Shown in pieces: positions 1 through 64,000 of a stretch of 64,000 nt of DNA. Source of the DNA: Tahibacter aquaticus (GTDB taxonomy: Bacteria > Pseudomonadota > Gammaproteobacteria > Xanthomonadales > Rhodanobacteraceae); the NCBI RefSeq assembly GCF_004363655.1, contig NZ_SNZH01000009.1:124792-188791 (forward strand), written 5' to 3'. Positions within the stretch are counted from its first letter, which is position 1; each line of letters begins with the position of its first letter. Both the position numbers and the translations under genes were made by a program. The notes under the pieces were generated by a model. The model ran no database searches, was not told the origin of the DNA, and was given only the letters and a program-made list of their open reading frames with translations.

Positions 1-18
1 CAGGGTCGAGAGGCGCAT
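1..18 (-). CDS. start of a further gene of the sugar-acid operon, cut by the window edge
   Basis: An ATG at 18-16 follows the aldolase stop codon (24-22) by three bases, with GGAG six bases upstream of it on the minus strand. Only six codons (MRLSTL) are inside the window, so the product cannot be named. Position and spacing fit the next gene of the same transcript; in comparable clusters this slot often holds a sugar lactonase or dehydrogenase, which is inference only. Confidence 0.45.
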
Positions 19-21
19 GTC

Positions 22-675
22 CTACTCCGCAGCGAAAGGGTGGGGGAGATCGCCGGGAATGCCCAGCGCGGTGCGATAGGCCTGCATCAGTGTGCCGATG
101 CGCTGTTCCAGCTGCGCGTCGTCGTCGCCAGGACGGAACAGTTCCGAGCCGAAGCCAAGGCCGGCGGCGCCGGCGTCGAGCCAGCGGGCACAATCCGCAG
201 CGCCGATGCCGCCGACGGGAAAGACCCTCACCGCTGCCGGCAGTACTGCCTGCAGTGCCCTGAGGTGAGCCGGGCCGTAGCTCGACGCAGGGAAAAGCTT
301 GAGCTGTGTGGCGCCGGCGGCGATGGCGGCGAACGCCTCGCTGGCCGTGGCAAAGCCGGGAACGGCGCCCAGGCCCTGGTCCAGTGCCGCGCGAATCACC
401 GCGCTGTTCACGTTGGGCGCGACGATGAAGGTGGCACCCGCCGCGCGTACCTGGGTCACCTCGCCGACGTTCAACACGGTGCCTGCCCCAATGCGGCAGC
501 GGGGCAGGGCATGACTGGCGAGACGCTCGATGCTGGTCAAGGCCTGCGGCGAATTCAGCGGAACCTCGATCGCGCGGATGCCGTGCCGATAGCACAGTTC
601 GGCGGCCTGTATCACCCGTTCGGGGCGAACGCCGCGCAGGATGGCGATGACGCCGCGCTCGATCGCATTAGCCAT
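22..675 (-). CDS. dgoA: 2-dehydro-3-deoxy-6-phosphogalactonate aldolase (KDPG/KDPGal aldolase family)
   Basis: Class I aldolase of 217 residues, the usual length for the KDPG/KDPGal family, that cleaves the 6-phospho-2-keto-3-deoxy sugar acid to pyruvate and glyceraldehyde 3-phosphate in the cytoplasm. The Schiff-base lysine lies in QLKLFPAS (K126), the general-base glutamate in AIEVPL (E37), and the phosphate-binding glycine stretch is FPVGGIG. The ATG at 675 is chosen because family homology begins at MANAIERG; a longer upstream frame would only extend into the kinase gene. It overlaps the kinase gene by 8 nt, so the two are probably translationally coupled. The kinase next door favours the galactonate substrate over Entner-Doudoroff KDPG, but the sequence alone does not separate the two. 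Confidence 0.93.
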   Translation of the reverse strand: MANAIERGVIAILRGVRPERVIQAAELCYRHGIRAIEVPLNSPQALTSIERLASHALPRCRIGAGTVLNVGEVTQVRAAGATFIVAPNVNSAVIRAALDQGLGAVPGFATASEAFAAIAAGATQLKLFPASSYGPAHLRALQAVLPAAVRVFPVGGIGAADCARWLDAGAAGLGFGSELFRPGDDDAQLEQRIGTLMQAYRTALGIPGDLPHPFAAE

Positions 676-1609
676 GTCCGCAGTCCTGCGCACGAAGCTG
701 GCGAAACACCGTTGCCAGCCCGGCGATGGCGGCCTGGCTCCCGTCGATGCAGCGGGCGTCGATGCCGAACACTGACAGCGCGTAGGCGTAGCGCCGGGTG
801 AGTGCAGCTGTGCCGACAAGCCAGAGGGGCGTGTGCGGCGCCGCTGCGAACTGGGCAAGACCGTGGCTGAGTTCATGCCCGATCAGAAGTCCCGACAGGA
901 ACGCTGCGGCTTCGCTGTCGGCCAGTTCGCCGCTGAGGCGTCGCGCGCGGCATTCGAACAGCTGCGCCAGCAGGCTGCCTTGCGCTGTGCTCCTGGCCCG
1001 CTCCAGACCGCAGAGGAAGCCGCTGTCGAGCGGGCCGTCGTCGACGGCAACGGCCGCGGGATCTAGCAGTACGCTGTGGCCGTGCAACGCTGCATAGACT
1101 TCGCCGGTGACCAGGGTCTGGAAGTGGTGTACCCGGGCCTCAGCCAGCTGCAGCCATTTGCTGTGTGTGCCGGGCATTACGACGAGATGCTCTCCCTGGC
1201 GCAAGTCTGCCTCCAGCGCGAGCGCACCGAGCAGCTGGGTTTCCTCGCCGCGCAGGAAATCTGCAGCGTCCAGGCGATTCGTACAGGCCAGTCCGGGCAG
1301 GATGCGCGGACCTTGCGCATCCGCAACAATGCTAGTTTGTGCAATAGAGTGCAAAGTGGCTGGGCAGCGCAGATAAGGCGCTTCGGCCCAGCCCTGGCGC
1401 GAGCCCGCCATGCCGCACAGCAGCGCCGGCAGCGGCCCGTACTCCGCCCAGGGCGCAGTGGCCTGGGCGAAGACGGCGGCGAAACGGCCGCTGCTGGCTG
1501 CCGCGCCGGGGCCGGCGGCTTCGGCCAGCACCTGCCCGTCCTCGTCGCACAGGGCCAGGCGCAGGTGGCTGGTGCCCCAGTCGCCGGCGATAAAACGCGC
1601 GGCGGCCAT
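668..1609 (-). CDS. dgoK: 2-dehydro-3-deoxygalactonokinase
   Basis: Protein of 313 residues matching the DgoK family, which phosphorylates 2-keto-3-deoxygalactonate with ATP to make the aldolase substrate. The N-terminus has the ASKHA-type phosphate loop (FIAGDWGTSHLRLAL); CGMAGSRQGW and VMPGTHSKW are strongly conserved DgoK blocks, and the C-terminus has the LVGTAAL adenosine-site region. The ATG at 1609 shares its A with the TGA of the upstream dehydratase gene (TGATG), and the 3' end overlaps the aldolase gene, so dehydratase, kinase and aldolase form one coupled unit. No key residue looks absent. Confidence 0.92.
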   Translation of the reverse strand: MAAARFIAGDWGTSHLRLALCDEDGQVLAEAAGPGAAASSGRFAAVFAQATAPWAEYGPLPALLCGMAGSRQGWAEAPYLRCPATLHSIAQTSIVADAQGPRILPGLACTNRLDAADFLRGEETQLLGALALEADLRQGEHLVVMPGTHSKWLQLAEARVHHFQTLVTGEVYAALHGHSVLLDPAAVAVDDGPLDSGFLCGLERARSTAQGSLLAQLFECRARRLSGELADSEAAAFLSGLLIGHELSHGLAQFAAAPHTPLWLVGTAALTRRYAYALSVFGIDARCIDGSQAAIAGLATVFRQLRAQDCGHG

Positions 1610-3336
1610 CAGTGCGATTCCCGCGCGACAGCGCTGCCGCTGCCGCCGACCAGGAAATCGAAATCGCAGCCCTGGTCTGCCTGCAGCACATGGTCTACGT
1701 ACAGCCGGGCATAACCGCGGGCAGGCGCGGCGTCTGTGCTGGCCGCCTGCCATTGCGCGGCGCGGGCGGCCATTTCCTCGGGCGAAACCAGCAGGTCCAA
1801 CCGGCGCGCCGGGCCGTCGAACACGATTTCGTCGCCGTCGCGCACCAGGGCCAGCGGCCCGCCGATGGCAGATTCCGGTGCCACATGCAGAATGACGCTG
1901 CCGAAGGCCGTGCCGCTCATGCGCGCATCGGACAGGCGCAGCATGTCGCTGATGCCGCGTTCCAGCAGCTTGCGCGGCAGCGGCATATTGCCGACCTCGG
2001 GCATGCCGGGATAGCCGCGTGGTCCGCAGCCCTGCAGCACCAGCACGCTGTGTTCGTCGACGGCAAGATCGGGCGAGTCGATGCGGGCACGCAGATCCTC
2101 GATCGAGGCGAAGACCACGGCGCGCCCCCGATGCCGGAACAAGGCGGCGCTGGCAGCGCTGGGCTTCATCACCGCGCCGCCAGGACACAGATTGCCGCGC
2201 AGCACCCAGATGCCGGCAACCGGTTTTACCGGCTCGGCCAGGGTACGCACCACGTCGCTGTCGAAGCATTCGGCGTCGCGGTAGTGGCCTTCGATGGTCG
2301 TGGTGGCGGCCGCGGGTGCGCCGGCATCGAGCAGCGGAGCCAGCTGCTGCATCACCGCCGGCAGGCCGCCGGCATAGTGCAATTCTTCCATCAGGAAGCG
2401 GCCGGAAGGCTGCAGGTCGACGAGCAGGGGCACCGTGGCGGTCAGGTCGTCGAAGTCCTGCAGGCGCAGGGCAACGCCGAGGCGGCCGGCGATGGCCAGC
2501 AGGTGCAGCACGGCGTTGCTGGAGCCGCCGATGGCGGCCAGCACGCGGATCGCGTTCTCGAACGCGGCACGCGTGAGCAAGTGCGACAGGCGCACGTCGC
2601 GCTGTACCAGGTCGACGATCAGGCGTCCGCTTTCGTGGGCGATCACACGGCGGCGTGCATCCACTGCCGGTGCCGTACCGTTGTACGGCAGGGCGATACC
2701 CATGGCCTCGGCCAGGCAGGCCATGGTGGAAGCACTGCCCATGGTCATGCAGGTCCCCGGGCTGCGCGACATGCCGCGCTCGGCGGCAAGAAAATCGCGC
2801 AGCGGCATGCTGCCGGCGCGCACGGCCTCGCTGAACTTCCAGACGTCGGTGCCCGAGCCGATATTGCGGCCGCGGTATTTGCCGTTGAGCATGGGCCCGG
2901 CCGAGACCACCAGGGTCGGCAGGTCTACGCTGGCCGCGCCCATCAGCTGCGCCGGCGTGGTCTTGTCGCAGCCGCCCAGCAGCACGACACCGTCGACTGG
3001 GTTGCCGCGCAGCGATTCCTCCACGTCCATGGCCAGCAGGTTGCGGAACAGCATCGCGGTCGGACGCATCTGCGTCTCGCCCAGCGACATTACCGGGAAT
3101 TCCAGCGGCAGGCCGCCAGCCTCCCAGACGCCGCGCTTGACGTGATCGGCGATCTCGCGCAAGCCCGCATTGCACGGCGTCAGTTCCGACCAGGTATTGC
3201 AGATGCCGATGACCGGCCGTCCGTCGAAGACATCGTCGGGCAGCCCTTCGCTTTTCATCCAGCTGCGATGGATGAAGCCGTCCTTGTTGCGCGGGCCGTA
3301 GCTGAGCTGGCTGCGCCGCTGCTTCTTTTCGCTCAT
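1609..3336 (-). CDS. IlvD/Edd-family sugar-acid dehydratase (Fe-S)
   Basis: A 575-residue Fe-S dehydratase of the IlvD/Edd family, sugar-acid branch, converting an aldonate to its 2-keto-3-deoxy acid. Three cysteines (C55 in TPCN, C123 in GGCDK, C196 in GTCMTMG) are spaced 68 and 73 residues apart, as are the cluster ligands described for L-arabinonate dehydratase. That branch takes L-arabinonate, D-galactonate and similar acids; coupling to DgoK and DgoA suggests galactonate here (inference). It would replace the enolase-type galactonate dehydratase of enterobacteria. The start is taken at the second of two close ATGs (3336, MSEKKQRR) with GGG six bases upstream; the ATG at 3342 is the alternative. 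Confidence 0.88.
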   Translation of the reverse strand: MSEKKQRRSQLSYGPRNKDGFIHRSWMKSEGLPDDVFDGRPVIGICNTWSELTPCNAGLREIADHVKRGVWEAGGLPLEFPVMSLGETQMRPTAMLFRNLLAMDVEESLRGNPVDGVVLLGGCDKTTPAQLMGAASVDLPTLVVSAGPMLNGKYRGRNIGSGTDVWKFSEAVRAGSMPLRDFLAAERGMSRSPGTCMTMGSASTMACLAEAMGIALPYNGTAPAVDARRRVIAHESGRLIVDLVQRDVRLSHLLTRAAFENAIRVLAAIGGSSNAVLHLLAIAGRLGVALRLQDFDDLTATVPLLVDLQPSGRFLMEELHYAGGLPAVMQQLAPLLDAGAPAAATTTIEGHYRDAECFDSDVVRTLAEPVKPVAGIWVLRGNLCPGGAVMKPSAASAALFRHRGRAVVFASIEDLRARIDSPDLAVDEHSVLVLQGCGPRGYPGMPEVGNMPLPRKLLERGISDMLRLSDARMSGTAFGSVILHVAPESAIGGPLALVRDGDEIVFDGPARRLDLLVSPEEMAARAAQWQAASTDAAPARGYARLYVDHVLQADQGCDFDFLVGGSGSAVARESH

Positions 3337-3352
3337 ACCCATCCCGTTGGAC

Positions 3353-3386
3353 GGCAATCCGGCCAGGCAGTGCCTGCCGGATTGCC
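3353..3386 (-). terminator. strong intergenic hairpin between TonB receptor and dehydratase genes
   Basis: Arms GGCAATCCGGCCAGGCA (3353-3369) and TGCCTGCCGGATTGCC (3371-3386) pair over 16 positions with one bulged base and almost no loop. On the minus strand this lies 17 nt after the receptor stop and 17 nt before the dehydratase ATG. No U-tract follows, so it may be an RNA-stabilising or partial-termination hairpin that lowers downstream expression rather than a full terminator. Confidence 0.55.
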
Positions 3387-3402
3387 GCGTTGGCAGCGCG
3401 TG

Positions 3403-6336
3403 TTACAGCGAGAACAGGTAGCGGGCCGAGAAACGGATCATGCGCGGCGCCTGGTAGGTGAGCGGCAGCATGTAGCTGGGATTGGGCGTGCGGTCGTCGG
3501 TCTCGGCCGTCTCCTGGCGCTCCAGCTCCTTGTTCCAGTTGAACACGTTGAACACATCGGCTGACAAGGTCAGGCGGCCGTCGCCCCAGCGCGGTGTGTA
3601 CTGCAGGCCAAGGTCCAGGTTATGCGTCCAGCCTATGCGTCCCTTGGAGCCGCGCGGCTGCAGCTTGCCGCCGCAGTAGAACGATGCTGCGCCGTAGCCG
3701 GCGGCTTCCGGATCGGCACCGTCTTCCGGGTACACGCCAAAGCAGTTGAGCGGTCGTCCCGACTGCGAGCGCCAGTTGAAGCCCAGGCGCCATTCGTCGC
3801 TGAGATCGCGAAAGCCGTGTGCCTTGAGCAGATGGCGGTGGTCGTTGGGCAGTACGCCGTAGCCGCCGTCCATCAGGCCGGGCCGGTCGAAGGACGTGGT
3901 GTTGCCGGCGTCGATCTGGCCGTTGTCGGTGCGGACGAAACCTTCGGTGTTGCCGTAGCTGCGCGACCAGGTATACGAAGCCTGCAAGTACCAATTGTCT
4001 GCGTAGGCGTGCTCCGCCGAAACTTCCAGGGCGTTGTAGTTGCGCTTGGCGCGGGGCAGGCCGAAGTACCGCGCCGGTACCAGGTGCTCGCTGAGATTGC
4101 CGTCGCCGTTGATGTCCAGATACAGGCTGGCATCGAAACCCGGATTGATCAGGATGCAGGGCGGCAGGCTGTCGGGCGAGAAATTCGTATAGCCGTTGTC
4201 CTCGGCCCAGCGCGCGATGCCGGCGCTCTGGCAGGTATCCTCGATCATCGACTTGAGGCGGCGGTGCACGCCGCGCAGGCCTAACGACCAGTTGTCCGAC
4301 AGCATCTGCTGGTAGCCCAGGGTCAGCTCGTCCTGGTACATGGGGCGGATGTTCTGTGCCGCCACCGTGCGCGGATCGGGCGCGATGCCGTTGGCGAACG
4401 CATAGGTTCCGCCGATCTGCGCGCCGAGGCTGGTCGGCACGCCGGTCACCGGGTCGATGCGCGAGGTGGCCGGGTCGAACACGTACCAGTTGGCCCGGTC
4501 GGTCAGCGAGCCGGCGACGCGATAGTTGATGTTGGTCGGAATGGGCAGGTGATAGCGGCCCAGCGTGCCGTAGATCTTGGCGCTGCTGTCGCCGTTCACG
4601 TCCCAGCTCAGGCCCAGGCGCGGTGCAATCTGCCGGTCGGCCTTGATGAAGGACTGGCCCAGGTCGTTGCGATTGTCGAAGGTCTCGTTGCGTACGCCGA
4701 TATAGGCCAGCAGGCGATCGGTGACCTGCCAGTTGTCTTCGAGGTATTGCGCGGTGTTCTGCGATTCGAACGAACCGCCTTCGATGCGCACGCGCGTGCG
4801 CACGGCCTGGGTGACGCCGACGGGTACCGCCGTGCCATTCTGCAAAATGGCACCGGGTACCACGTCGATGTAGCGCCAGCCGATGCCGCCGGACAACGCG
4901 ACTTCATTGACCGTGAGGATGGTTTCGTTGTCCAGGCCGCCGCGCAGGCTATGATCGCCCAGATGCCATTCGAGATCGATGCGGCTGGCCTTGCGCGTGT
5001 CGGCATTTTCGCTGCTCGGTGCGGTGGAACTGACCCAGCAGCCGAGGTTCTGCGTAGTGCCGCCGCGGGCATCGATTACGTACGGGCAGTTGCCGCCGGA
5101 AGAGGCATCTGCCTGGCTGTATTTTCCGTAGCCGTAGGAAGCCGACAGCGAGAAGTCGTCGGTCAGGTTGGCCGTGTACTTGCCGATGTAGTTTTCGCCG
5201 CCGCGCGTCGTGCTGCCGGTGCCGGTCTTGCCGGTGATCTGGGTGCTGTAGCCGGCGGTCTTGTAGGCGGTGTAGTCGGTCGTGCGCTCGTCGGTCAGCG
5301 CGGTCAGTTCGAAGCGGTGCCGGTCGGCGATGATCCAGTCGAGCTTGAACAGCCCCAGCGGATCTTTGCGCTTGTTCGGCGACACGCTGCCGTTGGCGTA
5401 GTTGCTGGTCTCGACAGTGTTGCCCTGGTACAGGGCATAGATGAACAGCCGGTCCTTGATCAGCGGGCCGCTGGCGAAGGCGTTGTAGTACAGCTCGGAA
5501 GACTCGTCGTCTTCGTTGTAGATGTAGATGCGTCCGTCGGGAAAGTATACATTGGGCGAACTTTCCCTGAGCTGCTTCGGCTGCCAGTAGGTGTTCGCGC
5601 CGAATTCCCAGCGATTGGTGCCGTGCCGCGTGGTGATGTCGATCACGCCGCCGGTGGAGCGGCCGAACTCGGCGCCGTAGCCGCCGTTCTTGATCGTGGT
5701 CGATTCGACGGCTTCGTACGGCACCTGGGTGAACTGGATGCCGTTGCGGATATTCGTGACGTTGAAACCGTTGATGTAGTAGACGTTCTCGGCGACCGAG
5801 GCGCCGCCGAACGAGGCGAGGTTGCCGAACGTGGAATCGCCCTGCACGGTGCCTGGCGTGAGCAGTGCGGTCGACGAGATATCTCGCGCCACCGGCAGCT
5901 TGTTGACCATGTCGGCACGGATCACGCTGACCAGTTCCACGCTGCTCACGTCGACGGGATTGGCTGCCGCGGCGGCAGTCACCTGGATGGTTTCCAGTTC
6001 CTGGCTGCCGGCGGCGAGGTTCAGTTCCGTGCCGACGCCGGGGCTGACCGTGACCACCTGGTCTTCGCTGCCGCCGCCGGCGGAACCGGACACGCGGTAC
6101 TTGCCGGCAGGCAGCGAATTGACGCGATAGCGGCCGTTGGCATCCACCGACACCTCGCGTTTCTGCCCCGTGTCCACACTTTCCACATTGATCGTCGCGC
6201 CGGCTTTTGCCGAGCCGTAGATGGAGCCGACGGTATTGCTCTGCGCATAGGCCAGGGACGACAGGCCCAGGCCCAGGGCCAGGAAGAGAAGGCGGCGAGG
6301 CGATGTAATGGCGAATTTCTGGCGCAGGTTTTTCAC
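3403..6336 (-). CDS. TonB-dependent outer-membrane receptor (Oar-like, N-terminal carboxypeptidase-regulatory domain)
   Basis: A 977-residue outer-membrane receptor. After a Sec signal peptide (LLFLALGLGLSSLAYAQ) comes a carboxypeptidase-regulatory-like beta-sandwich (about 25-110), a plug domain (about 120-250, with the conserved GGYGAEFGRSTGGVIDITT block) and a long barrel ending in a terminal aromatic/hydrophobic strand (MIRFSARYLFSL), as barrel-assembly signals require. Such receptors import oligosaccharides or other large nutrients using TonB energy. Its place upstream of the sugar-acid enzymes suggests it takes up their carbohydrate source (inference). The GTG at 6336 is chosen because AGGGG lies 8 nt upstream and it gives a clean signal peptide; an ATG at 6366 would add ten residues before it. 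Confidence 0.9.
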   Translation of the reverse strand: MKNLRQKFAITSPRRLLFLALGLGLSSLAYAQSNTVGSIYGSAKAGATINVESVDTGQKREVSVDANGRYRVNSLPAGKYRVSGSAGGGSEDQVVTVSPGVGTELNLAAGSQELETIQVTAAAAANPVDVSSVELVSVIRADMVNKLPVARDISSTALLTPGTVQGDSTFGNLASFGGASVAENVYYINGFNVTNIRNGIQFTQVPYEAVESTTIKNGGYGAEFGRSTGGVIDITTRHGTNRWEFGANTYWQPKQLRESSPNVYFPDGRIYIYNEDDESSELYYNAFASGPLIKDRLFIYALYQGNTVETSNYANGSVSPNKRKDPLGLFKLDWIIADRHRFELTALTDERTTDYTAYKTAGYSTQITGKTGTGSTTRGGENYIGKYTANLTDDFSLSASYGYGKYSQADASSGGNCPYVIDARGGTTQNLGCWVSSTAPSSENADTRKASRIDLEWHLGDHSLRGGLDNETILTVNEVALSGGIGWRYIDVVPGAILQNGTAVPVGVTQAVRTRVRIEGGSFESQNTAQYLEDNWQVTDRLLAYIGVRNETFDNRNDLGQSFIKADRQIAPRLGLSWDVNGDSSAKIYGTLGRYHLPIPTNINYRVAGSLTDRANWYVFDPATSRIDPVTGVPTSLGAQIGGTYAFANGIAPDPRTVAAQNIRPMYQDELTLGYQQMLSDNWSLGLRGVHRRLKSMIEDTCQSAGIARWAEDNGYTNFSPDSLPPCILINPGFDASLYLDINGDGNLSEHLVPARYFGLPRAKRNYNALEVSAEHAYADNWYLQASYTWSRSYGNTEGFVRTDNGQIDAGNTTSFDRPGLMDGGYGVLPNDHRHLLKAHGFRDLSDEWRLGFNWRSQSGRPLNCFGVYPEDGADPEAAGYGAASFYCGGKLQPRGSKGRIGWTHNLDLGLQYTPRWGDGRLTLSADVFNVFNWNKELERQETAETDDRTPNPSYMLPLTYQAPRMIRFSARYLFSL

Positions 6337-6344
6337 ACAGCTAT

Positions 6345-6349
6345 CCCCT
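6345..6349 (-). promoter_or_regulatory. ribosome binding site that fixes the GTG start of the TonB receptor
   Basis: AGGGG on the minus strand, 8 nt before the GTG at 6336-6334. The in-frame ATG at 6366 has no comparable site. Confidence 0.6.
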
Positions 6350-6366
6350 GATGGTGTGTTGCACAT

Positions 6367-6804
6367 GGTGGCGCGCTGTCTTCAGCGAGTGCTGCAGTGC
6401 GCATCGAGGGTGTGCGGTGCTTTGGCGTAGCGGCCGGCAAGGACTGCTGCGACGCCAGCCGGAGACTGCCGGCTCGCTCCTGTCGACGGAAGCGGCCGGG
6501 CAGCGATGCGATTGCACACCCAGTGCCGGGCATGCTCGTCGATTAATCATATATATGTATTGGCCGAATCCGGCGGCATGCCGGCCTGATTCGCCGAATT
6601 CGCCAACTGGGCAGACAGGCGCGCAAGCGCTGCTGTACGTCGCGGCTTGCGCTTGTCCGGTGTCCGCGGTGTCGGCGCGTCATGGCCGCAGCGATGTTGC
6701 CGGAATTGCGGGCAGCAGCCGCGTCAACGAGGGGCCTGCCGCTCTTGTGGAAAAAGTGCGCTGCGCCAGCGTTTCTGGTACAGCGCACACGCAGCAGCGG
6801 TTTG
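6367..6804. other. non-coding upstream region of the TonB receptor gene
   Basis: No convincing gene on either strand. An AT-rich patch (ATTAATCATATATATGTATT, 6543-6562) stands out in a GC-rich setting and is a plausible promoter area for the receptor gene. No clear operator dyad was found. Confidence 0.4.
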
Positions 6805-6985
6805 TTATTCGTTGCCTGAGGCGCTGCGCACTGCCGTGGTCTCGTCTTCGGCCGCAGCGTCTTGCGCTTGAGCGCCATTGGCCTCGAAGCCGTCGCGCGA
6901 GATCATCAGTTCGAGGCGCTCGCTGGCGTTGGCCGAAAGGCCGCCCGTGCTGGCAACGATCAAGGTCTCGATGGCGCTGCCCGTC
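6805..6985 (-). pseudogene. short open frame with coding-like codon use and no good start (possible gene remnant)
   Basis: Directly after the serine hydrolase stop, a different minus-strand frame reads about 60 sense codons to a TAA at 6807-6805 (ending SASGNE). Third codon positions are strongly G/C, as in the real genes here, and the peptide looks protein-like (IETLIVASTGGLSANAS, RLELMISRDG). The only start in reach is a TTG, with no clear ribosome site. It is either a very short gene or the 3' remnant of a lost one. Family not recognised. Confidence 0.35.
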
Positions 6986-6998
6986 GCAATCGAGGCAG

Positions 6999-8993
6999 TC
7001 AGCGGCCTTCGACGAACTCGTACTCGTGCTGCGCATCGCGGACCACCAGCCGGCGCTTGCCATCGCGCTCGGCGACGTCGAACTCGAAACCGTCCTCGCC
7101 GGGCGCGATGGTGACGAAAGTCAGTCGGCCGTCCTTGCTCGGCCGTGTCGCGACTTCGCTGCTCCAGCCGCCGAAGTCGAAACGGGTCACGCCGTTCTTG
7201 CGGCGTACGTCGAGCCTGCCCAGTTCAGCACTGCGGTAGCTCGGCGCGAGTCTTCCTGCGGCAGCGGCATCGGCGGGTATGCTCAGCTGCTCACGCTGTC
7301 CGGCCACGGCGCTTTGCGTTTTCCCGGCCTGGGAAAGCAGTTCTTGCAAGGCCACTGGCTGGCCGTCGAACAGCACTTCGAGCAGGCGGCGGCGGAATAG
7401 CGAGCGCAGCAAGGAGCCGCTATCCGAATTGATCAGGATGACGGCGCCGACGCCGTGGTCCGGCAGCCAGATCATGTCGGAGCGATAGCCGATCGCGGTG
7501 CCGCCGTGATGGATGACCGGCACGCCCCATTGCCGGTCGATCTTCAGCCCCATGCCGTAGTACTCGTCGCGTCCTTCCGTCACCTGCGGTTCGCGCCGGG
7601 CCAGCAGGACGTCTTCGCCGATGTAGCGCCGGCCGTCGGGCAGCAGTCCGTTGGCGAGTTCCATGCGCACATAGCGCAGCAGGTCGCGCACGTTGCTCCA
7701 ATGGTTGCCGGAAGGGCGCGTCGAGATCGCCGCGCGATTGAGCCCCTGGCCCGCGATGCGCACATTTCCCTGAATATCTGGAGCGTGTCCCGCGGCATGA
7801 TTGCCCGCCAGCGCGCGGCGAAAATCCGCTGTCGTCGCGCTCATGCCCAGCGGACCGAAAACCAGCTGCTGCATCGCGGCGTCGTAGGCCGCGCCCAGCT
7901 CGCGCCGCGGATAGAGGACGTGTCCGCCGAAAAAGCCGGCCGCCGCGGCCATCAGGTTGGAGTACTGGTAGATATCGCCGAACTCGCTGGTCGGTTGTGC
8001 CGTGGACAGCAGCTGCATCATCGATGCGGCGGTCGAATGGTCGCCTTCGAACATCCACTCGTAGTCCTGCCGCGGCATGCCTGTGCAGGCGCAGATCAGG
8101 TGCTTTACTGCGACACGCCGGGTCGTTTCCGCATCGCCGACGCGGAATTCGCGCCAGATCGACGCTACAGGCGTATTCCAGTCGAAGCGTCCCGCTTCGA
8201 CTTGCCTGGCCAGCATCAGCGTGGTCAGCGCCTTGCCGTTCGAGGCGATGTTGAACAGGGTGCGGGCATCGACCGGCGCGGCGCGGCCGATCTGGCGGAC
8301 ACCGAAGCCGCCTTCGAAGACGACCTTGCCGTCCTGCACCAGGCCCAGGGCGACGCCGGGAATGTCGAGCGTCTTGCGCGCGGTTTCGATCAGTTCGGTC
8401 AGCAGAGCGATGCGCGCGGCATCCAGGCGGTGTGCCGGCCGGCCGGCAAAGGTCTCGCGTGTATAGCCCTGCGGCAGCAGCGTGTTGAAGATCACCTCCA
8501 GTTGCGCATCGCGGCGTTCGGCGACGGCTGCGCTGAGGTCGCTGATCACGACTGTCCAGTGCTCGCCCTTGCGCAGGGCGAGGGCGAACAGGTTGCGCGT
8601 GCCGTCCGGGCTTTCGTAGCGATAGCGGCGGGTCTGGTCCCAGCCTTCCCGGGCCGGCCGGTCGGCTGCCTGCGCCGTCGCCGCAAAACCCGGCCGGTAG
8701 GCTGCCCAGGTGGCGGCGACTGCCGCGTCGGCGCCGTCGCTACCGCCTTCGCGGATCACGATATGCGCATCGCCTTCCGGCGCGCCGAGGATGGCCGCGC
8801 CGTCCTGGTTGCGAATCGACCAGCCTTTCGGTACCACGAATCGCGTTCCGTTCTGCAGCACGCGCGCGCTATCCGACAATGCCGTTTCGCCGAGGCTGGC
8901 GGCAGGCGGTGTGGACTGGCCGCTTGCGGCTGCGGCAAGCGCAAGGCAAAGCAATCCCGTGGCGGCCATTGGCCACCGGCGTCTACATGTCAT
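6999..8993 (-). CDS. exported serine hydrolase of the beta-lactamase / penicillin-binding protein family
   Basis: A 664-residue exported protein with a signal peptide (about 1-26, ending AAAASGQ). An N-terminal domain of about 180 residues precedes a class C beta-lactamase-type domain carrying the three family motifs: SxxK (S251-N-G-K254), YxN (Y344-S-N346) and HxG (H496-G-G498). It ends with about 120 residues of a second beta-rich domain. At this length it resembles D-aminopeptidases, esterases and PBP4*-like hydrolases more than drug-inactivating beta-lactamases. Its AGGAG site overlaps the end of the M56 gene; the ATG follows the M56 stop by 5 nt, so it is the third gene of the blaI-type operon and probably its effector. 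Confidence 0.88.
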   Translation of the reverse strand: MTCRRRWPMAATGLLCLALAAAASGQSTPPAASLGETALSDSARVLQNGTRFVVPKGWSIRNQDGAAILGAPEGDAHIVIREGGSDGADAAVAATWAAYRPGFAATAQAADRPAREGWDQTRRYRYESPDGTRNLFALALRKGEHWTVVISDLSAAVAERRDAQLEVIFNTLLPQGYTRETFAGRPAHRLDAARIALLTELIETARKTLDIPGVALGLVQDGKVVFEGGFGVRQIGRAAPVDARTLFNIASNGKALTTLMLARQVEAGRFDWNTPVASIWREFRVGDAETTRRVAVKHLICACTGMPRQDYEWMFEGDHSTAASMMQLLSTAQPTSEFGDIYQYSNLMAAAAGFFGGHVLYPRRELGAAYDAAMQQLVFGPLGMSATTADFRRALAGNHAAGHAPDIQGNVRIAGQGLNRAAISTRPSGNHWSNVRDLLRYVRMELANGLLPDGRRYIGEDVLLARREPQVTEGRDEYYGMGLKIDRQWGVPVIHHGGTAIGYRSDMIWLPDHGVGAVILINSDSGSLLRSLFRRRLLEVLFDGQPVALQELLSQAGKTQSAVAGQREQLSIPADAAAAGRLAPSYRSAELGRLDVRRKNGVTRFDFGGWSSEVATRPSKDGRLTFVTIAPGEDGFEFDVAERDGKRRLVVRDAQHEYEFVEGR

Positions 8994-8998
8994 GATCT

Positions 8999-10372
8999 TT
9001 ACTCCTGGAGTGGGCTTGCGCCGGCGTCGCCGGGCTGTCGTGCGGACTCGAATCGTTCTGCCGCCCGCGTTATCGCTTGCGTGTATCTCGCCTGGGTGGC
9101 GGACATCGCCTCGTCGTAGTCCTGGCGAATTTGCGACAAGCGCTCGTCGTATACATCGCTCGACACAATGCCATCGAGCTGTGCAATCCGGCGCTGGTAG
9201 GCGATGCTCGCCGCCGTCGCGCCCAGGTCGTAGTCATGACTGGCCCTCGCGGCAGAGCGCTGGTAGCGGTCCCCGGACAGCCCGCTGGTCGTTTCCGTGG
9301 CGGCTGTTGTTGCCGGTTCCGCCGCGGCAGCGGTTGCGGGCCTTGCCGCGACATCTGTTGTTGCCGGTCCTGCCGCAGCGGTGACTGCCATCGTGCGCGT
9401 CAGCGCCGGTGCGACGGCGGCGACGGCCATGCAGGCGGCATACATCGGCAATAGCGCTACTACCCACGCGAACGTGGCGGCGGGGCCGGGCTTCGGTCTT
9501 TCTTCGATGATGCCGCTGATGCGCTGATCCAGTGCCTGCAGGGCATCGGAGACGCCGAGCGTTGCAACCAGGCGCGCCTCCCGCAGCGGCACGAGGTGTT
9601 CGATGGCGGTCAGCAGCGCGTCCGCATAGTCGGTCGGTGTGTCGCACGAACGCGACGCCTCGACATCGCAGGCGATCTCGCGGACGGTGTCGAGTGCCGC
9701 TCCCAAGCGGCGCATCAATGGATTCCACCAGAACAGCGCTTCGGCGATCTTCTGCAGAGCATGTGCAAGCGGATCGTGCCGGCGGATGTGGGCGATTTCG
9801 TGCAGCAGCACCGCGCGCAAGGCCTCGTCCGGCAGCGTAGCGGCCAACTGTTCGGGCAGCAGTATCTTCGGCCGCAGGGTGCCTGCGACTGCAGGACCGA
9901 ACGAAGCACACAGATGGATGGCCACGCCCTTGGGCAGCATCTGGCGATAGTCGCGCTCCAGCCGGCGAGACCGCACCGATGTGGCGATGAGCCGATGAAG
10001 ACCCAGGTAGGCCTTGGCACGCCGGCCCAGCTGCCATGTCACGCCGGCAAACCAGAGCGCGACCAGCAGCGTAGCCGTCGACTGGCTGATCGCGATGCTG
10101 CGCGGAAGCCAGGTCGCCTTTGCCGGGACGTCGCTGTCAGCAGAGGCGGAAGCAGTGGCGGAGACCGCAACAGCCGCCGCACCTGGCCTCTGGGCAAGGA
10201 AAAGCGCCGGCCCGAGCACGCAGAGCATCAGCGCGCCGGCCAGAACCCTGGCCCTGGCCGCGGGGGAGAGGGCTGTGGTCCGGCAGAGCAGCAGAGCAAC
10301 AAGGGCGATCAGGCTGCTGGCCAGCAGGTGCTGCAGCGCATAGTCCAGCACGAGGAAGGGCAGTTCGGACAT
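8999..10372 (-). CDS. M56-family membrane zinc protease (BlaR1/MecR1-like, lacking the penicillin sensor domain)
   Basis: Protein of 457 residues. Hydrophobic segments near 10-30, 42-60 and 97-112 precede a peptidase M56 domain with HEIAH (H191, E192, H195) and the downstream REIACDVE block that supplies the third zinc ligand (E232). Classical BlaR1 ends in a periplasmic penicillin-binding sensor; here that is replaced by another hydrophobic stretch, an Ala/Thr-rich linker (about 320-400) and a charged, probably coiled-coil tail. The signal it senses is therefore unknown. Expected role: cleave or inactivate the BlaI-type repressor encoded just upstream. The ATG overlaps the repressor stop as TGATG. 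Confidence 0.88.
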   Translation of the reverse strand: MSELPFLVLDYALQHLLASSLIALVALLLCRTTALSPAARARVLAGALMLCVLGPALFLAQRPGAAAVAVSATASASADSDVPAKATWLPRSIAISQSTATLLVALWFAGVTWQLGRRAKAYLGLHRLIATSVRSRRLERDYRQMLPKGVAIHLCASFGPAVAGTLRPKILLPEQLAATLPDEALRAVLLHEIAHIRRHDPLAHALQKIAEALFWWNPLMRRLGAALDTVREIACDVEASRSCDTPTDYADALLTAIEHLVPLREARLVATLGVSDALQALDQRISGIIEERPKPGPAATFAWVVALLPMYAACMAVAAVAPALTRTMAVTAAAGPATTDVAARPATAAAAEPATTAATETTSGLSGDRYQRSAARASHDYDLGATAASIAYQRRIAQLDGIVSSDVYDERLSQIRQDYDEAMSATQARYTQAITRAAERFESARQPGDAGASPLQE

Positions 10373-10764
10373 CACGCCCCCTTCTTGTTCTTGGCGGCTT
10401 TTACTTTCTCGCGCAGCGCCTGCACCTTCTGCGCGTCGACGCCGTGGTGCTTGAACAGATGCAGCGCCAGCATCTCGGGCGAGCCGTCGAACAGCTGCGT
10501 CACGAGGTTGCCGAGGGCGCGGTCGCGCACGTCGTCCTTGGTGAGGGCCGGCTTGTAGATGAACGCACGCCCTTCCTGGCGGAAGGTGACGAGATCCTTC
10601 TTGTGCAGCACGCCGAGCATGGTGAGGACGGTGGTATACGCCACGGGCTTGTGCAGCGAGAGGCGGTCGGCGACTTCGCGTACCGAGGCTTCGCCCAGTT
10701 CCCATAGCACTTCGAGGATGGCCTGTTCGGCGTCGGTCACGGTCGCGGAGGGCGGTCTGGCCAT
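10372..10764 (-). CDS. BlaI/MecI-family transcriptional repressor
   Basis: A 130-residue winged-helix repressor of the BlaI/MecI/CopY family. The DNA-binding domain covers about 1-75 (TDAEQAILEVLWELGEASVR and the TVLTMLGVLHKKDLV helix), followed by a helical dimerisation tail ending in a Lys-rich stretch. It is the first gene of the repressor, protease and hydrolase operon, and an inverted pair of sites in its own upstream region (10779-10836) points to autoregulation. The ATG at 10764 (MARPPSATVT) matches usual family starts; an in-frame GTG at 10776 would add four residues. Confidence 0.92.
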   Translation of the reverse strand: MARPPSATVTDAEQAILEVLWELGEASVREVADRLSLHKPVAYTTVLTMLGVLHKKDLVTFRQEGRAFIYKPALTKDDVRDRALGNLVTQLFDGSPEMLALHLFKHHGVDAQKVQALREKVKAAKNKKGA

Positions 10765-10778
10765 TCGGAACAACACCT

Positions 10779-10836
10779 AATTCCTTAGTTGACGACAGCA
10801 TGGTCCGTCTACCGGGCGGCTGTCAACTAACGAATT
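10779..10836 (-). promoter_or_regulatory. promoter with two inverted operator sites upstream of the BlaI-type repressor
   Basis: AATTCCTTAGTTGAC (10779-10793) and the reverse complement of AATTCGTTAGTTGAC (10822-10836) form 15-bp arms with one mismatch, 28 bp apart. On the minus strand the outer arm supplies TTGACA as a -35 box; CATGCT 18 nt further fits a -10 box, and the second arm lies around the likely transcription start. Repressor bound to both arms would cover the promoter. Seen in sequence; binding by this BlaI protein is inferred. Confidence 0.65.
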
Positions 10837-11025
10837 CATAGATGCGGTGATGGCCGGCGGCTGCGCCGTCGTCGTATGCGCAGGCCGGAACAGAGATCGG
10901 CGCGACTGGTGGTTCGTTGCGCTGGCACGCAGGCATGTCGCATCGCTCGCGGCACCCTCCCCGGAAACAGGGTTTCAGGTAAGGCGGCGTAGTGCTTCAG
11001 CCGTGGCCGAAGTCTGCAGCAACTG

Positions 11026-11055
11026 CCCGCGGCACGGCCGTGGCCGCGCCGCGGG
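11026..11055 (-). terminator. hairpin downstream of the SDR gene
   Basis: CCCGCGGC (11026-11033) pairs with GCCGCGGG (11048-11055), starting 8 nt after the SDR stop. Very GC-rich stem without a U-tract; a terminator role is plausible but unproven. Confidence 0.35.
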
Positions 11056-11063
11056 AGGATGGC

Positions 11064-11810
11064 TCAACGCGTGCCGCCGCCCGCCAGCAACTGCTCGCCG
11101 GTCAGCCAGTAGGAATCGTCCGAGGCCAGGAATACGGCGATGCTGGCGATGTCCTGCGGCTGGCCTATGCGGCCCAGCGGGGTCTGGCTGACCGCCCAGG
11201 ACTGGAAGTCCGAGCCGATGAAGCCGGCGCTGTGGGCGCCTTCGGTCTCGATCATGCCCGGATTGAGGGCATTTACCCGGATCTTGCGTGGGCCGAGTTC
11301 GCGCGACAGCACGCCGGTGATCGCATCGACGGCGCCTTTGGTGCCTGTGTAGACCGCACTGCCTGCCGGCGTGATGCGCGCGACCACGGAACCGATATTG
11401 ATGATGCTGGCGCCTTCGCCCAGGTGCTTGGCCGCCGCCTGCGTGGTGAGCAGCAGGCCCAGCACATTCACGTTGAACTGCTGGTGGAAGTCGGCTTCGG
11501 TGATGTCTTCCAGGGCGCCGAATTTGTAGACGCCGGAGTTGTTGACCAGGATGTCCAGCCGGCCGAACTGCTGGATCGCCGCTTCGACCAGGGCCTGGCC
11601 ATCGGCTGCCTTGGTCACGTCGGCCTGTACGGCCAATGCCTTGCCGCCAGCGGCAGTGATGGCGGCCACGACGGTATCGGCACCGGCCTTGTCGGACGCA
11701 TAGTTGACCACTACCGCTGCACCGGCGGCGGCCAGTGCCTTGGCGATGGCGGCGCCTATGCCTTTGGAGGCGCCGGTGACCAGGGCGACCTTGGAATCGA
11801 GTTTGCTCAT
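11064..11810 (-). CDS. short-chain dehydrogenase/reductase (classical SDR)
   Basis: A 248-residue classical SDR, probably a soluble NAD(P)-dependent oxidoreductase. It has the cofactor motif TGASKGIG (12-19), NNSG (90-93), and catalytic S141 with Y154-xxx-K158. It resembles glucose 1-dehydrogenase and 3-oxoacyl-ACP reductase type enzymes; the substrate cannot be told from sequence. It stands alone, divergent from an HTH regulator gene with a repeat-rich 105-bp gap between them (see 11844-11880), so it is likely the regulator's target. Confidence 0.88.
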   Translation of the reverse strand: MSKLDSKVALVTGASKGIGAAIAKALAAAGAAVVVNYASDKAGADTVVAAITAAGGKALAVQADVTKAADGQALVEAAIQQFGRLDILVNNSGVYKFGALEDITEADFHQQFNVNVLGLLLTTQAAAKHLGEGASIINIGSVVARITPAGSAVYTGTKGAVDAITGVLSRELGPRKIRVNALNPGMIETEGAHSAGFIGSDFQSWAVSQTPLGRIGQPQDIASIAVFLASDDSYWLTGEQLLAGGGTR

Positions 11811-11843
11811 GAGCGGGAAATCCTGTCAGTTGGGTGGAGACGG

Positions 11844-11880
11844 AAGTTCTTAAGTTCCGTAGTTCGTAAATTATGAACTA
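11844..11880. promoter_or_regulatory. operator-like array between the SDR and HTH regulator genes
   Basis: Three direct repeats at exactly 8-bp spacing (AAGTTC 11844, AAGTTC 11852, TAGTTC 11860) are followed by GAACTA at 11875, which makes TAGTTC-N9-GAACTA a perfect-armed dyad (11860-11880). The gap serves two divergent genes. Binding by the adjacent HTH protein is inferred. Confidence 0.6.
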
Positions 11881-11915
11881 TACAGGCGATTATCAAGTGC
11901 CGATAAGATGGCCGC

Positions 11916-12299
11916 ATGAAACCGCTGACCCACCCATCGATAGAGGACGTGACCGTGGAAGGCCTGCTCCACGCCCTGTCCGACCCCGTGCGCGCCGCGA
12001 TCTATGCCGGCATTGCCGCCGCCGACGGCGCCCTGAGCTGTTCGAACTTTCTCCAGGTCTGCGACCGGAACATTCCCAAGTCCACGCTATCCCAGCACTT
12101 TCGCGCCCTGCGCGAAGCCGGCCTGATCCGCAGCGAGCGGCACGGCGTGGAGATGCGCAATACAACCCGTTGCCAGGAAATTCAGCAGCGTTTCCCGGGC
12201 CTGATCAGCGCCATCTTGACGGCGCACGGTACGCAGGCGGCCGAGCGTGCACGCTCTGCGCGGCGCAAGCCGGCAGCTGGCAAGGCCAAGCCGACCTGA
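11916..12299 (+). CDS. ArsR-type winged-helix transcriptional regulator
   Basis: A 127-residue winged-helix protein. Its first helices (LLHALSDPVRAAIYAGI) match the ArsR-type opening, the recognition helix is in KSTLSQHFRALREAGLI, and the wing follows (RSERHGVEMRN). The C-terminus is a Lys/Arg/Ala-rich tail. No conserved metal-ligand cysteine pair of the ArsR/SmtB metal sensors is evident, although two cysteines are present (ALSCSNF, LQVCDRN), so the effector is unknown. The gene is divergent from the SDR gene, with an operator-like array between them. Confidence 0.82.
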   Translation: MKPLTHPSIEDVTVEGLLHALSDPVRAAIYAGIAAADGALSCSNFLQVCDRNIPKSTLSQHFRALREAGLIRSERHGVEMRNTTRCQEIQQRFPGLISAILTAHGTQAAERARSARRKPAAGKAKPT

Positions 12300-12441
12300 C
12301 GGCGGCTTGCTGCGATAGTGCGACCGGCCACGTTGTCCGGGACTGAGCGGGGCAGGGCGGTTGGCTGCCGCGGCGCAGGCAGCGCGTTCATCGATCCGCG
12401 TAGAAACTGCCGGCGTCAAGAGCAGCGGCCCAGGCGAAGGG

Positions 12442-13035
12442 TCAGCTGCGATCCAGCTCATGGTGGATCAGCACCACGCACTGCGAGGCGAACAGCATTT
12501 TCGATCCCAGCGAGATCTTCCTGGCACCCTGGCGTTCAAGACTGTGAAAGGCCTTTTTCGGCATCGGGATATGGTCGGTCAGCAGGAAGCAGGGATTGGC
12601 CTCGAAGGCCTGCTCGCGAATCGATGTGCCCTTCCGGTCCATGACGTACAGCTGGCACTGTTCGGCCAGTTCGCCGACCAGCCGCTCGAAGCTGACGGTG
12701 CGTACCGTAACGCCGGTCTCTACCGGCCGCATTTCTTCCTTGCCCATGCCTTTGGAGGTATCTAGCGCCTTGGCGACCTTGCCAAGCAGGGCCTGCTCGT
12801 GAAAGCCGCCGATGTCCTGCATCGCGTTGGCGTCGAAACGAATCGTTCGTGAAAAATCCTGGGTGCTCTCCAGCACCAGGTAGACCACTACATCCGCCCG
12901 ATGCGACTGCGCCACGAAGATTGCGTTCATCAGGGTATGCGCGAGGATTTCGGTATGCGCCTCCTTTCCCACGGAAGCCAGCAGCTTCGCGCTGTCGGTA
13001 GGTGCTGCACGCGCTCTGAGTACAAAGGTTCGCAT
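12442..13035 (-). CDS. TrmY-like SPOUT methyltransferase (tRNA pseudouridine-54 N1-methyltransferase family)
   Basis: A 197-residue protein of the TrmY/DUF358 SPOUT family; archaeal TrmY makes N1-methylpseudouridine at tRNA position 54 using SAM. Conserved blocks include SVGKEAHTEILAHTLMNAIF, the GGFHEQALLGK loop, and the C-terminal knot region LTDHIPMPKK with SLGSKMLFASQC. Bacterial members exist but are sparse and their substrate is not established, so tRNA methylation here is a family-based inference. The start is taken at 13035 because homology begins at MRTFVLRARA; an in-frame ATG at 13050 with a weak GGGA site is the alternative. The gene is alone, with no evident operon partner. Confidence 0.85.
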   Translation of the reverse strand: MRTFVLRARAAPTDSAKLLASVGKEAHTEILAHTLMNAIFVAQSHRADVVVYLVLESTQDFSRTIRFDANAMQDIGGFHEQALLGKVAKALDTSKGMGKEEMRPVETGVTVRTVSFERLVGELAEQCQLYVMDRKGTSIREQAFEANPCFLLTDHIPMPKKAFHSLERQGARKISLGSKMLFASQCVVLIHHELDRS

Positions 13036-13150
13036 GATGGGAGTGACCATGAATTTGTCCCGGCAGCGGATCGGGGATAGCCGGCAAGCACCAGGCGTCC
13101 GCACCGGATCAGGAAAAGGCCGGCGATCAGGACATGGACGCTTCGCCGCG

Positions 13151-14050
13151 TCAATACGCCGGCTCGATACACCCGCATCGCGGGCCCGTCCTGCAGCTCA
13201 CCCGCCAGCGCAGACCGGCCAGGGCAAGGCCGGTGAGCGGCGCCATGCCGAACGGCCTCAGGATCGGCACCGGCACCGGTGGCGTGACGGGTCCGCCGAG
13301 TCCCAGGAACACCGTGGCATCCGCTGTACCGCCCGCTGCCGGGTCGTCGGTGACGACGGTGGCGTTGTGGCTGCCGTTGGCATCATTGTCGAAGAAGATC
13401 TGTCCCTGGTTGCTGATGGGGCCACTGGCACCGGCATTGATCGTCGCGGCGATAGTTGCGGTGATACTGCCGCCGGCCGGGATGGCACCGTTCCAGCTCA
13501 CTGAATTGGTGCCGACGCTGGCGACGGACGTGCCGCTGCTTGCCGTGGCCGAGACCAGGGTCAGCTGCGGCGGCAGCGTGTCGACGAACTCGTCGCCGGG
13601 ATTGTCGCCCTGGTTGCCGCCCGCATTGCTCAGCGTGACGGTATAGGTCACCGCGCCGCCGGGCAGGAAGGTGCCGCTCGCCGTCTTTCTGCCGGTGATG
13701 ACGGCAGGCGCGAGTATCGTTCTGGTGTCGGTTGCGCTGTTGTTGGCCGGGTTCGTGTCGTTGGTAGCGGCCGGTGCAGCGACGCTGGCCGTGTTGCTCA
13801 GCGTGCCGGTGGCTGCGGCGTCGATGGCGCAGACTGCTGTATAAGCGTCGCGCCGGCGATGGTTGGCGCCAGGCTGCCCTGGGAACCGTCGTCGTCGTCG
13901 AACTCGATCAAGGTGGTGCCTCACTCGTCGACCCTTGCGACTGCCCCAGCAGCAATGGTTTTTTCCGACGCAAAATACGTCAGCCCATGGTCGGGTGCCA
14001 GCCTGATCCGGATAGCACCAGCTGCCAGCGTAGTTGGGGGCTCAGAAGTG
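13151..14050 (-). pseudogene. broken DUF11 surface-protein gene with an IPTL-type C-terminal anchor
   Basis: The 3' part encodes a DUF11 repeat (AIDAAATGTLSNTASV, DTNPANNSATD, GGAVTYTVTLSNAGGNQG, FVDTLPPQL) and ends in VPILRPFGMAPLTGLALAG followed by basic residues, like a degenerate IPTL/PEP-CTERM sorting tail. The 5' part is in another frame (GTTLIEFDDDDGSQGSLAP, TIAGAT) with an in-frame TGA at 13923-13921. The frames join near 13845, where GGCGCGACG-CTTATACA appears to have lost about 4 bp relative to the expected GATVTYTAVC. No intact signal peptide or start was found. A sequencing error could explain one lesion but hardly both. Confidence 0.65.
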
Positions 14051-14381
14051 TGATGCGCCGGCCGGGGGGGCGTTCCGGTCGTGCCCAAACCGGCCGCCGG
14101 TGTGGCCGCCGCCATGCCTGAGGCGAACAGGCCGGCGCGAAGTGCAGCCCGTCTTGGCAACTGCGCAGTGTGGTTGCAAGGTAGAAAACGTGGCGAAAGC
14201 CGCGTAGTGGAGACTGCAAACGCGGGGCATGGCGAAGTGTTCCGCCGTGGCCGGCGCACCTCCGCCGTTGCCGCGCACGACTTTGCTTCGGTTTTCGCTT
14301 CCCGTTCGTTCTCTCTTCCCGACAGCGGATCCATACCGGCCATGCCGGTTCGCCGCTCACTTTCGGAAAAGGAGAAAATGC
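14051..14381. other. gap upstream of the metalloprotease gene
   Basis: No supported gene. The proximal part may hold the lost 5' end of the DUF11 gene; the distal part is the leader of the metalloprotease, whose ribosome site AAGGAG lies at 14368-14373, 8 nt before the ATG. No clear promoter or operator was recognised. Confidence 0.35.
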
Positions 14382-16370
14382 ATGTACAGGAACCTGATCG
14401 CCGCAGCGCTCGTCGCCGCGGGTATTTCCGCTTTCGCGCTGCCGGCGATGGCGGCGCAGCTGGTGCCGTCCTCGCTGCAAGAGCTGGCCAGCGCACCGCG
14501 CATCGTCGTTGCAGAAGTGGAAAAAGCGCAATCGCGCTGGAATCCACAGGGCACGCTGATTGTCACCGACTACACCTTGCGCCGCGTCGAAGCGCTGCGC
14601 GGCGATTTCGATGCCAGGTTCGTGCTGACCCAGGGCGGCGGCACGGTCGGCGAGGAAACCCACCAGCTCAGCGATCTGCCCGTGCTGCGGGCCGGTGCGC
14701 GCTACCTGCTGATCCTCAACCGCGAGGACAACCCGGTGTTCTCCTCCGTCCGCTACGGCGCGGCCGGCGCACGCGAAGTGGAGGCGTCGACGGGACGCCT
14801 GCTCGGCGGCGGCGACCTGTCCGTGTTCCGCGACGCGGTGAAAAAGGCTGCTGTGATCGACGACGACATGTTGCGTGGTCGCAGCCGCGAGGCCTATCCG
14901 GCTGCGCAATACCGTCGTGACATCAAACCTGCGTCGTCGCTGTCGCAGCGTCCGCTGGAAAACCAGGACGTGGTGCTGCCGCCGGGCCGTCAGGACGAAA
15001 GCACCTTCGTCAGCACGCGCTTCGCCGACGCACCGCTGCCGTTCCTGCCCGAATACGTGGTGCAGCACGCGCCGGCACCGTTCATCACCTTCAACAACTT
15101 CCCGAGCAGTTGGGTGTGGAGCCCGGTCGACCAGCAGATGATGGCGGAGTGGAACCGCTACGGCGACATCTTCCGCGTGTCGGTCAATCCCACCGGCACC
15201 TGGGCCTGGACCAACAATGTCTACGACCTGGCCGGCTTTCCCGGCAACGCCGACATGCAGGCGCAGTTCGGTGCGCCCTGGGGCGCGACGACGCTGGCGA
15301 TCTGCTTCTCGCGCTGGTTCGGCAGCGGTCCCATCGTGGAATCCGACATCGCCGCCAATCCGGCCTTCCAATGGACCCTGGACGACGCCTTCGGCACCGA
15401 GAATGCATCCGCGGCCTGGGCCTTCCGCCAGACCATCGAGCACGAGCTCGGCCATTCCTGGGGCCTGCAGCATCCCTGGGAAACGCAGAATGTGTTCTGG
15501 CCGTCGACCATGAACTACGGCCCGAAATGGGCGCGCAACCCGCGCATCCACAGCGACGACACCGCCGGCATCCGTAGTGTGTATCCGGGCATCGCCATTC
15601 ATGACGCCACTCTGTCGATGTACACCACGGCCGACGATCCGCTGGCCAACGACGCTGCCTATACCGCCAGCGTGCCGGCTGCGCCGAGCTTCCAGCACGG
15701 CCAGAACCTGAGCCTGGCCACGCCGGTCACGCTGGAAAATCTCGGCACGACGACCATCGTCAACCCGGCGGTCGATCTCTATCTGGTGCAGAACCGCTTC
15801 ACCTACACCGCTGCAGTCAATCTCGGCCGGGCCAATTTCGTCACTACCGTCGGCACCTATCCCAACAGTATCCGTGCGCTCAACCTCGGCAGTTTTGCCG
15901 TGGCCAACACCGTGCCGACCGGTGTCTACTTCACCGCGATCGCGCTGGCGTCGAGCGGCGGCGTAGATGTCGTACCCGGCAACGACTCCGCCTGGGGCAC
16001 GCTGGAGAATCCTGTCGCCATCACCAATCTGCCAGTCATGCTGACGCCGACCACCTCGGCGCAGAACAGCAGCGTCGGCCGCATCGGCCCCGGTGGCGTG
16101 TGGACATTCCGCTTCAACGCGCAGATCGGCAAGACGTATCGCTTTTCCACCTGTGGACTCGCCGCGTTCGACACCGTCACTACGGTACAGGGCACGCACA
16201 CCCTGATCGGCGACGACGAATGCGGCCAGCAGTCGCGTATTGCATGGACCGCGCCGTCGAATCAGCTGGTCACTGTCGTCGTCAGCGGCTTCGATCGCAA
16301 CCAGCAGGGCAATTTCCAGCTGGAACACCGGATCGATCCGAACCTGATCTTCAACGGCGCCTTCGAGTAA
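14382..16370 (+). CDS. secreted matrixin-like zinc metalloprotease
   Basis: A 662-residue exported protein with signal peptide (about 1-25, ending LPAMAA). The zinc site is HELGHSWGLQH (H354, E355, H358, G361, H364) with a Met-turn in STMNYG (M377), as in metzincins. An N-terminal domain of about 190 residues precedes the protease and may act as a propeptide (inference). After the catalytic domain come beta-rich regions: a CARDB-like stretch (about 410-540) and a pre-peptidase-like domain near the end. The C-terminus is NLIFNGAFE, close to the F-x-x-x-F tail of other exported proteins in this window. The start is fixed by AAGGAG; a more upstream in-frame start would spoil the signal peptide. 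Confidence 0.87.
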   Translation: MYRNLIAAALVAAGISAFALPAMAAQLVPSSLQELASAPRIVVAEVEKAQSRWNPQGTLIVTDYTLRRVEALRGDFDARFVLTQGGGTVGEETHQLSDLPVLRAGARYLLILNREDNPVFSSVRYGAAGAREVEASTGRLLGGGDLSVFRDAVKKAAVIDDDMLRGRSREAYPAAQYRRDIKPASSLSQRPLENQDVVLPPGRQDESTFVSTRFADAPLPFLPEYVVQHAPAPFITFNNFPSSWVWSPVDQQMMAEWNRYGDIFRVSVNPTGTWAWTNNVYDLAGFPGNADMQAQFGAPWGATTLAICFSRWFGSGPIVESDIAANPAFQWTLDDAFGTENASAAWAFRQTIEHELGHSWGLQHPWETQNVFWPSTMNYGPKWARNPRIHSDDTAGIRSVYPGIAIHDATLSMYTTADDPLANDAAYTASVPAAPSFQHGQNLSLATPVTLENLGTTTIVNPAVDLYLVQNRFTYTAAVNLGRANFVTTVGTYPNSIRALNLGSFAVANTVPTGVYFTAIALASSGGVDVVPGNDSAWGTLENPVAITNLPVMLTPTTSAQNSSVGRIGPGGVWTFRFNAQIGKTYRFSTCGLAAFDTVTTVQGTHTLIGDDECGQQSRIAWTAPSNQLVTVVVSGFDRNQQGNFQLEHRIDPNLIFNGAFE

Positions 16371-16486
16371 AACACTTCGCCGGCCGCACCTTGGCGCTAC
16401 CGCGTGCGCGGCGCTCGCTCCCCTGGAGCGCAATCCGTTTCGCGCGCAACGCTGAGGCGCTGTCTGCCGAAGTGAAGTCCGAATCC

Positions 16487-16520
16487 GTCCGGCGCGGGTC
16501 CTTGCCGATCCGCGCCGGAC
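16487..16520. terminator. bidirectional hairpin between convergent genes
   Basis: Perfect 11-bp arms GTCCGGCGCGG (16487-16497) and CCGCGCCGGAC (16510-16520) with a 12-nt loop lie between the ends of the metalloprotease (+) and the SDR (-) genes. No U-tract on either side. Confidence 0.55.
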
Positions 16521-16542
16521 GCTGCTTGGCTGTACAAGTCAC

Positions 16543-17424
16543 TCAAGACGAAGCGTCTGCGTAGTAGCCCGCCTGATCCAGATCGGCCAGCAGGCCCGGT
16601 CCGACCGGCTCCCAGCCCAATCGGGCGCGCGTGTGCGCGCTCGACGCCCACATGTCCGCCGCCGCGAAATCCGCGAACCATCCGAAATGCTCCCGCGCGC
16701 GCGATTCGACCGGCAGTCCGAGCTGGCGGCCGATCGTCTCGGCAATGCGTCTGAACGCAACGCCTTCGTCTGCGACGGCGTGATAGACCGGTTCGGTAAC
16801 GCCGTGTTCCAGCGCAAGCCGGTAGACGCGCGCGGCATCCGACCGATGCACGCCGGCCCAGCGGTTCTGCCCCTCGCCGATGTAGGCCGACACGCCTTTC
16901 TCGCGTGCCAGGCGCGCGATCAACGCTACGAATCCGTAGTCGCCGAGGCCGTGGACCGACGGCGCCAGCCGGACCGTCGCGACGCGCACGCCGCGCTCGG
17001 CCAGCGTTTTCGCCGCCGCTTCGGACTGTCGCGGCGACAACGGGCCAGGTACGTCGGCCTCGGTGGCGGCACGGCCCTGTGCGAGCCGTGCGAGGCCTGA
17101 GGTGACCAGCAGCGGACGTTGCGATCCTTCGAGAGCGCCGCCCAATGTCTCGATGGCGAGACGGTCTTGCGCGGCATTGGCGGCAAATTTCGAAAAGTCG
17201 TGGTTGAACGCGGTATGGATCACGGCATCGGCCGTCGATGCGGTGTTACGCAACAGGTCGAGGTCGTCGAGCGTGCCGCGAACGACACGCGCACCGGTCG
17301 CGGCGAGAACGGCCGCCTTGTCGTCGCTGCGAGAGAGACCCGTGACAGTGTGACCCGCACGCAGCAGGTCCTCGATCACGGCCGAACCGACCCAACCGGT
17401 GGCGCCGGTGACGAATATATGCAT
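16543..17424 (-). CDS. NAD(P)-binding epimerase/reductase of the extended/atypical SDR family
   Basis: Protein of 293 residues with an N-terminal Rossmann fold (TGATGWVG, residues 6-13) and a typical atypical-SDR course (GLSRSDDKAAVLAATGARVV, VIHTAFNHD, LLVTSGLA). The usual YxxxK is not obvious; this subgroup often acts as NADPH-dependent reductases or NAD-binding regulators. The start at 17424 is supported by GAGGG 9 nt upstream. It lies about 100 nt downstream of the O-methyltransferase gene on the same strand, opposite a divergent TetR regulator, and may belong to that regulon. Substrate unknown. Confidence 0.82.
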   Translation of the reverse strand: MHIFVTGATGWVGSAVIEDLLRAGHTVTGLSRSDDKAAVLAATGARVVRGTLDDLDLLRNTASTADAVIHTAFNHDFSKFAANAAQDRLAIETLGGALEGSQRPLLVTSGLARLAQGRAATEADVPGPLSPRQSEAAAKTLAERGVRVATVRLAPSVHGLGDYGFVALIARLAREKGVSAYIGEGQNRWAGVHRSDAARVYRLALEHGVTEPVYHAVADEGVAFRRIAETIGRQLGLPVESRAREHFGWFADFAAADMWASSAHTRARLGWEPVGPGLLADLDQAGYYADASS

Positions 17425-17528
17425 TGTTGAACCCTCTATATGGATATTCACGGTTGCCGCGCAAGCTGTTCGGTTTCGGCCATGCCGCCGGACTGTCGGG
17501 GCGACGTATGCCTGCAGATGCCGTCGTT

Positions 17529-18194
17529 TCAACCGAGGCGCAGCGACAGTTCGACGTCTTCGCCGAACGGCGTGGACAGATAGCCGTTCGCCGGCAGACG
17601 CACGTGCGCGAGGTAGTCGGGGCTGTAGTCGGCGTTGTCGGCGACGATGAGCGCGCCAGGCCGCAGGCGGCTTTGCACGAGGCTCAGGATCTCGGGATAG
17701 AGCGCCTTGGCGCCATCGAGCAGCAACAGGTCGATCGTATCGGGCAGGTCGCTGCGCAGCGTTTGCAGCGCGTCGCCTGCGCGGATTTCCACCAGGTCGG
17801 CGAGGCCGCCGGCCGCCAGGTTTTCGCGCGCCCGGAGAATTTTCGACGGCTCGAATTCCGTGGTGATCAGGCGGCCGCCGCCGTTGTCGCGCAGTGCCGC
17901 CGCGAGGTGCAGCGTGGAAATGCCGAACGAAGTGTCGAACTCGACGATCGTGCGTGCGCGGCTGCTGCGTGCCAGCATGTAAAGCAGCACTCCCGTTTCG
18001 CGCGATACGGGCAGTGGCAAATCCTTCATCCTGGCGTAGTAGTCGAGATAGTCGGTCTTGCTGCGCATCAGGCGCTCGCGGTCTTCGCGCGTCAGCGCAG
18101 CGAAGGCGGCACTCGACGCCGGCGACGCTGCAGAGGCTTCGTCGAAAAGGCGGTCGAGCAACGCAGTGACAGGGGGGGCGGTGAGGGTGGTCAT
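17529..18194 (-). CDS. class I SAM-dependent O-methyltransferase (methyltransf_3 / caffeoyl-CoA type)
   Basis: A 221-residue cytoplasmic methyltransferase. The SAM-binding motif I is TIVEFDTSFGISTLHLAAAL; the acidic loop of motif II is LITTEFEPSK, and DLLLLDGAKALYPEIL supplies the metal/SAM-proximal Asp. The length and KDLPLPVSRETGVLL region match bacterial O-methyltransferases related to caffeoyl-CoA OMT. The ATG at 18194 has GGAG upstream. It is divergent from a TetR gene across an 84-bp gap with a palindromic site, so it is probably TetR-controlled together with the downstream SDR gene. Confidence 0.88.
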   Translation of the reverse strand: MTTLTAPPVTALLDRLFDEASAASPASSAAFAALTREDRERLMRSKTDYLDYYARMKDLPLPVSRETGVLLYMLARSSRARTIVEFDTSFGISTLHLAAALRDNGGGRLITTEFEPSKILRARENLAAGGLADLVEIRAGDALQTLRSDLPDTIDLLLLDGAKALYPEILSLVQSRLRPGALIVADNADYSPDYLAHVRLPANGYLSTPFGEDVELSLRLG

Positions 18195-18231
18195 GCGGGG
18201 TCTCCGGTGCAGGGGTTTCGGGTTCGAATTA

Positions 18232-18268
18232 GAATGCGACGAATTCGTCATATTCGCTATTCGCATTC
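18232..18268. promoter_or_regulatory. palindromic operator between O-methyltransferase and TetR genes
   Basis: GACGAATTCGTC (18238-18249) is a perfect 12-bp palindrome. It sits inside a wider inverted pair, GAATGCGA (18232-18239) and TCGCATTC (18261-18268). ATTCG recurs across the gap. This is the usual place for a TetR-family autoregulatory operator. Confidence 0.6.
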
Positions 18269-18278
18269 GGGAAACCTC

Positions 18279-18908
18279 ATGAGTGACCGCCAGAAACCAC
18301 TGATTTCGCTGCGAAAAAAACCAAAGCAGGCGCGCTCGAACGAACTGATGGGCGTGATCCTCGAAGCGGCTGCTCAGGTTCTGGCGAAGGAAGGCGCGCA
18401 GCGTTTCACGACGGCGCGCGTAGCCGAGAAGGCGGGCGTCAGCGTGGGCTCGCTGTATCAGTATTTCCCGAACAAGGCGGCGATCCTGTTTCGGCTGCAG
18501 AGCGACGAATGGCGGCAAACGTCGCAGCTGTTGAGCGGTATTCTTGCAGATGTGGAAAATCCGCCACTACAACGGCTGCGCCTGCTGGTGCGCGTGTTCA
18601 TTCGCTCCGAATGCGATGAAGCGCAGATGCGCGTGGCGCTCGACGATGCCGCGCCGCTGTATCGCGATGCGCCGGAAGCGCAAGCAGCCCGGTCGGCCGC
18701 GGACGGGGCTTTCACGATGTACCTGGAAGAACTGCTGCCGGCGGTGCCGGAGGCGGCACGCGCGGTAGTCGGCGATCTGATCACGACCACGCTGAGTTCG
18801 GCGGGCAAGAGCTTTTCGGAAAGCCCGCGGACGGAACAGGAGATCGAAGCATTTGCGGCGGCGATGGGAGAAATGTTTTGTGCTTACCTCCAGAGCCTGG
18901 GCGGCTGA
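18279..18908 (+). CDS. TetR/AcrR-family transcriptional regulator
   Basis: A 209-residue regulator. The N-terminal HTH (about 20-70) includes the typical TTARVAEKAGVSVGSLYQYF and PNKAAIL; the rest is a helical ligand-binding domain. The N-terminal extension is Lys/Arg-rich (SLRKKPKQARSNE). It is divergent from the O-methyltransferase gene and likely represses it and itself through the palindrome at 18238-18249. The ligand is unknown. Confidence 0.92.
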   Translation: MSDRQKPLISLRKKPKQARSNELMGVILEAAAQVLAKEGAQRFTTARVAEKAGVSVGSLYQYFPNKAAILFRLQSDEWRQTSQLLSGILADVENPPLQRLRLLVRVFIRSECDEAQMRVALDDAAPLYRDAPEAQAARSAADGAFTMYLEELLPAVPEAARAVVGDLITTTLSSAGKSFSESPRTEQEIEAFAAAMGEMFCAYLQSLGG

Positions 18909-18949
18909 CAATGGCCTACTGTATTTTTATCGCTTTGCCGATCTGGCCA

Positions 18950-20503
18950 TCACTGGCGCGCTAGCCGTGGCCAGGTCCAGGCCAGCGCCAACCATGCCGG
19001 CAGCAACGCCAGTGCATGCCAGATCAGAGTAACTTGTGGATTTAGTTGCAGATCGAACACCGGCACGCCCTGCAGCGCGGCATAGGTCGCAACGATCAGC
19101 ACCAGCTCGAATGGCCGGGCGTGGCGGCAGAGCGCACCCAGGCACAGGCCCCAACTGACGATAGACGCACTGACCGCAATGGCCGCCAGCGCCGCGACCG
19201 GAGCGGTCGCGAGCAAGCGCAGCACACCCGGCAAGGTCAGAACCAGAAGCAAGGCAAAGCCTGCCACGAAGCGCGCGGCCAGCAGGCGACGCAGGATCCC
19301 GGGTGCGACGAACACGAGTCCGCCGGTGCCGTGTTCCTTCTCCTGCAGAATGCTGCGCGCGAGGATATCCAGCGGCAGTACCCACGCCAGCAGCATGCCG
19401 ACCTGCATCGCCAGGCCACTGGCGAAGGCCTGCAGGCCGAATGCGACCAGAGCCGCCAACCACCACCAGATACGGCGTCTGCGCAACGCGGATTTCAGTT
19501 CCGCCGCGGCGAGAATGCCGACCCGGCCGCGGGCAAAACAATCGAGCAGCCGGTCCAGCCAGCGCAGACGTGAACCGGCCACGGATCGCGTCCTGGCAGA
19601 GCCGGCGCCGCGCGCCGCGGCCCAGTCCAGGCATGGCGCGGCGGCGAGTACGCCAGCCAGCGCGAACAGCACCCACAGCGCACGACCGAACACATCCATC
19701 GCCTGCACCGGCCACGATTTCCAGTCGAACCGTACCGGTTCCTTCTTGGTACCTACATGGCCGACGGTATAGCCGAACTCTTGCGGCTTGCCGGTCTGTT
19801 GCTCGCGTATCCGATTGAAATCGCGCCCGACCAGAACCATGCCGTTGGGGTCGCTGACCCAGCCGTCGCGAACGAAGCGACTATCGGGGTTTTCGAGCTG
19901 CGCCACGGATACCGACGTAATGGCGATCCACACGAAGAAGAACAGCACATTGCCCGCGGTGCGCCGCAACCACGGCAGCAGATCGAACCAGATGGCGAAC
20001 ATCGCCGTGATCGCCAGGCCCGGCAGGTTCAGCACCAGCACCGGCTTGACCAGTTCCAGCACGTCGATGGAACGGTCTTCTGCGCGGACCCATTGCGCGA
20101 CCAGGGCCACGCCAAGCCCGGCCGCGACGACAACGCCGAAGATCACCATGTGACTGGCCCATTTCGCCAGCAGGTAGCCGCCGCGCGTCATCGGCGTGGC
20201 CACCAGGAGTTGCCAGACACGGGTATCGATGTCGCGCACCAGCGTGCCGCGCACCAGATAGAACCCGCCCAGGCTGAACAGGGTATTGAACATCATCGCC
20301 ACGACCATGCCGACCCAGGCGCTGGAGTAGTAGCCGCGTTCGCCGCCGTGCAGGGCGACGACCAGGTAGTGCGCATCCAGCGGCGGAAAGCACTGGCTGA
20401 TGGACAGGATCATCCCGGCCAGGATCACCCAGAACCGCGCGCTACGCGTGCGTTCGCGCAGATCGGCCAGCAAGATGGCGAGGAAACGCTGCAGTGCGGC
20501 CAT
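18950..20503 (-). CDS. ABC transporter permease (ABC-2 type)
   Basis: A 517-residue integral membrane protein with about twelve hydrophobic segments in two halves (for example WVILAGMILSIS, MVIFGVVVAAGLGVALVAQW, WWWLAALVAFGLQAFA, ALAAIAVSASIVSWGLCLGA) and a soluble loop around 210-270. It is the membrane partner of the adjacent ATPase, whose stop is followed two bases later by this ATG. ABC-2 pairs of this kind export drugs, lipids or peptides, or resist antimicrobial compounds; nothing here identifies the substrate. Confidence 0.88.
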   Translation of the reverse strand: MAALQRFLAILLADLRERTRSARFWVILAGMILSISQCFPPLDAHYLVVALHGGERGYYSSAWVGMVVAMMFNTLFSLGGFYLVRGTLVRDIDTRVWQLLVATPMTRGGYLLAKWASHMVIFGVVVAAGLGVALVAQWVRAEDRSIDVLELVKPVLVLNLPGLAITAMFAIWFDLLPWLRRTAGNVLFFFVWIAITSVSVAQLENPDSRFVRDGWVSDPNGMVLVGRDFNRIREQQTGKPQEFGYTVGHVGTKKEPVRFDWKSWPVQAMDVFGRALWVLFALAGVLAAAPCLDWAAARGAGSARTRSVAGSRLRWLDRLLDCFARGRVGILAAAELKSALRRRRIWWWLAALVAFGLQAFASGLAMQVGMLLAWVLPLDILARSILQEKEHGTGGLVFVAPGILRRLLAARFVAGFALLLVLTLPGVLRLLATAPVAALAAIAVSASIVSWGLCLGALCRHARPFELVLIVATYAALQGVPVFDLQLNPQVTLIWHALALLPAWLALAWTWPRLARQ

Positions 20504-20504
20504 C

Positions 20505-21392
20505 TCAGTGGCGCCCTGCGTCGGCGCCGAGCAGCCAGGTATAGGCGTCTTCCAGCGCTGGCGTGACCGCTTGTGCCTCGGCGTGCGGTGACTCGGCGCT
20601 GACCACGCGCACACGGATGCCATCCGGTCGGCGCAAGGAAGCGCATACGGCGAATTTTGCGCGCGCCTCCGCCAGCTGTTCCGGCGCCAGCGTCCATTCC
20701 CATACGTGACCATCGGCCTGAGCCAGCAGTTGTTCGGGCGTGCCGTGGAAACGCAGGCACCCGCCCGACATCACGGCAAGCGCCGTCGCGCTGGCTTCCA
20801 CATCCGACACGATGTGGGTGGAGAGAATGACCAGACGCTGGCCGGCCAGATCGGTGAGCAAATGCCGGAACCGCATGCGTTCTTCCGGGTCCAGGCCGAC
20901 GGTCGGTTCGTCCACGATGAGCAACGTCGGGTCATTCAGCAGCGCCTGCGCGATGCCGACACGCTGGCGCATGCCGCCGGAAAACTCGCCCAGGCGACGA
21001 TCCGCCGCCTCGTTGAGGCCGACCAGACTCAGGCAGCTGTCGACACGCTCGCGCGCCAGGGCGCCGGACAGTCCCTTGACCGCCGCCAGGAAAGCGAGGA
21101 ATTCGCGGGCGCTGAGTGCCGCATAGACGCCGAAGTCCTGCGGCAGGTAGCCCAAGGCGACGCGTAAAGCGTTCGGATCGGTGGCGATATCTGCCCCGTT
21201 CCAGGTGACCTTGCCCGCCGAAGGCCGGGTCAGCGTCGCCAGGATCCGCATCAGCGTCGACTTGCCGGCACCATTGGGACCCAGCAGGCCAAGGATGCCT
21301 GGTCCGAGCGTGAGACTCAGGTCCGATACCGCGAGATGCCCGCCGGGATAGCGATAACCCACTGAGTCCACTACAAGTTCGCAATTCGTCAC
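20505..21392 (-). CDS. ABC transporter ATP-binding protein
   Basis: A 295-residue nucleotide-binding protein with Walker A GPNGAGKS (38-45), Q-loop (LPQDFGVY), signature FSGGM (137-141), Walker B LLIVDEP (E162 catalytic) and H-loop STHIVSDVE. About 70 extra C-terminal residues follow the domain, as in exporter ATPases with a regulatory tail. The start is GTG (21392) preceded by AAGGGG at good spacing. It is encoded first in a two-gene operon with the permease; a dyad in the promoter region (21451-21473) suggests local control. Confidence 0.93.
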   Translation of the reverse strand: MTNCELVVDSVGYRYPGGHLAVSDLSLTLGPGILGLLGPNGAGKSTLMRILATLTRPSAGKVTWNGADIATDPNALRVALGYLPQDFGVYAALSAREFLAFLAAVKGLSGALARERVDSCLSLVGLNEAADRRLGEFSGGMRQRVGIAQALLNDPTLLIVDEPTVGLDPEERMRFRHLLTDLAGQRLVILSTHIVSDVEASATALAVMSGGCLRFHGTPEQLLAQADGHVWEWTLAPEQLAEARAKFAVCASLRRPDGIRVRVVSAESPHAEAQAVTPALEDAYTWLLGADAGRH

Positions 21393-21450
21393 GGCAACGC
21401 CCCTTGAGGAAGGGCGCTCCGCGATGTGCTGAAATCGTCCCTTGTGCTGG

Positions 21451-21473
21451 TAGTGTAGTTACCTATAACACTA
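21451..21473. promoter_or_regulatory. dyad operator upstream of the ABC exporter operon
   Basis: TAGTGT-N11-ACACTA about 60 bp upstream of the GTG start, overlapping an AT-rich likely promoter (TTATAG on the minus strand). The arms resemble sites of GntR/YtrA-type regulators, which often control such two-gene ABC exporters, but no such regulator gene is adjacent. Confidence 0.45.
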
Positions 21474-21583
21474 AACCACATGGGTCATAAGACATATGGC
21501 CCTGTCCGCATCGACGCATTTCGTTCTGTGCCGAAAACGCGTGTTGGTGCCGCAGAGATGCGACTGGGGATCCGCTGAGGGCA

Positions 21584-21800
21584 TTGCTGGACGGCGAACC
21601 GCCGGGCTGCGCGCCATCGGGCGGCGCTGTCCGCGCAGGCAGGCTTCCTGCATCGGCGGCGCGCCGCGAGCAGATCCTGCGGGCTTGCGCGCGGGCAACG
21701 GCAAGCGCATGCGGCATGGCCGGTGTCGTCGACGAGGCGGCGCTGCGCGAGCGGGCCGGCGCGTTGTGCGCCGATATCGGGATTCGGCTCGGCCACTCGA
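21584..21800 (+). pseudogene. fragment with coding-like sequence, unrecognised
   Basis: A frame starting at a TTG at 21584 reads a peptide with helical, charged character (ARREQILRACARATASAC, VVDEAALRERAGALCADIG) and GC-rich third positions, then runs into AT-rich DNA near 21800 where coding character stops. No ATG and no ribosome site. It looks like part of a decayed or truncated gene. Family not recognised. Confidence 0.35.
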
Positions 21801-22110
21801 TTGCTAAAACAATTAATACTATTTACTTGTTACACAAAAAAATCCGCGTGCCCTGGAAACTGACAGCCTCGGCGCATCAATGCGCGGGTAGCTGGCTATC
21901 CGATCGGACAAGTCCCGGACGCTGAACCATCGATTGCCGCGCCCGCGATGATGACGTCGCCGACGCCGCGAGATGTCGACCACGCCCGTGCGGTCTCCGA
22001 CGTTGTCGCGTCTGGTGGATACCTCGGCAAGTCCGCGCGAGCGGATCGGCAGGCCAACGCTGTGCCGGGCGATCCGCTTGAGGTACCGCGGCTACGACAG
22101 GCCGATCGGT
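21801..22110. other. AT-rich patch and non-coding DNA
   Basis: Bases about 21799-21850 are unusually AT-rich for this genome (TTGCTAAAACAATTAATAC and a run of seven A). No gene is supported up to about 22110. Together with the flanking fragments this suggests a decayed insertion or old rearrangement site. Confidence 0.35.
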
Positions 22111-22216
22111 ATCCGGCTGATACATTCAGGCAACCGAATGCGCATCGGGCGAGTGCGGCTTCGTCACGCAACAGTTCGGCGCGGGCAAATCCGCAGAGGC
22201 AGGGCAGCGTCTCGCC

Positions 22217-22582
22217 TTGCTCGCGCACGCGATGCGCGATCTCGCGGCTGCCGCCCCGAAGCAACGTGTGGCGCATCTGCGGGAATACCGCCGCTTCGTT
22301 CACGCCGGGAGCGTGAACAGCCTGCAGCGCAAGCTCGAAACGACCGCCGCCGCGCCGGTCTACTGGAAAGCCGATGTGCAGGCGATCGTGCAAGCCCACG
22401 GCGAGGCGCTGCTCGCCAGCGCGGCACCGCGGCTGGCGGAATGGTCTGCGGACATCGACGACGCGCTGCGCGCGCACGCGCTGGCCAGCGAGCTGAATGT
22501 CATGGCCGATCTTTGCGAACACTGGGCCGACCGGTGGCGTCACGCGGCAGAGCAGGGCGACCGGCTGCTGCCGGCGCAATGA
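22217..22582 (+). CDS. unrecognised helical protein, possibly the 3' part of a degraded gene
   Basis: About 121 residues with strong coding character and alpha-helical composition (LAAAAPKQRVAHLREYRRFV, LASELNVMADLCEHWADRW). The same frame stays open back to a stop near 22110 and reads protein-like residues there (GFVTQQFGAGKSAEAGQRLA), but has no ATG or GTG before 22217; the TTG at 22217 is only the first available start, and a start further upstream may have been lost. No family recognised. The neighbouring fragment at 21584 could be part of the same broken gene, but they are not in one frame. Confidence 0.4.
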   Translation: MLAHAMRDLAAAAPKQRVAHLREYRRFVHAGSVNSLQRKLETTAAAPVYWKADVQAIVQAHGEALLASAAPRLAEWSADIDDALRAHALASELNVMADLCEHWADRWRHAAEQGDRLLPAQ

Positions 22583-22694
22583 TCGGGCTCCGGCGATCTG
22601 CCGCGCGCCGCCGCTGACGAAACTTTGTGGAAATTGTCGCTATCGACCGGCAGTGCCGCCGGCCGGCGGCTACCGGTTCGTCGGTGCCGCGCCG

Positions 22695-23408
22695 TCAGCG
22701 CCGGCGCCTACGTAGCCTTTCGCGAATCGACGGGCTGTATTTCGCGATGCACCACAGTGCCCGTAGGCCGTCTTTCCAGCCGATTTTCTTGCCTTCCGCA
22801 TAGTTGCGGCCGTGGTACGAGATGCCGACTTCTTCAATACGGCAGCCGGTCCTGGCGACCTTGGCAGTGACTTCCGGCTCGAAGCCGAAGCGGTCTTCCT
22901 CGATGCGGATTGCCTGGATGATCTCGCGACGGAAAACCTTGTAGCAGGTTTCCATATCCGTCAGCTGCAGCCCGGTGAACAGGTTCGACAGGCGCGTGAG
23001 CACGGTGTTGCCGAGCCATTGCCGAAACAGCATGCGAGGCGGCCGCGCATTCCTGAAGCGCGAGCCGAACACGACGTCAGCGCGGTCCGCCAGTATGGGT
23101 TCCAGCAGCAGCGGATAGTCGTTCGGATCGTATTCCAGGTCGGCGTCCTGGATGATCACGATGTCGCCGGTCGCGGCCTGGATGCCGGTGCGCAGCGCCG
23201 CGCCTTTGCCCTGGTTGACCTCGTGATAGAGGATCTGCTGCACCAGTGGTGCGATCTGCGTTTGCAGGATCGCTCGCGTCCCGTCGCGCGAGCAGTCGTC
23301 GACGATGATGATTTCCTTCGGCGCGTAGGGCGACAGGCGCACGGCGTCGACGAGGGCACGGATGGTTCGCTCCTCGTTGTAGCAGGGAATCACCACGGAC
23401 AGTTTCAT
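22695..23408 (-). CDS. GT2 glycosyltransferase (dolichyl/polyprenyl-phosphate mannose synthase-like)
   Basis: A 237-residue GT-A fold enzyme. It has the GT2 opening [22 protein letters not shown], the DxD-like DAD (D88-A-D90), and [14 protein letters not shown] typical of polyprenyl-phosphate sugar synthases. It lacks a C-terminal membrane anchor and ends in a run of arginines (RERLRRRRR), which may bind the membrane surface. Likely role: charge a polyprenyl phosphate with a hexose for the membrane glycosyltransferase encoded upstream (inference). Start at 23408 (MKLSVV) with GGGGA 11 nt upstream; ATGs at 23414, 23417, 23456 and 23471 are possible alternatives. It is the last gene of a three-gene minus-strand operon. 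Confidence 0.86.
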
Positions 23409-23487
23409 CGGCATCATTTCCCCGACGCCGCGCGAAGCATCCCCATCTGCTTTCATCAGGTCGGCTTTCATCCGATCAGCACCGCGT

Positions 23488-24366
23488 TCATCCGGCCAGC
23501 ATCACCAGGCCGACCAGCGCGAACAGCCAACGATAGCGTCGCTGCATCCACTGCGCGGTTTCGAAATCCAGTCCGCGCCGGAGTGCGTGCAGGGACCAGG
23601 CGAGGTGCAGCAGCCAGGCGACGGAACTCCACAGCAACAGCCTCGGCAGGATGCCGAAGGCTGCCAGACCGGTGAGCATCGCATAGGCCGCCGTGAACGT
23701 GAACAGACTGGCGAGGAACGCCTGCCGGCGGCCGAATACGACGGCGTTCGTGCGTATCCCGTTGACGAGATCGCCGTCGTAGTCGCGCACTTCCTGATTC
23801 AGATGGCCTGCGGCAAACACCAGGCCAAAGAAGAGGCCGATCCAGGCACCGTTCGCATCGAGCGTGTGGGACAGCGTATAGCCGAGCAGGAAGTGCAGCG
23901 TGCCGCCGAGCAGATGATTGAGCGATGCCGCGATGGGTGTGCTCTTGCCGAGTACTGGCGAGCCTGAGTACAGAAAACCGAGCGCGGCGATCGCGGCGCC
24001 GAACAGCAACGCCGGCATACCGACGGCGGCGAACGCAACGATGGCGAGGACGAGGAGGGCGATCGCGCTCCACGCGACCTCGCGTCGGCGGATGCCCTGG
24101 CGGCTGAAGACATGCGGTGCCCGTAGCGGATCGCGCAGATCGCTGGCGTACCCGGCCCAATCGTTGAAGACGAAGATATGCGCCGTGAGCGCGCAGCTGC
24201 CGAGCGCGAGCAAGCCGGGCGCGACGACGCCGTCGCGTTCGATGCGGTAGCCGCCGAGGAAGATGCCGAGGATCGGCGAGGCCTGCAGCGCGAGCACTTC
24301 CAGCGCCCGGGTGGACGCGAAGTGCCGGATGATGCGCCCGTACTGGCGGACAGTCTTTGCGGTCAT
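23488..24366 (-). CDS. UbiA-family prenyltransferase with altered first Asp motif
   Basis: A 292-residue integral membrane protein with about eight transmembrane segments. The UbiA first motif NDxxDxxxD appears as N68-D69-W-A-G72-Y-A-S-D76, so the central Asp is Gly; the second motif D195-Y-D-G-D199-xxx-G is intact and followed by [11 protein letters not shown]. Canonical members transfer a prenyl group from its diphosphate to an aromatic or polar acceptor, and the first motif binds magnesium-diphosphate; the substitution may mean a different substrate or lower activity. It overlaps the upstream fusion-protein gene by ATGA. It could belong to the branch making lipid-linked intermediates, but the acceptor is not predictable. 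Confidence 0.85.
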
Positions 24367-27119
24367 GGCGCGGCTTGCGGAGGCGGTTCGGCGTCGCCGC
24401 CGGCGGCTTGGTAGAGTCGCAACCACAGTGCGTAGCCGACATCCTCCGACCAGTAGAAGCGTCGTACCGTCGCGCTGAGATCGTTGTGGTACAGCAGCGG
24501 GGGCGACTGGCGGACCAGGGCGAAGTCGTCGGCAGCGAGCTGCGCTAGCACGCGGCGCGCGGCGTGCTGCGCCTGCGCGTCCTGCGGCGATGGGGTAGCG
24601 GCGACCAGCCAGTGCACTGCCTCGCTCCAGATCGCCTGTCCGCCGACGGGCAGGGCCAGCCGCTCCGCCGGCAGCGGCAGCGGACAGCCGCGCTGCTGCA
24701 GTTCGGCCACGCGCAGATACGGCAGCAGCGACGACTTGGCGTAGTAGACCCAGATGTCTTCGTCGCGAAACGCATGCTGCAGGTTGCCGCAGAGTTTCTG
24801 CGCCGACGGCGGATCGAGTTCGCGCAGCATCAGGTAGACATGCAGCTGGATGGCAATGTCGGTCGGGTTCGGGTCGCTGCCGGGGTCGAGGCAGCGATAG
24901 TGCTTTCGCGGCGCCAGCCAGGTGCGGTACAAGCCCCTCGCGTCGCGGTAGCGCGCGAGTTCGTCGAGCATCGGCTGCCGGCGGGCATCGTCGGCGCCGG
25001 GGCCGGCGATTCTCCACACCAGGGCCGTGTCGTCGGCGTCCGGCGTGATGGCGCAGCCCAGCGTGCCGATCGCGGGGCCGTCCGGCAGTCCGTGATAGCG
25101 CACCAGTCCGTTGCTTTCGATCTGCGCTGCCAGGTGTGCACGCGCGCGTACCAGCGCCGTATCGAGACCGTGCGATGGCGCCAGCGGCGAGAGCAGGTCG
25201 ACCAGGGTCGAGGTCAGGAATGTATTCAGTTCCGGCTGCGGCGCCTGGTAGCCAAGACTGCTGGTATGCGCGGTGAGCCAGGCGCCGTACTCGGTCTGGT
25301 GCTCGCGCAGCAGCGCTGTCGCGCGGGTGGCCAGCGTATCCAGCGCCGCCGCCGGCAGTGGTGGCGGCACATCGCTCGTCGCGAGGCTCGCCGCGAGCGC
25401 TTGCGCGCGTACCATCACGCGCTGCTCGCGGACGATGCGGAAATCGCTGCGCGGTTCGACCCGCACCGCGAGCTGAAGCACCTGCTCGCCGGCCGCAACA
25501 CCCCACAGGTTTGCGCTGATCTGCCAGCCGGCCGGCGCCCGCGTGTGCATGGCCGCGTCGACATCGGCGCGCGGCAGGAACTGCGTCGTCGTGCCGACGA
25601 CGACGCCATTCACCAGCAACAACAACTGGGCGGGCGAGCGCCCGCAGGCGAGTGCCCAACCTTCGAGCAGCGCGCCGGGTTCCAGCTCCGGCAGTTTTCC
25701 GGCCGCGGGCAGCCGCGTCTGCCCGATCCGGTCGATCGTGCCCATCGCGTCGCAAAGAAGCTCGCCCGGTGCCGGCGGATGGCGCAGCTCGGTAACGAAC
25801 GGGATATTTTGCGGATTCCATGCGCCGTGCATGGAGGCGGGGTCTCCGGCATAGATCAGCTCGTCGCTCGTCTTCGTGTACCAGAACGCGCCCACCGTCT
25901 GCACGCCGACCGACACCACGATCGCCGCGACGAACAGGCTGCGTGCCACAGGGCGCAGAACCAGCGGCGCTGGCGCGAGCATCCACAGCAGGATAGGCAG
26001 TACATCGGTCAGCCAGCGCGGCCCCCAGGCCGTGCCCGCACGCCAGTCGCCCTGGGCGTAGAGCAGCAGCTGGCCGACGACGGCAAGAGCCAGCGCCACG
26101 GCCAGCGCTCTCGTGTCGGGCGAGCGCAGGCGCTGGACCAGTCCCACGACGACGAAGGCGAGGAAGGGCGAAAAGACCAGCAGCCCGCGCCCCGGGCTGA
26201 CCAGCAAGCCTGCCAGTCCCGTCCAGTTGCTCTGGAAGAAATTGACCGGCGGCTTCACCACGCCGTAGCCACCGGCGAGATGGCCCATGAAACCCAGGTT
26301 GTAGTACACAAGCGCCGCCAGCGGCACGACGGCGCCGGCCGTCAGCCACGCCGCGCTGCGCCAGTCCCGGTATACGACGAAAAGTCCGATGGCCGCGGCA
26401 ACCAGCCCATCCGGCGGGCGGTTGGCCGCCATCAGCACGCAGACGGCGCCCAGCAGCGCCGTGCGCGCGATATTCGCCGGAGCCAGGGCCAGCAGCAGGG
26501 CCAGGGCGATCAGCAATTCGCCGCTACCGTGTTGCCACAGTGCCTGGCTGGAAATCATCCAGGTATTGGTGCCGAAAGCGAACGCGAGCGCGAGCGGCAG
26601 ACTCCAGCGGTTGCCCTCGCGGCGCAACAGCAGGAATACGACGACGCTGGCGGCTGCGGCAAGAATGGACGCCGCGAGCTTCTCCATCCATTCCGCCACC
26701 CGGTCGACATGCGGCTGCTCCCATCCCCGGGCGTCGAGCCAGAGCACCGCGGGCAGGTATAGCGGCGCCACGATCAGCGGCGTCACCACGGGATAAAACG
26801 AAGCCAGCTCGTGCTCGCGCGTGCGCACCAGCCAGTAGGCCGTCGGCTCGAAGTAGACGGCCTTGCCGTCGGCGTTGTCCGGCCGGAACCGCGGCAGGGC
26901 CAGGGGATGACCGTGCGCGAACAGGCGTGCCTGCGCACCTGGCGCCAACGTGCCGTCGTGCCACAGCATCAGCGGCAGGTAGCGGGCGGACACGGTGTCC
27001 CCGGCGCCGATCTGCCGCAGGTTGGCGTTGTAGACCAGCAGGCAGGCCAGGGCCAGCATCAGCGGCGCCAGCAGGGAGCGCAGGCGCGAGCGGCGCGGGT
27101 GTCTCGGGCTGGTGGTCAT
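24363..27119 (-). CDS. membrane glycosyltransferase-like protein fused to a triterpene-cyclase-like domain
   Basis: A 918-residue protein. Residues about 20-470 are polytopic membrane (around ten to twelve segments) with the look of a lipid-linked-sugar glycosyltransferase. A beta-rich linker (about 480-590) leads to a helical domain carrying a QW-type motif (Q608-TEYGA-W614) and the class II cyclase acid motif D694-A-D696-D697-T-A699, both hallmarks of the squalene-hopene cyclase fold. The domain could be a real cyclase or a non-catalytic alpha/alpha toroid binding glycan. The ATG at 27119 is used; the frame extends only to a TTG upstream. First gene of the operon with UbiA and GT2, each plausibly acting on polyprenyl lipids. 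Confidence 0.72.
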   Translation of the reverse strand: MTTSPRHPRRSRLRSLLAPLMLALACLLVYNANLRQIGAGDTVSARYLPLMLWHDGTLAPGAQARLFAHGHPLALPRFRPDNADGKAVYFEPTAYWLVRTREHELASFYPVVTPLIVAPLYLPAVLWLDARGWEQPHVDRVAEWMEKLAASILAAAASVVVFLLLRREGNRWSLPLALAFAFGTNTWMISSQALWQHGSGELLIALALLLALAPANIARTALLGAVCVLMAANRPPDGLVAAAIGLFVVYRDWRSAAWLTAGAVVPLAALVYYNLGFMGHLAGGYGVVKPPVNFFQSNWTGLAGLLVSPGRGLLVFSPFLAFVVVGLVQRLRSPDTRALAVALALAVVGQLLLYAQGDWRAGTAWGPRWLTDVLPILLWMLAPAPLVLRPVARSLFVAAIVVSVGVQTVGAFWYTKTSDELIYAGDPASMHGAWNPQNIPFVTELRHPPAPGELLCDAMGTIDRIGQTRLPAAGKLPELEPGALLEGWALACGRSPAQLLLLVNGVVVGTTTQFLPRADVDAAMHTRAPAGWQISANLWGVAAGEQVLQLAVRVEPRSDFRIVREQRVMVRAQALAASLATSDVPPPLPAAALDTLATRATALLREHQTEYGAWLTAHTSSLGYQAPQPELNTFLTSTLVDLLSPLAPSHGLDTALVRARAHLAAQIESNGLVRYHGLPDGPAIGTLGCAITPDADDTALVWRIAGPGADDARRQPMLDELARYRDARGLYRTWLAPRKHYRCLDPGSDPNPTDIAIQLHVYLMLRELDPPSAQKLCGNLQHAFRDEDIWVYYAKSSLLPYLRVAELQQRGCPLPLPAERLALPVGGQAIWSEAVHWLVAATPSPQDAQAQHAARRVLAQLAADDFALVRQSPPLLYHNDLSATVRRFYWSEDVGYALWLRLYQAAGGDAEPPPQAAP

Positions 27120-27219
27120 GGGTGGCGAGGCAGCATGGGCGCGCAAGCTTAGCGGATCGACAGCGTCGGGTGCCCTTGCTATGTTGATTGCTCAGGCGTG
27201 ATACGGAAACCCTATCTAG

Positions 27220-28170
27220 ATGCAGCCAAGCGGGCAGAGAACACTGGTGACGGGCGGTGCCGGCTTTCTCGGGTCCCACTTGTGCGATGCGCTGATACGG
27301 CGTGGCGACGACGTCCTTTGCGTGGACAATTTCCACACTGGTACGCGCGACAACATCGCGCCGCTGCTGGGGCATCCGCGCTTCGAGCTGCTGCAGCACG
27401 ACATCACCTTGCCGCTGGATGTCGAGGTCGACCGCATCTTCAATCTCGCCTGTCCGGCATCGCCGGTTCACTACCAGCACGATCCGGTGCGTACGACGAG
27501 AACCTGCGTGCATGGCGCGATGAACATGCTCGCGCTGGCCGAGCGGCGGGGCGCCCGCATCCTGCAGGCGTCGACCAGCGAGGTCTACGGCGATCCGGAA
27601 GTGCATCCGCAGCCGGAAAGCTATTGGGGCCGGGTCAATCCGATCGGCCTGCGCAGCTGCTACAACGAAGGCAAGCGTTGCGCCGAAACGCTGTTTTTCG
27701 ACTATCACCGCCAATACGGCCTGCCGATCAAGGTCGTGCGGATCTTCAACACCTACGGCCCGCGCATGTATGCCGACGACGGCCGCGTCGTCAGCAATTT
27801 CATCGTCCAGGCGCTGCGCGGCGACGACGTCACGCTGTACGGCGACGGCAGCCAGACGCGTTCGTTCTGCTATGTCGATGATCTGGTCGGGGCGCTGCTG
27901 GCGGCGATGGAAACGCCCGCCGGATTCACCGGCCCGGTCAACGTGGGCAATCCCGCCGAACTGAGCATGCGCGAGCTGGCCGAATGCGTGCTGCGGCTCA
28001 GCGGCAGCCCGTCGCGGATCGTCCACCGCCCGCTGCCGCCGGACGATCCGAAAGTGCGCAGGCCGGACATCGATCTGGCCAGGCAGGCGCTGGGCTGGCA
28101 ACCCACGGTATCTCTCGACGAAGGGCTCAGGAAAACGATCGCCTATTTTCGCCTGCTCCTGAACGCATGA
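27220..28170 (+). CDS. UDP-glucuronate decarboxylase (UDP-xylose synthase), SDR family
   Basis: A 316-residue extended SDR that decarboxylates UDP-glucuronate to UDP-xylose. Motifs: [10 protein letters not shown] (11-20), [14 protein letters not shown] typical of [13 protein letters not shown] (117-126), and catalytic Y148-NEG-K152. The length matches soluble bacterial UXS. Start at 27220. It overlaps the next gene by ATGA, so UDP-xylose supply is coupled to the giant glycosyltransferase downstream. Divergent from the fusion-protein operon across 100 bp. A dTDP-glucose dehydratase is the main alternative but lacks the CPASPxHYQ block. Confidence 0.92.
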
Positions 28171-31100
28171 GGCAAGAACAGCAGATGAGGGGAGCGGAAA
28201 GAACGGCAATCATCGTCGCGGGCATGCATCGCAGTGGCACCTCGATGACGACGCGCATCGTCAATCTCCTCGGGGCAGATCTCGCCCACGATCTGATTCC
28301 CGCCGCCATCGGCAACGAGCGCGGCCATTGGGAATCGCGCGCCGTGCAGGATCTGCACAACGGCATGCTCGCAGAGCTGGGTTCCGACCTGTATTCGCCG
28401 GTGAACTTCCCGCCTGGCTGGTTCGGCAGCGCCGCTGCGCAGCAATGGACAGGCCGCCTGCGCGATCTCGTTGCCGACGAATACCCCTCGTCGAACGTGT
28501 TCGTGCTGAAAGATCCGCGCATTGCGCTGTTTCTTCCGCTCTGGTCGGAAGCGCTGCGCCAGTCAGCCATCGTGCCGCGATTCGTGCTGCCCTTCCGGCA
28601 CCCCGATGCAGTCGCTGCCTCGCTGGAAGTGCGCGAGCGCAGGCTGTCCAGCGGCAACGTGCTGCCGCATGCGCAGGGAGTCGCCGTATGGCTTCGTTAT
28701 GTGCTGGCGGCGGAAAAATTCACGCGCGGCCAGGCACGCACCTTCGTCGAATTCGACCAGGTGCTTGCCAACTGGCGTGGGGAATTCGCGCGCATGGGCC
28801 GGCAGCTTGGCATCGACTGGCCGAACTGGCAGCGCGTGGATACGGCGATTGACGATTTCCTCGATGCCGGTGCCGGCGGCCACGGAGCAGGCCATCCTGC
28901 AGATACCGTGGCGTCAGATGCGCTGGCGGGAATCTGCCAGGGCATCTACGCCGGCCTGGTGCAGTCGGTACAGTCGCCGCAAACGGCGTGGCCGGCATTC
29001 GACGCGGCGGCACAGGCCGTCGCGGCGGCCGAAGGCCTGCTCGGCCCCTGTCTCATCGCCAGGGAACGCGTTTTCGGCGACCTGCGCCAGCGCGCCGACA
29101 GCGCCGCGCAGCGGCATGACAGCGAACGCGCCGACATGCATGCCCGCTTTGCCGTCGAAATCGGCCTGCGCGATGCACGCGTCGCAGAAGCAGGCGTGCA
29201 TGCGCGGCAATTGCAGGAAACGGTCGACACGCTGCAGCGTGAGCGCAGCAATTTCGCCGTCGAGATCGGCCTGCGCGATGCACGCATCGCGGAAGCAGGC
29301 GTGCATGCGCGGCAATTGCAGGAAACGGTCGACACGCTGCAGCGCGAGCGCAGCAATTTCGCCGTCGAAATCGGCCTGCGCGATGCACGCATCGCGGAAG
29401 CAGGCGTGCATGCGCGGCAATTGCAGGAAACGGTCGACACGCTGCAGAGGGAAAGCAGCAATTTCGCCGTCGAGATCGGCCTGCGCGATGCACGCATCGC
29501 GGAAGCAGGCGTGCATGCGCGGCAGATGCAAGAAACGCTAGAAACTCTGCAGCAGGAACGCAGCAGCTTTGCCATCGAGATCGATCTACGCGATACGCGC
29601 ATTGCGGAAGCAGGCGTACACGCCCGGCGGATGGAACAAACCATCGAAACGCTGCAGCAGGAACGCGGCAACGCCCTGGACTACGCCAGATCGCTGGAGC
29701 AGGACCGCGACCGCGTCCGTGCAAGCGAGGAAACGCGCGAGCACGAACGCGCGGCCCTGCATGCGCAGTTTGCCGCCGACATCGAGCAGCGCGACGCGCG
29801 CATCGCGCAGGCGGCCGTGCACGCACGGCGTATGCAAGAAACCGTCGAACTGCTGGAGCGCGAACACGGCAATGCCTCCGACTATGCCAGGTCGCTGGCG
29901 CAGGATCGCGACCGCGCTGTCGAATACGCCCAGTCGCTCAAAGACAGCCGCGATGAGGCGCTGGAGTACGCGCAGACACTCGAACAAGTGCGCAGCGAGG
30001 CGACGCAGCAAAAACGCTCGGAACTGCTGGCGCGCCAGGGACTGCCGGTATTTTTCACGATTGCCTCGCGCAACTACCTGGCTTACGCGACGACCTTGAT
30101 GCAGTCGGTGGCGGCGCAGTATCCCGATGCGCCGCGCTACCTGATACTCGCCGACCGCGCCGATGGCGAGGACGATGGCGCGCTCGCCGCTGCCCCGTTC
30201 ACCACCATTGCCGCCGAGGCACTCGACCTGCCGGATTTCGATGCGTTCGCGTTTCGCTACACCATCATGGAATTCAATACGGCGATCAAACCGTTTGCCT
30301 TCGCCCATCTGCGCCGGCGCCATCCGGGCGACGGCATCGTCTACCTCGATCCCGATATTCTCGTGGTCGAGCCGCTCACCGAAGTCGAAGCCGCATTCGC
30401 CGATGGTGCGCTGGCAGTGCTGACGCCGCATCTCGTCGAACCCGTCGACGACGGTCGTCAGCCTGGCGAGCGCGAAATCCTGGCCAGCGGTACCTACAAT
30501 TGCGGATTCGTCGCGATCGGTGCCCACGCCGAAGCCGGCCGCCTGATCGCCTGGTGGTCTGATCGCCTCGAATTCGGTGCCTTCAGCGACATTGCGGCGG
30601 GCCTGTTCACCGACCAGAAATGGGTCGACCTGGTGCCGGGCCTGTTTCCGGACGTACATATCCTGCGCGACAAAGGATATAACCTCGCTTACTGGAATTT
30701 GTCGCAACGCCCGGTGTCGCGGCGCGGGCCGCACTGGTATGCAGGAAACCAGCGGCTCGCTTTCGTCCATTTCAGCGGCGTCGATCTCGATCGCCCTGCG
30801 CAGTTCTCCAAGCACCAGAATCGCCATACCCAGGCAACGATCGGCAAGCTGCAGCCGCTGTACGCGGAATACCTCGATCGTCTGGCCGCCAACGGCCATG
30901 TCGAACACCGCCGCAAACCCTATGCATTCGGCAGGTTCGTCGACGGCGAGCCGATCTGCGATCCCGTGCGTGCCGTCTACCGGCGTTATTTCGACAAAGG
31001 AGCGGCGCAGCCGCAAGCTGATCCGTTCTCCATGGACCGGCGCCTGTACGATCTGCCCTGCGACGAGCAGCCCATGCGCGCCGACGCGCCGATGACACGG

Positions 31101-32627
31101 CTGATGTACGCCGTGTGGAAAATGCGCGCCGACCTGCAGCAGGCATTCGACATAGGCCAGGCCGCCGGCAGGCGCGGGTTCATCCGCTGGTTTGCCCGCG
31201 CCGCGCAGCAGGAGATGGGCATTCCCGAGCGGCATCTCGATCCGGCGCGCCGCGCACTGGCGGTGTGCGTGGTCGACGATGGACAGGATTCCACATTGCA
31301 ACAACGGCATTCCGCGCCGGGGCTGGCAAGCCATGCCGCTGCCGTCTGCCTGGACGTCGTCAATTGGAGCTACCGCTTTCGGCCGGCGCGGCGTTTCTAC
31401 GCCACGATTCCGGAAACGACGCGAAATCGCGTCCGTCGCCGGCTGGAGCGCATCGCAGGAAGATCTGCGATAGCCATTCCGGCAGCGAGCCCGCACCAGC
31501 CGACGGGTATCAAGCCGACGGGTATCAATCTGGTCGGCTACGCCCACGGCGAATTCGGCGTTGCCGAGGTGCTGCGCCGCTATGCGCATGCGCTGCACGG
31601 CGGGGGAGTGCCGTTCGTCGTACGCAATTTCGATACGGGCGTCGCCAGCCGCCAGAGCGATCGCAGCATGCAGCGTTTCCTGTCGGACGAATGCCGCTAC
31701 GCGGTGAACCTGTTCTGCATCAATGCCGACCAGATGCCGATCGCGCGCGAGCAGCTGGGCGATGCGGTGTTCGCCGGGCGCTACAACATCGCATGCTGGT
31801 TCTGGGAACTGGAAAAATTCCCGGCGGAATGGCATGGCGCGATCGACCTGGTCGACGAGATATGGGTGAGTTCGCCGTTCGTGCGCGACGCGATTGCCGC
31901 CTGCACGGCCAAGCCCGTACACATCGTGCCGGTGGCGCTCGGCGTGAATCTGCCCCAGCGCTATTCGCGCAGCGAATTCCGCTTGCCCGAGGCGGTCTTC
32001 CTCTGCCTCTTCAGCTTCGACTTCAATTCCTTCGCGGTACGCAAGAACGCGGAGGGCGTGATCGCCGCATTCCGCCGGGCGTTCGCCGACGGCCGCCGCG
32101 ACGTGCGCCTGGTGATCAAGACCACCAATGGCGAGCGTCGCCCCGATGCGCTGCGCCGTCTGATCGACGCCGCCGCAGGCGACGACCGCATCGAGGTGCG
32201 CGACGGATTTCTCGACCGCCGCGGCATGTGGGCCCTGCAGGCCTGCTGCGACTGCTATGTCTCGCTGCACCGCTCCGAAGGCCTGGGCCTGGGCATGGCC
32301 GAATGCATGCTGCTGGGCAAGCCGGTCGTCGCGACGGCGTATTCCGGCAACCTCGCCTTCATGGACGCGGACAACAGCTGCCTCGTCGGCTACTCGCTGG
32401 TTGCGGTGGAGGAGGGCGAATACCCGGCCTGGCAAGGCCAGCACTGGGCCGAGCCCGACGTCGACCAGGCCGCGGCCTACCTCAGGCGGCTGGCCGACGA
32501 CCCGCTATATGCACGCCAGATCGGGGAAAACGCCAAGGCGAGCGTGAGCCAGCGCCTTTCGGCTGCGGCGAGTCTGGCGGCGGTGACGGCGCGGCTTGCC
32601 GAAATTCCCCCGTTACAGCCTGGCTGA
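28167..32627 (+). CDS. multidomain sulfotransferase / coiled coil / two-glycosyltransferase protein
   Basis: A 1486-residue cytoplasmic protein. Residues about 12-290 form a PAPS-dependent sulfotransferase (5'-phosphosulfate loop in [10 protein letters not shown], 18-27; 3'-phosphate-site region [20 protein letters not shown]). Residues 328-502 are five tandem 35-residue coiled-coil repeats, with a sixth divergent copy after a spacer (about 535-569). Residues about 628-960 are a GT-A-type transferase with [11 protein letters not shown] as its DxD motif. Residues about 1114-1486 are a GT4-like transferase ([39 protein letters not shown]). It starts at the ATG overlapping the UXS stop. The order suggests extension and sulfation of one glycan, with the coiled coil setting oligomer or length (inference). 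Confidence 0.85.
29148..29672 (+). repeat. five tandem 105-bp repeats encoding a coiled coil
   Basis: Units start at 29148, 29253, 29358, 29463 and 29568, exactly 105 bp apart. Each encodes 35 residues ([20 protein letters not shown], then [15 protein letters not shown]), five heptads. Copies 2-4 are almost identical in DNA; copy 5 is diverged. A further degenerate copy is at 29769-29873 after a 96-bp spacer. Confidence 0.92.
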
Positions 32628-32651
32628 TATCGCGGCGTGTAGCGTCGCTAC

Positions 32652-35105
32652 TCAGAACTGGCGGCTATCCTCCTTGCTGCCGCCAGACGGAAGATCGGCA
32701 GGCAGGGGATTGGCGCCCTCGACTGCGCGGATCTTCACGTCGCGCAGGTACGACCAGTCGCAATCGCTGTTGCTTGCCGGACCGGGCGCCATGTCGATCC
32801 GCAGGATGCCGTCGGCGCCGACATCGACAGGACCGAGTTCGAACGGCCGCGCGGGGCGCAGCGCAGCGTCGGCGAACGGGTTGTACGAATACGCGAAGGT
32901 CCTGCCCGTACTGCCCGACACCCTGGCCTCCACACCATCGCTGCCGCTGCAGCCGGCACTGGTGAACGCGTTGGGGACGATGCCGATCTCGCCCGAGACG
33001 ATATAGCCGCCGGGGCCGGGCTTGAAGGTGAGCTGCGCAGGGCTGTGCATGAACAGGACGCGACGCCCGTCTACGTCCATGGTGCGGACGCCGGCGCTCC
33101 AGGCTTGCGGCCGGTGCGAGAAGCCGGGAAACAGCGCTTCGGTCATCTCCGGCGGCAGTTCGACGCGGGGCCGTCGCGGCAGCTGCGTGAGGTTCCACTG
33201 GATATCGCTGGCGAACAGGGCGCCCAGCGCCTCGCTCTGCGGCAGCAGGCGAAAACGCCGCACGGCAGGCAGGTCGGCACCGACGAACAGGCGCACGTAG
33301 TCGTCCAGCGACTGCACCAGCGGCGATACGAGGAAGCTGCCGCTTGCCGCGCCGCGTACCAGCCGGAAGCGCTGGACCGTGCCGTCGGCGAGTTCCAGCT
33401 CGATGAACTGCCCCGGCTCGCGCAGCAGGATTGCCATGGCCTTGCCTGCCAGGGAGAGTTCGGAACGCACTGCCAGCACTGCTACGGATTCCGCTGTGCT
33501 TGGCAGCGCTATCCATTCGCCCCAGGTCGTTTGCTGCCAGCCGGCCTGCGCCGGGGGCTGCGGCGGCGTGGAGGCGGCGTCCTTCTCCAGTAGCAGATAG
33601 GATTTTTCCACGAGTACCGGATGGTAATTCCTGTACAGCGTGGTGAAAGCGAGCGCGTTTTCGCTGCTGGGCAGGTTGCTGTCGATCGGCGAGTACGCCA
33701 GCAGCACGAAATCCGTCCGCTGCGGGCCGCTGTAAGCGGCGGCGTTCAGCTGCTGCAGGCGCGGCGTGTAGGCGCCGTAGCCCTGGAACACGGGCGAGGG
33801 CCGGTAGGCGAAGCCGTTGATGATGACGACGCCTTGCTGCGTGCCGGCGAGATCGACGCTGCGCTTGCCGACGATGGCACGCGTCTGCGGCAGATCGAGC
33901 CGCATGCGCTGCCGGTCCAGCTCTGCATCGAGGGCTGGCCGATAGGTGAGCGGATGCACGAGCAGGAAAGCGTTGTGCGCCAGAACCCCCAGGCTGGCAA
34001 CGGCCATGTCGCCGGGCTTGTGACTCGCGCCGGCATTGACGGTCCGGTCGGCCAGCGGCACAACCGCCAGGGCCAGGCCCAGGCTCATCGCGCGCAGCCA
34101 CGGCGGTGCGGCTGTCGTCATCGCCGGCAGCAGCGGCAGCACCAGCCAGGCTGTCACGGCGAAGATGGCGATATGCGTGTCGGCGCGAGTGAAGCCGGCA
34201 CGCCAGGCGACGAAGATCGCGAGGCCGCAGAGCGCGATGCAGGCCAGCCGGGCGAGGTCGTGGCGGGCGCGCCAGGCCGCCCATAGACCGATGCCGCCGA
34301 TACAGCCCAGCACCGCCAGGCCGTAGAGATCGAATCGCAGCGGCGGGAAAAAGCCCATCGCCCCGCTGTAGCCGCGGGAGATTTCGTACACCGTGGCGAC
34401 GAAGGAAAGCAGGTCGCTGAAGCGCTGGCCGCTCGCTATCCACAGCGACAGGGAACAGGCCGGAACGAGCAGCAGCCAGGCGGCCGCGTGGCGCTGCAGG
34501 CGCGCCCGCAGCAGTACGACGGTTGCCGCCAGCCACCAGGCCACGATGAGCAGCAAGGTGCTCATCTTGATCAGCAGGATGGTGGACGCGTACAGCGCCG
34601 CGACGACGAGCAGCAGCCAGAGCGCGCGCCGGCGTCCGGCGGCGGCGTGTGCGTGCATGCCGGCGAGGGCGAATACCGGCATGGCCAGCCATACCGGATC
34701 GGCGGCCAGCAGCGGCGCCGCGAAGACGGCGGCCGCCGCCAGGACAATGCGTTCTGGCCAGCGCTGCACCAGCCACGCGTTGGCGAACAGGAAGGCGGCT
34801 GCAACGGCGAGCGCAATCTGCGTCGCGACGAAGGTGCCGTAGCTGTTCGGATCGCAGGCGTTCAGCGGCGAGAGGTAGCCGAGCGGGCCGTAGGTGAACG
34901 CGATATCGCTGCCCCAGCGCAGGCCGTGCATGCTCGCCCAGCGCAGCACCATGGTCCAGGACGGGTCCAGCTCGTCACCCGCGACCGAGCCGCCGAAACG
35001 CACGCTCGCGACGAGGAACAGCAGGCCGGCGAGCGCCGCTGCTGCCAGGTCCACGGCCGTGACCGGGCGGGCATGTGGTGTCGGTCGAGGATTCTTCGCG
35101 CTCAT
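32652..35105 (-). CDS. large polytopic membrane protein with an extracytoplasmic C-terminal region, unrecognised
   Basis: An 817-residue protein. About residues 17-430 hold ten or more hydrophobic segments (LAAAALAGLLFLVASV, IALAVAAAFLFANAWLV, LWLLLVVAALYASTILLI, LYGLAVLGCIGGIGLWAAW). The remaining 390 residues are soluble and beta-rich, presumably periplasmic, with no recognised family motif. The early block GGSVAGDELDPSWTMVLRWA with AFTYGPLGYL resembles uncharacterised membrane proteins of polysaccharide loci. It converges with the giant transferase gene (24 bp apart). The ATG at 35105 has GAGG 8 nt upstream. A glycosyltransferase or polymerase role is possible but unsupported by motifs. 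Confidence 0.75.
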   Translation of the reverse strand: MSAKNPRPTPHARPVTAVDLAAAALAGLLFLVASVRFGGSVAGDELDPSWTMVLRWASMHGLRWGSDIAFTYGPLGYLSPLNACDPNSYGTFVATQIALAVAAAFLFANAWLVQRWPERIVLAAAAVFAAPLLAADPVWLAMPVFALAGMHAHAAAGRRRALWLLLVVAALYASTILLIKMSTLLLIVAWWLAATVVLLRARLQRHAAAWLLLVPACSLSLWIASGQRFSDLLSFVATVYEISRGYSGAMGFFPPLRFDLYGLAVLGCIGGIGLWAAWRARHDLARLACIALCGLAIFVAWRAGFTRADTHIAIFAVTAWLVLPLLPAMTTAAPPWLRAMSLGLALAVVPLADRTVNAGASHKPGDMAVASLGVLAHNAFLLVHPLTYRPALDAELDRQRMRLDLPQTRAIVGKRSVDLAGTQQGVVIINGFAYRPSPVFQGYGAYTPRLQQLNAAAYSGPQRTDFVLLAYSPIDSNLPSSENALAFTTLYRNYHPVLVEKSYLLLEKDAASTPPQPPAQAGWQQTTWGEWIALPSTAESVAVLAVRSELSLAGKAMAILLREPGQFIELELADGTVQRFRLVRGAASGSFLVSPLVQSLDDYVRLFVGADLPAVRRFRLLPQSEALGALFASDIQWNLTQLPRRPRVELPPEMTEALFPGFSHRPQAWSAGVRTMDVDGRRVLFMHSPAQLTFKPGPGGYIVSGEIGIVPNAFTSAGCSGSDGVEARVSGSTGRTFAYSYNPFADAALRPARPFELGPVDVGADGILRIDMAPGPASNSDCDWSYLRDVKIRAVEGANPLPADLPSGGSKEDSRQF

Positions 35106-35264
35106 GCCGGAAGCCTCGAGCAGGCACTGCGACGACGTCTGCAGCGGGGACCGGCCACGGCGTGACGTAGCGCCGTTGCCCGCCATGCGGCGTGCTGGCT
35201 AGCCGGATGTGTTGCATTCCTGCGCACGCCAAAAAAATAGTGCGCTACAAGATCAGTCGATCGG

Positions 35265-35444
35265 GTGTCCTGTCTCGCCAATACCATTCACGAATTCCGC
35301 TGTCTTGACCAGCTTCGCTGTTGAAAACCGCCGCGATACGTCGTTGCGATTCGTCGCCGTAGCGCTGCTACGCTTCCTCACCGCGCCTGGTCTCCCGGCG
35401 AAATCCATCCGGAATTTCTTTACCGTAGTTACGAGACAGGACAC
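35265..35444. repeat. 180-bp inverted-repeat-ended element, copy 1 (MITE-like)
   Basis: The ends are perfect 13-bp inverted repeats, GTGTCCTGTCTCG (35265-35277) and CGAGACAGGACAC (35432-35444). The interior matches the copy at 55538-55713 at about 90% by eye. No transposase is encoded and no clear target duplication is visible. It lies 63 bp upstream of the DHFR-like gene. Confidence 0.75.
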
Positions 35445-35507
35445 TAGCCGTTTGCACAATGCAACCAGAACCGCGTGGATGTGCCGCGCAAGGATAAGGA
35501 GGTGGAT

Positions 35508-36038
35508 ATGGCCAAGCTCGTGTTCGGAATGAACCAGTCCCTCGACGGCTACGTCGACCATACGAAGTTTGTACCAAGCCCCACGCTCTTCCGCCACTTC
35601 GTCCAGGAGGCGCAGGGGCAGGCGGGCAGTGTGTACGGCCGCAAGATCTACGAGCTGATGCGTTACTGGGACGACGATCACCCCGAGTGGGATGCAGACC
35701 GTCGTGCCTTCGCGGCGGCGTGGCGGAAGCAGCCGAAATGGGTCGTCTCGCGCTCGTTGCCGCCGGTCGGCCCCAACGCCAGCCTGGTCGACGGCGATCT
35801 TGAGGGTGCCATGCGCAAGCTGAAGGCCGAGCGCGACGGGGAGATCGAAGTGGCCGGCCCGGACTTGGCGCAAAGCCTGACCGAACTCGGCCTGATCGAC
35901 GAATATCGAATCTACCTGCACCCGGTCGTGCTGGGTCGCGGCACGCCCTATTTCGCCGGGCCCCGGCCGCCATTGCGCCTGATCGCCCATGACCGGATTG
36001 GCGAGGATGTGATCAGGCTCACTTACGTTCCTGCCTGA
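35508..36038 (+). CDS. dihydrofolate reductase-family / RibD C-terminal-domain protein
   Basis: A 176-residue protein of the RibD_C/DHFR-like fold (LVFGMNQSLDGYVDH at the start, GSVYGRKIYELMRYW, GGD-like region IEVAGPDLAQSLTELGLIDE, HPVVLGRGTPYF near the end). Such stand-alone proteins are NADPH-dependent reductases of unknown substrate; several are general stress or drug-modifying candidates, but true folate reduction is unlikely. The start at 35508 is fixed by a near-perfect AAGGAGGT site just upstream. The inverted-repeat element lies immediately upstream and may affect its expression. Confidence 0.85.
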   Translation: MAKLVFGMNQSLDGYVDHTKFVPSPTLFRHFVQEAQGQAGSVYGRKIYELMRYWDDDHPEWDADRRAFAAAWRKQPKWVVSRSLPPVGPNASLVDGDLEGAMRKLKAERDGEIEVAGPDLAQSLTELGLIDEYRIYLHPVVLGRGTPYFAGPRPPLRLIAHDRIGEDVIRLTYVPA

Positions 36039-36133
36039 TCCCGCGACTTGCCACCTGCTTTGTCTGTTTATCCAGATTTTTCTTTATGCCGTCAGCCGTG
36101 CTGGCTGAAATCCGGGGCGATGGGCCAGGTGCA

Positions 36134-37702
36134 TCACGGTGTGTCCTGCCCAAAGTCATCGCGGAACAGCACATCGTCGTTGAGGCGCATGACGAAGAAA
36201 TCCCAGTCGTCGCTATCCGGGTTGTAGCGGCGCTCGCCGGCGACGAGCACGCGGCCTTGCTGGTCGATGGCGATGGCGTGAGGCCGCACCTCGGCGCCGT
36301 CGAGACTGTATCGGCGCCAGCCAGTGCCATTGCCGAAGGTGGTATCGAGGCTGAGGTCGCTGAATTTGAGGCGCACAACGGCGATTTCGCGGTACTCGTC
36401 GGGGCCGGGATAGTTACGCAGCGCCATTACTACCCAGATGCGCCCGGCGCCCCTGGGGTCGTACACACCTTGCGGGAAATGAAACGACAGTGCGGTCGAT
36501 GGACTGGTGGCATCGCCAAGGACGTAGCTGCGCGATACCTCCGGGTCGGAATACGACTGACCGCTGTCGTTCACCTGGTAGAAATACGGCCGCGAGGCGG
36601 TGAGCACACGGCGGTCGTCGCCGCCGCCAGCGGCGTTCTGCACCTGCGACATGCTGAAACCGGTGGTGCGTATGCTGTAGTAGTTGGGCAGGATGCTCCA
36701 CAGCTGGTCGTCGAGATGGCCGCCCAGGTTGGGTTCGAACACTTTGCAATTGGTGTACACGCCGGGCGGGTTCGTGCGGAAGTCACGGCCGGGATCGCAC
36801 AGCTTCACATCGTTGTCGGCAGCGCTGTTGAAGTTGCGGTATACGCGCTGCGACAGGTTGTAGTTGGTGCTGCCGTCGCGGAAGAAATGCGGCGCAATGC
36901 CCACCGTGCCGATAACGCCGGGCGGATCCGCGGGCAGGCTGTCGGATACCGTCACCGTTTTTTGCTCGTTGCGCTGGATGGCACAGGTAGCCGCGACGTA
37001 GGCCTGGTCGCTGTAGCGGCGCACGTAGCCGGTGATGTGGGCCTGATCGGCCGAGTATGAGCCTGCGCCCAGTGCGTAAAAGTCCCGCAGCGCGCCGCCG
37101 GCGATCACTTCGCACTTGCCCAGACCTCCGTTCAGCGTGGTGCCGGCGGGCGATACGGCGAACAGCTTGGCGTAGTTCACCGAGGTGCCTGTGACGACGC
37201 GCCCGGAGCCGGCGAAACCGATGCCCTGGTTGCCGCTGGGATTGTTACCGGCGGCCGCCCAGGCGACGAAATCGAACTCGTAAGGCCATACGATCAGGCC
37301 CGGATAGACGCCGCCGAAGGTGTCCTCGGCGCTGGCCCACTGGACATGGCGCGAGCCATCGGGATTGAGCCGCGCGGCGGCCAGCAGGCCATTGCCGTTG
37401 TACTGCGGGTCGCGGCCGGCCAGGCCCGCCACCACGATGCTGCCGTCGTACTGCACGACCAGCATCCTGGCGCTGTCGTAGCGCGAGCGGCCGGGCGGAT
37501 CGACAAAGATCGTGTTCCAGCCACGGCCGGCGTAGCTTCGGTCGAAGTCGCCGTTGTCGGGCGCTGCAGATGTGGCAGCGGTGGCGACAGTGAGCAGGTG
37601 GGCGGCGAGGGCGTACGCGGCGAGACATGGCCGTGGACGAACCGCCAGGCAATGCCCATCGCGCCTGGCGGCGAGAAACGAACGAACGCAGAAATGGCGC
37701 AT
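36134..37702 (-). CDS. exported delta-60-repeat protein with a Phe-rich C-terminal tail
   Basis: A 522-residue protein whose N-terminus is a long signal-like segment (hydrophobic AYALAAHLLTVATAATSAAP). Units such as MLVVQYDGSIVVAGLAGRDP, ARLNPDGSRH and HAIAIDQQGRVLVAGERRYN match delta-60 / beta-propeller-like repeats, though only the first and last are clear; the centre (about 110-430) is unassigned and contains several cysteines. It ends DVLFRDDFGQDTP, a variant of the F-x-x-x-F tail in the giant proteins. Start at 37702 (MRHFCVRSF) chosen because it gives the signal sequence; the ribosome site is weak. Function unknown, probably extracellular. Confidence 0.75.
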   Translation of the reverse strand: MRHFCVRSFLAARRDGHCLAVRPRPCLAAYALAAHLLTVATAATSAAPDNGDFDRSYAGRGWNTIFVDPPGRSRYDSARMLVVQYDGSIVVAGLAGRDPQYNGNGLLAAARLNPDGSRHVQWASAEDTFGGVYPGLIVWPYEFDFVAWAAAGNNPSGNQGIGFAGSGRVVTGTSVNYAKLFAVSPAGTTLNGGLGKCEVIAGGALRDFYALGAGSYSADQAHITGYVRRYSDQAYVAATCAIQRNEQKTVTVSDSLPADPPGVIGTVGIAPHFFRDGSTNYNLSQRVYRNFNSAADNDVKLCDPGRDFRTNPPGVYTNCKVFEPNLGGHLDDQLWSILPNYYSIRTTGFSMSQVQNAAGGGDDRRVLTASRPYFYQVNDSGQSYSDPEVSRSYVLGDATSPSTALSFHFPQGVYDPRGAGRIWVVMALRNYPGPDEYREIAVVRLKFSDLSLDTTFGNGTGWRRYSLDGAEVRPHAIAIDQQGRVLVAGERRYNPDSDDWDFFVMRLNDDVLFRDDFGQDTP

Positions 37703-37816
37703 GGCGGATTTTCGCAAGGAGGCGGTATCCGGACGTACGCCACTGCGCCGCATACCTGACACGCTGCCCCGGCCGGTTTTTTGTGCCACCTCATCGGAAC
37801 GGGCCGAAAAGCTGGC

Positions 37817-37850
37817 GGGCAGTGCCGGACCCCGCGGTCCGGCACTGCCC
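37817..37850 (-). terminator. terminator hairpin after the 2510-residue protein gene
   Basis: Perfect 14-bp arms GGGCAGTGCCGGAC (37817-37830) and GTCCGGCACTGCCC (37837-37850) with a 6-nt loop begin 5 nt after the stop codon. On the minus strand the stem is followed a few bases later by TTTT. Confidence 0.75.
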
Positions 37851-37855
37851 GAGGT

Positions 37856-40800
37856 TCACTGGAAGCCGTCGCGGAAGATGCCTACCGCATCGGGCCCGTC
37901 GACCGCGGTGTTGTTGCCGGTCTGCGGATCGCTGTACGCCGCAGGCAGGCCGACCGAGACTGACACCTGCAGTGGCAGCTCCGGTGTGTGCGGCACGCTG
38001 GCATTGAGCAGGAAGCTCACGCGGCTGCCGGCGGTCAGGTTGACCAGGGCGTCGAGTGCGCCGCTGCCGGCGGGCGCGGGGCAGCTGGCGCCGCCTGCCG
38101 CGCTGCAGACCCAGGCCAGGTCGGTCAGATGCGCCGGCAGCACAGCCTGCACACGCGCCGCGCTGACCGGATTGCCGCTGGTGTTCTCTACCTCGATCAG
38201 CCAGCCCGGCCGGCTGCCGCCGTGGACGAAATCCACGCCGTTGTCGTTGCTGATGGCGACATCGGCCTGAATGCGCGGCGTGACGTTGAGGCTGTTGGAC
38301 GCGGTGCCCAGCCCCAGGTCATTGCGCGCGCTGACCGTGCAGGCGTAGACCGTGCCGGCGCTGAGCCCGCTCACCGTCAGCGGCGAAGCCGTGCCGCTGG
38401 CGACATGCGTGCCCGGTGTGCAGCTGGCCTCGTAGCCGGTGACGGCGCTGCCGCCGTTGTCCGGCGTGCTGAAGCTCAGCGTGACACCACTGCCGTTGCT
38501 GGTCGCCACGGCGCTGCTCAGCGCCGGCGCGGCGGGCACCGTGGCGGGCGTGACGCTGGCGCTGGGAACGGATGCCGTGCCTTCGCCGACCTTGTTGATC
38601 GCGGCCACGGTGCAGGTTACTGCGACGCCGTTGCTCAAGCCGGTCACGACGACGGGCGAGGCAGCGCCGGTCTGGCTGGCGCTGCCGCAGCGCGCCGTAT
38701 AGTCGGTGACTGCGCTGCCGCCGTTGGCCGCCGGCGGCGTGAACGCCACGCTGACCTGGGCATTGCCGCGCGTCGCGACGACGGCGGTCGGCGCGTCCGG
38801 TACGGCGGCCGGTGTGACACTGGCGCTGGGCGCGGAAGCGGCCCCTTCGCCGACCGCGTTGACCGCGGCAACGGTACAGGTCAGCGCGACGCCGTTGGTC
38901 AGTCCGCTCACGACCAGCGGTGAAGCCGCACCGCTGGTACTGGCGCTGCCGCAGCGCACCGTATAGCCGGTCACCACACTGCCGCCGTCAACCGCCGGTG
39001 GCGTGAACGCGACGCTGATCTGGCCGTTGCCGCGCGTGGCCACGACAGCCGTGGGCGCGTCGGGCACGGTAGCCGGCGTGATACTGGTGCTGGCGGCAGA
39101 GGCTGCGCCTTCGCCGACTTCATTCGTTGCGGCGACGGTGCAAGTGACTGGCACTCCGTTGACCAGTCCGCTCACGACCAGCGGCGACGCCGTGCCGGCC
39201 TGGCTGGCACTGCCGCAGCGCGCGGTATAGCCGGTCACTGCGCTGCCGCCGTCGACCGCCGGCGGTACGAAAGCCACGCTGGCCTGGGCGTTACCGCGGG
39301 TTGCCACAACCGCCGTCGGCGCGCCGGGCAGCGTCGCCGGCGTCACCGTGTTGGAAAGCGCGGAGCTGGCGCCCTCGCCGACGTCGTTGCTTGCCTTCAC
39401 GCTGCAGCTCACCGGCGTGCCGTTGGCCAGGCCGGTCACCACGACTGGCGACGCCGCGCCGCTTTGCGTCGTGCTGCCGCAGGTGGCGCTGTAGCTCGTG
39501 ACACTGCTGCCGCCGTCGCCTGACGGCACGAAGGCGACGCTGACCTGCGCATTGCCGCGCGTGGCGACAAGGCCCGTCGGCGCATCGGGCACGGTGGCCG
39601 GGGTCACGCTGTTCGACGGCGTCGACGGCGCGCTGTTGCCGCGCGCGTTGGCGGCGCTGACGACACAGCTCACCGCCGTGCCGTTGGCGAGGCCGGCCAC
39701 CACGATGGGCGGTGCCGCCGCGTTCTGACTGTGACCGCCGCAGGCGGCGGTGTAGCCGGTGATGGCACTGCCGCCGTTGCCGGCCGGCGCGGCGAACATC
39801 ACGCTGACCTGGCCGTTGCCGCGCGTGGCGGCTACGTTCGTCGGCGGGTCGGGCACGGTGGACGGCGTGACTGGTCCGATCAGGTCGGGCATGCCCTGCC
39901 CAATGTCGTTCACTGCGACGACGCTGCAGAGATACGCCGTGCCATTGGCAAGCCCCGTCACCACGATCGGCGAAGCCGTGCCGTTGGCGCTGAAGGTGCT
40001 GCAGCGTGCGATGTAACCGACGATCGGCGAGCCGCCGTCGCTGGCGGGCGGCTCGAATGCCACGCTGATCGACGCGTTGCCCGGTGTCAGTACGATAGTG
40101 CGCGTCTGGCCCGGGCGTGCGGCCGGCGTGACACTCGCCGACGCCGCCGACCAGGGGCTGTAGCCGATGCTGTTGTGCGCCCGCACGCGGCAACTTACTG
40201 CCACGCCGTTGGCGAGCCCGCTCACGACGATCGGCGAAGCAGTGCCGGCCATGCTCTGGCTGCCGCATTCGGCCGTATAGCCGTCCACGGGGCTGGTGCC
40301 GGGATCGGCCGGCGGCAGGAAGTTCACGCTTACCTGGCCGCTGCCGCGCACGGCGTCGCCGATGAAAGGGGCCGTCGGCGTGGCGGGCGTGAGCACGCCG
40401 TGGGCGACCGGCGTCGCGATGGATGCGGCGTAGATCGTGTTGCCGCCGTAGCTCGCCGTGAGCTGTTTCGTGCCGGGCGAAGCCGAGGTCAGTGCGCAGC
40501 TGCCGCTCGCGCTGGTGCCGCTGCCTGAAAGCACTGCATTGCACACGGCGCTGCCGTCGCCGACGGCGACGCTGCCGTTGATGTCCGCGCTGCCACTGCT
40601 GCGCGTGACCGTGACGGCCACGCTATACGCCTGGCCGGGCAGCGAAGGGGCTGGCGCGTGCGAGTCGATGCGCGTCGAGGTCGCGATCAACGGCACCGAG
40701 GGCACCAGCGTGCGGAACACGTCCAGGAAGCCTTGCGTGTCGTTGGGCACGAGGTTGCCGGCGGCGGTGTTGAACGTCATGCGGCCATCGTTCGCCACCG

Positions 40801-43800
40801 CGCGCGGTCCGGCCGTGACCGGCAAATTGGCCGGCGCACCTGTCGAGTCGACGGAGACCCGGTGCAGGCTGCCGCTCTGCCGGTTCTTCACGTAGGCCAG
40901 CGCGGTGTCCGCGCCGGCGCCGTCAATGAGTCCGGCCTGGGCGCAGACGAAACCTATCCAACTGGCATCGCCGCTGAGTGCCGCGCTGCTGCAATCACCG
41001 CCGCTGCCTTGCTGGCCTGTGCTGCTGAGGTTGGCGCGCGTGACTGCGCCGCTGACGAGGTCTTTCACGAACACGTCGATGCGGCCATTGTCGTCGCCGG
41101 CAACGAGATTGCTCGCGGCCGAGACGAAGGCGACGTAGCGTCCGTCGGCGCTCAGCGAGGGCGCGCTGCTGGCACCATTGCCTTGCGTGCCGTCCGCAGC
41201 GCTGCTGGCGCGCACGATGCTGCCGTCGCCGAGCCACTTCACATAGATGTCGCTCACGGCGTTGCTGTCGTCGGCGGCGAAATTCGTGGCGAGGCTGGTG
41301 AAGGCCACGCGCGAGCCGTCGTCGCTGATGATCGACTGCGTGCTGTCGCCGTTGCCGGGCGTGCCGGCCGATGTCGCGCTCACCAGCGTGGTCACGTTGG
41401 TGGTGCGGTTCTTCAGGAACACGTCCTCGAAGCCGTTGCTGTCGCCGGCCGTGAGCGTGGTGTCGGTGGCGCGGAAGACGATGAGGCTGCCGTCGTAGTT
41501 GAGCGTCACCGGCCCGAGCACGGTGCCGGCGGTCACCTGCGCGCCGCCCGAGGCAGTGCTGGCGCGGTACAGGATGAAGTTTTCCTGGTTGCCGACGTAG
41601 ACGTCGGGCTTGCCGTTCGTATCGCCCGTGACGATGTTCGTCGCCGTCGAGCGGAACGCGACCCAGGCGTTGTCGGCGCTGATGAACGGCGAATCGGCGC
41701 GCTGGCTCAGCGAGAGGGTGGGGCCGGCGCGCAGGGCGAAGTTCGTGCTGCCGTTGTAGAAGACGAAAGCGTCGCGCACGAGGTTGCCATCGCTGTCGCC
41801 GTCGACCACGTTGCTCGCATCCGACGTGTACATCACGCGGCTGCCGTCGCGCGAGATCATTCCCTCGCCGCTGTCGCCGTTGGAGCGTGTGCCACTGGTG
41901 ACGGCGGCGCGCTGCGCCGTGACCCAGTTGCGGTCGAAGACGAACACGTCCTGCAGGCCGTTGAAGTCGGACAGCGTCACATTGCTGTTGTTCGAGGCGA
42001 AGCTGACGAAGCGGCCGTCGGCGCTGATCGCGGGCGTGATGGCCGCGCCAGTGGTCTGCAGCACGCCGCCGCTGGTGCGGTCGATGCGGATGGGTTCTCC
42101 CGTGCTGCGGTCCTTCAGATAGAGGCGCGTCATCGTTCCCGTCGATGCCGAATAGAAATTCAACTGGAACGCCACGTAGCGCCCGTCCGGCGTGATGGCC
42201 GGCGCGCCGGCGGTGCCGCCGATCAGCGTGCCTGCCGCATTCGCCTGGGCGCGCTCCACCGCGCCGGTCTGCATATCTTTGATGTAGACGTCGGGGTTGG
42301 CGGGGTTGGCAGGCAGGGCCAGGTCGCGCGAGTACGACATGAAGGCGACGAAGCGGCCGTCGGCGCTGACGACGGGATTCAGGCTGGATTCGCTCGCGCG
42401 TACGCCGGCCGCGTTCGCGCTGGCCAGGCGGATCTGCCGCGTCACGCGGTCCTTGATGTAGATGTCCGGCCCGATATCGGTGTCTTCCGGCACGAAGTTC
42501 GATGCCTGCGAGCTGAACACGACGTAGCGGCCGTTTGCGCTGATGTAGGGCGTGTGGTTGCGGAAATTGGCCAGTGTCTCGTCGCTGGCCGTGCTGACGA
42601 GGTCGAGTTCACCCGTGAGCATGTCCTTCACGTAGACGTCGTTGTGAATGTTCGTATCGCGCGGCAGCAGGCGGGAAAATGTCAGGAAGGCCACATGGCG
42701 GCCGTCTGCGGAAATCGACGTCGGCATGCCTTCGAACTCGTTGTTCGTCGTCGGCTGCGTGCCGTCACTGTTCATCGACACGCGCACGGTGCTGTTGCTG
42801 ACGAGATCCTTCACGAATACGTCGCGCACCGCGTTGGTGTCGTTCGGCACGAGATTCGTTGCGAGCGAGCTGAAGACGACATAGCGGCCGTCGGCGCTGA
42901 GGGAATAGTCGCCGGACTCGCCGTTCGCCTGCTCGCCTGTGCTCGACGTGTTGACGCGACGGATCAGCGATGTCCTGGCATCGCGCACGAACAGGTCGGC
43001 GATGCCGTTGCTGTCGTCCGGCACGAGGTTGGTCGCCAGCGATTTGAACAGCAGCCAGCGCCCGTTCGCGCTCAGCGACGATCGGTTGCTTTCTGACACG
43101 CCGTTACTGTCCGGGTAGGCGCGCTTGCCCGCGCTGGCCAGCGTGATCTTCGGATCGACCACCTGCACGGCGAACGGCGGACTGCTGCGGGGAGGCTGGC
43201 CGGCGACGCCGGTCCATGTCGCGACCAGCGTGTGCAGGCCCGGCGTATTGCTGGTCCAGGTGCATTCGTTGCCTGAGGTATAGACACGGCAGAAATCGGT
43301 GCCGTCGCTGACGTCGATATAGCCGCCGGGCGGCGGGTCGAGGAAGCGCGTCGTCTCGAAATCGACGATGACCGATATGCCCTGGCCGATGCGTGCCACG
43401 CTCGGCGACGCGCGTGCGATGCGCAGTTGCGTCACGCTGACCGCGGTAGTGGCGGTACTCGCGTTCCAGGGCCCTTGCACCGCGAAATTCGCGCTCAGGT
43501 TGTGCAGGCCCGCGTCGGTCGGGGTCAGCGTGCACTGGCCCGTTTCGCCCGGCGTGCCTTCCAGCACGATGGTGCAGCGCGATGTGTACAGATCGTCCGG
43601 CGGGCCGTCGAGCACTTCGACCACGCCTTTGGGCTGGCCGCCTTGTGCCGGCGTTTCGTCGACACTGACCCTGACCGTCACCGGTTCGAATGGCGCCGCG
43701 TTGGCAGGCGTCACCTCGACGATGCTGGTGGTGGTCGGACGGCCTGCGCTGACGTTCTGCGCGAAGCTCGCGCTCGCAGGCGCGGCGGCGCCGTCGCCGG

Positions 43801-45388
43801 CATAGCAAAGCCTGAGCGTGCGCTGGCCCGGCGTGCTGAAGGTGATGCTGCAGGAATTGCCGGGCAGCGCGACGCTGCACTGGTGTGCAGGATCGGACGG
43901 TGGCGAGGCGCAGTCGGGCGCGTCCTTCACCACGACGGACCCCGTCAGCGCCAGCGGCGGTGCGCCGAACGGCGCAGCCAGCGTCCACTGCAGGGCCAGC
44001 GGTGCGCCGACTGCCACCGGGTCGCTGCTGCTGCCGATCGCGCTGAATTCCACGGCGCCTGCGACCGTGTGCTGCTCGGTGTCGCTGCTGCCGTCGAAGC
44101 CGGCGTAGCCGAGGTATTCGGCAGTGATGGTTTTATGCCCGCCGGCGTTCGGCGCGAGCAGGCATTCGCCCGTCTCGTTCGCCGTGCCGGCCAGGGCGAT
44201 GGTGCAATAGGCCGTCGTCGGGTCCTGGCGCAAGCCGTCGCGCACTTCGATCACGCCCAGCGGATTGCCGGCGACGGGATTGCCGGCAGCCTTGGCCACG
44301 TTCACGCGCACGGTGATCGGCTGCGTGCCGGTGCTTGCATCCGGCAGGTCGGAGACGATGGTCGTGACCGTGTTCGCCCCTGTGGCCATGTACCAGTTCA
44401 CCGCCGCGTTGAAACGCATGCGCGCCGACATGATGCCCCAGTGGTTCGGGGTTATGCGGTAGCTGCCGATGCTCGAACTGGCGAAGGCGGTGCTGCTGTC
44501 GAAGCGCACCGCGATCTGGCAGGACTCGCCCTGCGGATTGCTCTGGCGGCCCACGTAGACCAGCGAGCTGCGGTAGTCGTCCGGCGTGCCCTGGATGCCG
44601 TCCAGGCCGGCGCGTGCCAGGCGCAGGGTGGCAATGTCGTCATGCTGCAGATGGCGCTGCGCCTCGCCGGCACGCGCGCCCTGCACGGCGGCGGCTTCGG
44701 CATCGGCATAGCCAAGGCCGGCCAGCACCTGGCGGTTGGCATTGGCGGCGAACAGCGCGCCGGCCGGCAGCGCGCCCAGCGTGCGGGCCATGGTGGTTTC
44801 GTCGACCACGCCGGGCAGGGCGCCCGGGTCGTTCACGCCACGCTGGTACCAGTGCAGGTTGATGTCGTCGCCGCGCACGTCGTCGGCCGAACCGTGTACA
44901 CCGTCCGCGCCCGCGCCCTGGTTCCAGCTGTTGTTCGGACCGTCGGCACTCTTGGTACCGAAATACGCGTTGCCGCTGAGTCCCGATTCATCGGCGTGGT
45001 TCGGATGCGCAACGCCGTGTGCGTGCAGCATCTCGTGCAGCAGCGTGCTCTCGAAATCGTACTGGGCCGCCGGCACATCGGCGTCTGCACCGCTGGCATA
45101 GGTGTTGCGCGCCAGCGAGCGGAAGCGGTTGAAGGTGGCAATGACATTCTGTACGGCCGGCTCAGCCTGGATCGCCAGCGCCGCATTCACCTCGATATCG
45201 ACGCAGACGCGGATCGGTTCCAGATCGCCGCCCCATCCGTTGAAATTGCGTGCGTGGCTGCGCACGTCGAGATTGCTCTCGTCGGCGACGATGTAGGCAC
45301 CGGCCTGGGCCTGCGCGCAGAACAGCTGCGCGCACAGCGTGGCCAGCAGGGCGGGGCAGAGCACCGGCAGACGGATCGCGCGCCTCAT
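37856..45388 (-). CDS. giant exported zincin-motif protein with Ig-like, PD40-propeller and Fn3-like domains (module A)
   Basis: A 2510-residue protein with signal peptide (about 1-29). Residues about 30-330 form a metalloprotease-like domain with LLHEMLHAHGVAH (H118, E119, H122, G125, H128) and a possible Met-turn (DETTMARTL, M200). Ig-like beta-sandwiches with paired Cys follow (about 340-750), then about fourteen PD40/TolB-type propeller repeats (about 760-1560, SLSADGRYVVFSSLATNLVP type), an Ig-like domain, eight Fn3-like repeats (about 1680-2370) and a DUF11-like end. The tail is AVGIFRDGFQ. It overlaps the upstream small-protein gene by ATGA and is paralogous to the gene at 46953-54182. 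Secreted or surface protease/adhesin is the best guess. Confidence 0.85.
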   Translation of the reverse strand: MRRAIRLPVLCPALLATLCAQLFCAQAQAGAYIVADESNLDVRSHARNFNGWGGDLEPIRVCVDIEVNAALAIQAEPAVQNVIATFNRFRSLARNTYASGADADVPAAQYDFESTLLHEMLHAHGVAHPNHADESGLSGNAYFGTKSADGPNNSWNQGAGADGVHGSADDVRGDDINLHWYQRGVNDPGALPGVVDETTMARTLGALPAGALFAANANRQVLAGLGYADAEAAAVQGARAGEAQRHLQHDDIATLRLARAGLDGIQGTPDDYRSSLVYVGRQSNPQGESCQIAVRFDSSTAFASSSIGSYRITPNHWGIMSARMRFNAAVNWYMATGANTVTTIVSDLPDASTGTQPITVRVNVAKAAGNPVAGNPLGVIEVRDGLRQDPTTAYCTIALAGTANETGECLLAPNAGGHKTITAEYLGYAGFDGSSDTEQHTVAGAVEFSAIGSSSDPVAVGAPLALQWTLAAPFGAPPLALTGSVVVKDAPDCASPPSDPAHQCSVALPGNSCSITFSTPGQRTLRLCYAGDGAAAPASASFAQNVSAGRPTTTSIVEVTPANAAPFEPVTVRVSVDETPAQGGQPKGVVEVLDGPPDDLYTSRCTIVLEGTPGETGQCTLTPTDAGLHNLSANFAVQGPWNASTATTAVSVTQLRIARASPSVARIGQGISVIVDFETTRFLDPPPGGYIDVSDGTDFCRVYTSGNECTWTSNTPGLHTLVATWTGVAGQPPRSSPPFAVQVVDPKITLASAGKRAYPDSNGVSESNRSSLSANGRWLLFKSLATNLVPDDSNGIADLFVRDARTSLIRRVNTSSTGEQANGESGDYSLSADGRYVVFSSLATNLVPNDTNAVRDVFVKDLVSNSTVRVSMNSDGTQPTTNNEFEGMPTSISADGRHVAFLTFSRLLPRDTNIHNDVYVKDMLTGELDLVSTASDETLANFRNHTPYISANGRYVVFSSQASNFVPEDTDIGPDIYIKDRVTRQIRLASANAAGVRASESSLNPVVSADGRFVAFMSYSRDLALPANPANPDVYIKDMQTGAVERAQANAAGTLIGGTAGAPAITPDGRYVAFQLNFYSASTGTMTRLYLKDRSTGEPIRIDRTSGGVLQTTGAAITPAISADGRFVSFASNNSNVTLSDFNGLQDVFVFDRNWVTAQRAAVTSGTRSNGDSGEGMISRDGSRVMYTSDASNVVDGDSDGNLVRDAFVFYNGSTNFALRAGPTLSLSQRADSPFISADNAWVAFRSTATNIVTGDTNGKPDVYVGNQENFILYRASTASGGAQVTAGTVLGPVTLNYDGSLIVFRATDTTLTAGDSNGFEDVFLKNRTTNVTTLVSATSAGTPGNGDSTQSIISDDGSRVAFTSLATNFAADDSNAVSDIYVKWLGDGSIVRASSAADGTQGNGASSAPSLSADGRYVAFVSAASNLVAGDDNGRIDVFVKDLVSGAVTRANLSSTGQQGSGGDCSSAALSGDASWIGFVCAQAGLIDGAGADTALAYVKNRQSGSLHRVSVDSTGAPANLPVTAGPRAVANDGRMTFNTAAGNLVPNDTQGFLDVFRTLVPSVPLIATSTRIDSHAPAPSLPGQAYSVAVTVTRSSGSADINGSVAVGDGSAVCNAVLSGSGTSASGSCALTSASPGTKQLTASYGGNTIYAASIATPVAHGVLTPATPTAPFIGDAVRGSGQVSVNFLPPADPGTSPVDGYTAECGSQSMAGTASPIVVSGLANGVAVSCRVRAHNSIGYSPWSAASASVTPAARPGQTRTIVLTPGNASISVAFEPPASDGGSPIVGYIARCSTFSANGTASPIVVTGLANGTAYLCSVVAVNDIGQGMPDLIGPVTPSTVPDPPTNVAATRGNGQVSVMFAAPAGNGGSAITGYTAACGGHSQNAAAPPIVVAGLANGTAVSCVVSAANARGNSAPSTPSNSVTPATVPDAPTGLVATRGNAQVSVAFVPSGDGGSSVTSYSATCGSTTQSGAASPVVVTGLANGTPVSCSVKASNDVGEGASSALSNTVTPATLPGAPTAVVATRGNAQASVAFVPPAVDGGSAVTGYTARCGSASQAGTASPLVVSGLVNGVPVTCTVAATNEVGEGAASAASTSITPATVPDAPTAVVATRGNGQISVAFTPPAVDGGSVVTGYTVRCGSASTSGAASPLVVSGLTNGVALTCTVAAVNAVGEGAASAPSASVTPAAVPDAPTAVVATRGNAQVSVAFTPPAANGGSAVTDYTARCGSASQTGAASPVVVTGLSNGVAVTCTVAAINKVGEGTASVPSASVTPATVPAAPALSSAVATSNGSGVTLSFSTPDNGGSAVTGYEASCTPGTHVASGTASPLTVSGLSAGTVYACTVSARNDLGLGTASNSLNVTPRIQADVAISNDNGVDFVHGGSRPGWLIEVENTSGNPVSAARVQAVLPAHLTDLAWVCSAAGGASCPAPAGSGALDALVNLTAGSRVSFLLNASVPHTPELPLQVSVSVGLPAAYSDPQTGNNTAVDGPDAVGIFRDGFQ
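38281..40350 (-). repeat. eight tandem Fn3-like domain repeats, about 260 bp each
   Basis: Eight units of 86-88 residues share PDAPTAVVATRGNxQVSVAF, GGSAVTGYTARCGS, ASPLVVSGLxNGVxVTC and NxVGEGxAS. Each has two cysteines placed to bridge two strands. The three central units (roughly 38.7-39.4 kb) are the most alike in DNA, suggesting recent tandem duplication or gene conversion. Confidence 0.85.
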
Positions 45389-45972
45389 GGCCGGCCTCCA
45401 TCGAGGCGGACGGCGTCGCTGCGCTCGGCCAGCGCCTGCAGTGCGCTGGCCGCCTTGTGGAAGGCCTGCAGCGATTCGTTGTCCGAATACGTCTGCGCCG
45501 GGCCCGGCAACCCGGTCCAGGCCGCGACGCCGCGCTTGCCCGCACTGCGCCAGTGGATTTCGTAGCGGTCCGCATCCAGCTCGCTGTAGCGTTCCGCCCT
45601 GCCGTCGGCGCCGACATACTTGCGTTGGGCTGCGGCGATGTCGGCCTTTACGCGCTTGGCATCGAAGGTGCGCAGCGCCGGATGGTCAACCGTGCGGCGC
45701 AAGGTATCCAGCGCGGCCGGGGCCAGCTGCAGGCGGAAATCGCCGGCGTCGCGCCGGTAGGCCGGCCGGTGCAGCTGCACGCAGCCATCGTCGAACACGC
45801 TGACCACCAGGCTGCGGTCGCTGTCGGCGGCCAGCGCCGCGGCGAGCACGCGCAACTCCATGGCCGGCCCGTCGCCGGCCCCGCAGGTTGGCGCGGCATT
45901 CGCGGCAAGCGCGCCGCCCAGATACGACAGCAGCAGCCCGGCAACCAGGCAGCGAACACTTTTCACAGACAT
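45385..45972 (-). CDS. small exported protein with DGCVxxHRP motif (module A)
   Basis: A 195-residue protein with signal peptide (about 1-27, LVAGLLLSYLGGALAANAA). The mature part has cysteines C30 and C64 and the block DGCVQLHRPAYRRDAGDFRL. The paralogue at 54179-54760 has C31 and C65 and DGCVAVHRPWFLRGAGDYEL, so a conserved disulfide is likely. A later region (RYSELDADRYEIHWRS) aligns with FADTDGDVFTLRWRD. No known family recognised. The ATG at 45972 has GGAGGGG upstream, and the stop overlaps the giant gene as ATGA. Partner roles such as inhibitor, chaperone or anchor for the zincin are possible; none is proven. Confidence 0.75.
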   Translation of the reverse strand: MSVKSVRCLVAGLLLSYLGGALAANAAPTCGAGDGPAMELRVLAAALAADSDRSLVVSVFDDGCVQLHRPAYRRDAGDFRLQLAPAALDTLRRTVDHPALRTFDAKRVKADIAAAQRKYVGADGRAERYSELDADRYEIHWRSAGKRGVAAWTGLPGPAQTYSDNESLQAFHKAASALQALAERSDAVRLDGGRP

Positions 45973-46156
45973 AACCCCTCCGACACGGCTGGCGGACAGG
46001 CGCAACGCCCGTCCGGTGAGCAGCACAACAGTTCTTGCAATCACCCCATGAGCACTCGAGCCCGCGCGGCGAAGCATCGTGGGGAGTGTCGAAACCATTA
46101 CCGTTTTTGCAGCAGGGCAACTGTCAGGCGGCGGGGAGAATCTGCGCGGGCAGCCG

Positions 46157-46597
46157 ATGAGCACGGCGCCGCTCCAGGGGGCTGGTGATCGGCCACGCTT
46201 TGGCAAAGAATCCGCACGCCGCGCCAACGCGGCCCACGAAGAAAAAACGAGGCGCCGCGCCCTGGTCCGTTCCGCCGCCGGCATCGTGCTGGGCGTGCTC
46301 GTCCTGGCCGGCACTGCCGTCGGCGATGCCGCGAAATCGCGCTTCGAACCGCTGATGGGTCCAAAATTCCGCGAGGCAGCACTCGATCGTGCTACGCCGG
46401 CCGGGATCGCGCTCCTTGAGCAATTCATGATCGAGCATGCCGGCGAGCTTCGCGCGTTGATGCCGGCACCCGATGCCACGTCGGCGGTCGCCGTCGTCGC
46501 CGCGGAATCGGCGCGCGAGCGACGCGCCGGGACGAAATCCGCAGCCAGCGCGGAACCGGTGTCCAGCCGCATCGCCGGTGCTGGCGCCCCGGCATGA
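46157..46597 (+). CDS. small single-helix membrane protein, unrecognised
   Basis: About 146 residues: a basic, cytoplasm-facing N-terminus (ARRANAAHEEKTRRRALV), one transmembrane helix (GIVLGVLVLAGTAVGDAA) and a soluble region (FREAALDRATPAGIALLEQF, MIEHAGELRALMPAP) with an Ala/Ser-rich end. Codon use is as in the other genes. The ATG at 46157 is one choice; an in-frame GTG at 46079 would add 26 residues. It sits between the two giant-protein modules on the opposite strand. Function unknown. Confidence 0.45.
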   Translation: MSTAPLQGAGDRPRFGKESARRANAAHEEKTRRRALVRSAAGIVLGVLVLAGTAVGDAAKSRFEPLMGPKFREAALDRATPAGIALLEQFMIEHAGELRALMPAPDATSAVAVVAAESARERRAGTKSAASAEPVSSRIAGAGAPA

Positions 46598-46620
46598 CCC
46601 TGACGTTGGCGAACGGACAG

Positions 46621-46766
46621 CATGGCGCGTCAGCGACGACAGCGCGCTGTCGATCCCGCGCTCGCTGGACAGTCCCGCCGTGACCATCGAAGCCGGATCG
46701 TTCGGCAGCTGTTGGCTGCGCGTCGAGGGCTACAACACCGCGGCGCGCGTGAAGCCCGCGAACTGA
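46621..46766 (+). pseudogene. coding-like fragment ending in TGA, unrecognised
   Basis: A frame reading TAWRVSDDSALSIPRSLDSP, TIEAGSFGSCWLRVEGYN and KPAN to a TGA at 46764-46766 has protein character but no start or ribosome site of its own. It directly follows the previous gene in another frame, so it may be the remainder of a frameshifted longer gene. Confidence 0.35.
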
Positions 46767-46839
46767 GTGCAGCCGGCGCTCCGGCTGATAGGCAGCGACG
46801 CAGCAATGCCGCGCACGCGGGCTGTGCGCGAACGGCCGA

Positions 46840-46870
46840 CCTTCTCCCCCGCTGCAATCGGGAGAGAAGG
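46840..46870 (-). terminator. hairpin downstream of the 2409-residue protein gene
   Basis: CCTTCTCCCCC (from 46840) pairs with GGGAGAGAAGG (to 46870) with a loop of about 9 nt and one bulge. It lies about 80 nt past the stop on the minus strand. CTTCTCCC/GGGAGAAG stems are a common terminator form in related GC-rich genomes. Confidence 0.5.
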
Positions 46871-46952
46871 AACCGATAAGCCAAGCGATGCGCTGCATTG
46901 GCCCCTGTTGCGGAAACTGGCGGATTGCGCGCGCGTCCGGGTGCTGGCCGCG

Positions 46953-49900
46953 TCACTCGATCGGGCAGGCATCCGGATTGCCCGCAGCGTCGAAGCCGTT
47001 GCGGAAGACCGCCTCGATCAGTGCCAGCACGGTGACCGCGAACGGACTCGCCTGGCTCGACTGATGGTTGCTGTCGCCGCCGTAGCTGGCGCCGAGCAGG
47101 AGCGCCGCCGCCGGCTGCTGGTAGGCCGACAGCGTCGTCAGGCAGGTGGCCGCACCCTTGTCAAAGGGAACCTTGCCGCATAGTGCACTTTGTCCGTCGT
47201 CGAAATCGACGCTGCCGGTCGCGTTCACGCCGCCGCTCAGCCTCGCGACGAGCGTGTACGGCTGGCCTTCGACGAAGGTGCGCAGGCAGTTGCTCGACAG
47301 CATGAGCGTGGTGGCGGTCTTGGCGATGACGGCAGTGGCATTGCCGCTGGCGGTGTAGTGGATGCCGTCGCAGCTGGCTGACACCGTCGTGCTGCCGGCA
47401 TTTGGGCCGATGCTGGCTGGCACGACGGTGCAAGTCGTGCCCGGTTCGTGGTGGATATGCGCGCCGATGGTCTTGGCGTTGCCGTCGTAGACGAAAGCCA
47501 GTGTGTCGAAGTCCACCGTGCTTTCGACGCGGCGTACGGTGTGACTCAGGGCGTTCGACACCGGCTGCTGGTCCACCGCATAGGTCGCATCGCCGCCATA
47601 GCGCGCAGTGATGACGTGGTCGCCGACGCTCAACGCGGCAACGGTGCAGGCGGCCGTGGCCGGCGCGGCCGTCGTCAGCGCAAGCTGGCTGCAGGTGGCG
47701 ATCGCTGTGTCGCCGTCCTTGAACGTGATCGTGCCGGTCGGCGTCGCGTTCGCCGGTGCAATGGGTTCCAGCGTAACGGTGAAGGTCAGCGGCTGGCCCC
47801 AACTGCTCGGCTGCACGCCGCTGGTCAGGGCCAGCGTGCTGCGCACCCGCGCCGGCGCCGGTGTCGCGCTCAGGGCGTTCGATGCGGCGCCCGTGGACGC
47901 GGCGTTGCGGGCGCTGACGTGGCAGCTCACTTCGACGTCGTTGGCCAGGCCGGTCACGCTCACGGGCGAAGCCGCGGCAGTGGCCGACTGGCTGCCGCAG
48001 GTCGCCGCGTAGTCGAGGATCGCGCTGCCACCGTTGCTGGCCGGCGCGTCGAAGACCAGCGTGACGCGTGTATCGCCGGGTTGTGCAGCGGTCAGCACGG
48101 GCGCACCGGGTGCGGCCGCGGGCGTGACTGACACCGGCCCGCCGAGCGCACTGAGGCCCATGGCATTGTGGGCGAACAGGCTGCACGCGACGGTGCTGCC
48201 ATTGGTCAGGCCGGTCACCATCAGCGGCGATGCCGGCCCGGTCGCGACCTTGCCGAAGCAGACCGCGCGGTAGTAGTCGATAGGGCTGCCACCATCATTC
48301 GCGGGTGCGGTGAACGACAGCGTGGCGCTGCCGTCGCCGGGCTGCACGCCGGTGATGGCCGGCGCGCCCGGCGTGGTCGCCGGCGTCACGCCAAGCGCGT
48401 TCGACGCTGCACCCGCGCCGAGAACATTGCGTGCGGTCACCGTGCAGTTCTCCGCTGTGCCGTTGGCCAGGCCTGTCACGATCAGCGGCGAAGCCGTGCC
48501 GACGGCGGTGTTCGCGCCGCAGGTGGCGGTGTAGTCGAGCACCGCGCTGCCGCCGTCGTCAGCGGGCGCGCCGAAGATCAACGTGGCGCGGCCGTTGCCC
48601 GGCGTCGCCTGGGTCAGCACAGGCGCGGCAGGCACGTCGGCGACCGCGTGCACGGCCGTGCCGCTGGAGCCGGTGTTGGCGGCGTCGCCGGCGTAGCTTG
48701 CAGTAAGCGTCCTGTTGCCCCGTGCCGTGGCAACCAGCGCGCAGCTTCCGCTCGAGGGCGCGCCCGGCGTCAATGCCGCCACGCACGTCACCGCGCCGTC
48801 GGCGATGATGACCTGTCCGCCGGGTACCGGCGTACCTTCGCCGGACACCGCCACGCTCACGCTGTACGCGGTGTTCACGCGCGACGGGTTGGGTGCCTGC
48901 GCGACGATGCTCGTGACCGTGCCGGCTTTCGGCGTCGCGGCGAGCGGGTCCGAGGGCGGGCTGTTGCCGATGCTGTTGTGCACGACGACGCGGCAGTCCA
49001 CCGCCACGCCGTTCTGCAGTCCGGTCACGCTGACCGGCAGGCTGGTACTGGTCTGACTGCGCGTGCCGCAGGTAGCGGTATAGCCGGTGAACGGCGAACC
49101 GATGTTGCTGAAGCCGATCTGCAGCGTGACGCTGCCATTGCCGGGTGTGGCGCTGGTGATGACCGGTTTGGCCGGCGCAGTCGGATCCTGCACGGCCAGT
49201 GCATAGGGCTGCGAGTTCGCCGTGCCGTTGCTGTCGTCGCCGCCGTAGTAGGCCGTGAGCGTTGCGTTGCCGCTGACGCCGGTGGCCATGTTGCAGCTGC
49301 CGGTCGAGGGCATGCCGGGCGTCAGCGTGGCGACGCAGGTGGGGTAGAGATCGGTGCCATCGAATACGCGCACGCGGCCGGTGGGTGGATTCGCGCCCGA
49401 GCCTGTCACGCTCACGCTGACTGCATAGCCGCCGCCGGCCTGCGGCTGTGCCGGCGACGTCGACACGATGCTGACTGTGCTTGCGGCGAACGTGGCCGCA
49501 TACCGGTTCAGGAACACGTTGGAGACGAGCGGCGAATCGAGTGCGGCCAGATTGCCGGCATCGGATGCGAATACGGCCGTGCCGTTGTCGGCGAGCGCAT
49601 GCGCCCCCGCGCTGCTGGCGGCGTCGGCGGCGACTGCGGTGTCGGTCTGCGAAACACGCACGAGGGTTCCGCTGCTCCGGTCCTTCACGTAGAACGCGGG
49701 CGTGCTGGCGCCGCCGGCCACGAGATTGCCCTGCGCGCAGACGAAGCCGACGAAGCGCGCGCCGGCACTGAACGACGGCGAGGCGCAGTCGCCGCCGCTG
49801 CCTTGCGTGCCGGACGTGCTGGCGTTGACGCGCTCGATCGCGCCGGACTGCAGGTCCTTGACGAAGATGTCGGCAACGCCGTTGTCGTCGCCTGGCACGA

Positions 49901-52900
49901 GATTGGTCGCCCATGACACGAAGGCGACGTAGCGTCCGTCGGCGCTTACGGCGGGCTGCTCGCTGTTGCCATTGGCGGCCACGCCGGCGGTGTCGGCGCT
50001 GACCAGTTGCATCGGCTGCGGCACGTTGAAGTACTCGCGCATGTTCCGCGCGAACACGTTGCGCACCGGATTGCCGCTGACGCCGAGGTTGGTGGCGTCC
50101 GAGGCGAACGCGAGGATGCGGCCGTCGTCGGAAATCGACGGTTGCAGGCTGTTGCCGTTGGCGGCCACCGTAAGCGGATCGGCAGCGCCGCTGCCGTCAG
50201 CGCGGTAGACGACGATGTCGGTGAATCCGTTGCGGTCGCCGGAAATGCCGCCGTCGGGCGAAGCGAAGGCGACGAGCCGGCCGTCGCCGCTGACCGCGAG
50301 CGGTGCCTGTGCATCGGCGGTAGCCTGCGCGCCGAAGAACAGGTTCACGCGCTCGACGGCAGCGTTGGCGAGACGCTTGCGGAAGACGTCGATCCTGCCG
50401 TTCGTGTCGCCAGCGACGAGGTTGCTCGCGGCCGACAGGAAGTACACGTCGCCCGTGCTTTCGGCCAGCGCCGGCGCGAAGCTCGCGCCGTTGCCGGGCG
50501 TGCCATCGGCGGCGGCGCTGATGCGCGTCGTCGCGCCGCTGCCGGCGCGGTAGACGAACACGTCGCGCGTGCCGTTGGCGTCGCCGTCGATCAGGCGCGA
50601 GCTCCAGGAGTCGTAGAAGGCCAGGCTGCCGTCGCGCGAGATCGCGATAGTCTCGCTGTCGCCGTCGTTGCGCAGACCGGAGTAGGCGCCGCTCGCGCGC
50701 TGAGTGAGGCCGAGCGTGCGGTCGCGCACGAACACGTCGGCGGCGGCATTGTGGTCGGGCGGCGCAATCGCCGACGACACTGACTGGAAGGCGGCGAAGC
50801 GCCCGTCGGCGCTGAGCGAAGGCCACATGCGCGGCTCCCACGACACCTGCTCGTCGAGCGCAGCGACGCCGCCCGGCGTCACGTGCTGGTTCACTATCTG
50901 GCCAGTCTGGCGATCCTTGACGAACACGGCGACGTAGCCCGGTGTCGCGTTGACCCCGGCCTGGAATGCCAGGTAGCGCCCGTCGGCGCTGAGCGCAGGC
51001 GTCAGGCTGCTGGTGTACGGGCTGCCCGTAGCGGCCAGTTCGATCGCGCCGTTCGTCAAGTCCTTGACGAAAACGCGGCTGCCGCTCCAGCCGTTGCTGG
51101 GCAGGTTGGTCGAGCTGCACTGGAAGGCGACGAAGCGACCGTCGGCGCTGATGGCCGGGTAGTCGTTGCAAGCGCCGTTGGCCGGCGTGCCGTCCGCCGC
51201 TGCGCTGGCCAGCGAGGAGACGCGCGTCAGGCGGTCCTTGAGGAAAACGCGATTGCTGGCTGCGCTGGGCGTGAAACCCGGCACGAGATTGCCGGCTGTC
51301 GAGTTGTAGACGACGTAGCGGCCATCCGCGCTGATGGCCGGAAACTGGCTGTGGTTGTCGCCCGGCTGGTCGGCACTGTTGCTGCTGACCAGATCCAGCG
51401 CACCGTTGGCGAGATCCTTGACGTAGACATCGATGCGGCCATTGGTATCGCCCGGCACCAATGTGCGATAAGTGGAGAAAGCGACATGGCGCCCGTCGGC
51501 GCTCAGCGACGAACGCAGCGCCGTGCCGGCCAGCGCAAGCTCGGGGCTGCTGGCTGCGCTGCCGTCGGCGCGCGTGGTCGCGCGCACGATCGCGCCGCTG
51601 TAGAGATCCTTGACGAAGATGTCCCTGTCGTTGCTGTCGCCCGGAAAGAAATTGCCTGCCTGCGACTGGAACGACACGTAGCGGCCATTGGCGCTGATCG
51701 AGGCGAAGCGGCTTGCGTCGTTGCCCTGGCTGCCGTCGGCGGCGACGCTGGCGCGGCGCACTGCGCCGCTGAGCTGGTCGCGCACGAATACATCCTCGAC
51801 GCCGTTGCTGTCGTCGCTGACGAGATCGTTCGCGCTGGAAGAGAACACCAGAAAGCGGCCGTCCGCGGAGAGGCCCTGGTTCGACCCGCTCGACGCATCG
51901 TTGCTTTCCGGGTAGCCGCTGCGCGCCTGCGACACCCAGCGCGGATACGGCGCCGCCAGCGAAACCGTCTGTGTCACCGCGGCCGTGGTCATGGCCGGAT
52001 AGTTCGCGTCGCCGCTCCAGGTTGCCGTGAGCTGATGCGTACCGGCACTGCTGCCATGCCAGAAGCATTGGCTGGCCGGCAGCACGATCTCGCAGGTGTC
52101 GGTGCCGTTGCCGACGACGATGGTTCCTGTCGGCGCAGGCGTGCCGCCGAAAGGTGCGACTTCCAGTGCAACCACCACGCTCGCTGCGTGTCCGAGCGGC
52201 ACGCTGGATGGGGTGTTGCTGACGATGGCGAAGTGGCGCACCGCATGCGCGACCTGGGCCGAATGGCTGCCCGTCCACATTCCCTGGTCGGCGAAGGAGG
52301 CCGTCAGCAGATGCGTGCCGGCGCGGTTCGACGCGATCTGGCAGGACGCGGTCTCGTTCGGCGTGCCGGCCAGCAGCGCCGTGCAGCGCGCGCTGAGCGG
52401 GTCATTCTCGTCGCCATCGCGCACGATCACGGCGCCCTGGACAAGGCCGCCCTGGCCGGGTGTCTCGCGCACCTGCACCTGCACGGTGTACGGCTCGAAC
52501 GGCCGGGTCTGCGCCGGCGACTGCGCGACGATGCTGGTCGTGGTCGCGTGGCCGGCGAGCACCACATGCGTCACGCTCGCCTGCGCAGCTGCCACCGCGC
52601 TGTCGCCGCTGTAGCACAGTTGCAGTGTGTGCGTGCCGGCGCCGGAAAAGCGCATGGAACAGGCGTGTACCGGCAGTGTCACCGAGCATTGCTGCGAAGG
52701 ATCGGCCGGTGTGGACGCGCAATCCGCGGCCGCCTTCACCACCACGTTGCCGCTGGCCTGCACGGGTGCGGCGTTGTGCGCTGGTGCCAGCGTCCAGTCG
52801 AACATAACGTCCACGCCGATGGCGGACGGGGAGGGCGTGGACGTCACGTTGGAGAACGCGACCACGCCGCTCGATTCGTGCGTCACCGTCGCCGTGTTGC

Positions 52901-54182
52901 CGTCCCAGCCACCCCAGCCGAGATAGTCGGCAGTCAGCGTCTTGTGGCCGGCTGCCAGCGGCGTCAAGGTGCAACTGCCGCTGCCGCCGGATTGCGCGGC
53001 GAGTTCGATGGAACAGGTCGCCGTCTGCGGATCGCCGCGATCGCCGTCGCGCACGACGACGGTGCCGCGCGGCGTACCGCTCATCGGGTTGTAGCCGGCC
53101 TTGCCTACTGTCACCTGCACGGCATAGGGCGCAAGGCCGACCGTGGTGCCCGGCGTGGCCGGATCGATCTGCATGACCGTGTTAGCGCCCGGGGTGAAAT
53201 ACCAGTTCACGGCCGCGTTGAAGCGCATCCGCGTCGGATAGATCAGCCGCCAGTGATTCGGGGCCAGCGGCGTGAGGCCGACAAGGGTGGCGGCCAGGGC
53301 GACTTCGTCGCTGAAGCGCACCACGGTCGAGCATTCGCCGCCTTGCGGGTCGTTGTAATAGCCGGCGAAGACCGCGCTGCTGCGATAGTCGTCGGCGGTG
53401 CCGGCGATGCCGTCGATGCCGGCCCGCGCCAGTCGCAGCATTGCCATGTCGTCGTTGTGCAGGTGGCGGCCGACGCGGCCCTGCACGTAGCCCTGGACGG
53501 CTACCGCCTTGCTGTTCGCATGGCCGAGCGCGGCCATCGCGTCGGCATTGCCGTTGGCGGCGAAGTGCTGGCCCGGCGGCAAGGCGTCGAGCGTGCGCGC
53601 CATGGTCGTGGTGTCCACGACGGCAGGCAGGACGGCGGGATCGTTCGATCCGCGCGCGTACCAGAGCAGGTTCACATCGTCGCCGCGCTGGTCGTCCGCC
53701 GAACCGGGAATGCCGTCGGCGTCGCCGAGATGATCGAGCACGCCATTCGCGCCGCCGCTGCTGCGGGTGTCGTAATAGGAATAGCTGCCGTCGCCGGCGG
53801 GGTTGTTGGCCTGATTGGGATGGTCCAGGCCAAGCGCGTGCATGAACTCGTGCAGCAGCACGGTTTCGAAATCGACCTGGTCGGCCGGAGCACTGGTATC
53901 GGTGCCGGCGGCGAAGGTGTTGTCCGGCAGCGAACGGAAACGGTTATAGGTGGCGATCACGTTGCGCACGGCCGGCTCCGCAGCGGTCGCAAGGTCGGGA
54001 TTGATCGAGTTGTCGAGGCAGACGCGGATCGACGGCAGTTCGCCGCCGGTGCCGTAGTAGTTCTGGTGCGCGACGCGATCGGGCTCGTCCTGGCTGACGG
54101 TCACGAAGCCACCGGCGCCGCCCACCTGCGGCAGCATGGCCACGGCGCAGGCGACGAATGCGGTCAGGTGCAGGCGCTTCAT
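46953..54182 (-). CDS. giant exported zincin-motif protein with Ig-like, PD40-propeller and Fn3-like domains (module B)
   Basis: A 2409-residue paralogue of the module A giant. Signal peptide about 1-23; zinc motif LLHEFMHALGLDH (H111, E112, H115, G118, H121) followed by PNQAN; DTTTMARTL as possible Met-turn. Then Ig-like domains (about 330-750), PD40 propeller repeats (about 767-1560), an Ig-like domain, four Fn3-like domains with paired cysteines (about 1660-2100, one interrupted by an Ig-like unit) and two further Ig-like domains. The end is EAVFRNGFDAAGNPDACPIE, the shared tail motif plus an extension with a Cys. ATGA overlap with its small partner gene. It has half as many Fn3 units as module A, so copy number varies. 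Confidence 0.85.
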   Translation of the reverse strand: MKRLHLTAFVACAVAMLPQVGGAGGFVTVSQDEPDRVAHQNYYGTGGELPSIRVCLDNSINPDLATAAEPAVRNVIATYNRFRSLPDNTFAAGTDTSAPADQVDFETVLLHEFMHALGLDHPNQANNPAGDGSYSYYDTRSSGGANGVLDHLGDADGIPGSADDQRGDDVNLLWYARGSNDPAVLPAVVDTTTMARTLDALPPGQHFAANGNADAMAALGHANSKAVAVQGYVQGRVGRHLHNDDMAMLRLARAGIDGIAGTADDYRSSAVFAGYYNDPQGGECSTVVRFSDEVALAATLVGLTPLAPNHWRLIYPTRMRFNAAVNWYFTPGANTVMQIDPATPGTTVGLAPYAVQVTVGKAGYNPMSGTPRGTVVVRDGDRGDPQTATCSIELAAQSGGSGSCTLTPLAAGHKTLTADYLGWGGWDGNTATVTHESSGVVAFSNVTSTPSPSAIGVDVMFDWTLAPAHNAAPVQASGNVVVKAAADCASTPADPSQQCSVTLPVHACSMRFSGAGTHTLQLCYSGDSAVAAAQASVTHVVLAGHATTTSIVAQSPAQTRPFEPYTVQVQVRETPGQGGLVQGAVIVRDGDENDPLSARCTALLAGTPNETASCQIASNRAGTHLLTASFADQGMWTGSHSAQVAHAVRHFAIVSNTPSSVPLGHAASVVVALEVAPFGGTPAPTGTIVVGNGTDTCEIVLPASQCFWHGSSAGTHQLTATWSGDANYPAMTTAAVTQTVSLAAPYPRWVSQARSGYPESNDASSGSNQGLSADGRFLVFSSSANDLVSDDSNGVEDVFVRDQLSGAVRRASVAADGSQGNDASRFASISANGRYVSFQSQAGNFFPGDSNDRDIFVKDLYSGAIVRATTRADGSAASSPELALAGTALRSSLSADGRHVAFSTYRTLVPGDTNGRIDVYVKDLANGALDLVSSNSADQPGDNHSQFPAISADGRYVVYNSTAGNLVPGFTPSAASNRVFLKDRLTRVSSLASAAADGTPANGACNDYPAISADGRFVAFQCSSTNLPSNGWSGSRVFVKDLTNGAIELAATGSPYTSSLTPALSADGRYLAFQAGVNATPGYVAVFVKDRQTGQIVNQHVTPGGVAALDEQVSWEPRMWPSLSADGRFAAFQSVSSAIAPPDHNAAADVFVRDRTLGLTQRASGAYSGLRNDGDSETIAISRDGSLAFYDSWSSRLIDGDANGTRDVFVYRAGSGATTRISAAADGTPGNGASFAPALAESTGDVYFLSAASNLVAGDTNGRIDVFRKRLANAAVERVNLFFGAQATADAQAPLAVSGDGRLVAFASPDGGISGDRNGFTDIVVYRADGSGAADPLTVAANGNSLQPSISDDGRILAFASDATNLGVSGNPVRNVFARNMREYFNVPQPMQLVSADTAGVAANGNSEQPAVSADGRYVAFVSWATNLVPGDDNGVADIFVKDLQSGAIERVNASTSGTQGSGGDCASPSFSAGARFVGFVCAQGNLVAGGASTPAFYVKDRSSGTLVRVSQTDTAVAADAASSAGAHALADNGTAVFASDAGNLAALDSPLVSNVFLNRYAATFAASTVSIVSTSPAQPQAGGGYAVSVSVTGSGANPPTGRVRVFDGTDLYPTCVATLTPGMPSTGSCNMATGVSGNATLTAYYGGDDSNGTANSQPYALAVQDPTAPAKPVITSATPGNGSVTLQIGFSNIGSPFTGYTATCGTRSQTSTSLPVSVTGLQNGVAVDCRVVVHNSIGNSPPSDPLAATPKAGTVTSIVAQAPNPSRVNTAYSVSVAVSGEGTPVPGGQVIIADGAVTCVAALTPGAPSSGSCALVATARGNRTLTASYAGDAANTGSSGTAVHAVADVPAAPVLTQATPGNGRATLIFGAPADDGGSAVLDYTATCGANTAVGTASPLIVTGLANGTAENCTVTARNVLGAGAASNALGVTPATTPGAPAITGVQPGDGSATLSFTAPANDGGSPIDYYRAVCFGKVATGPASPLMVTGLTNGSTVACSLFAHNAMGLSALGGPVSVTPAAAPGAPVLTAAQPGDTRVTLVFDAPASNGGSAILDYAATCGSQSATAAASPVSVTGLANDVEVSCHVSARNAASTGAASNALSATPAPARVRSTLALTSGVQPSSWGQPLTFTVTLEPIAPANATPTGTITFKDGDTAIATCSQLALTTAAPATAACTVAALSVGDHVITARYGGDATYAVDQQPVSNALSHTVRRVESTVDFDTLAFVYDGNAKTIGAHIHHEPGTTCTVVPASIGPNAGSTTVSASCDGIHYTASGNATAVIAKTATTLMLSSNCLRTFVEGQPYTLVARLSGGVNATGSVDFDDGQSALCGKVPFDKGAATCLTTLSAYQQPAAALLLGASYGGDSNHQSSQASPFAVTVLALIEAVFRNGFDAAGNPDACPIE

Positions 54183-54760
54183 GGCGCGCCCTCCGTTCCG
54201 ACGCGTTTGCCCGCGCGCGTGGCGAGGGCACGCAAGGCGCCGATCGCTGTGGCGACGCGACTCAGCTCGGCGGACTTGGGCTGGCGTGCCGATGCCTGCT
54301 GTGGATTGCGCGCGACCAGCCGATGCGATGCATCGCCGTCGCGCCAGCGCAGTGTGAACACGTCGCCATCGGTGTCAGCAAACACGACCGCAGCCGTCGG
54401 CGCTTCTTTCCACACGCCCTCTGTCTGCGCGCCAAGGCGCTGCTGATCGACCTTGCCCAGCTCATGGGGCGCGACTGCGCTTTGCAGGGCCGCCCATTCC
54501 TGTGCGCCAAGGCGCAGTTCGTAGTCGCCCGCGCCGCGCAGAAACCAAGGCCGATGCACAGCGACACAGCCATCGGCATGCGCGCGGACTTCGATGCGGC
54601 TTTCCTTGCCGTCGCGCATCACCCCGCTGTCGATGGACAGTTCGAATACCGCCGGCGGCGAGTCCGCGCAGGCGACAGTCGCGGCCGGGGCGGCGAGCGG
54701 CAGCAGCAGGACGATGGCGGCGGCGTGTCGGCACCAGGGGAAAGTCGGGCGGCGGGACAT
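54179..54760 (-). CDS. small exported protein with DGCVxxHRP motif (module B)
   Basis: A 193-residue paralogue of the module A small protein. Signal peptide about 1-28 (AAAIVLLLPLAAPAATVA); mature cysteines C31 and C65, 34 residues apart exactly as in module A; block DGCVAVHRPWFLRGAGDYEL. TVAC could be read as a lipobox, but module A has no equivalent. The ATG at 54760 has GGAG 7 nt upstream; a longer frame to 54832 lacks a signal peptide at its start. It overlaps the giant gene by ATGA, so both modules keep the same order and coupling. Confidence 0.75.
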   Translation of the reverse strand: MSRRPTFPWCRHAAAIVLLLPLAAPAATVACADSPPAVFELSIDSGVMRDGKESRIEVRAHADGCVAVHRPWFLRGAGDYELRLGAQEWAALQSAVAPHELGKVDQQRLGAQTEGVWKEAPTAAVVFADTDGDVFTLRWRDGDASHRLVARNPQQASARQPKSAELSRVATAIGALRALATRAGKRVGTEGAP

Positions 54761-54893
54761 GAGTGACTCCGGAATCGCCGCAGGAGAACGGCGTCGGTGT
54801 CTCTTTCGTATTTCGACAGTGGCGACTGTCATCCCGGCAGAAAATGTTCGCCGCCTGCCTGCTGGTCGACCTGACTATCCCTTGCCCGCGCGC

Positions 54894-54921
54894 AGCCCTG
54901 TCCACGGGCATGGGCAGGGCT
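54894..54921 (-). terminator. hairpin downstream of the glyoxalase-fold gene
   Basis: AGCCCTG (54894-54900) and CAGGGCT (54915-54921), 14-nt loop, about 28 nt past the stop on the minus strand. No U-tract. Confidence 0.3.
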
Positions 54922-54948
54922 CTCCCACAGCCATCGCCGACTGCTGTG

Positions 54949-55404
54949 CTACCGATTGCTACCGAGTGGTTCTGCCAGTCCGATCAGCAGTCCTTCCGGG
55001 CCGCGGAGGTAGCAGAGCCGATACGAATCCTCGTACTGCACCACGTCGCCGACCAGCTGCGCTCCGTGCTTGCGCAGCCTGGCGAGTGTTTCGTCGATGT
55101 CGCTCACGGTGAACATCGCCCGCAGGTAGCCCAGGGCGTTTACCGGACTGTCGCGGTGATCGGCGACGACAGCCGGAGCGAGAAAACGCGAAAGCTCAAG
55201 GCGGCTATGGCCGTCGGGCGTGACCATCATGGCGATCTCGACACGCTGATTGCCCAGCCCGGTGACGCGTCCGGCCCACTCTCCTTCGATCGTTGCACGC
55301 CCCTCGAACCTCAGGCCAAGCTCGGTGAAAAAAGCGATGGCATGGTCGAGGGATTCCACCACGATTCCCACATTGTCCATTCGTAGCAATTGACTTTTGC
55401 TCAT
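54949..55404 (-). CDS. glyoxalase/bleomycin-resistance (VOC) superfamily protein
   Basis: A 151-residue VOC-fold protein with two beta-alpha-beta-beta-beta halves: MDNVGIVVESLDHAIAFFTE at the start and YLRAMFTVSDIDETLARLRK in the second half, ending with the usual CYLRGPEGLLIGLAE. The first metal-ligand position is Asn (DNVGIVV) where glyoxalase I has His; ligands in the second half include the Glu of LIGLAE. Lyase, dioxygenase or drug-binding roles are all open. The ATG at 55404 has only a weak ribosome site. It lies 134 bp from inverted-repeat element copy 2. Confidence 0.85.
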   Translation of the reverse strand: MSKSQLLRMDNVGIVVESLDHAIAFFTELGLRFEGRATIEGEWAGRVTGLGNQRVEIAMMVTPDGHSRLELSRFLAPAVVADHRDSPVNALGYLRAMFTVSDIDETLARLRKHGAQLVGDVVQYEDSYRLCYLRGPEGLLIGLAEPLGSNR

Positions 55405-55537
55405 GATTCCGGCTGTTCTCTGGCGGTGGCGTCGCTGTCGATAGTAGCGGAGCCGGCCAGCTTCTCGCCTTGTCTTTCGATGCGCAGGCGAAATCGGGCT
55501 TTGGCGGACTACTCGTTCGCGATGTCGCCGGCTACGA

Positions 55538-55713
55538 GTGTCCTGTCTCGCCAATACCAGTGAACAATTCCGGTGTCTTGACCAGCTTCGCTGTTGAAAA
55601 CCGCCGCGATACGTCGTTGCGATACGTCGCCGCAGCGTTGCTACACCTCTTCATCGCGCCTGGTCTCCCGGCGAAATCCATCCGGAATTTCTTCACCATG
55701 GCGAGACAGGCTG
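55538..55713. repeat. inverted-repeat-ended element, copy 2 (MITE-like)
   Basis: Same left end as copy 1, GTGTCCTGTCTCG (55538-55550). The right end keeps CGAGACAGG (55702-55710) but has CTGC where copy 1 has ACAC. The interior is about 90% identical, with a 3-bp gap near the right end. It abuts the TAG stop of the kinase gene (55716-55714). In one frame both copies read KKFRMDFAGRPGA and NDVSRRFSTAKLVKT, without a conserved start. Confidence 0.72.
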
Positions 55714-58497
55714 CTAGCGGCCCGATTCGGCCAGGGCGTCGATCCGCGCCAACAACGCCGGCTCGACCCAACTGCGATCTTTCACCAGCGCGACCGCGCG
55801 GCGCGCCGTATCGCGGGCTGCACGACCATCGCCCAGGCGTGTCTGTATCGACGCCAGTACATCGAGCAACTCGATCTGATGCAAATACCCCGCAGGCGCG
55901 AGCTGCTGCCACATTGCCAGCGCGCGATGGATATCCACCAGCGCCTCGGCAGGGCGGCCCAGCGCTGTCAGGGCGCTGGCGCGCCGTGCCAGCACCATCT
56001 CGGCGGTGGTGCCATGCTGCTTGTCCAGGCGCAGCAACAGCTCGCGCGCCTGATCGCACAGGGCCAGGGCCGCTGCTGCGTCGTTGCGGCGCAGGCTCAG
56101 CTCCGCGCGCAGCTGCCATAAATAGGCCATCCAGTGGTGGCCCTGGGGAAAGATTTCCTGCGCCATTGCCAGCGCGCGTGTGCTGCTGGCATCGGCCTGC
56201 GCCAGATCGCCGGTGGCGAGTGCGAGGTCGGCCTGGTTCGCAAAGATATCGGTGCAGGAACGCGTGGCGTGCAGGTCGGGGCGTTCGCACCATTGCACTG
56301 CGGCGCGGATGTGCTGCGTTGCCGCCGCCAGATCGCGTCGGCGCAGTTCCAGTTTGCCCAGGCTGCTCAGGGTATTGGCGACGCGCAGATGGCCATCGCC
56401 GTAGACCGCCCGCATCATGGCCAGTGCGCGGACCAGCACGGGTTCCGCCTCGTCCAGGCGTGCCTGCAGGCTCAACGCATCGCCGAGATTGAGCAAGGCC
56501 AGCGCGATGCGGTCGTGCGGCGCATCGTAGATCCGTTCGGCCGTGGCCAGCGTTTCGCGCAACAAGGATTCGGCCGCGGCGCTCTCGCCCAGGGTCTGGC
56601 GAACGCGCGACAAGTCGGTGAGGCCCTGCAGAAAATCCTGGGTCGGCGCGCGTCCGCTGCTGCGCCAGGTCTGCAGGGCAGATTCCAGCAGCTGGGCAGC
56701 ATCGGCATGGCGGCCCGAGCCCACCAGCAGATTGCCGCGCACCAGGTCCGCCTGTACCGCGCCCATGGAGCCGGCGCCATACAGGGCGGCGGCGTGCTGC
56801 GCGGCTTCGGCGGAAATGGCCAGCGCCTGCTCGGTGCGCGCCGAATACATCAGCGCGCTGGCGTAGTTCTGCAATCCATCCACGCTGGCGGCGTTGTTGT
56901 CCTTGCGCATCTGCGGCAGCAGGGCGGCATAAGCAGTGCTGGCATCGGCGTAGCGCGACTGATGGATCAGAAGGCTGGCCTGCAGCAGGCGAATCTGGGT
57001 CACGGCCGTGTCGGACGGTGCGTAGAACGTTTGCGCCAGGTGCAGGGCCTGGTCGTAAAACTGCCCGGCCTGAATGTAGTCGCTGCCCGCCATCCGCACT
57101 TCGCCCAGTGTGCGCAACAACTCCACGCGCGTGGCGACGGACAGGTCGGTCTGTGTCTGCAGGCGTTTGCCGGCACGCTGCACGAGTTGATCCAGGGTCA
57201 ATCGCTGGTCCGGCAATTGTCCGGCTTTCGATGCATCGAACAGCTCGATCAGGAAATCGCGTACCGCGGTGGCACGCTGCGCCTGTTCGCGTGCGACATG
57301 GGCCTGCCACAGCGCCAGCGATACACCCAGCACGATCGCGAACAGGGCGAGCATCGCGGCCGTCGACGCGGTGCGATTGCGCTGCATGCTTTTGCGCAGG
57401 CGATACCAGGCCGAGGGCGTGCGCGCGGTGACGGGCTGGTTGTGCAGATAGCGTTCGAGATCGTCGGCCAGCAGGGCCGCCGAGAGATAGCGACGGCCCG
57501 GGTCCGGCGCATTCGCGGTGTCGTAGATCGCATCCAGGTCGCCGCGCAGCAAGCGCGTCAAGGCAACTCCGGCAGGCATTCCGGCGGGTGCCGCGGCGGC
57601 ACCGGCACAGGCCCGCGAAAGATTGGCGTGGCCATGGCCGCGCCGCAGCAGTTGCCCGGTGAGCAGCTCGCCCATCAGGATGCCGAGCGCGTAGATGTCG
57701 GTTGCCGTGGTCACCGGCCCGGGCAGGTATTGCTCTGGCGCTGCGTAGCCGGGTGTGAGCGAGATCGCGTTGGTCTGGGTGGCGTGATGGTCGTCGTCAT
57801 CGAGCAGGCGGGCGATGCCGAAATCGAGCACCTTGATGTCACCCGCGGTATTGACCAGTACGTTGGACGGTTTCAGGTCGCGATGTACCACCAGGGTGCG
57901 GTGCGCACTGTCGATGGCGCGGCAGACAGTGACCAGCAACTGCAGCCGCGCGCGCAGGCCCAGCGCGCGCGCAGTGGCGTACTCGGTGATCGGCAGGCCA
58001 TCGACGAATTCCATGGCGATGTACGGTATGCCGGCATCGCTGATGCCGCCCTCGATGAGGCCGGAGATATGCGGGTGCGACAACTGCGCCAGCACCCCTT
58101 GTTCGCGCCGGAAACGACGCTGTCCCTCGGCAGAAAACAGCCCGGTGCGCAGCAGCTTCAGTGCCACCGTCTGCATGCCTGCGCCGCTGGCGCGCTGCGC
58201 GCGGAACACCACGGACGTGCCGCCCTGGCCCAGCACTTCGGTGAGCCGGTACGGCCCGATGCAGCTGCCCACCAGTCCGGCGCCGTCTTCGTGCGGCGGC
58301 GTGTACTGTTGGGCCAGCGCGGCGGCCGATGTGGCCAGCAGCGGCGCGTCGTCGAGATCGGCAGCCAGCATGGCCAGCAATTCCTGGCGCAGTTCCGCGT
58401 CGAGGACGTGCGCTGCAAGCCACGCTTCGCGTTGCGGCGGCGTCAGGTCGATCAGTTGATCGAAACACTCGCGCAAGCCCAGTGAGGCGGCACTCAC
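55714..58497 (-). CDS. membrane serine/threonine protein kinase with TPR sensor region
   Basis: A 927-residue Hanks-type kinase. Kinase domain about 80-350: glycine loop LGQGGTSVVF (89-98), K114 in VALKLL, HRDLKPSN (205-212), DFG (225-227), APE (253-255). One transmembrane helix follows (about 380-398, LALFAIVLGVSLALW), then about 500 residues of TPR-like helical repeats, probably periplasmic. It starts with GTG overlapping the stop of the ECF sigma gene (GTGA), a pairing known in Xanthomonadales and other phyla where the kinase is thought to act with its sigma factor. The stop codon touches inverted-repeat element copy 2. Confidence 0.92.
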   Translation of the reverse strand: MSAASLGLRECFDQLIDLTPPQREAWLAAHVLDAELRQELLAMLAADLDDAPLLATSAAALAQQYTPPHEDGAGLVGSCIGPYRLTEVLGQGGTSVVFRAQRASGAGMQTVALKLLRTGLFSAEGQRRFRREQGVLAQLSHPHISGLIEGGISDAGIPYIAMEFVDGLPITEYATARALGLRARLQLLVTVCRAIDSAHRTLVVHRDLKPSNVLVNTAGDIKVLDFGIARLLDDDDHHATQTNAISLTPGYAAPEQYLPGPVTTATDIYALGILMGELLTGQLLRRGHGHANLSRACAGAAAAPAGMPAGVALTRLLRGDLDAIYDTANAPDPGRRYLSAALLADDLERYLHNQPVTARTPSAWYRLRKSMQRNRTASTAAMLALFAIVLGVSLALWQAHVAREQAQRATAVRDFLIELFDASKAGQLPDQRLTLDQLVQRAGKRLQTQTDLSVATRVELLRTLGEVRMAGSDYIQAGQFYDQALHLAQTFYAPSDTAVTQIRLLQASLLIHQSRYADASTAYAALLPQMRKDNNAASVDGLQNYASALMYSARTEQALAISAEAAQHAAALYGAGSMGAVQADLVRGNLLVGSGRHADAAQLLESALQTWRSSGRAPTQDFLQGLTDLSRVRQTLGESAAAESLLRETLATAERIYDAPHDRIALALLNLGDALSLQARLDEAEPVLVRALAMMRAVYGDGHLRVANTLSSLGKLELRRRDLAAATQHIRAAVQWCERPDLHATRSCTDIFANQADLALATGDLAQADASSTRALAMAQEIFPQGHHWMAYLWQLRAELSLRRNDAAAALALCDQARELLLRLDKQHGTTAEMVLARRASALTALGRPAEALVDIHRALAMWQQLAPAGYLHQIELLDVLASIQTRLGDGRAARDTARRAVALVKDRSWVEPALLARIDALAESGR

Positions 58498-59018
58498 GTC
58501 AGCCGTGCTTTGAGGAAGGCGGAAGCGAAGCGCCAGTCGCGCGCCACCGTGCGCGGTGCCACGCCCAGCAGCGCGGCCACCTGATCCAGTCCCAGGCCGG
58601 CAAAAAAATGCAGATCCACCACTTCGGCGGCACGCGGGTCGCGCAGCAGCAGGGCATCGAGTGCTGCGTCCAGTTCGAGCGCTTGTGCCGGATCGATCGT
58701 GAGCGTTTCCACGTCGGGATCGGTGAGGGCTACCCGCAGGCGCGGGTCTTCGCGCTTCAGGCGCATTTGCAGCTTCGCGCGATCGAGCAGGATGTGGCGC
58801 ATGGCTTTCGCGGCATAGGAAAAAAACTGCCGGGCTTCGCCGAAGCGCAGGCGCTCGGCATCTGCCAGTTTCAGGTACAGCTCGTTGACCAGGGCGGTCG
58901 TGTGCAGGGTGTCGGGCGCACCGCTGCGGCGGCGCTCGCTACGCGCCAGCGCGCGGAGCTGCAGGTACAGACCATCGACCCATTCATCCACGCCGCTGGC
59001 ATTGACTACTTGCCGCAT
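58494..59018 (-). CDS. ECF-type RNA polymerase sigma factor (Sigma70_ECF, PF07638-like)
   Basis: A 174-residue sigma factor. Region 2 covers the first 90 residues (LYLQLRALARSERRR, LVNELYLKLADAERLRF, FFSYAAKAMRHILLDRA) and region 4 the end (VVDLHFFAGLGLDQVAALLG, VAPRTVARDWRFASAFLKAR). The FFxxAAxxMRxILxDxA block marks the subgroup usually encoded next to a Ser/Thr kinase, as here. No anti-sigma gene is adjacent, so activity is probably set by the kinase (inference). Start at 59018; a GTG at 59078 would add 20 residues. Confidence 0.9.
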   Translation of the reverse strand: MRQVVNASGVDEWVDGLYLQLRALARSERRRSGAPDTLHTTALVNELYLKLADAERLRFGEARQFFSYAAKAMRHILLDRAKLQMRLKREDPRLRVALTDPDVETLTIDPAQALELDAALDALLLRDPRAAEVVDLHFFAGLGLDQVAALLGVAPRTVARDWRFASAFLKARLT

Positions 59019-59241
59019 GGATCGAGGGCTCGGGCGCAAGGAAAACTCACGGTACAGACAAGGCCGCGGTTTTTCCACCGAGTCGGTAGCAGGTTAGCCC
59101 CGGCGTTTGCAGCTGCATCGAAAGCCGGCGGCAATGCCGCGCCGGCTTGGTCGTCCAGGCCAAGGGGCCGATGTCGGCCGCGCCACCCGGATGCGCTAGG
59201 CTTCTCCGGCGGCGCGCGCCGCGTGGGACGGAGCAACCCGG

Positions 59242-60405
59242 ATGGGGACGGCGTTTTCATGGGTGTCGACGGCCACGCTGCCGCCGGCGGAAGTACTTGC
59301 GGCATTGAATCTCGAAGACACCGGCGCTGCCGTGGGCGCGGGCGAATGCGAGATTGCCGGCGCGGCTTTGCCGCAAGGCGGCTATGTCGTTGTGGCCAAC
59401 GCGTTCTGGCATGCGCTGATCCACCCGGCGAAACTGGCGGCGCTGTCGCTCAAAGCGACCGTGGCCGGCTGTGCCGAAAGCGAGAACGTCAACGCGTCGA
59501 CCGCGTTTCTCTGGCGCGACGGCGAGCGGATCTGGCAGCTCACGCATCTGCTCGACGAGGGCGCCGGGCACCTCGAGATCGAAGGCGACGCGCCCGCGCA
59601 AACGGCGTCGCTGCTCGAACAGGCGATCGCGCGGCATCGCACCGAGGGCTACGACGCCGTGTACGGCGTTGCCGCGGCCGTGGCGAAGTCGTGCACCGGC
59701 TTCCGCTACGGCGAGGATCGCCGATTGCGCTTCACGCGGCTGGTGCCGCGCAAGGCAACGATTGTCGCCGGAAGTGCACAGATCGCCATCGAGTGGCCAA
59801 ACCAACGGGACGAGCTGACCGCCATGCTGGGTCGCGCACTGGAAGCGATACTGGTTCCGCTGGGCTTCGACGTGCGGCGCGACCCCCGTGGCGACGAATT
59901 CTTCAGAACCCGCGACGACACGACGCTGACGGTGTACGGCGTCGGATACGACGATCATCCTTTCTATACCTGTGACATTTTCATTTCCGTACGCCAGAAC
60001 ACCGTCGAGCAGCTGATCGCGAGCGTTATTCCGCAGCACACGCGTTCGTCGACTTGCGATCTGCGATTGGCGAAGCTGGAAGGCCACGACGGTTTCGACA
60101 TCAAGTCGATCAGGCATATCGAGGCGTTCATCAAGTTCCTCGGCAAAAAAGTGCCGGCGCTGATTGAGCGCTGCGGCCGCGTCCGCGAGCTGGATCGCAT
60201 CGTGAACGCGGACCGCAGCCGCATCGACGGCATCGATTTTCTGTCCGCCGAAGGGCCGATCGTGCTGGCCTGGCTCGCGGGCAATCCGAACTTCGAGACC
60301 ATGGTGGCGTACGCCGACTCGCGCTACGACCGGCGCTATGTCGAGGGCGAGACGCCGATCGTGCAGCTGGCAGATCATCTGCGCCGCAATGTGCCGGTCG
60401 AATAG
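59242..60405 (+). CDS. hypothetical protein, 387 residues, family not recognised
   Basis: A soluble protein without signal peptide or membrane segment. Two parts can be seen: residues about 1-155 (ALPQGGYVVVANAFWHALIH, TAFLWRDGERIWQLTHLLDE) and about 175-387 (IAIEWPNQRDELTAMLGRAL, LGFDVRRDPRGDEFFRTRDD, HIEAFIKFLGKKVPALIERC). The second half has the feel of a DUF with immunity-protein or phage-type distribution, but no motif is decisive. GGAG lies 8 nt before the ATG. It is convergent with the zinc-ribbon SDR gene (15 bp apart) and divergent from the sigma gene. Confidence 0.7.
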   Translation: MGTAFSWVSTATLPPAEVLAALNLEDTGAAVGAGECEIAGAALPQGGYVVVANAFWHALIHPAKLAALSLKATVAGCAESENVNASTAFLWRDGERIWQLTHLLDEGAGHLEIEGDAPAQTASLLEQAIARHRTEGYDAVYGVAAAVAKSCTGFRYGEDRRLRFTRLVPRKATIVAGSAQIAIEWPNQRDELTAMLGRALEAILVPLGFDVRRDPRGDEFFRTRDDTTLTVYGVGYDDHPFYTCDIFISVRQNTVEQLIASVIPQHTRSSTCDLRLAKLEGHDGFDIKSIRHIEAFIKFLGKKVPALIERCGRVRELDRIVNADRSRIDGIDFLSAEGPIVLAWLAGNPNFETMVAYADSRYDRRYVEGETPIVQLADHLRRNVPVE

Positions 60406-60419
60406 CCGGGCCAACTGAC

Positions 60420-62018
60420 TTACCAGTCGGTGGGCCGATAATCCTTCAGGAACTGGCCCCACAGATGTTCGCCGCTGTTGATGCCGGCGATGATGGGGTC
60501 GACGATGCGCGCGGCGCCGTCGACGATATCCAGCGGCGGATGAAAGCGCTCCTCGATCGTCTTGCGTGCGGCGATCTCGACCGGATCCTCGTCAGTCACC
60601 CAGCCGGTGTCCACGCTGTTCATGTGGATACCGTCGTTGTGGTAGTCGGTTGCAGCGGTGCGCGTCATCATGTTGAGCGCCGCCTTGGCCATGTTCGTGT
60701 GCGGATGACGGGTTGTCTTGAAGTTGCGGTAGAACTGGCCCTCGACGGCGGACACATTGACGATGTGCTTGTCGCGCTCGGGCGTGCGCAGCATCAACGG
60801 CTTGAGCCGCGCATTGATGATGAACGGGGCGATGGCGTTGATCAGCTGCACCTCGAGCAGTTCCACCGACGGCACTTCGGCCATCTGCAGGCGCCACGAA
60901 TTGCGCCCGCGCAGGTCGATCTGCTGCAGATCCTGATCCAGGCGTCCTTCCGGGAACAAATGCGACTGTGCAATGAACTCGTCTGGCAACAGGGGGACTT
61001 GGGACAGTTTTGCCGAGTCGAGGACGGTCACTTCGCGGTTGTGCAGGGAAGGATTCAAGCCCGCCAGCGCGGCAGCGCCGTTGCCGATAGCCGCCTCGCC
61101 GTGCTCAGGCAGGATGCCGTAGCTGCGCAGGCCGGCGTAGCTGCCCAGCAGTTTGCCCACGTGCGCCGGTGCGTCGTGCAATGCGGAGGTCTCGCTGGCC
61201 ATCATGTGCGCATAGAACTCCGGCGGGCGGCGCACGGTCTGGCAGGCATTGTTGATGATGAAATCCAGGCGCTGGCGCGTTGCAAGCACGTGCTGGCAGA
61301 ACGCCTCGACACTGGGCGTGTGGCGCAGATCCAGGCCGAATATTTCGAGGCGGTGCCCCCAGTGCGCGAAGTCGGGCTCTTGCGCGTAGCGTGCCGCCGA
61401 ATCACGCGGAAAACGCGTGGTAACGATGAGTTCGGCGCCGGCACGCAACAACTTGAGGCCTGCCTGGTAGCCGATCTTCACGCGGCCGCCGGTCAACAGC
61501 GCAACGCGTCCATGCAGATCGGCCAGTTCGGTGCGCTTGGAAAAATTGAATGCGGCACATGCCGGACAAAGCTGGTCGTAGAAATGGTGGATCAGCGAGT
61601 ACTTCTCTTTGCACACATAGCAATGCTGCGGCTTGATCGACTCGCGCGATTCGGCGGCATCGCCGTGAACATCCTGTGGCGAGAAATCGTCCGGTGGAAA
61701 CACGTTAGGCGTCGTGAATACCGGCTTGCGCCGCAGCACCCGGATGCCGGTTTCATGCAGAACGGCATCGTCGTTGCGAATCTCGGCTTTGCTGCGTTCC
61801 CGTGCCGCTGTCTTGCGACGCTGCCGGCGCGCGACGGGATCGGGAAGAAATATCTGTCCGGCAACCTGGTGCAGGCGCCGCTGATCTTCGGCCGGCAGCC
61901 TGTTCAATAGCGTAGCGTCGGTCGCAATCTGTTCGAGCACAGCCACCGCCGAGCGCACGCGGTCCAGTAGGGCAAGGTCGTCGATATCCGCGGTGGGAGA
62001 TGGAGCAGTCGTATTCAA
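60420..62018 (-). CDS. zinc-ribbon-containing SDR-like oxidoreductase lacking the canonical catalytic Tyr
   Basis: A 532-residue protein. An N-terminal extension (about 1-130) leads to a zinc ribbon C133-YV-C136 and C151-PA-C154, then an SDR Rossmann fold with TGGRVKIG (176-183), IINNACQTVRRPP and NVSAVEGQFYRNFK. Where SDRs have YxxxK this one has T441-NMA-K445, so the catalytic Tyr is missing at that site, though Y and H residues lie nearby. Members with this layout occur in scattered bacteria and eukaryotes without assigned function, as far as I recall. The start is a TTG (62018) with a weak site; a shorter start cannot be excluded. Confidence 0.78.
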   Translation of the reverse strand: MNTTAPSPTADIDDLALLDRVRSAVAVLEQIATDATLLNRLPAEDQRRLHQVAGQIFLPDPVARRQRRKTAARERSKAEIRNDDAVLHETGIRVLRRKPVFTTPNVFPPDDFSPQDVHGDAAESRESIKPQHCYVCKEKYSLIHHFYDQLCPACAAFNFSKRTELADLHGRVALLTGGRVKIGYQAGLKLLRAGAELIVTTRFPRDSAARYAQEPDFAHWGHRLEIFGLDLRHTPSVEAFCQHVLATRQRLDFIINNACQTVRRPPEFYAHMMASETSALHDAPAHVGKLLGSYAGLRSYGILPEHGEAAIGNGAAALAGLNPSLHNREVTVLDSAKLSQVPLLPDEFIAQSHLFPEGRLDQDLQQIDLRGRNSWRLQMAEVPSVELLEVQLINAIAPFIINARLKPLMLRTPERDKHIVNVSAVEGQFYRNFKTTRHPHTNMAKAALNMMTRTAATDYHNDGIHMNSVDTGWVTDEDPVEIAARKTIEERFHPPLDIVDGAARIVDPIIAGINSGEHLWGQFLKDYRPTDW

Positions 62019-63176
62019 AGCGGGTGATCCGTAGTGAGAGAGGCGCGGCCGTCGGGGCGCCGCCTGCAGGGCGGGTTACCCTGCCTGGCGAGCTGCCACC
62101 GTGGCCGAGGGTCAAGCCCGATAGTCTGACGGAAAACCTGGCGATGCAGCAAAAAGAGAGCCCGCTGCAGGCCGTCACTGCTGGACAGATGGGCCCAAGG
62201 TGTTGGCCGGCAAGTACCACCAGGCCTGCGCCGGTGGCGCTGTCGATCATGTTCCGCCGTACCGGTATCGACTCGCCAGAGAGCCGCCGCAAGGGCCGCA
62301 CGGCACCGTGCCAGGGTGCCGCCGCGGTCTGAATCTCGATACCCAGGCTGCAGCATTGTTGCGAAATGATGTCGGCGCCCGGGGGAATGTCACGAACGTC
62401 GGCTCCGGTGCGGGCCGCCGCGATTCCAGAACGGGCGGTTGGCGACAGGCCTCGTTCAACGCGAGGGGAGGGCGGCCGGACTGCGCTCCCCGGAGGGGAT
62501 ATCGATATTCGTCGCGCGGCGCCGGCACGCCAAAGAACGTGTTGATGGCAAGGCGCTCTGGCGCCTGAGATGGACCAGGCCGAGCACAACGGCGGCGGCT
62601 GATTCCGCTCGCCCATGGGACAGGGGGCTGGCTCGGCCCGGCTCCAGTGCTCGGATAGCCAAGAAGCCCGCATGTCGTCGAGTAACCCCTTCATTCCAGC
62701 GAGGCCTGCAGTGGAGCCGGCACCTGTGCTTGCCCGCCGATGGACGGCAGCAGGCGATCCGCAGGCACGTCCCAGTCCACTGCGGGAACTGATAGGGCAA
62801 TGGCCGTTTGTACGCTGAGCACAGCACGTGTCGAGGGGTACGCCGAATACCGCCGCATCCATCAGCCGCGGTAGGTCGCGGTAGGAAGTGTCATTGTGCC
62901 GGCGGCCGCGCGCGATCCAGCGCGTGCTGTTGCCGCGTACGCGTGTCTTTCGCCGCGTGATCGCTGCCTCTTGGAGCGGGCCGGAATCACGCGATGGTGC
63001 CGATCCGCTTCTTGACAACAGAGCCTGGCGGTTCTTTCTTGCCGGTTTTTTCAGCGGTAGAGAAAGGCAAAAGACTACTATTGGCTAGGTGAATAAAAAA
63101 TACTTGGCGACATATTTTCCGCGTGCGATGATCCGCCGCTCAGCGCAGGATTCGGCCTGATTTCCGCCGGGGGACA
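62019..63176. other. long gap before the polyketide synthase gene
   Basis: About 1.16 kb without a supported gene. Open frames on both strands are Arg/Pro/Ser-rich and look like antisense readings. One short frame (62672-62818, MSSSNPFIPARPAVEPAPVL, ending WPFVR) has some coding character but a poor ribosome site. The last 100 bp before the PKS ATG is AT-rich (GGTGAATAAAAAATACTTGG, 63088-63107), a likely promoter. No tRNA or insertion-sequence ends seen. Confidence 0.4.
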
Positions 63177-64000
63177 ATGACACAGACTCAGTCAATCGCC
63201 GGGCGGGTGTCGGCTACGCCGCAAGTGCAGGATGATCCCGTCGCGATCGTCGCACTGGCCTGCAACTATCCTGGCGCGCCCGACATCGCGTCGCTTTGGC
63301 GACTGGCGATCGATGGCCGCAGCGCGCTCGGGCCCGCTCCGGCAGGGCGCTGGTTCGCAGTACCGCCGCGCGGTGGTTTTGTCGATGGTGCCTATCCGCA
63401 GGCGTTCGACGCGCCGTTCTTCGACCTTTCTCCAGCCGAGGCGCTGGCGCTCGATCCGCAGCAGCGGCTGCTGCTCGAAACCGGCTGGCGTGCGCTGGAA
63501 GATGCCGGAATATCGACCGAGCCCGAAGCGGGCAAGCCGATCGGCGTCTTTGTCGCCATCAGCACCACCGACTATCAATGGGCGCAATTGTGGAATCCCG
63601 GTGCGGGCAGGGTAGATCCGTTCACCGCGACCGGTCTGTCGTTCGCCGCTGCGGCCGGGCGGCTTTCCTACAGCTTCGGCTTCACCGGGCCGAGCATGGC
63701 GATCGACACGGCGTGTTCCTCCTCGCTGGTGGCGCTGCATCAGGCGCGCCGCGCCATACTGAATGGCGAATGCGAGGCGGCTTTGGTCGCTGGGGTGAAC
63801 GCCTTGCTCACGCCCAATCTGTTCGGCTGCCTGGGCTCGCTCAACCTGCTTTCGCCGGACGGCGTTTGCCGCGCTTTCGATGGCGCGGCAAACGGCTATG
63901 TCCGCGCCGAAGGCTGCGGCGCGGTGGTACTCAAGCCGTATTCGGCGGCGCTGCGCGACGGCAATCGCGTCGTCGCGCTGCTGCGCGGCTCTGCGGTCAA
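63177..64000 (+). CDS. modular (type I) polyketide synthase, N-terminal ketosynthase domain, truncated by the window
   Basis: 274 codons from the ATG at 63177 are in the window; the frame is open to the edge. The ketosynthase opens at about residue 22 (DDPVAIVALACNYPGAPDIA) and shows LDPQQRLLLETGWRALEDAG and the active-site cysteine in DTACSSSL (C180). The two catalytic histidines would lie beyond the edge. A ribosome site (GGGGGA) precedes the start closely. The N-terminal position of the KS without a loading domain suggests an iterative or PUFA/aryl-type PKS, or a module fed by another protein; the rest is needed to decide. Confidence 0.93.
   Translation, partial: MTQTQSIAGRVSATPQVQDDPVAIVALACNYPGAPDIASLWRLAIDGRSALGPAPAGRWFAVPPRGGFVDGAYPQAFDAPFFDLSPAEALALDPQQRLLLETGWRALEDAGISTEPEAGKPIGVFVAISTTDYQWAQLWNPGAGRVDPFTATGLSFAAAAGRLSYSFGFTGPSMAIDTACSSSLVALHQARRAILNGECEAALVAGVNALLTPNLFGCLGSLNLLSPDGVCRAFDGAANGYVRAEGCGAVVLKPYSAALRDGNRVVALLRGSAV

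Follow-up and report, generated by a model that had tools for sequence, protein, structure and literature searches.

Matrixin-type metzincins (M10A; PF00413) share the pattern HExxHxxGxxH, a Met-turn, and then L..DD(I/V), and they carry an N-terminal prodomain with a cysteine switch. In other systems, the latency factor is a separate protein; e.g., the AprI/Inh gene neighbors the gene of its metzincin. The closest published layout to that described here, in which a small gene lies beside that of a secreted metzincin with C-terminal add-on domains, is the BamI-Mep72 system (i.e., a Pseudomonas aeruginosa biofilm metzincin and its inhibitor). An excerpt of the source (PMC4334185) describes bamI as cotranscribed with mep72 and BamI as relieving Mep72 toxicity in E. 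coli and binding Mep72; the same excerpt states that AprI is thought to hold AprA until secretion. Emfourin and the metalloprotease protealysin are encoded in one operon and form a 1:1 complex, according to an extract of PMC9505478.

In a 64,000-nucleotide stretch of the Tahibacter aquaticus genome (referred to here as the window), the initial annotation described two head-to-tail modules spanning positions 37856 to 54760. This arrangement was confirmed, with both modules on the minus strand: each module consists of a gene for a small, putatively exported protein (~194 aa) and then one for a putatively exported zincin. The features are as follows (all on the minus strand).

54179..54760, minus: predicted small exported partner A (193 aa; hydrophobic N-terminus; DGCVAVHRP block)
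54179-54182, minus: ATGA overlap (4-base) of small A and giant A (junction sequence)
54190..54194, minus: GGAGG, ribosome-binding-like, within small A, upstream of the giant A start (junction sequence)
46953..54182, minus: predicted giant exported zincin A (2409 aa; matrixin-like core, Big_3_5, PD40, fn3, FRNGF near the C-terminus)
53151..54182, minus: zincin core of giant A, residues 1-344 (core alignment; order-level scan E 3.6e-162)
53820..53852, minus: zinc motif of giant A, HEFMHALGLDH (core alignment)
45385..45972, minus: predicted small exported partner B (195 aa; DGCVQLHRP block)
45385-45388, minus: ATGA overlap (4-base) of small B and giant B (junction sequence)
45395..45399, minus: GGAGG, ribosome-binding-like, within small B, upstream of the giant B start (junction sequence)
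37856..45388, minus: predicted giant exported zincin B (2510 aa; matrixin-like core, Big_3_5, PD40, fn3, C-terminal IFRDGFQ)
44357..45388, minus: zincin core of giant B, residues 1-344 (core alignment; order-level scan E 5.6e-164)
45005..45037, minus: zinc motif of giant B, HEMLHAHGVAH (core alignment)

Export of the small proteins and the zincins is predicted from their signal-peptide-like N-termini. At both junctions (...CCATGA...), the stop codon of the small gene overlaps the start codon of the giant gene, as originally described, and a GGAGG is present in the 3' end of the small gene; translation of the zincin is probably coupled to that of the small protein. The DGCVxxHRP block was found in both small proteins and the HExxHxxGxxH motif in both giants (HEFMHALGLDHP in giant A and HEMLHAHGVAHP in giant B), and the Ig, PD40, and Fn3-like domains attributed to the giants were recovered from both by a Pfam scan (Big_3_5, PD40, and fn3). 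Two other proposed hallmarks held in part. The F-x-x-x-F tail is an FxxGF motif that closes giant B (IFRDGFQ), whereas in giant A it lies 12 residues before the end. Cysteines occur at positions 10, 31, and 65 in small A and 8, 30, and 64 in small B, so that the reported pair is present in both, but it is not a family-wide trait (both cysteines in 14 of 46 aligned small proteins; fragments L047 and L061 were excluded from this alignment).

Small A and small B share 27% identity (E 1e-10), and the two giants share 43% across 2170 columns. Small A has relatives with 68 to 77% identity in genomes G003, G005, G006, and G007, and small B has relatives in G002 (53%) and G022 (39%); a zincin gene comes next after each. 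Since these relatives are closer to A or to B separately, the sequences suggest that the modules are old paralogs rather than a recent copy. Searches for relatives of small A and small B and the order-level scans detected tandem small-zincin modules in no other genome; the modules of other multimodule genomes in the same scans are far apart or on separate contigs.

The zincin core is matrixin-like in sequence. Like matrixins, it has HExxHxxGxxH, a VMQQG Met-turn (with the exceptions given below), and then L..DD(I/V), and 11 of 13 cores gave weak matches to PF00413 (best E 2.4e-5), with giant A (18.8 bits) and L014 (19 bits) scoring below the cut-off of 24 bits and giant B giving no match at an E of ≤1. 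The best PDB matches of the core profile were MMP-14 chains (E ~0.08, in the zinc-motif region only). Unlike matrixins, the core has ~100 residues, with DDxRGDDxNxxW, between the zinc motif and the Met-turn, and it is without a prodomain. In the 13 aligned members, HExxH starts only 106 to 123 residues past Met1, a span that includes the signal peptide and leaves no room for an N-terminal prodomain; for comparison, it starts 304 to 530 residues from the first Met in seven Reprolysin_4-type zincins viewed in the T. aquaticus genome. No Pfam or NCBIfam cut-off was reached by this zincin family in the scans made.

HExxH is present in all 60 aligned cores and the third His in 59, and catalysis looks intact across the cores. 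The Met of the Met-turn is conserved in 54 of the 60 (replaced by A in two and L in one; three uncovered). Both window giants lack this Met, a loss common to the giants of the genus, which makes the activity of the window's two enzymes less certain. Among paired cores, extra cysteines occur at C68 (33 of 40) and C296 (31 of 40). C68 is not equally frequent in the paired and the unpaired cores (Fisher p 7e-8), but this difference tracks lineage and was not counted as support.

The gigantic size of the window's zincins, which the initial annotation treated as intrinsic, proved incidental, as related pairs have zincins of ~340 aa. Minimal pairs consist of a ~320-aa zincin core and the small protein and nothing else (e.g., the paired zincin of L017 is 343 aa in total); thus, it is the zincin core, and not the giant protein as a whole, with which the small protein is paired.

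The small gene and the zincin gene are tightly linked, and homologs of the small protein sit with zincins rather than mostly away from them. Among the matches listed for the order (299 genomes), a same-strand zincin lies ≤662 nt away in 50 of the 51 rows for the small protein, and the small gene is 5' in 47 of those 50. The small gene is usually, though not always as first claimed, ahead of the zincin, which comes first in G044 and G060. Among the matches listed in the species genomes, the small gene adjoins 40 of 60 zincin loci (38 detected via the HMM, plus L065, with no HMM match, and L089, with an E of 0.045, both read by eye), and it is by far the most recurrent zincin neighbor, 31 loci falling into one cluster. 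These counts strongly support a dedicated partnership. The locus sets from the small A/B relatives, the species genomes, and the order-level scans overlap and are not independent (L039=L014, L040=L010, L043=L029, L045=L021, L091=L019, and L097=L027). Loci L024, L025, and L035 (weak matches without the family look) and L099 to L106 (motif-only matches, 8 of 68 species-genome loci) were left out. The two genes overlap at 22 of 39 pair junctions (by exactly 4 bases at 19) and are ≤40 nt apart at another 10, the distance being taken from the start codon nearest the small stop, which leans toward short values. Distance matrices of small proteins and zincins from 45 pairs (L027 left out) correlate with an r of 0.44, compared with a maximum of 0.34 in 2000 permutations, species phylogeny not being corrected for. 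The small family is rare outside the order (2 of 274 class genomes, including the T. aquaticus genome itself, among the matches listed). Absences in the order- and class-level scans are soft, because part of the first-look candidates was scored (e.g., 10 of 102). The L014 core had no match in plasmids and phages, and small A had no relative in viral contigs.

Some zincins are unpaired: 6 of 55 order-level zincin rows, mostly at contig ends or in gene pieces, and, among the matches listed, 18 zincin loci with flanks. These 18 loci are from some Nitrosomonas, Alphaproteobacteria, Planctomycetota, Bacteroidota, and two others, and no small-gene remnant was detected in the 20 partnerless loci at an E of 1e-3. 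In the Nitrosomonas metagenome-assembled genome G710, the 6 kb read on the contig with the small gene contained no zincin motif, and the zincin of this genome is found at the edge of a different contig. The 18 flanked loci indicate that the core can exist without the small protein, and both unpaired sets, the G710 arrangement, and the rarity of the small family outside the order count against the inhibitor reading proposed below.

The small protein is predicted by AlphaFold2 to adopt a confident alpha/beta fold (pLDDT 89; pTM 0.81), with low confidence at the N-terminus, in a short stretch near residues 121-130, and at the C-terminus; the model suggests a compact domain. The family had been described as unfamiliar, and indeed no Pfam, NCBIfam, or PHROGs model (PHROGs for 4 of 46 members) matched over its cut-off in the scans made. 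At an E of ≤1, the 46 small proteins matched 20 families. DUF6438 (PF20033) gave weak matches in 17 of the 46 (best E 7.3e-5), spanning the DG-V-H-P hairpin region in the proteins viewed; 8 of 10 small proteins scanned matched it below the 30-bit cut-off (best, 21.4 bits), hhalign of the small profile against one untrimmed DUF6438 member gave a probability of 2.9, and a literature search returned no paper naming DUF6438. With Foldseek, nine of the 12 leading PDB matches were Mago nashi entries (E 1.4e-3 to 2.8e-2; probability 0.98-1.00; query-based TM 0.38-0.47; target-based TM 0.51-0.61; identity 11-13%), and none of the best 50 of 769 matches reached an E of 0.001. We read this similarity of the predicted model as a fold resemblance only.

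Comparison with the known inhibitor systems revealed similar layouts but no shared families among those tested. The Mep72 core differs from the window-type core: marginal matches to NF052434 were seen for 2 of 13 cores (12 bits for L014 versus a cut-off of 645), and no small-family relative was found in the read flanks of eight Mep72-like loci (seven of nine matched genomes; two with C-terminal matches only were left out). Two small-family matches near Mep72-like genes (E 0.002 and 0.014) fell on N-terminal, signal-peptide-like stretches and were rejected, as was the reading of the small family as detached prodomains of reprolysin/Mep72-type zincins (hhalign probability 0.6 with nine prodomain sequences). 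As with AprI/Inh and AprA, the small gene is encoded with a metzincin, but the zincin family and the secretion route differ, and Pfam Inh (presumably PF02974) is absent from the 20 families mentioned above. Emfourin (PF20242) homology was likewise rejected: 1 of 46 small proteins matched (E 0.3), hhalign gave a probability of 0.3 (the emfourin side consisting of three poorly aligned frames), and 6zyg ("Protealysin-associated protein," presumably emfourin) is absent from the best 50 of the 769 Foldseek matches. In three emfourin loci, the HExxH motif is 5' of the inhibitor. No relation of the small protein to emfourin or Inh was found, and it matched none of the tested inhibitor families.

By analogy with these systems, the small protein is probably a separately encoded, translationally coupled periplasmic inhibitor of the zincin (i.e., a prodomain acting in trans). 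The upstream gene would yield a small Sec-exported alpha/beta protein, and coupled translation would then yield a Sec-exported matrixin-like metzincin whose N-terminal part is too short for a prodomain. In the periplasm, the small protein would bind the zincin core and hold it inactive, possibly also aiding its folding, until the protease exits the cell, as is thought for AprI/AprA and BamI/Mep72. We infer the physical binding, the inhibition, and the timing of release. In the T. aquaticus genome, Ig, PD40-propeller, and Fn3 domains extend the core, and the two tandem copies of the module are probably old paralogs.

Alternatively, the small protein may be a dedicated foldase or secretion chaperone for the prodomain-less zincin, without inhibition, which we consider rather unlikely. 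The mostly 5' position, the overlap, and the prodomain-less zincin also fit a steric chaperone in trans; many prodomains both inhibit and assist folding, and the extra cysteines of most paired cores (C68 and C296) may need disulfide help. Nevertheless, partnerless zincins keep the core sequence, so the core presumably folds alone, and published work on the most similar layout, bamI-mep72, dealt with it as an inhibitor system. Sequence alone is compatible with both an inhibitor and a chaperone. A role as an anchor or sorting partner keeping the zincin on the cell surface, one of the options raised initially, appears very unlikely: both genes are predicted to encode exported proteins, and the FxxGFE-type tails of many paired zincins suggest a sorting step, but the tails are heterogeneous overall, the core is the constant partner in minimal pairs, and none of the 46 small proteins has a strict lipobox. 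It is also highly improbable that the small protein is a cosecreted substrate or activator released by the zincin; in Listeria, a TIMP-like lipoprotein is cleaved by the neighboring metzincin, according to an extract of PMC8235301, but the small protein has a compact predicted fold with a confident core, and its gene is usually 5'. Operon inheritance without contact (e.g., two enzymes of one pathway) can be largely dismissed, for although linkage by itself never proves contact, the pair recurs in many genera and, as labeled in the records, a few other phyla (among the matches listed), no third pair-specific gene stood out in the 14 largest neighbor clusters, and no enzyme family recurred in the small-family scans.

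Returning to the inhibitor reading, we give an even chance to its broader form, in which the small proteins are a novel exported inhibitor family, with an alpha/beta fold that matched no known metalloprotease inhibitor in the comparisons made, and serve as the detachable, separately translated prodomain of a matrixin-like metzincin family that is also new. The pair would have been passed on together as the protease expanded from a core of ~340 aa to multidomain proteins of >2400 aa. If true, this would add a new protease family and a new dedicated-inhibitor family, neither covered by Pfam or NCBIfam at cut-off in the scans made, and it would point to a control logic that gives the latency element of a metzincin a coupled gene of its own. 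Unannotated loci of the "small protein plus Ig/Fn3 giant" type would become a testable two-component system, and the minimal pairs (about 190 and 340 aa) should express easily.

Two two-gene modules follow one another on the minus strand of the window (37856-54760), each consisting of a small predicted exported protein and a giant predicted exported zincin. The coordinates confirm the head-to-tail arrangement reported in the initial annotation, with the same gene order and an ATGA overlap in both modules:

54179-54760, minus, small A (193 aa), ATGA overlap with giant zincin A
46953-54182, minus, giant zincin A (2409 aa)
45385-45972, minus, small B (195 aa), ATGA overlap with giant zincin B
37856-45388, minus, giant zincin B (2510 aa)
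55717-58497, minus, neighbouring Ser/Thr kinase with TPR repeats
54952-55554, minus, neighbouring glyoxalase-like protein
27984-32624, plus, neighbouring 1547-aa protein with a C-terminal glycosyltransferase domain

In the window sequence, GGAGG lies within both small genes immediately before the overlap. The small proteins share 27% identity and the giants 43%. Both giants carry Big_3_5, PD40, and fn3 domains (Pfam), with no Pfam peptidase model over the cut-off; the small proteins had no Pfam match, and no NCBIfam model exceeded its cut-off for any of the four. The gap between the modules (45973-46952; about 980 bases) holds a plus-strand ORF (46079-46597; 172 aa) without a Pfam match at E 0.01. 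No link was seen between the modules and the kinase, glycosyltransferase-domain, or glyoxalase-like neighbours.

Among 61 related genomes, small B had matches in 13 and small A in 11, weak ones included. At 14 of the 18 distinct places examined, the small gene is directly followed by a zincin gene, with an ATGA (13 places) or GTGA (1 place) junction; in G044 (locus L021, shown on the same contig by L045), the zincin lies upstream. Weak small-protein matches at the other three places (L024, L025, and L035) look like chance. Across the 299 genomes of the order, a profile built from 46 small proteins matched 43 genomes (51 rows) and a zincin-core profile 46 (55 rows). When rows were joined by position, 50 of the 51 small genes adjoined a same-strand zincin, so that the family does not lie mostly away from zincin genes; the sole exception (G182) is a 64-position match (E 4.5e-4). 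Six zincin rows were unpaired: three located no more than about 300 nt from a contig end (G237, G142, and G160:C125), a second fragment of a gene that is itself paired (G230), a truncated zincin (G176) whose contig equals that of L095 in length, and a 65-position match (G157). Of 274 genomes of the class, 2 had the small family (the source genome, plus G315, where it sits at the end of a contig) and 1 had the zincin, which indicates that the module is seldom found beyond the lineages given here.

The small gene had been described as always first. This order stood for 47 of the 50 paired rows, the remaining three coming from G044 and from a single G060 gene present as two pieces, but "always" did not, since the zincin came first in 2 of 39 pairs with measured junctions. 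Of the other 37, 22 overlap (19 of them by four bases), 10 are separated by up to 40 nt, and 5 by more, with distances taken from whichever zincin start codon lies closest to the stop of the small gene, a choice that favours short distances.

Scanning an 84,980-species collection with the core profile yielded at least 68 loci; 8 sharing the zinc-motif region only were set aside, leaving 60 (taxa from record titles, many of them MAGs). Among the matches listed, 40 of the 60 have an adjacent small gene, 38 detected by HMM and 2 recognised by eye (L065, without an HMM match, and L089, E 0.045). Of the 20 listed loci without one, L070 and L088 begin near a contig edge; the 18 with flanks belong to Nitrosomonas (6), Alphaproteobacteria (4), Planctomycetota (4), and Bacteroidota (2), together with L092 and the truncated L095, and no small-gene remnants were seen in the partnerless loci listed. 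The small profile found a gene elsewhere in 1 of these 20 genomes (G710), on a contig where 6 kb of sequence contained no zincin motif. Clustering of neighbours within 6 kb by blastp, with the next clusters identified from one example each, placed the small protein first (31 loci in one cluster), followed by the zincin's own antisense frame (19), ABC-ATPase-like (9), and regulator-like (6) clusters among the matches listed; the other ten of the largest 14 clusters reflect Nitrosomonas lineage synteny. A planctomycetal locus (L080) has two tandem cores without small partners, the second with Glu replacing the third His zinc ligand.

The zincin core spans about 320 residues. Among the matches listed, HExxH is present in 60 of 60 cores and the third His in 59. 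Between the zinc motif and the Met-turn, a RGDDxN block is nearly invariant (R178, D180, D181, and N183); a VMQQG Met-turn about 100 residues beyond the zinc motif is followed by L..DD(I/V), as in matrixins. PF00413 matched 11 of 13 cores weakly, and in a profile search the solved chains ranking highest were those of matrix metalloproteinase 14, at E about 0.08 and over the zinc-motif region alone. Both giants of the window, like their closest relatives (L010, L011, L028, L029, and L030), have Ala in place of the Met-turn Met (Val in L011) and lack C129, the Cys adjoining the zinc motif, whereas most other members keep both. C68 occurs in 33 of 40 paired versus 2 of 20 unpaired cores among the matches listed, a difference that tracks lineage and so does not count as separate evidence. 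In the 13 aligned members, HExxH begins 106-123 residues after Met1, leaving room only for a signal peptide and the catalytic domain before it; in the seven distinct Reprolysin_4-type zincins of the source genome that were examined, 304-530 residues precede it when the count starts at the frame's first Met. Beyond the window, the source genome gives nine matches to Reprolysin_4 (PF13583), on contigs C15, C14, C2, C27, C3, C1, and C8. Separately, at L128 (G731), a lipoprotein-like ORF (328-897) directly upstream of a reprolysin/Mep72-type zincin (901-3582) looks, by eye, like the prodomain of that same zincin encoded as a separate gene, perhaps a further case of a prodomain supplied in trans.

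The N-terminus is strongly hydrophobic in 45 of 46 aligned small proteins, and a strict lipobox pattern is absent from all 46. G77 is shared by every member, G63 and P70 by 44 each; the Cys pair occurs in 14, C64 appearing only alongside a Cys near position 30. AlphaFold2 on this alignment (pLDDT 89; pTM 0.81) predicted four strands, helices, two strands, and helices. With Foldseek, no PDB entry reached E 0.001; the top matches were Mago nashi entries (E 1.4e-3 to 2.8e-2), a similarity of the model taken as fold resemblance, and the SSI-like inhibitors sermetstatin and SSI reached a probability of 0.44 or less only. Nor did any entry of a viral structure library reach E 0.001, and the sequence profile found no relative below E 1 among solved structures. 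DUF6438 was the only recurring weak family match (17 of 46; those viewed below cut-off); others concerned single proteins at E 0.0048 or worse, including the protealysin propeptide family (E 0.11). Distances of 45 cognate pairs correlated (r = 0.44, versus a maximum of 0.34 in 2000 permutations, with kinship among species ignored), the small protein diverging about twice as much as the core (median 3.5 versus 1.6).

The tails vary. Paired Lysobacterales zincins frequently end in FxxGFE, and this tail type was found at window positions 37856-37900 and in L017, L018, L020, L039, L040, L051, L053, L056, L063, and L091; on many predicted exported zincins of Lysobacterales and their kin, it looks like a sorting signal. 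Among the matches listed, partnerless alphaproteobacterial and planctomycetal cores mostly have PEP-CTERM-like tails and those of Bacteroidota T9SS-like ones; partnerless Nitrosomonas zincins have tails like those of paired relatives.

Among the open-access papers listed, no title concerned the small-zincin pair. According to PMC4334185, bamI, the neighbour of mep72, relieves metzincin toxicity, and BamI and Mep72 bind; this pair parallels ours in layout, and AprI-AprA (same paper) and emfourin-protealysin (PMC9505478) do so in principle. For the small protein, an inhibitor or prodomain in trans is therefore favoured, a pure foldase being less likely. The small protein is unlikely to be an anchor, as had been suggested among its possible roles, because the tails are heterogeneous and the smallest pairs contain the core alone beside the small protein. 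A prodomain-less predicted exported protease whose gene mostly comes directly after that of a small predicted exported protein, one hardly found alone, calls for a safety catch, and the small protein would probably serve its zincin as an inhibitor or prodomain in trans.
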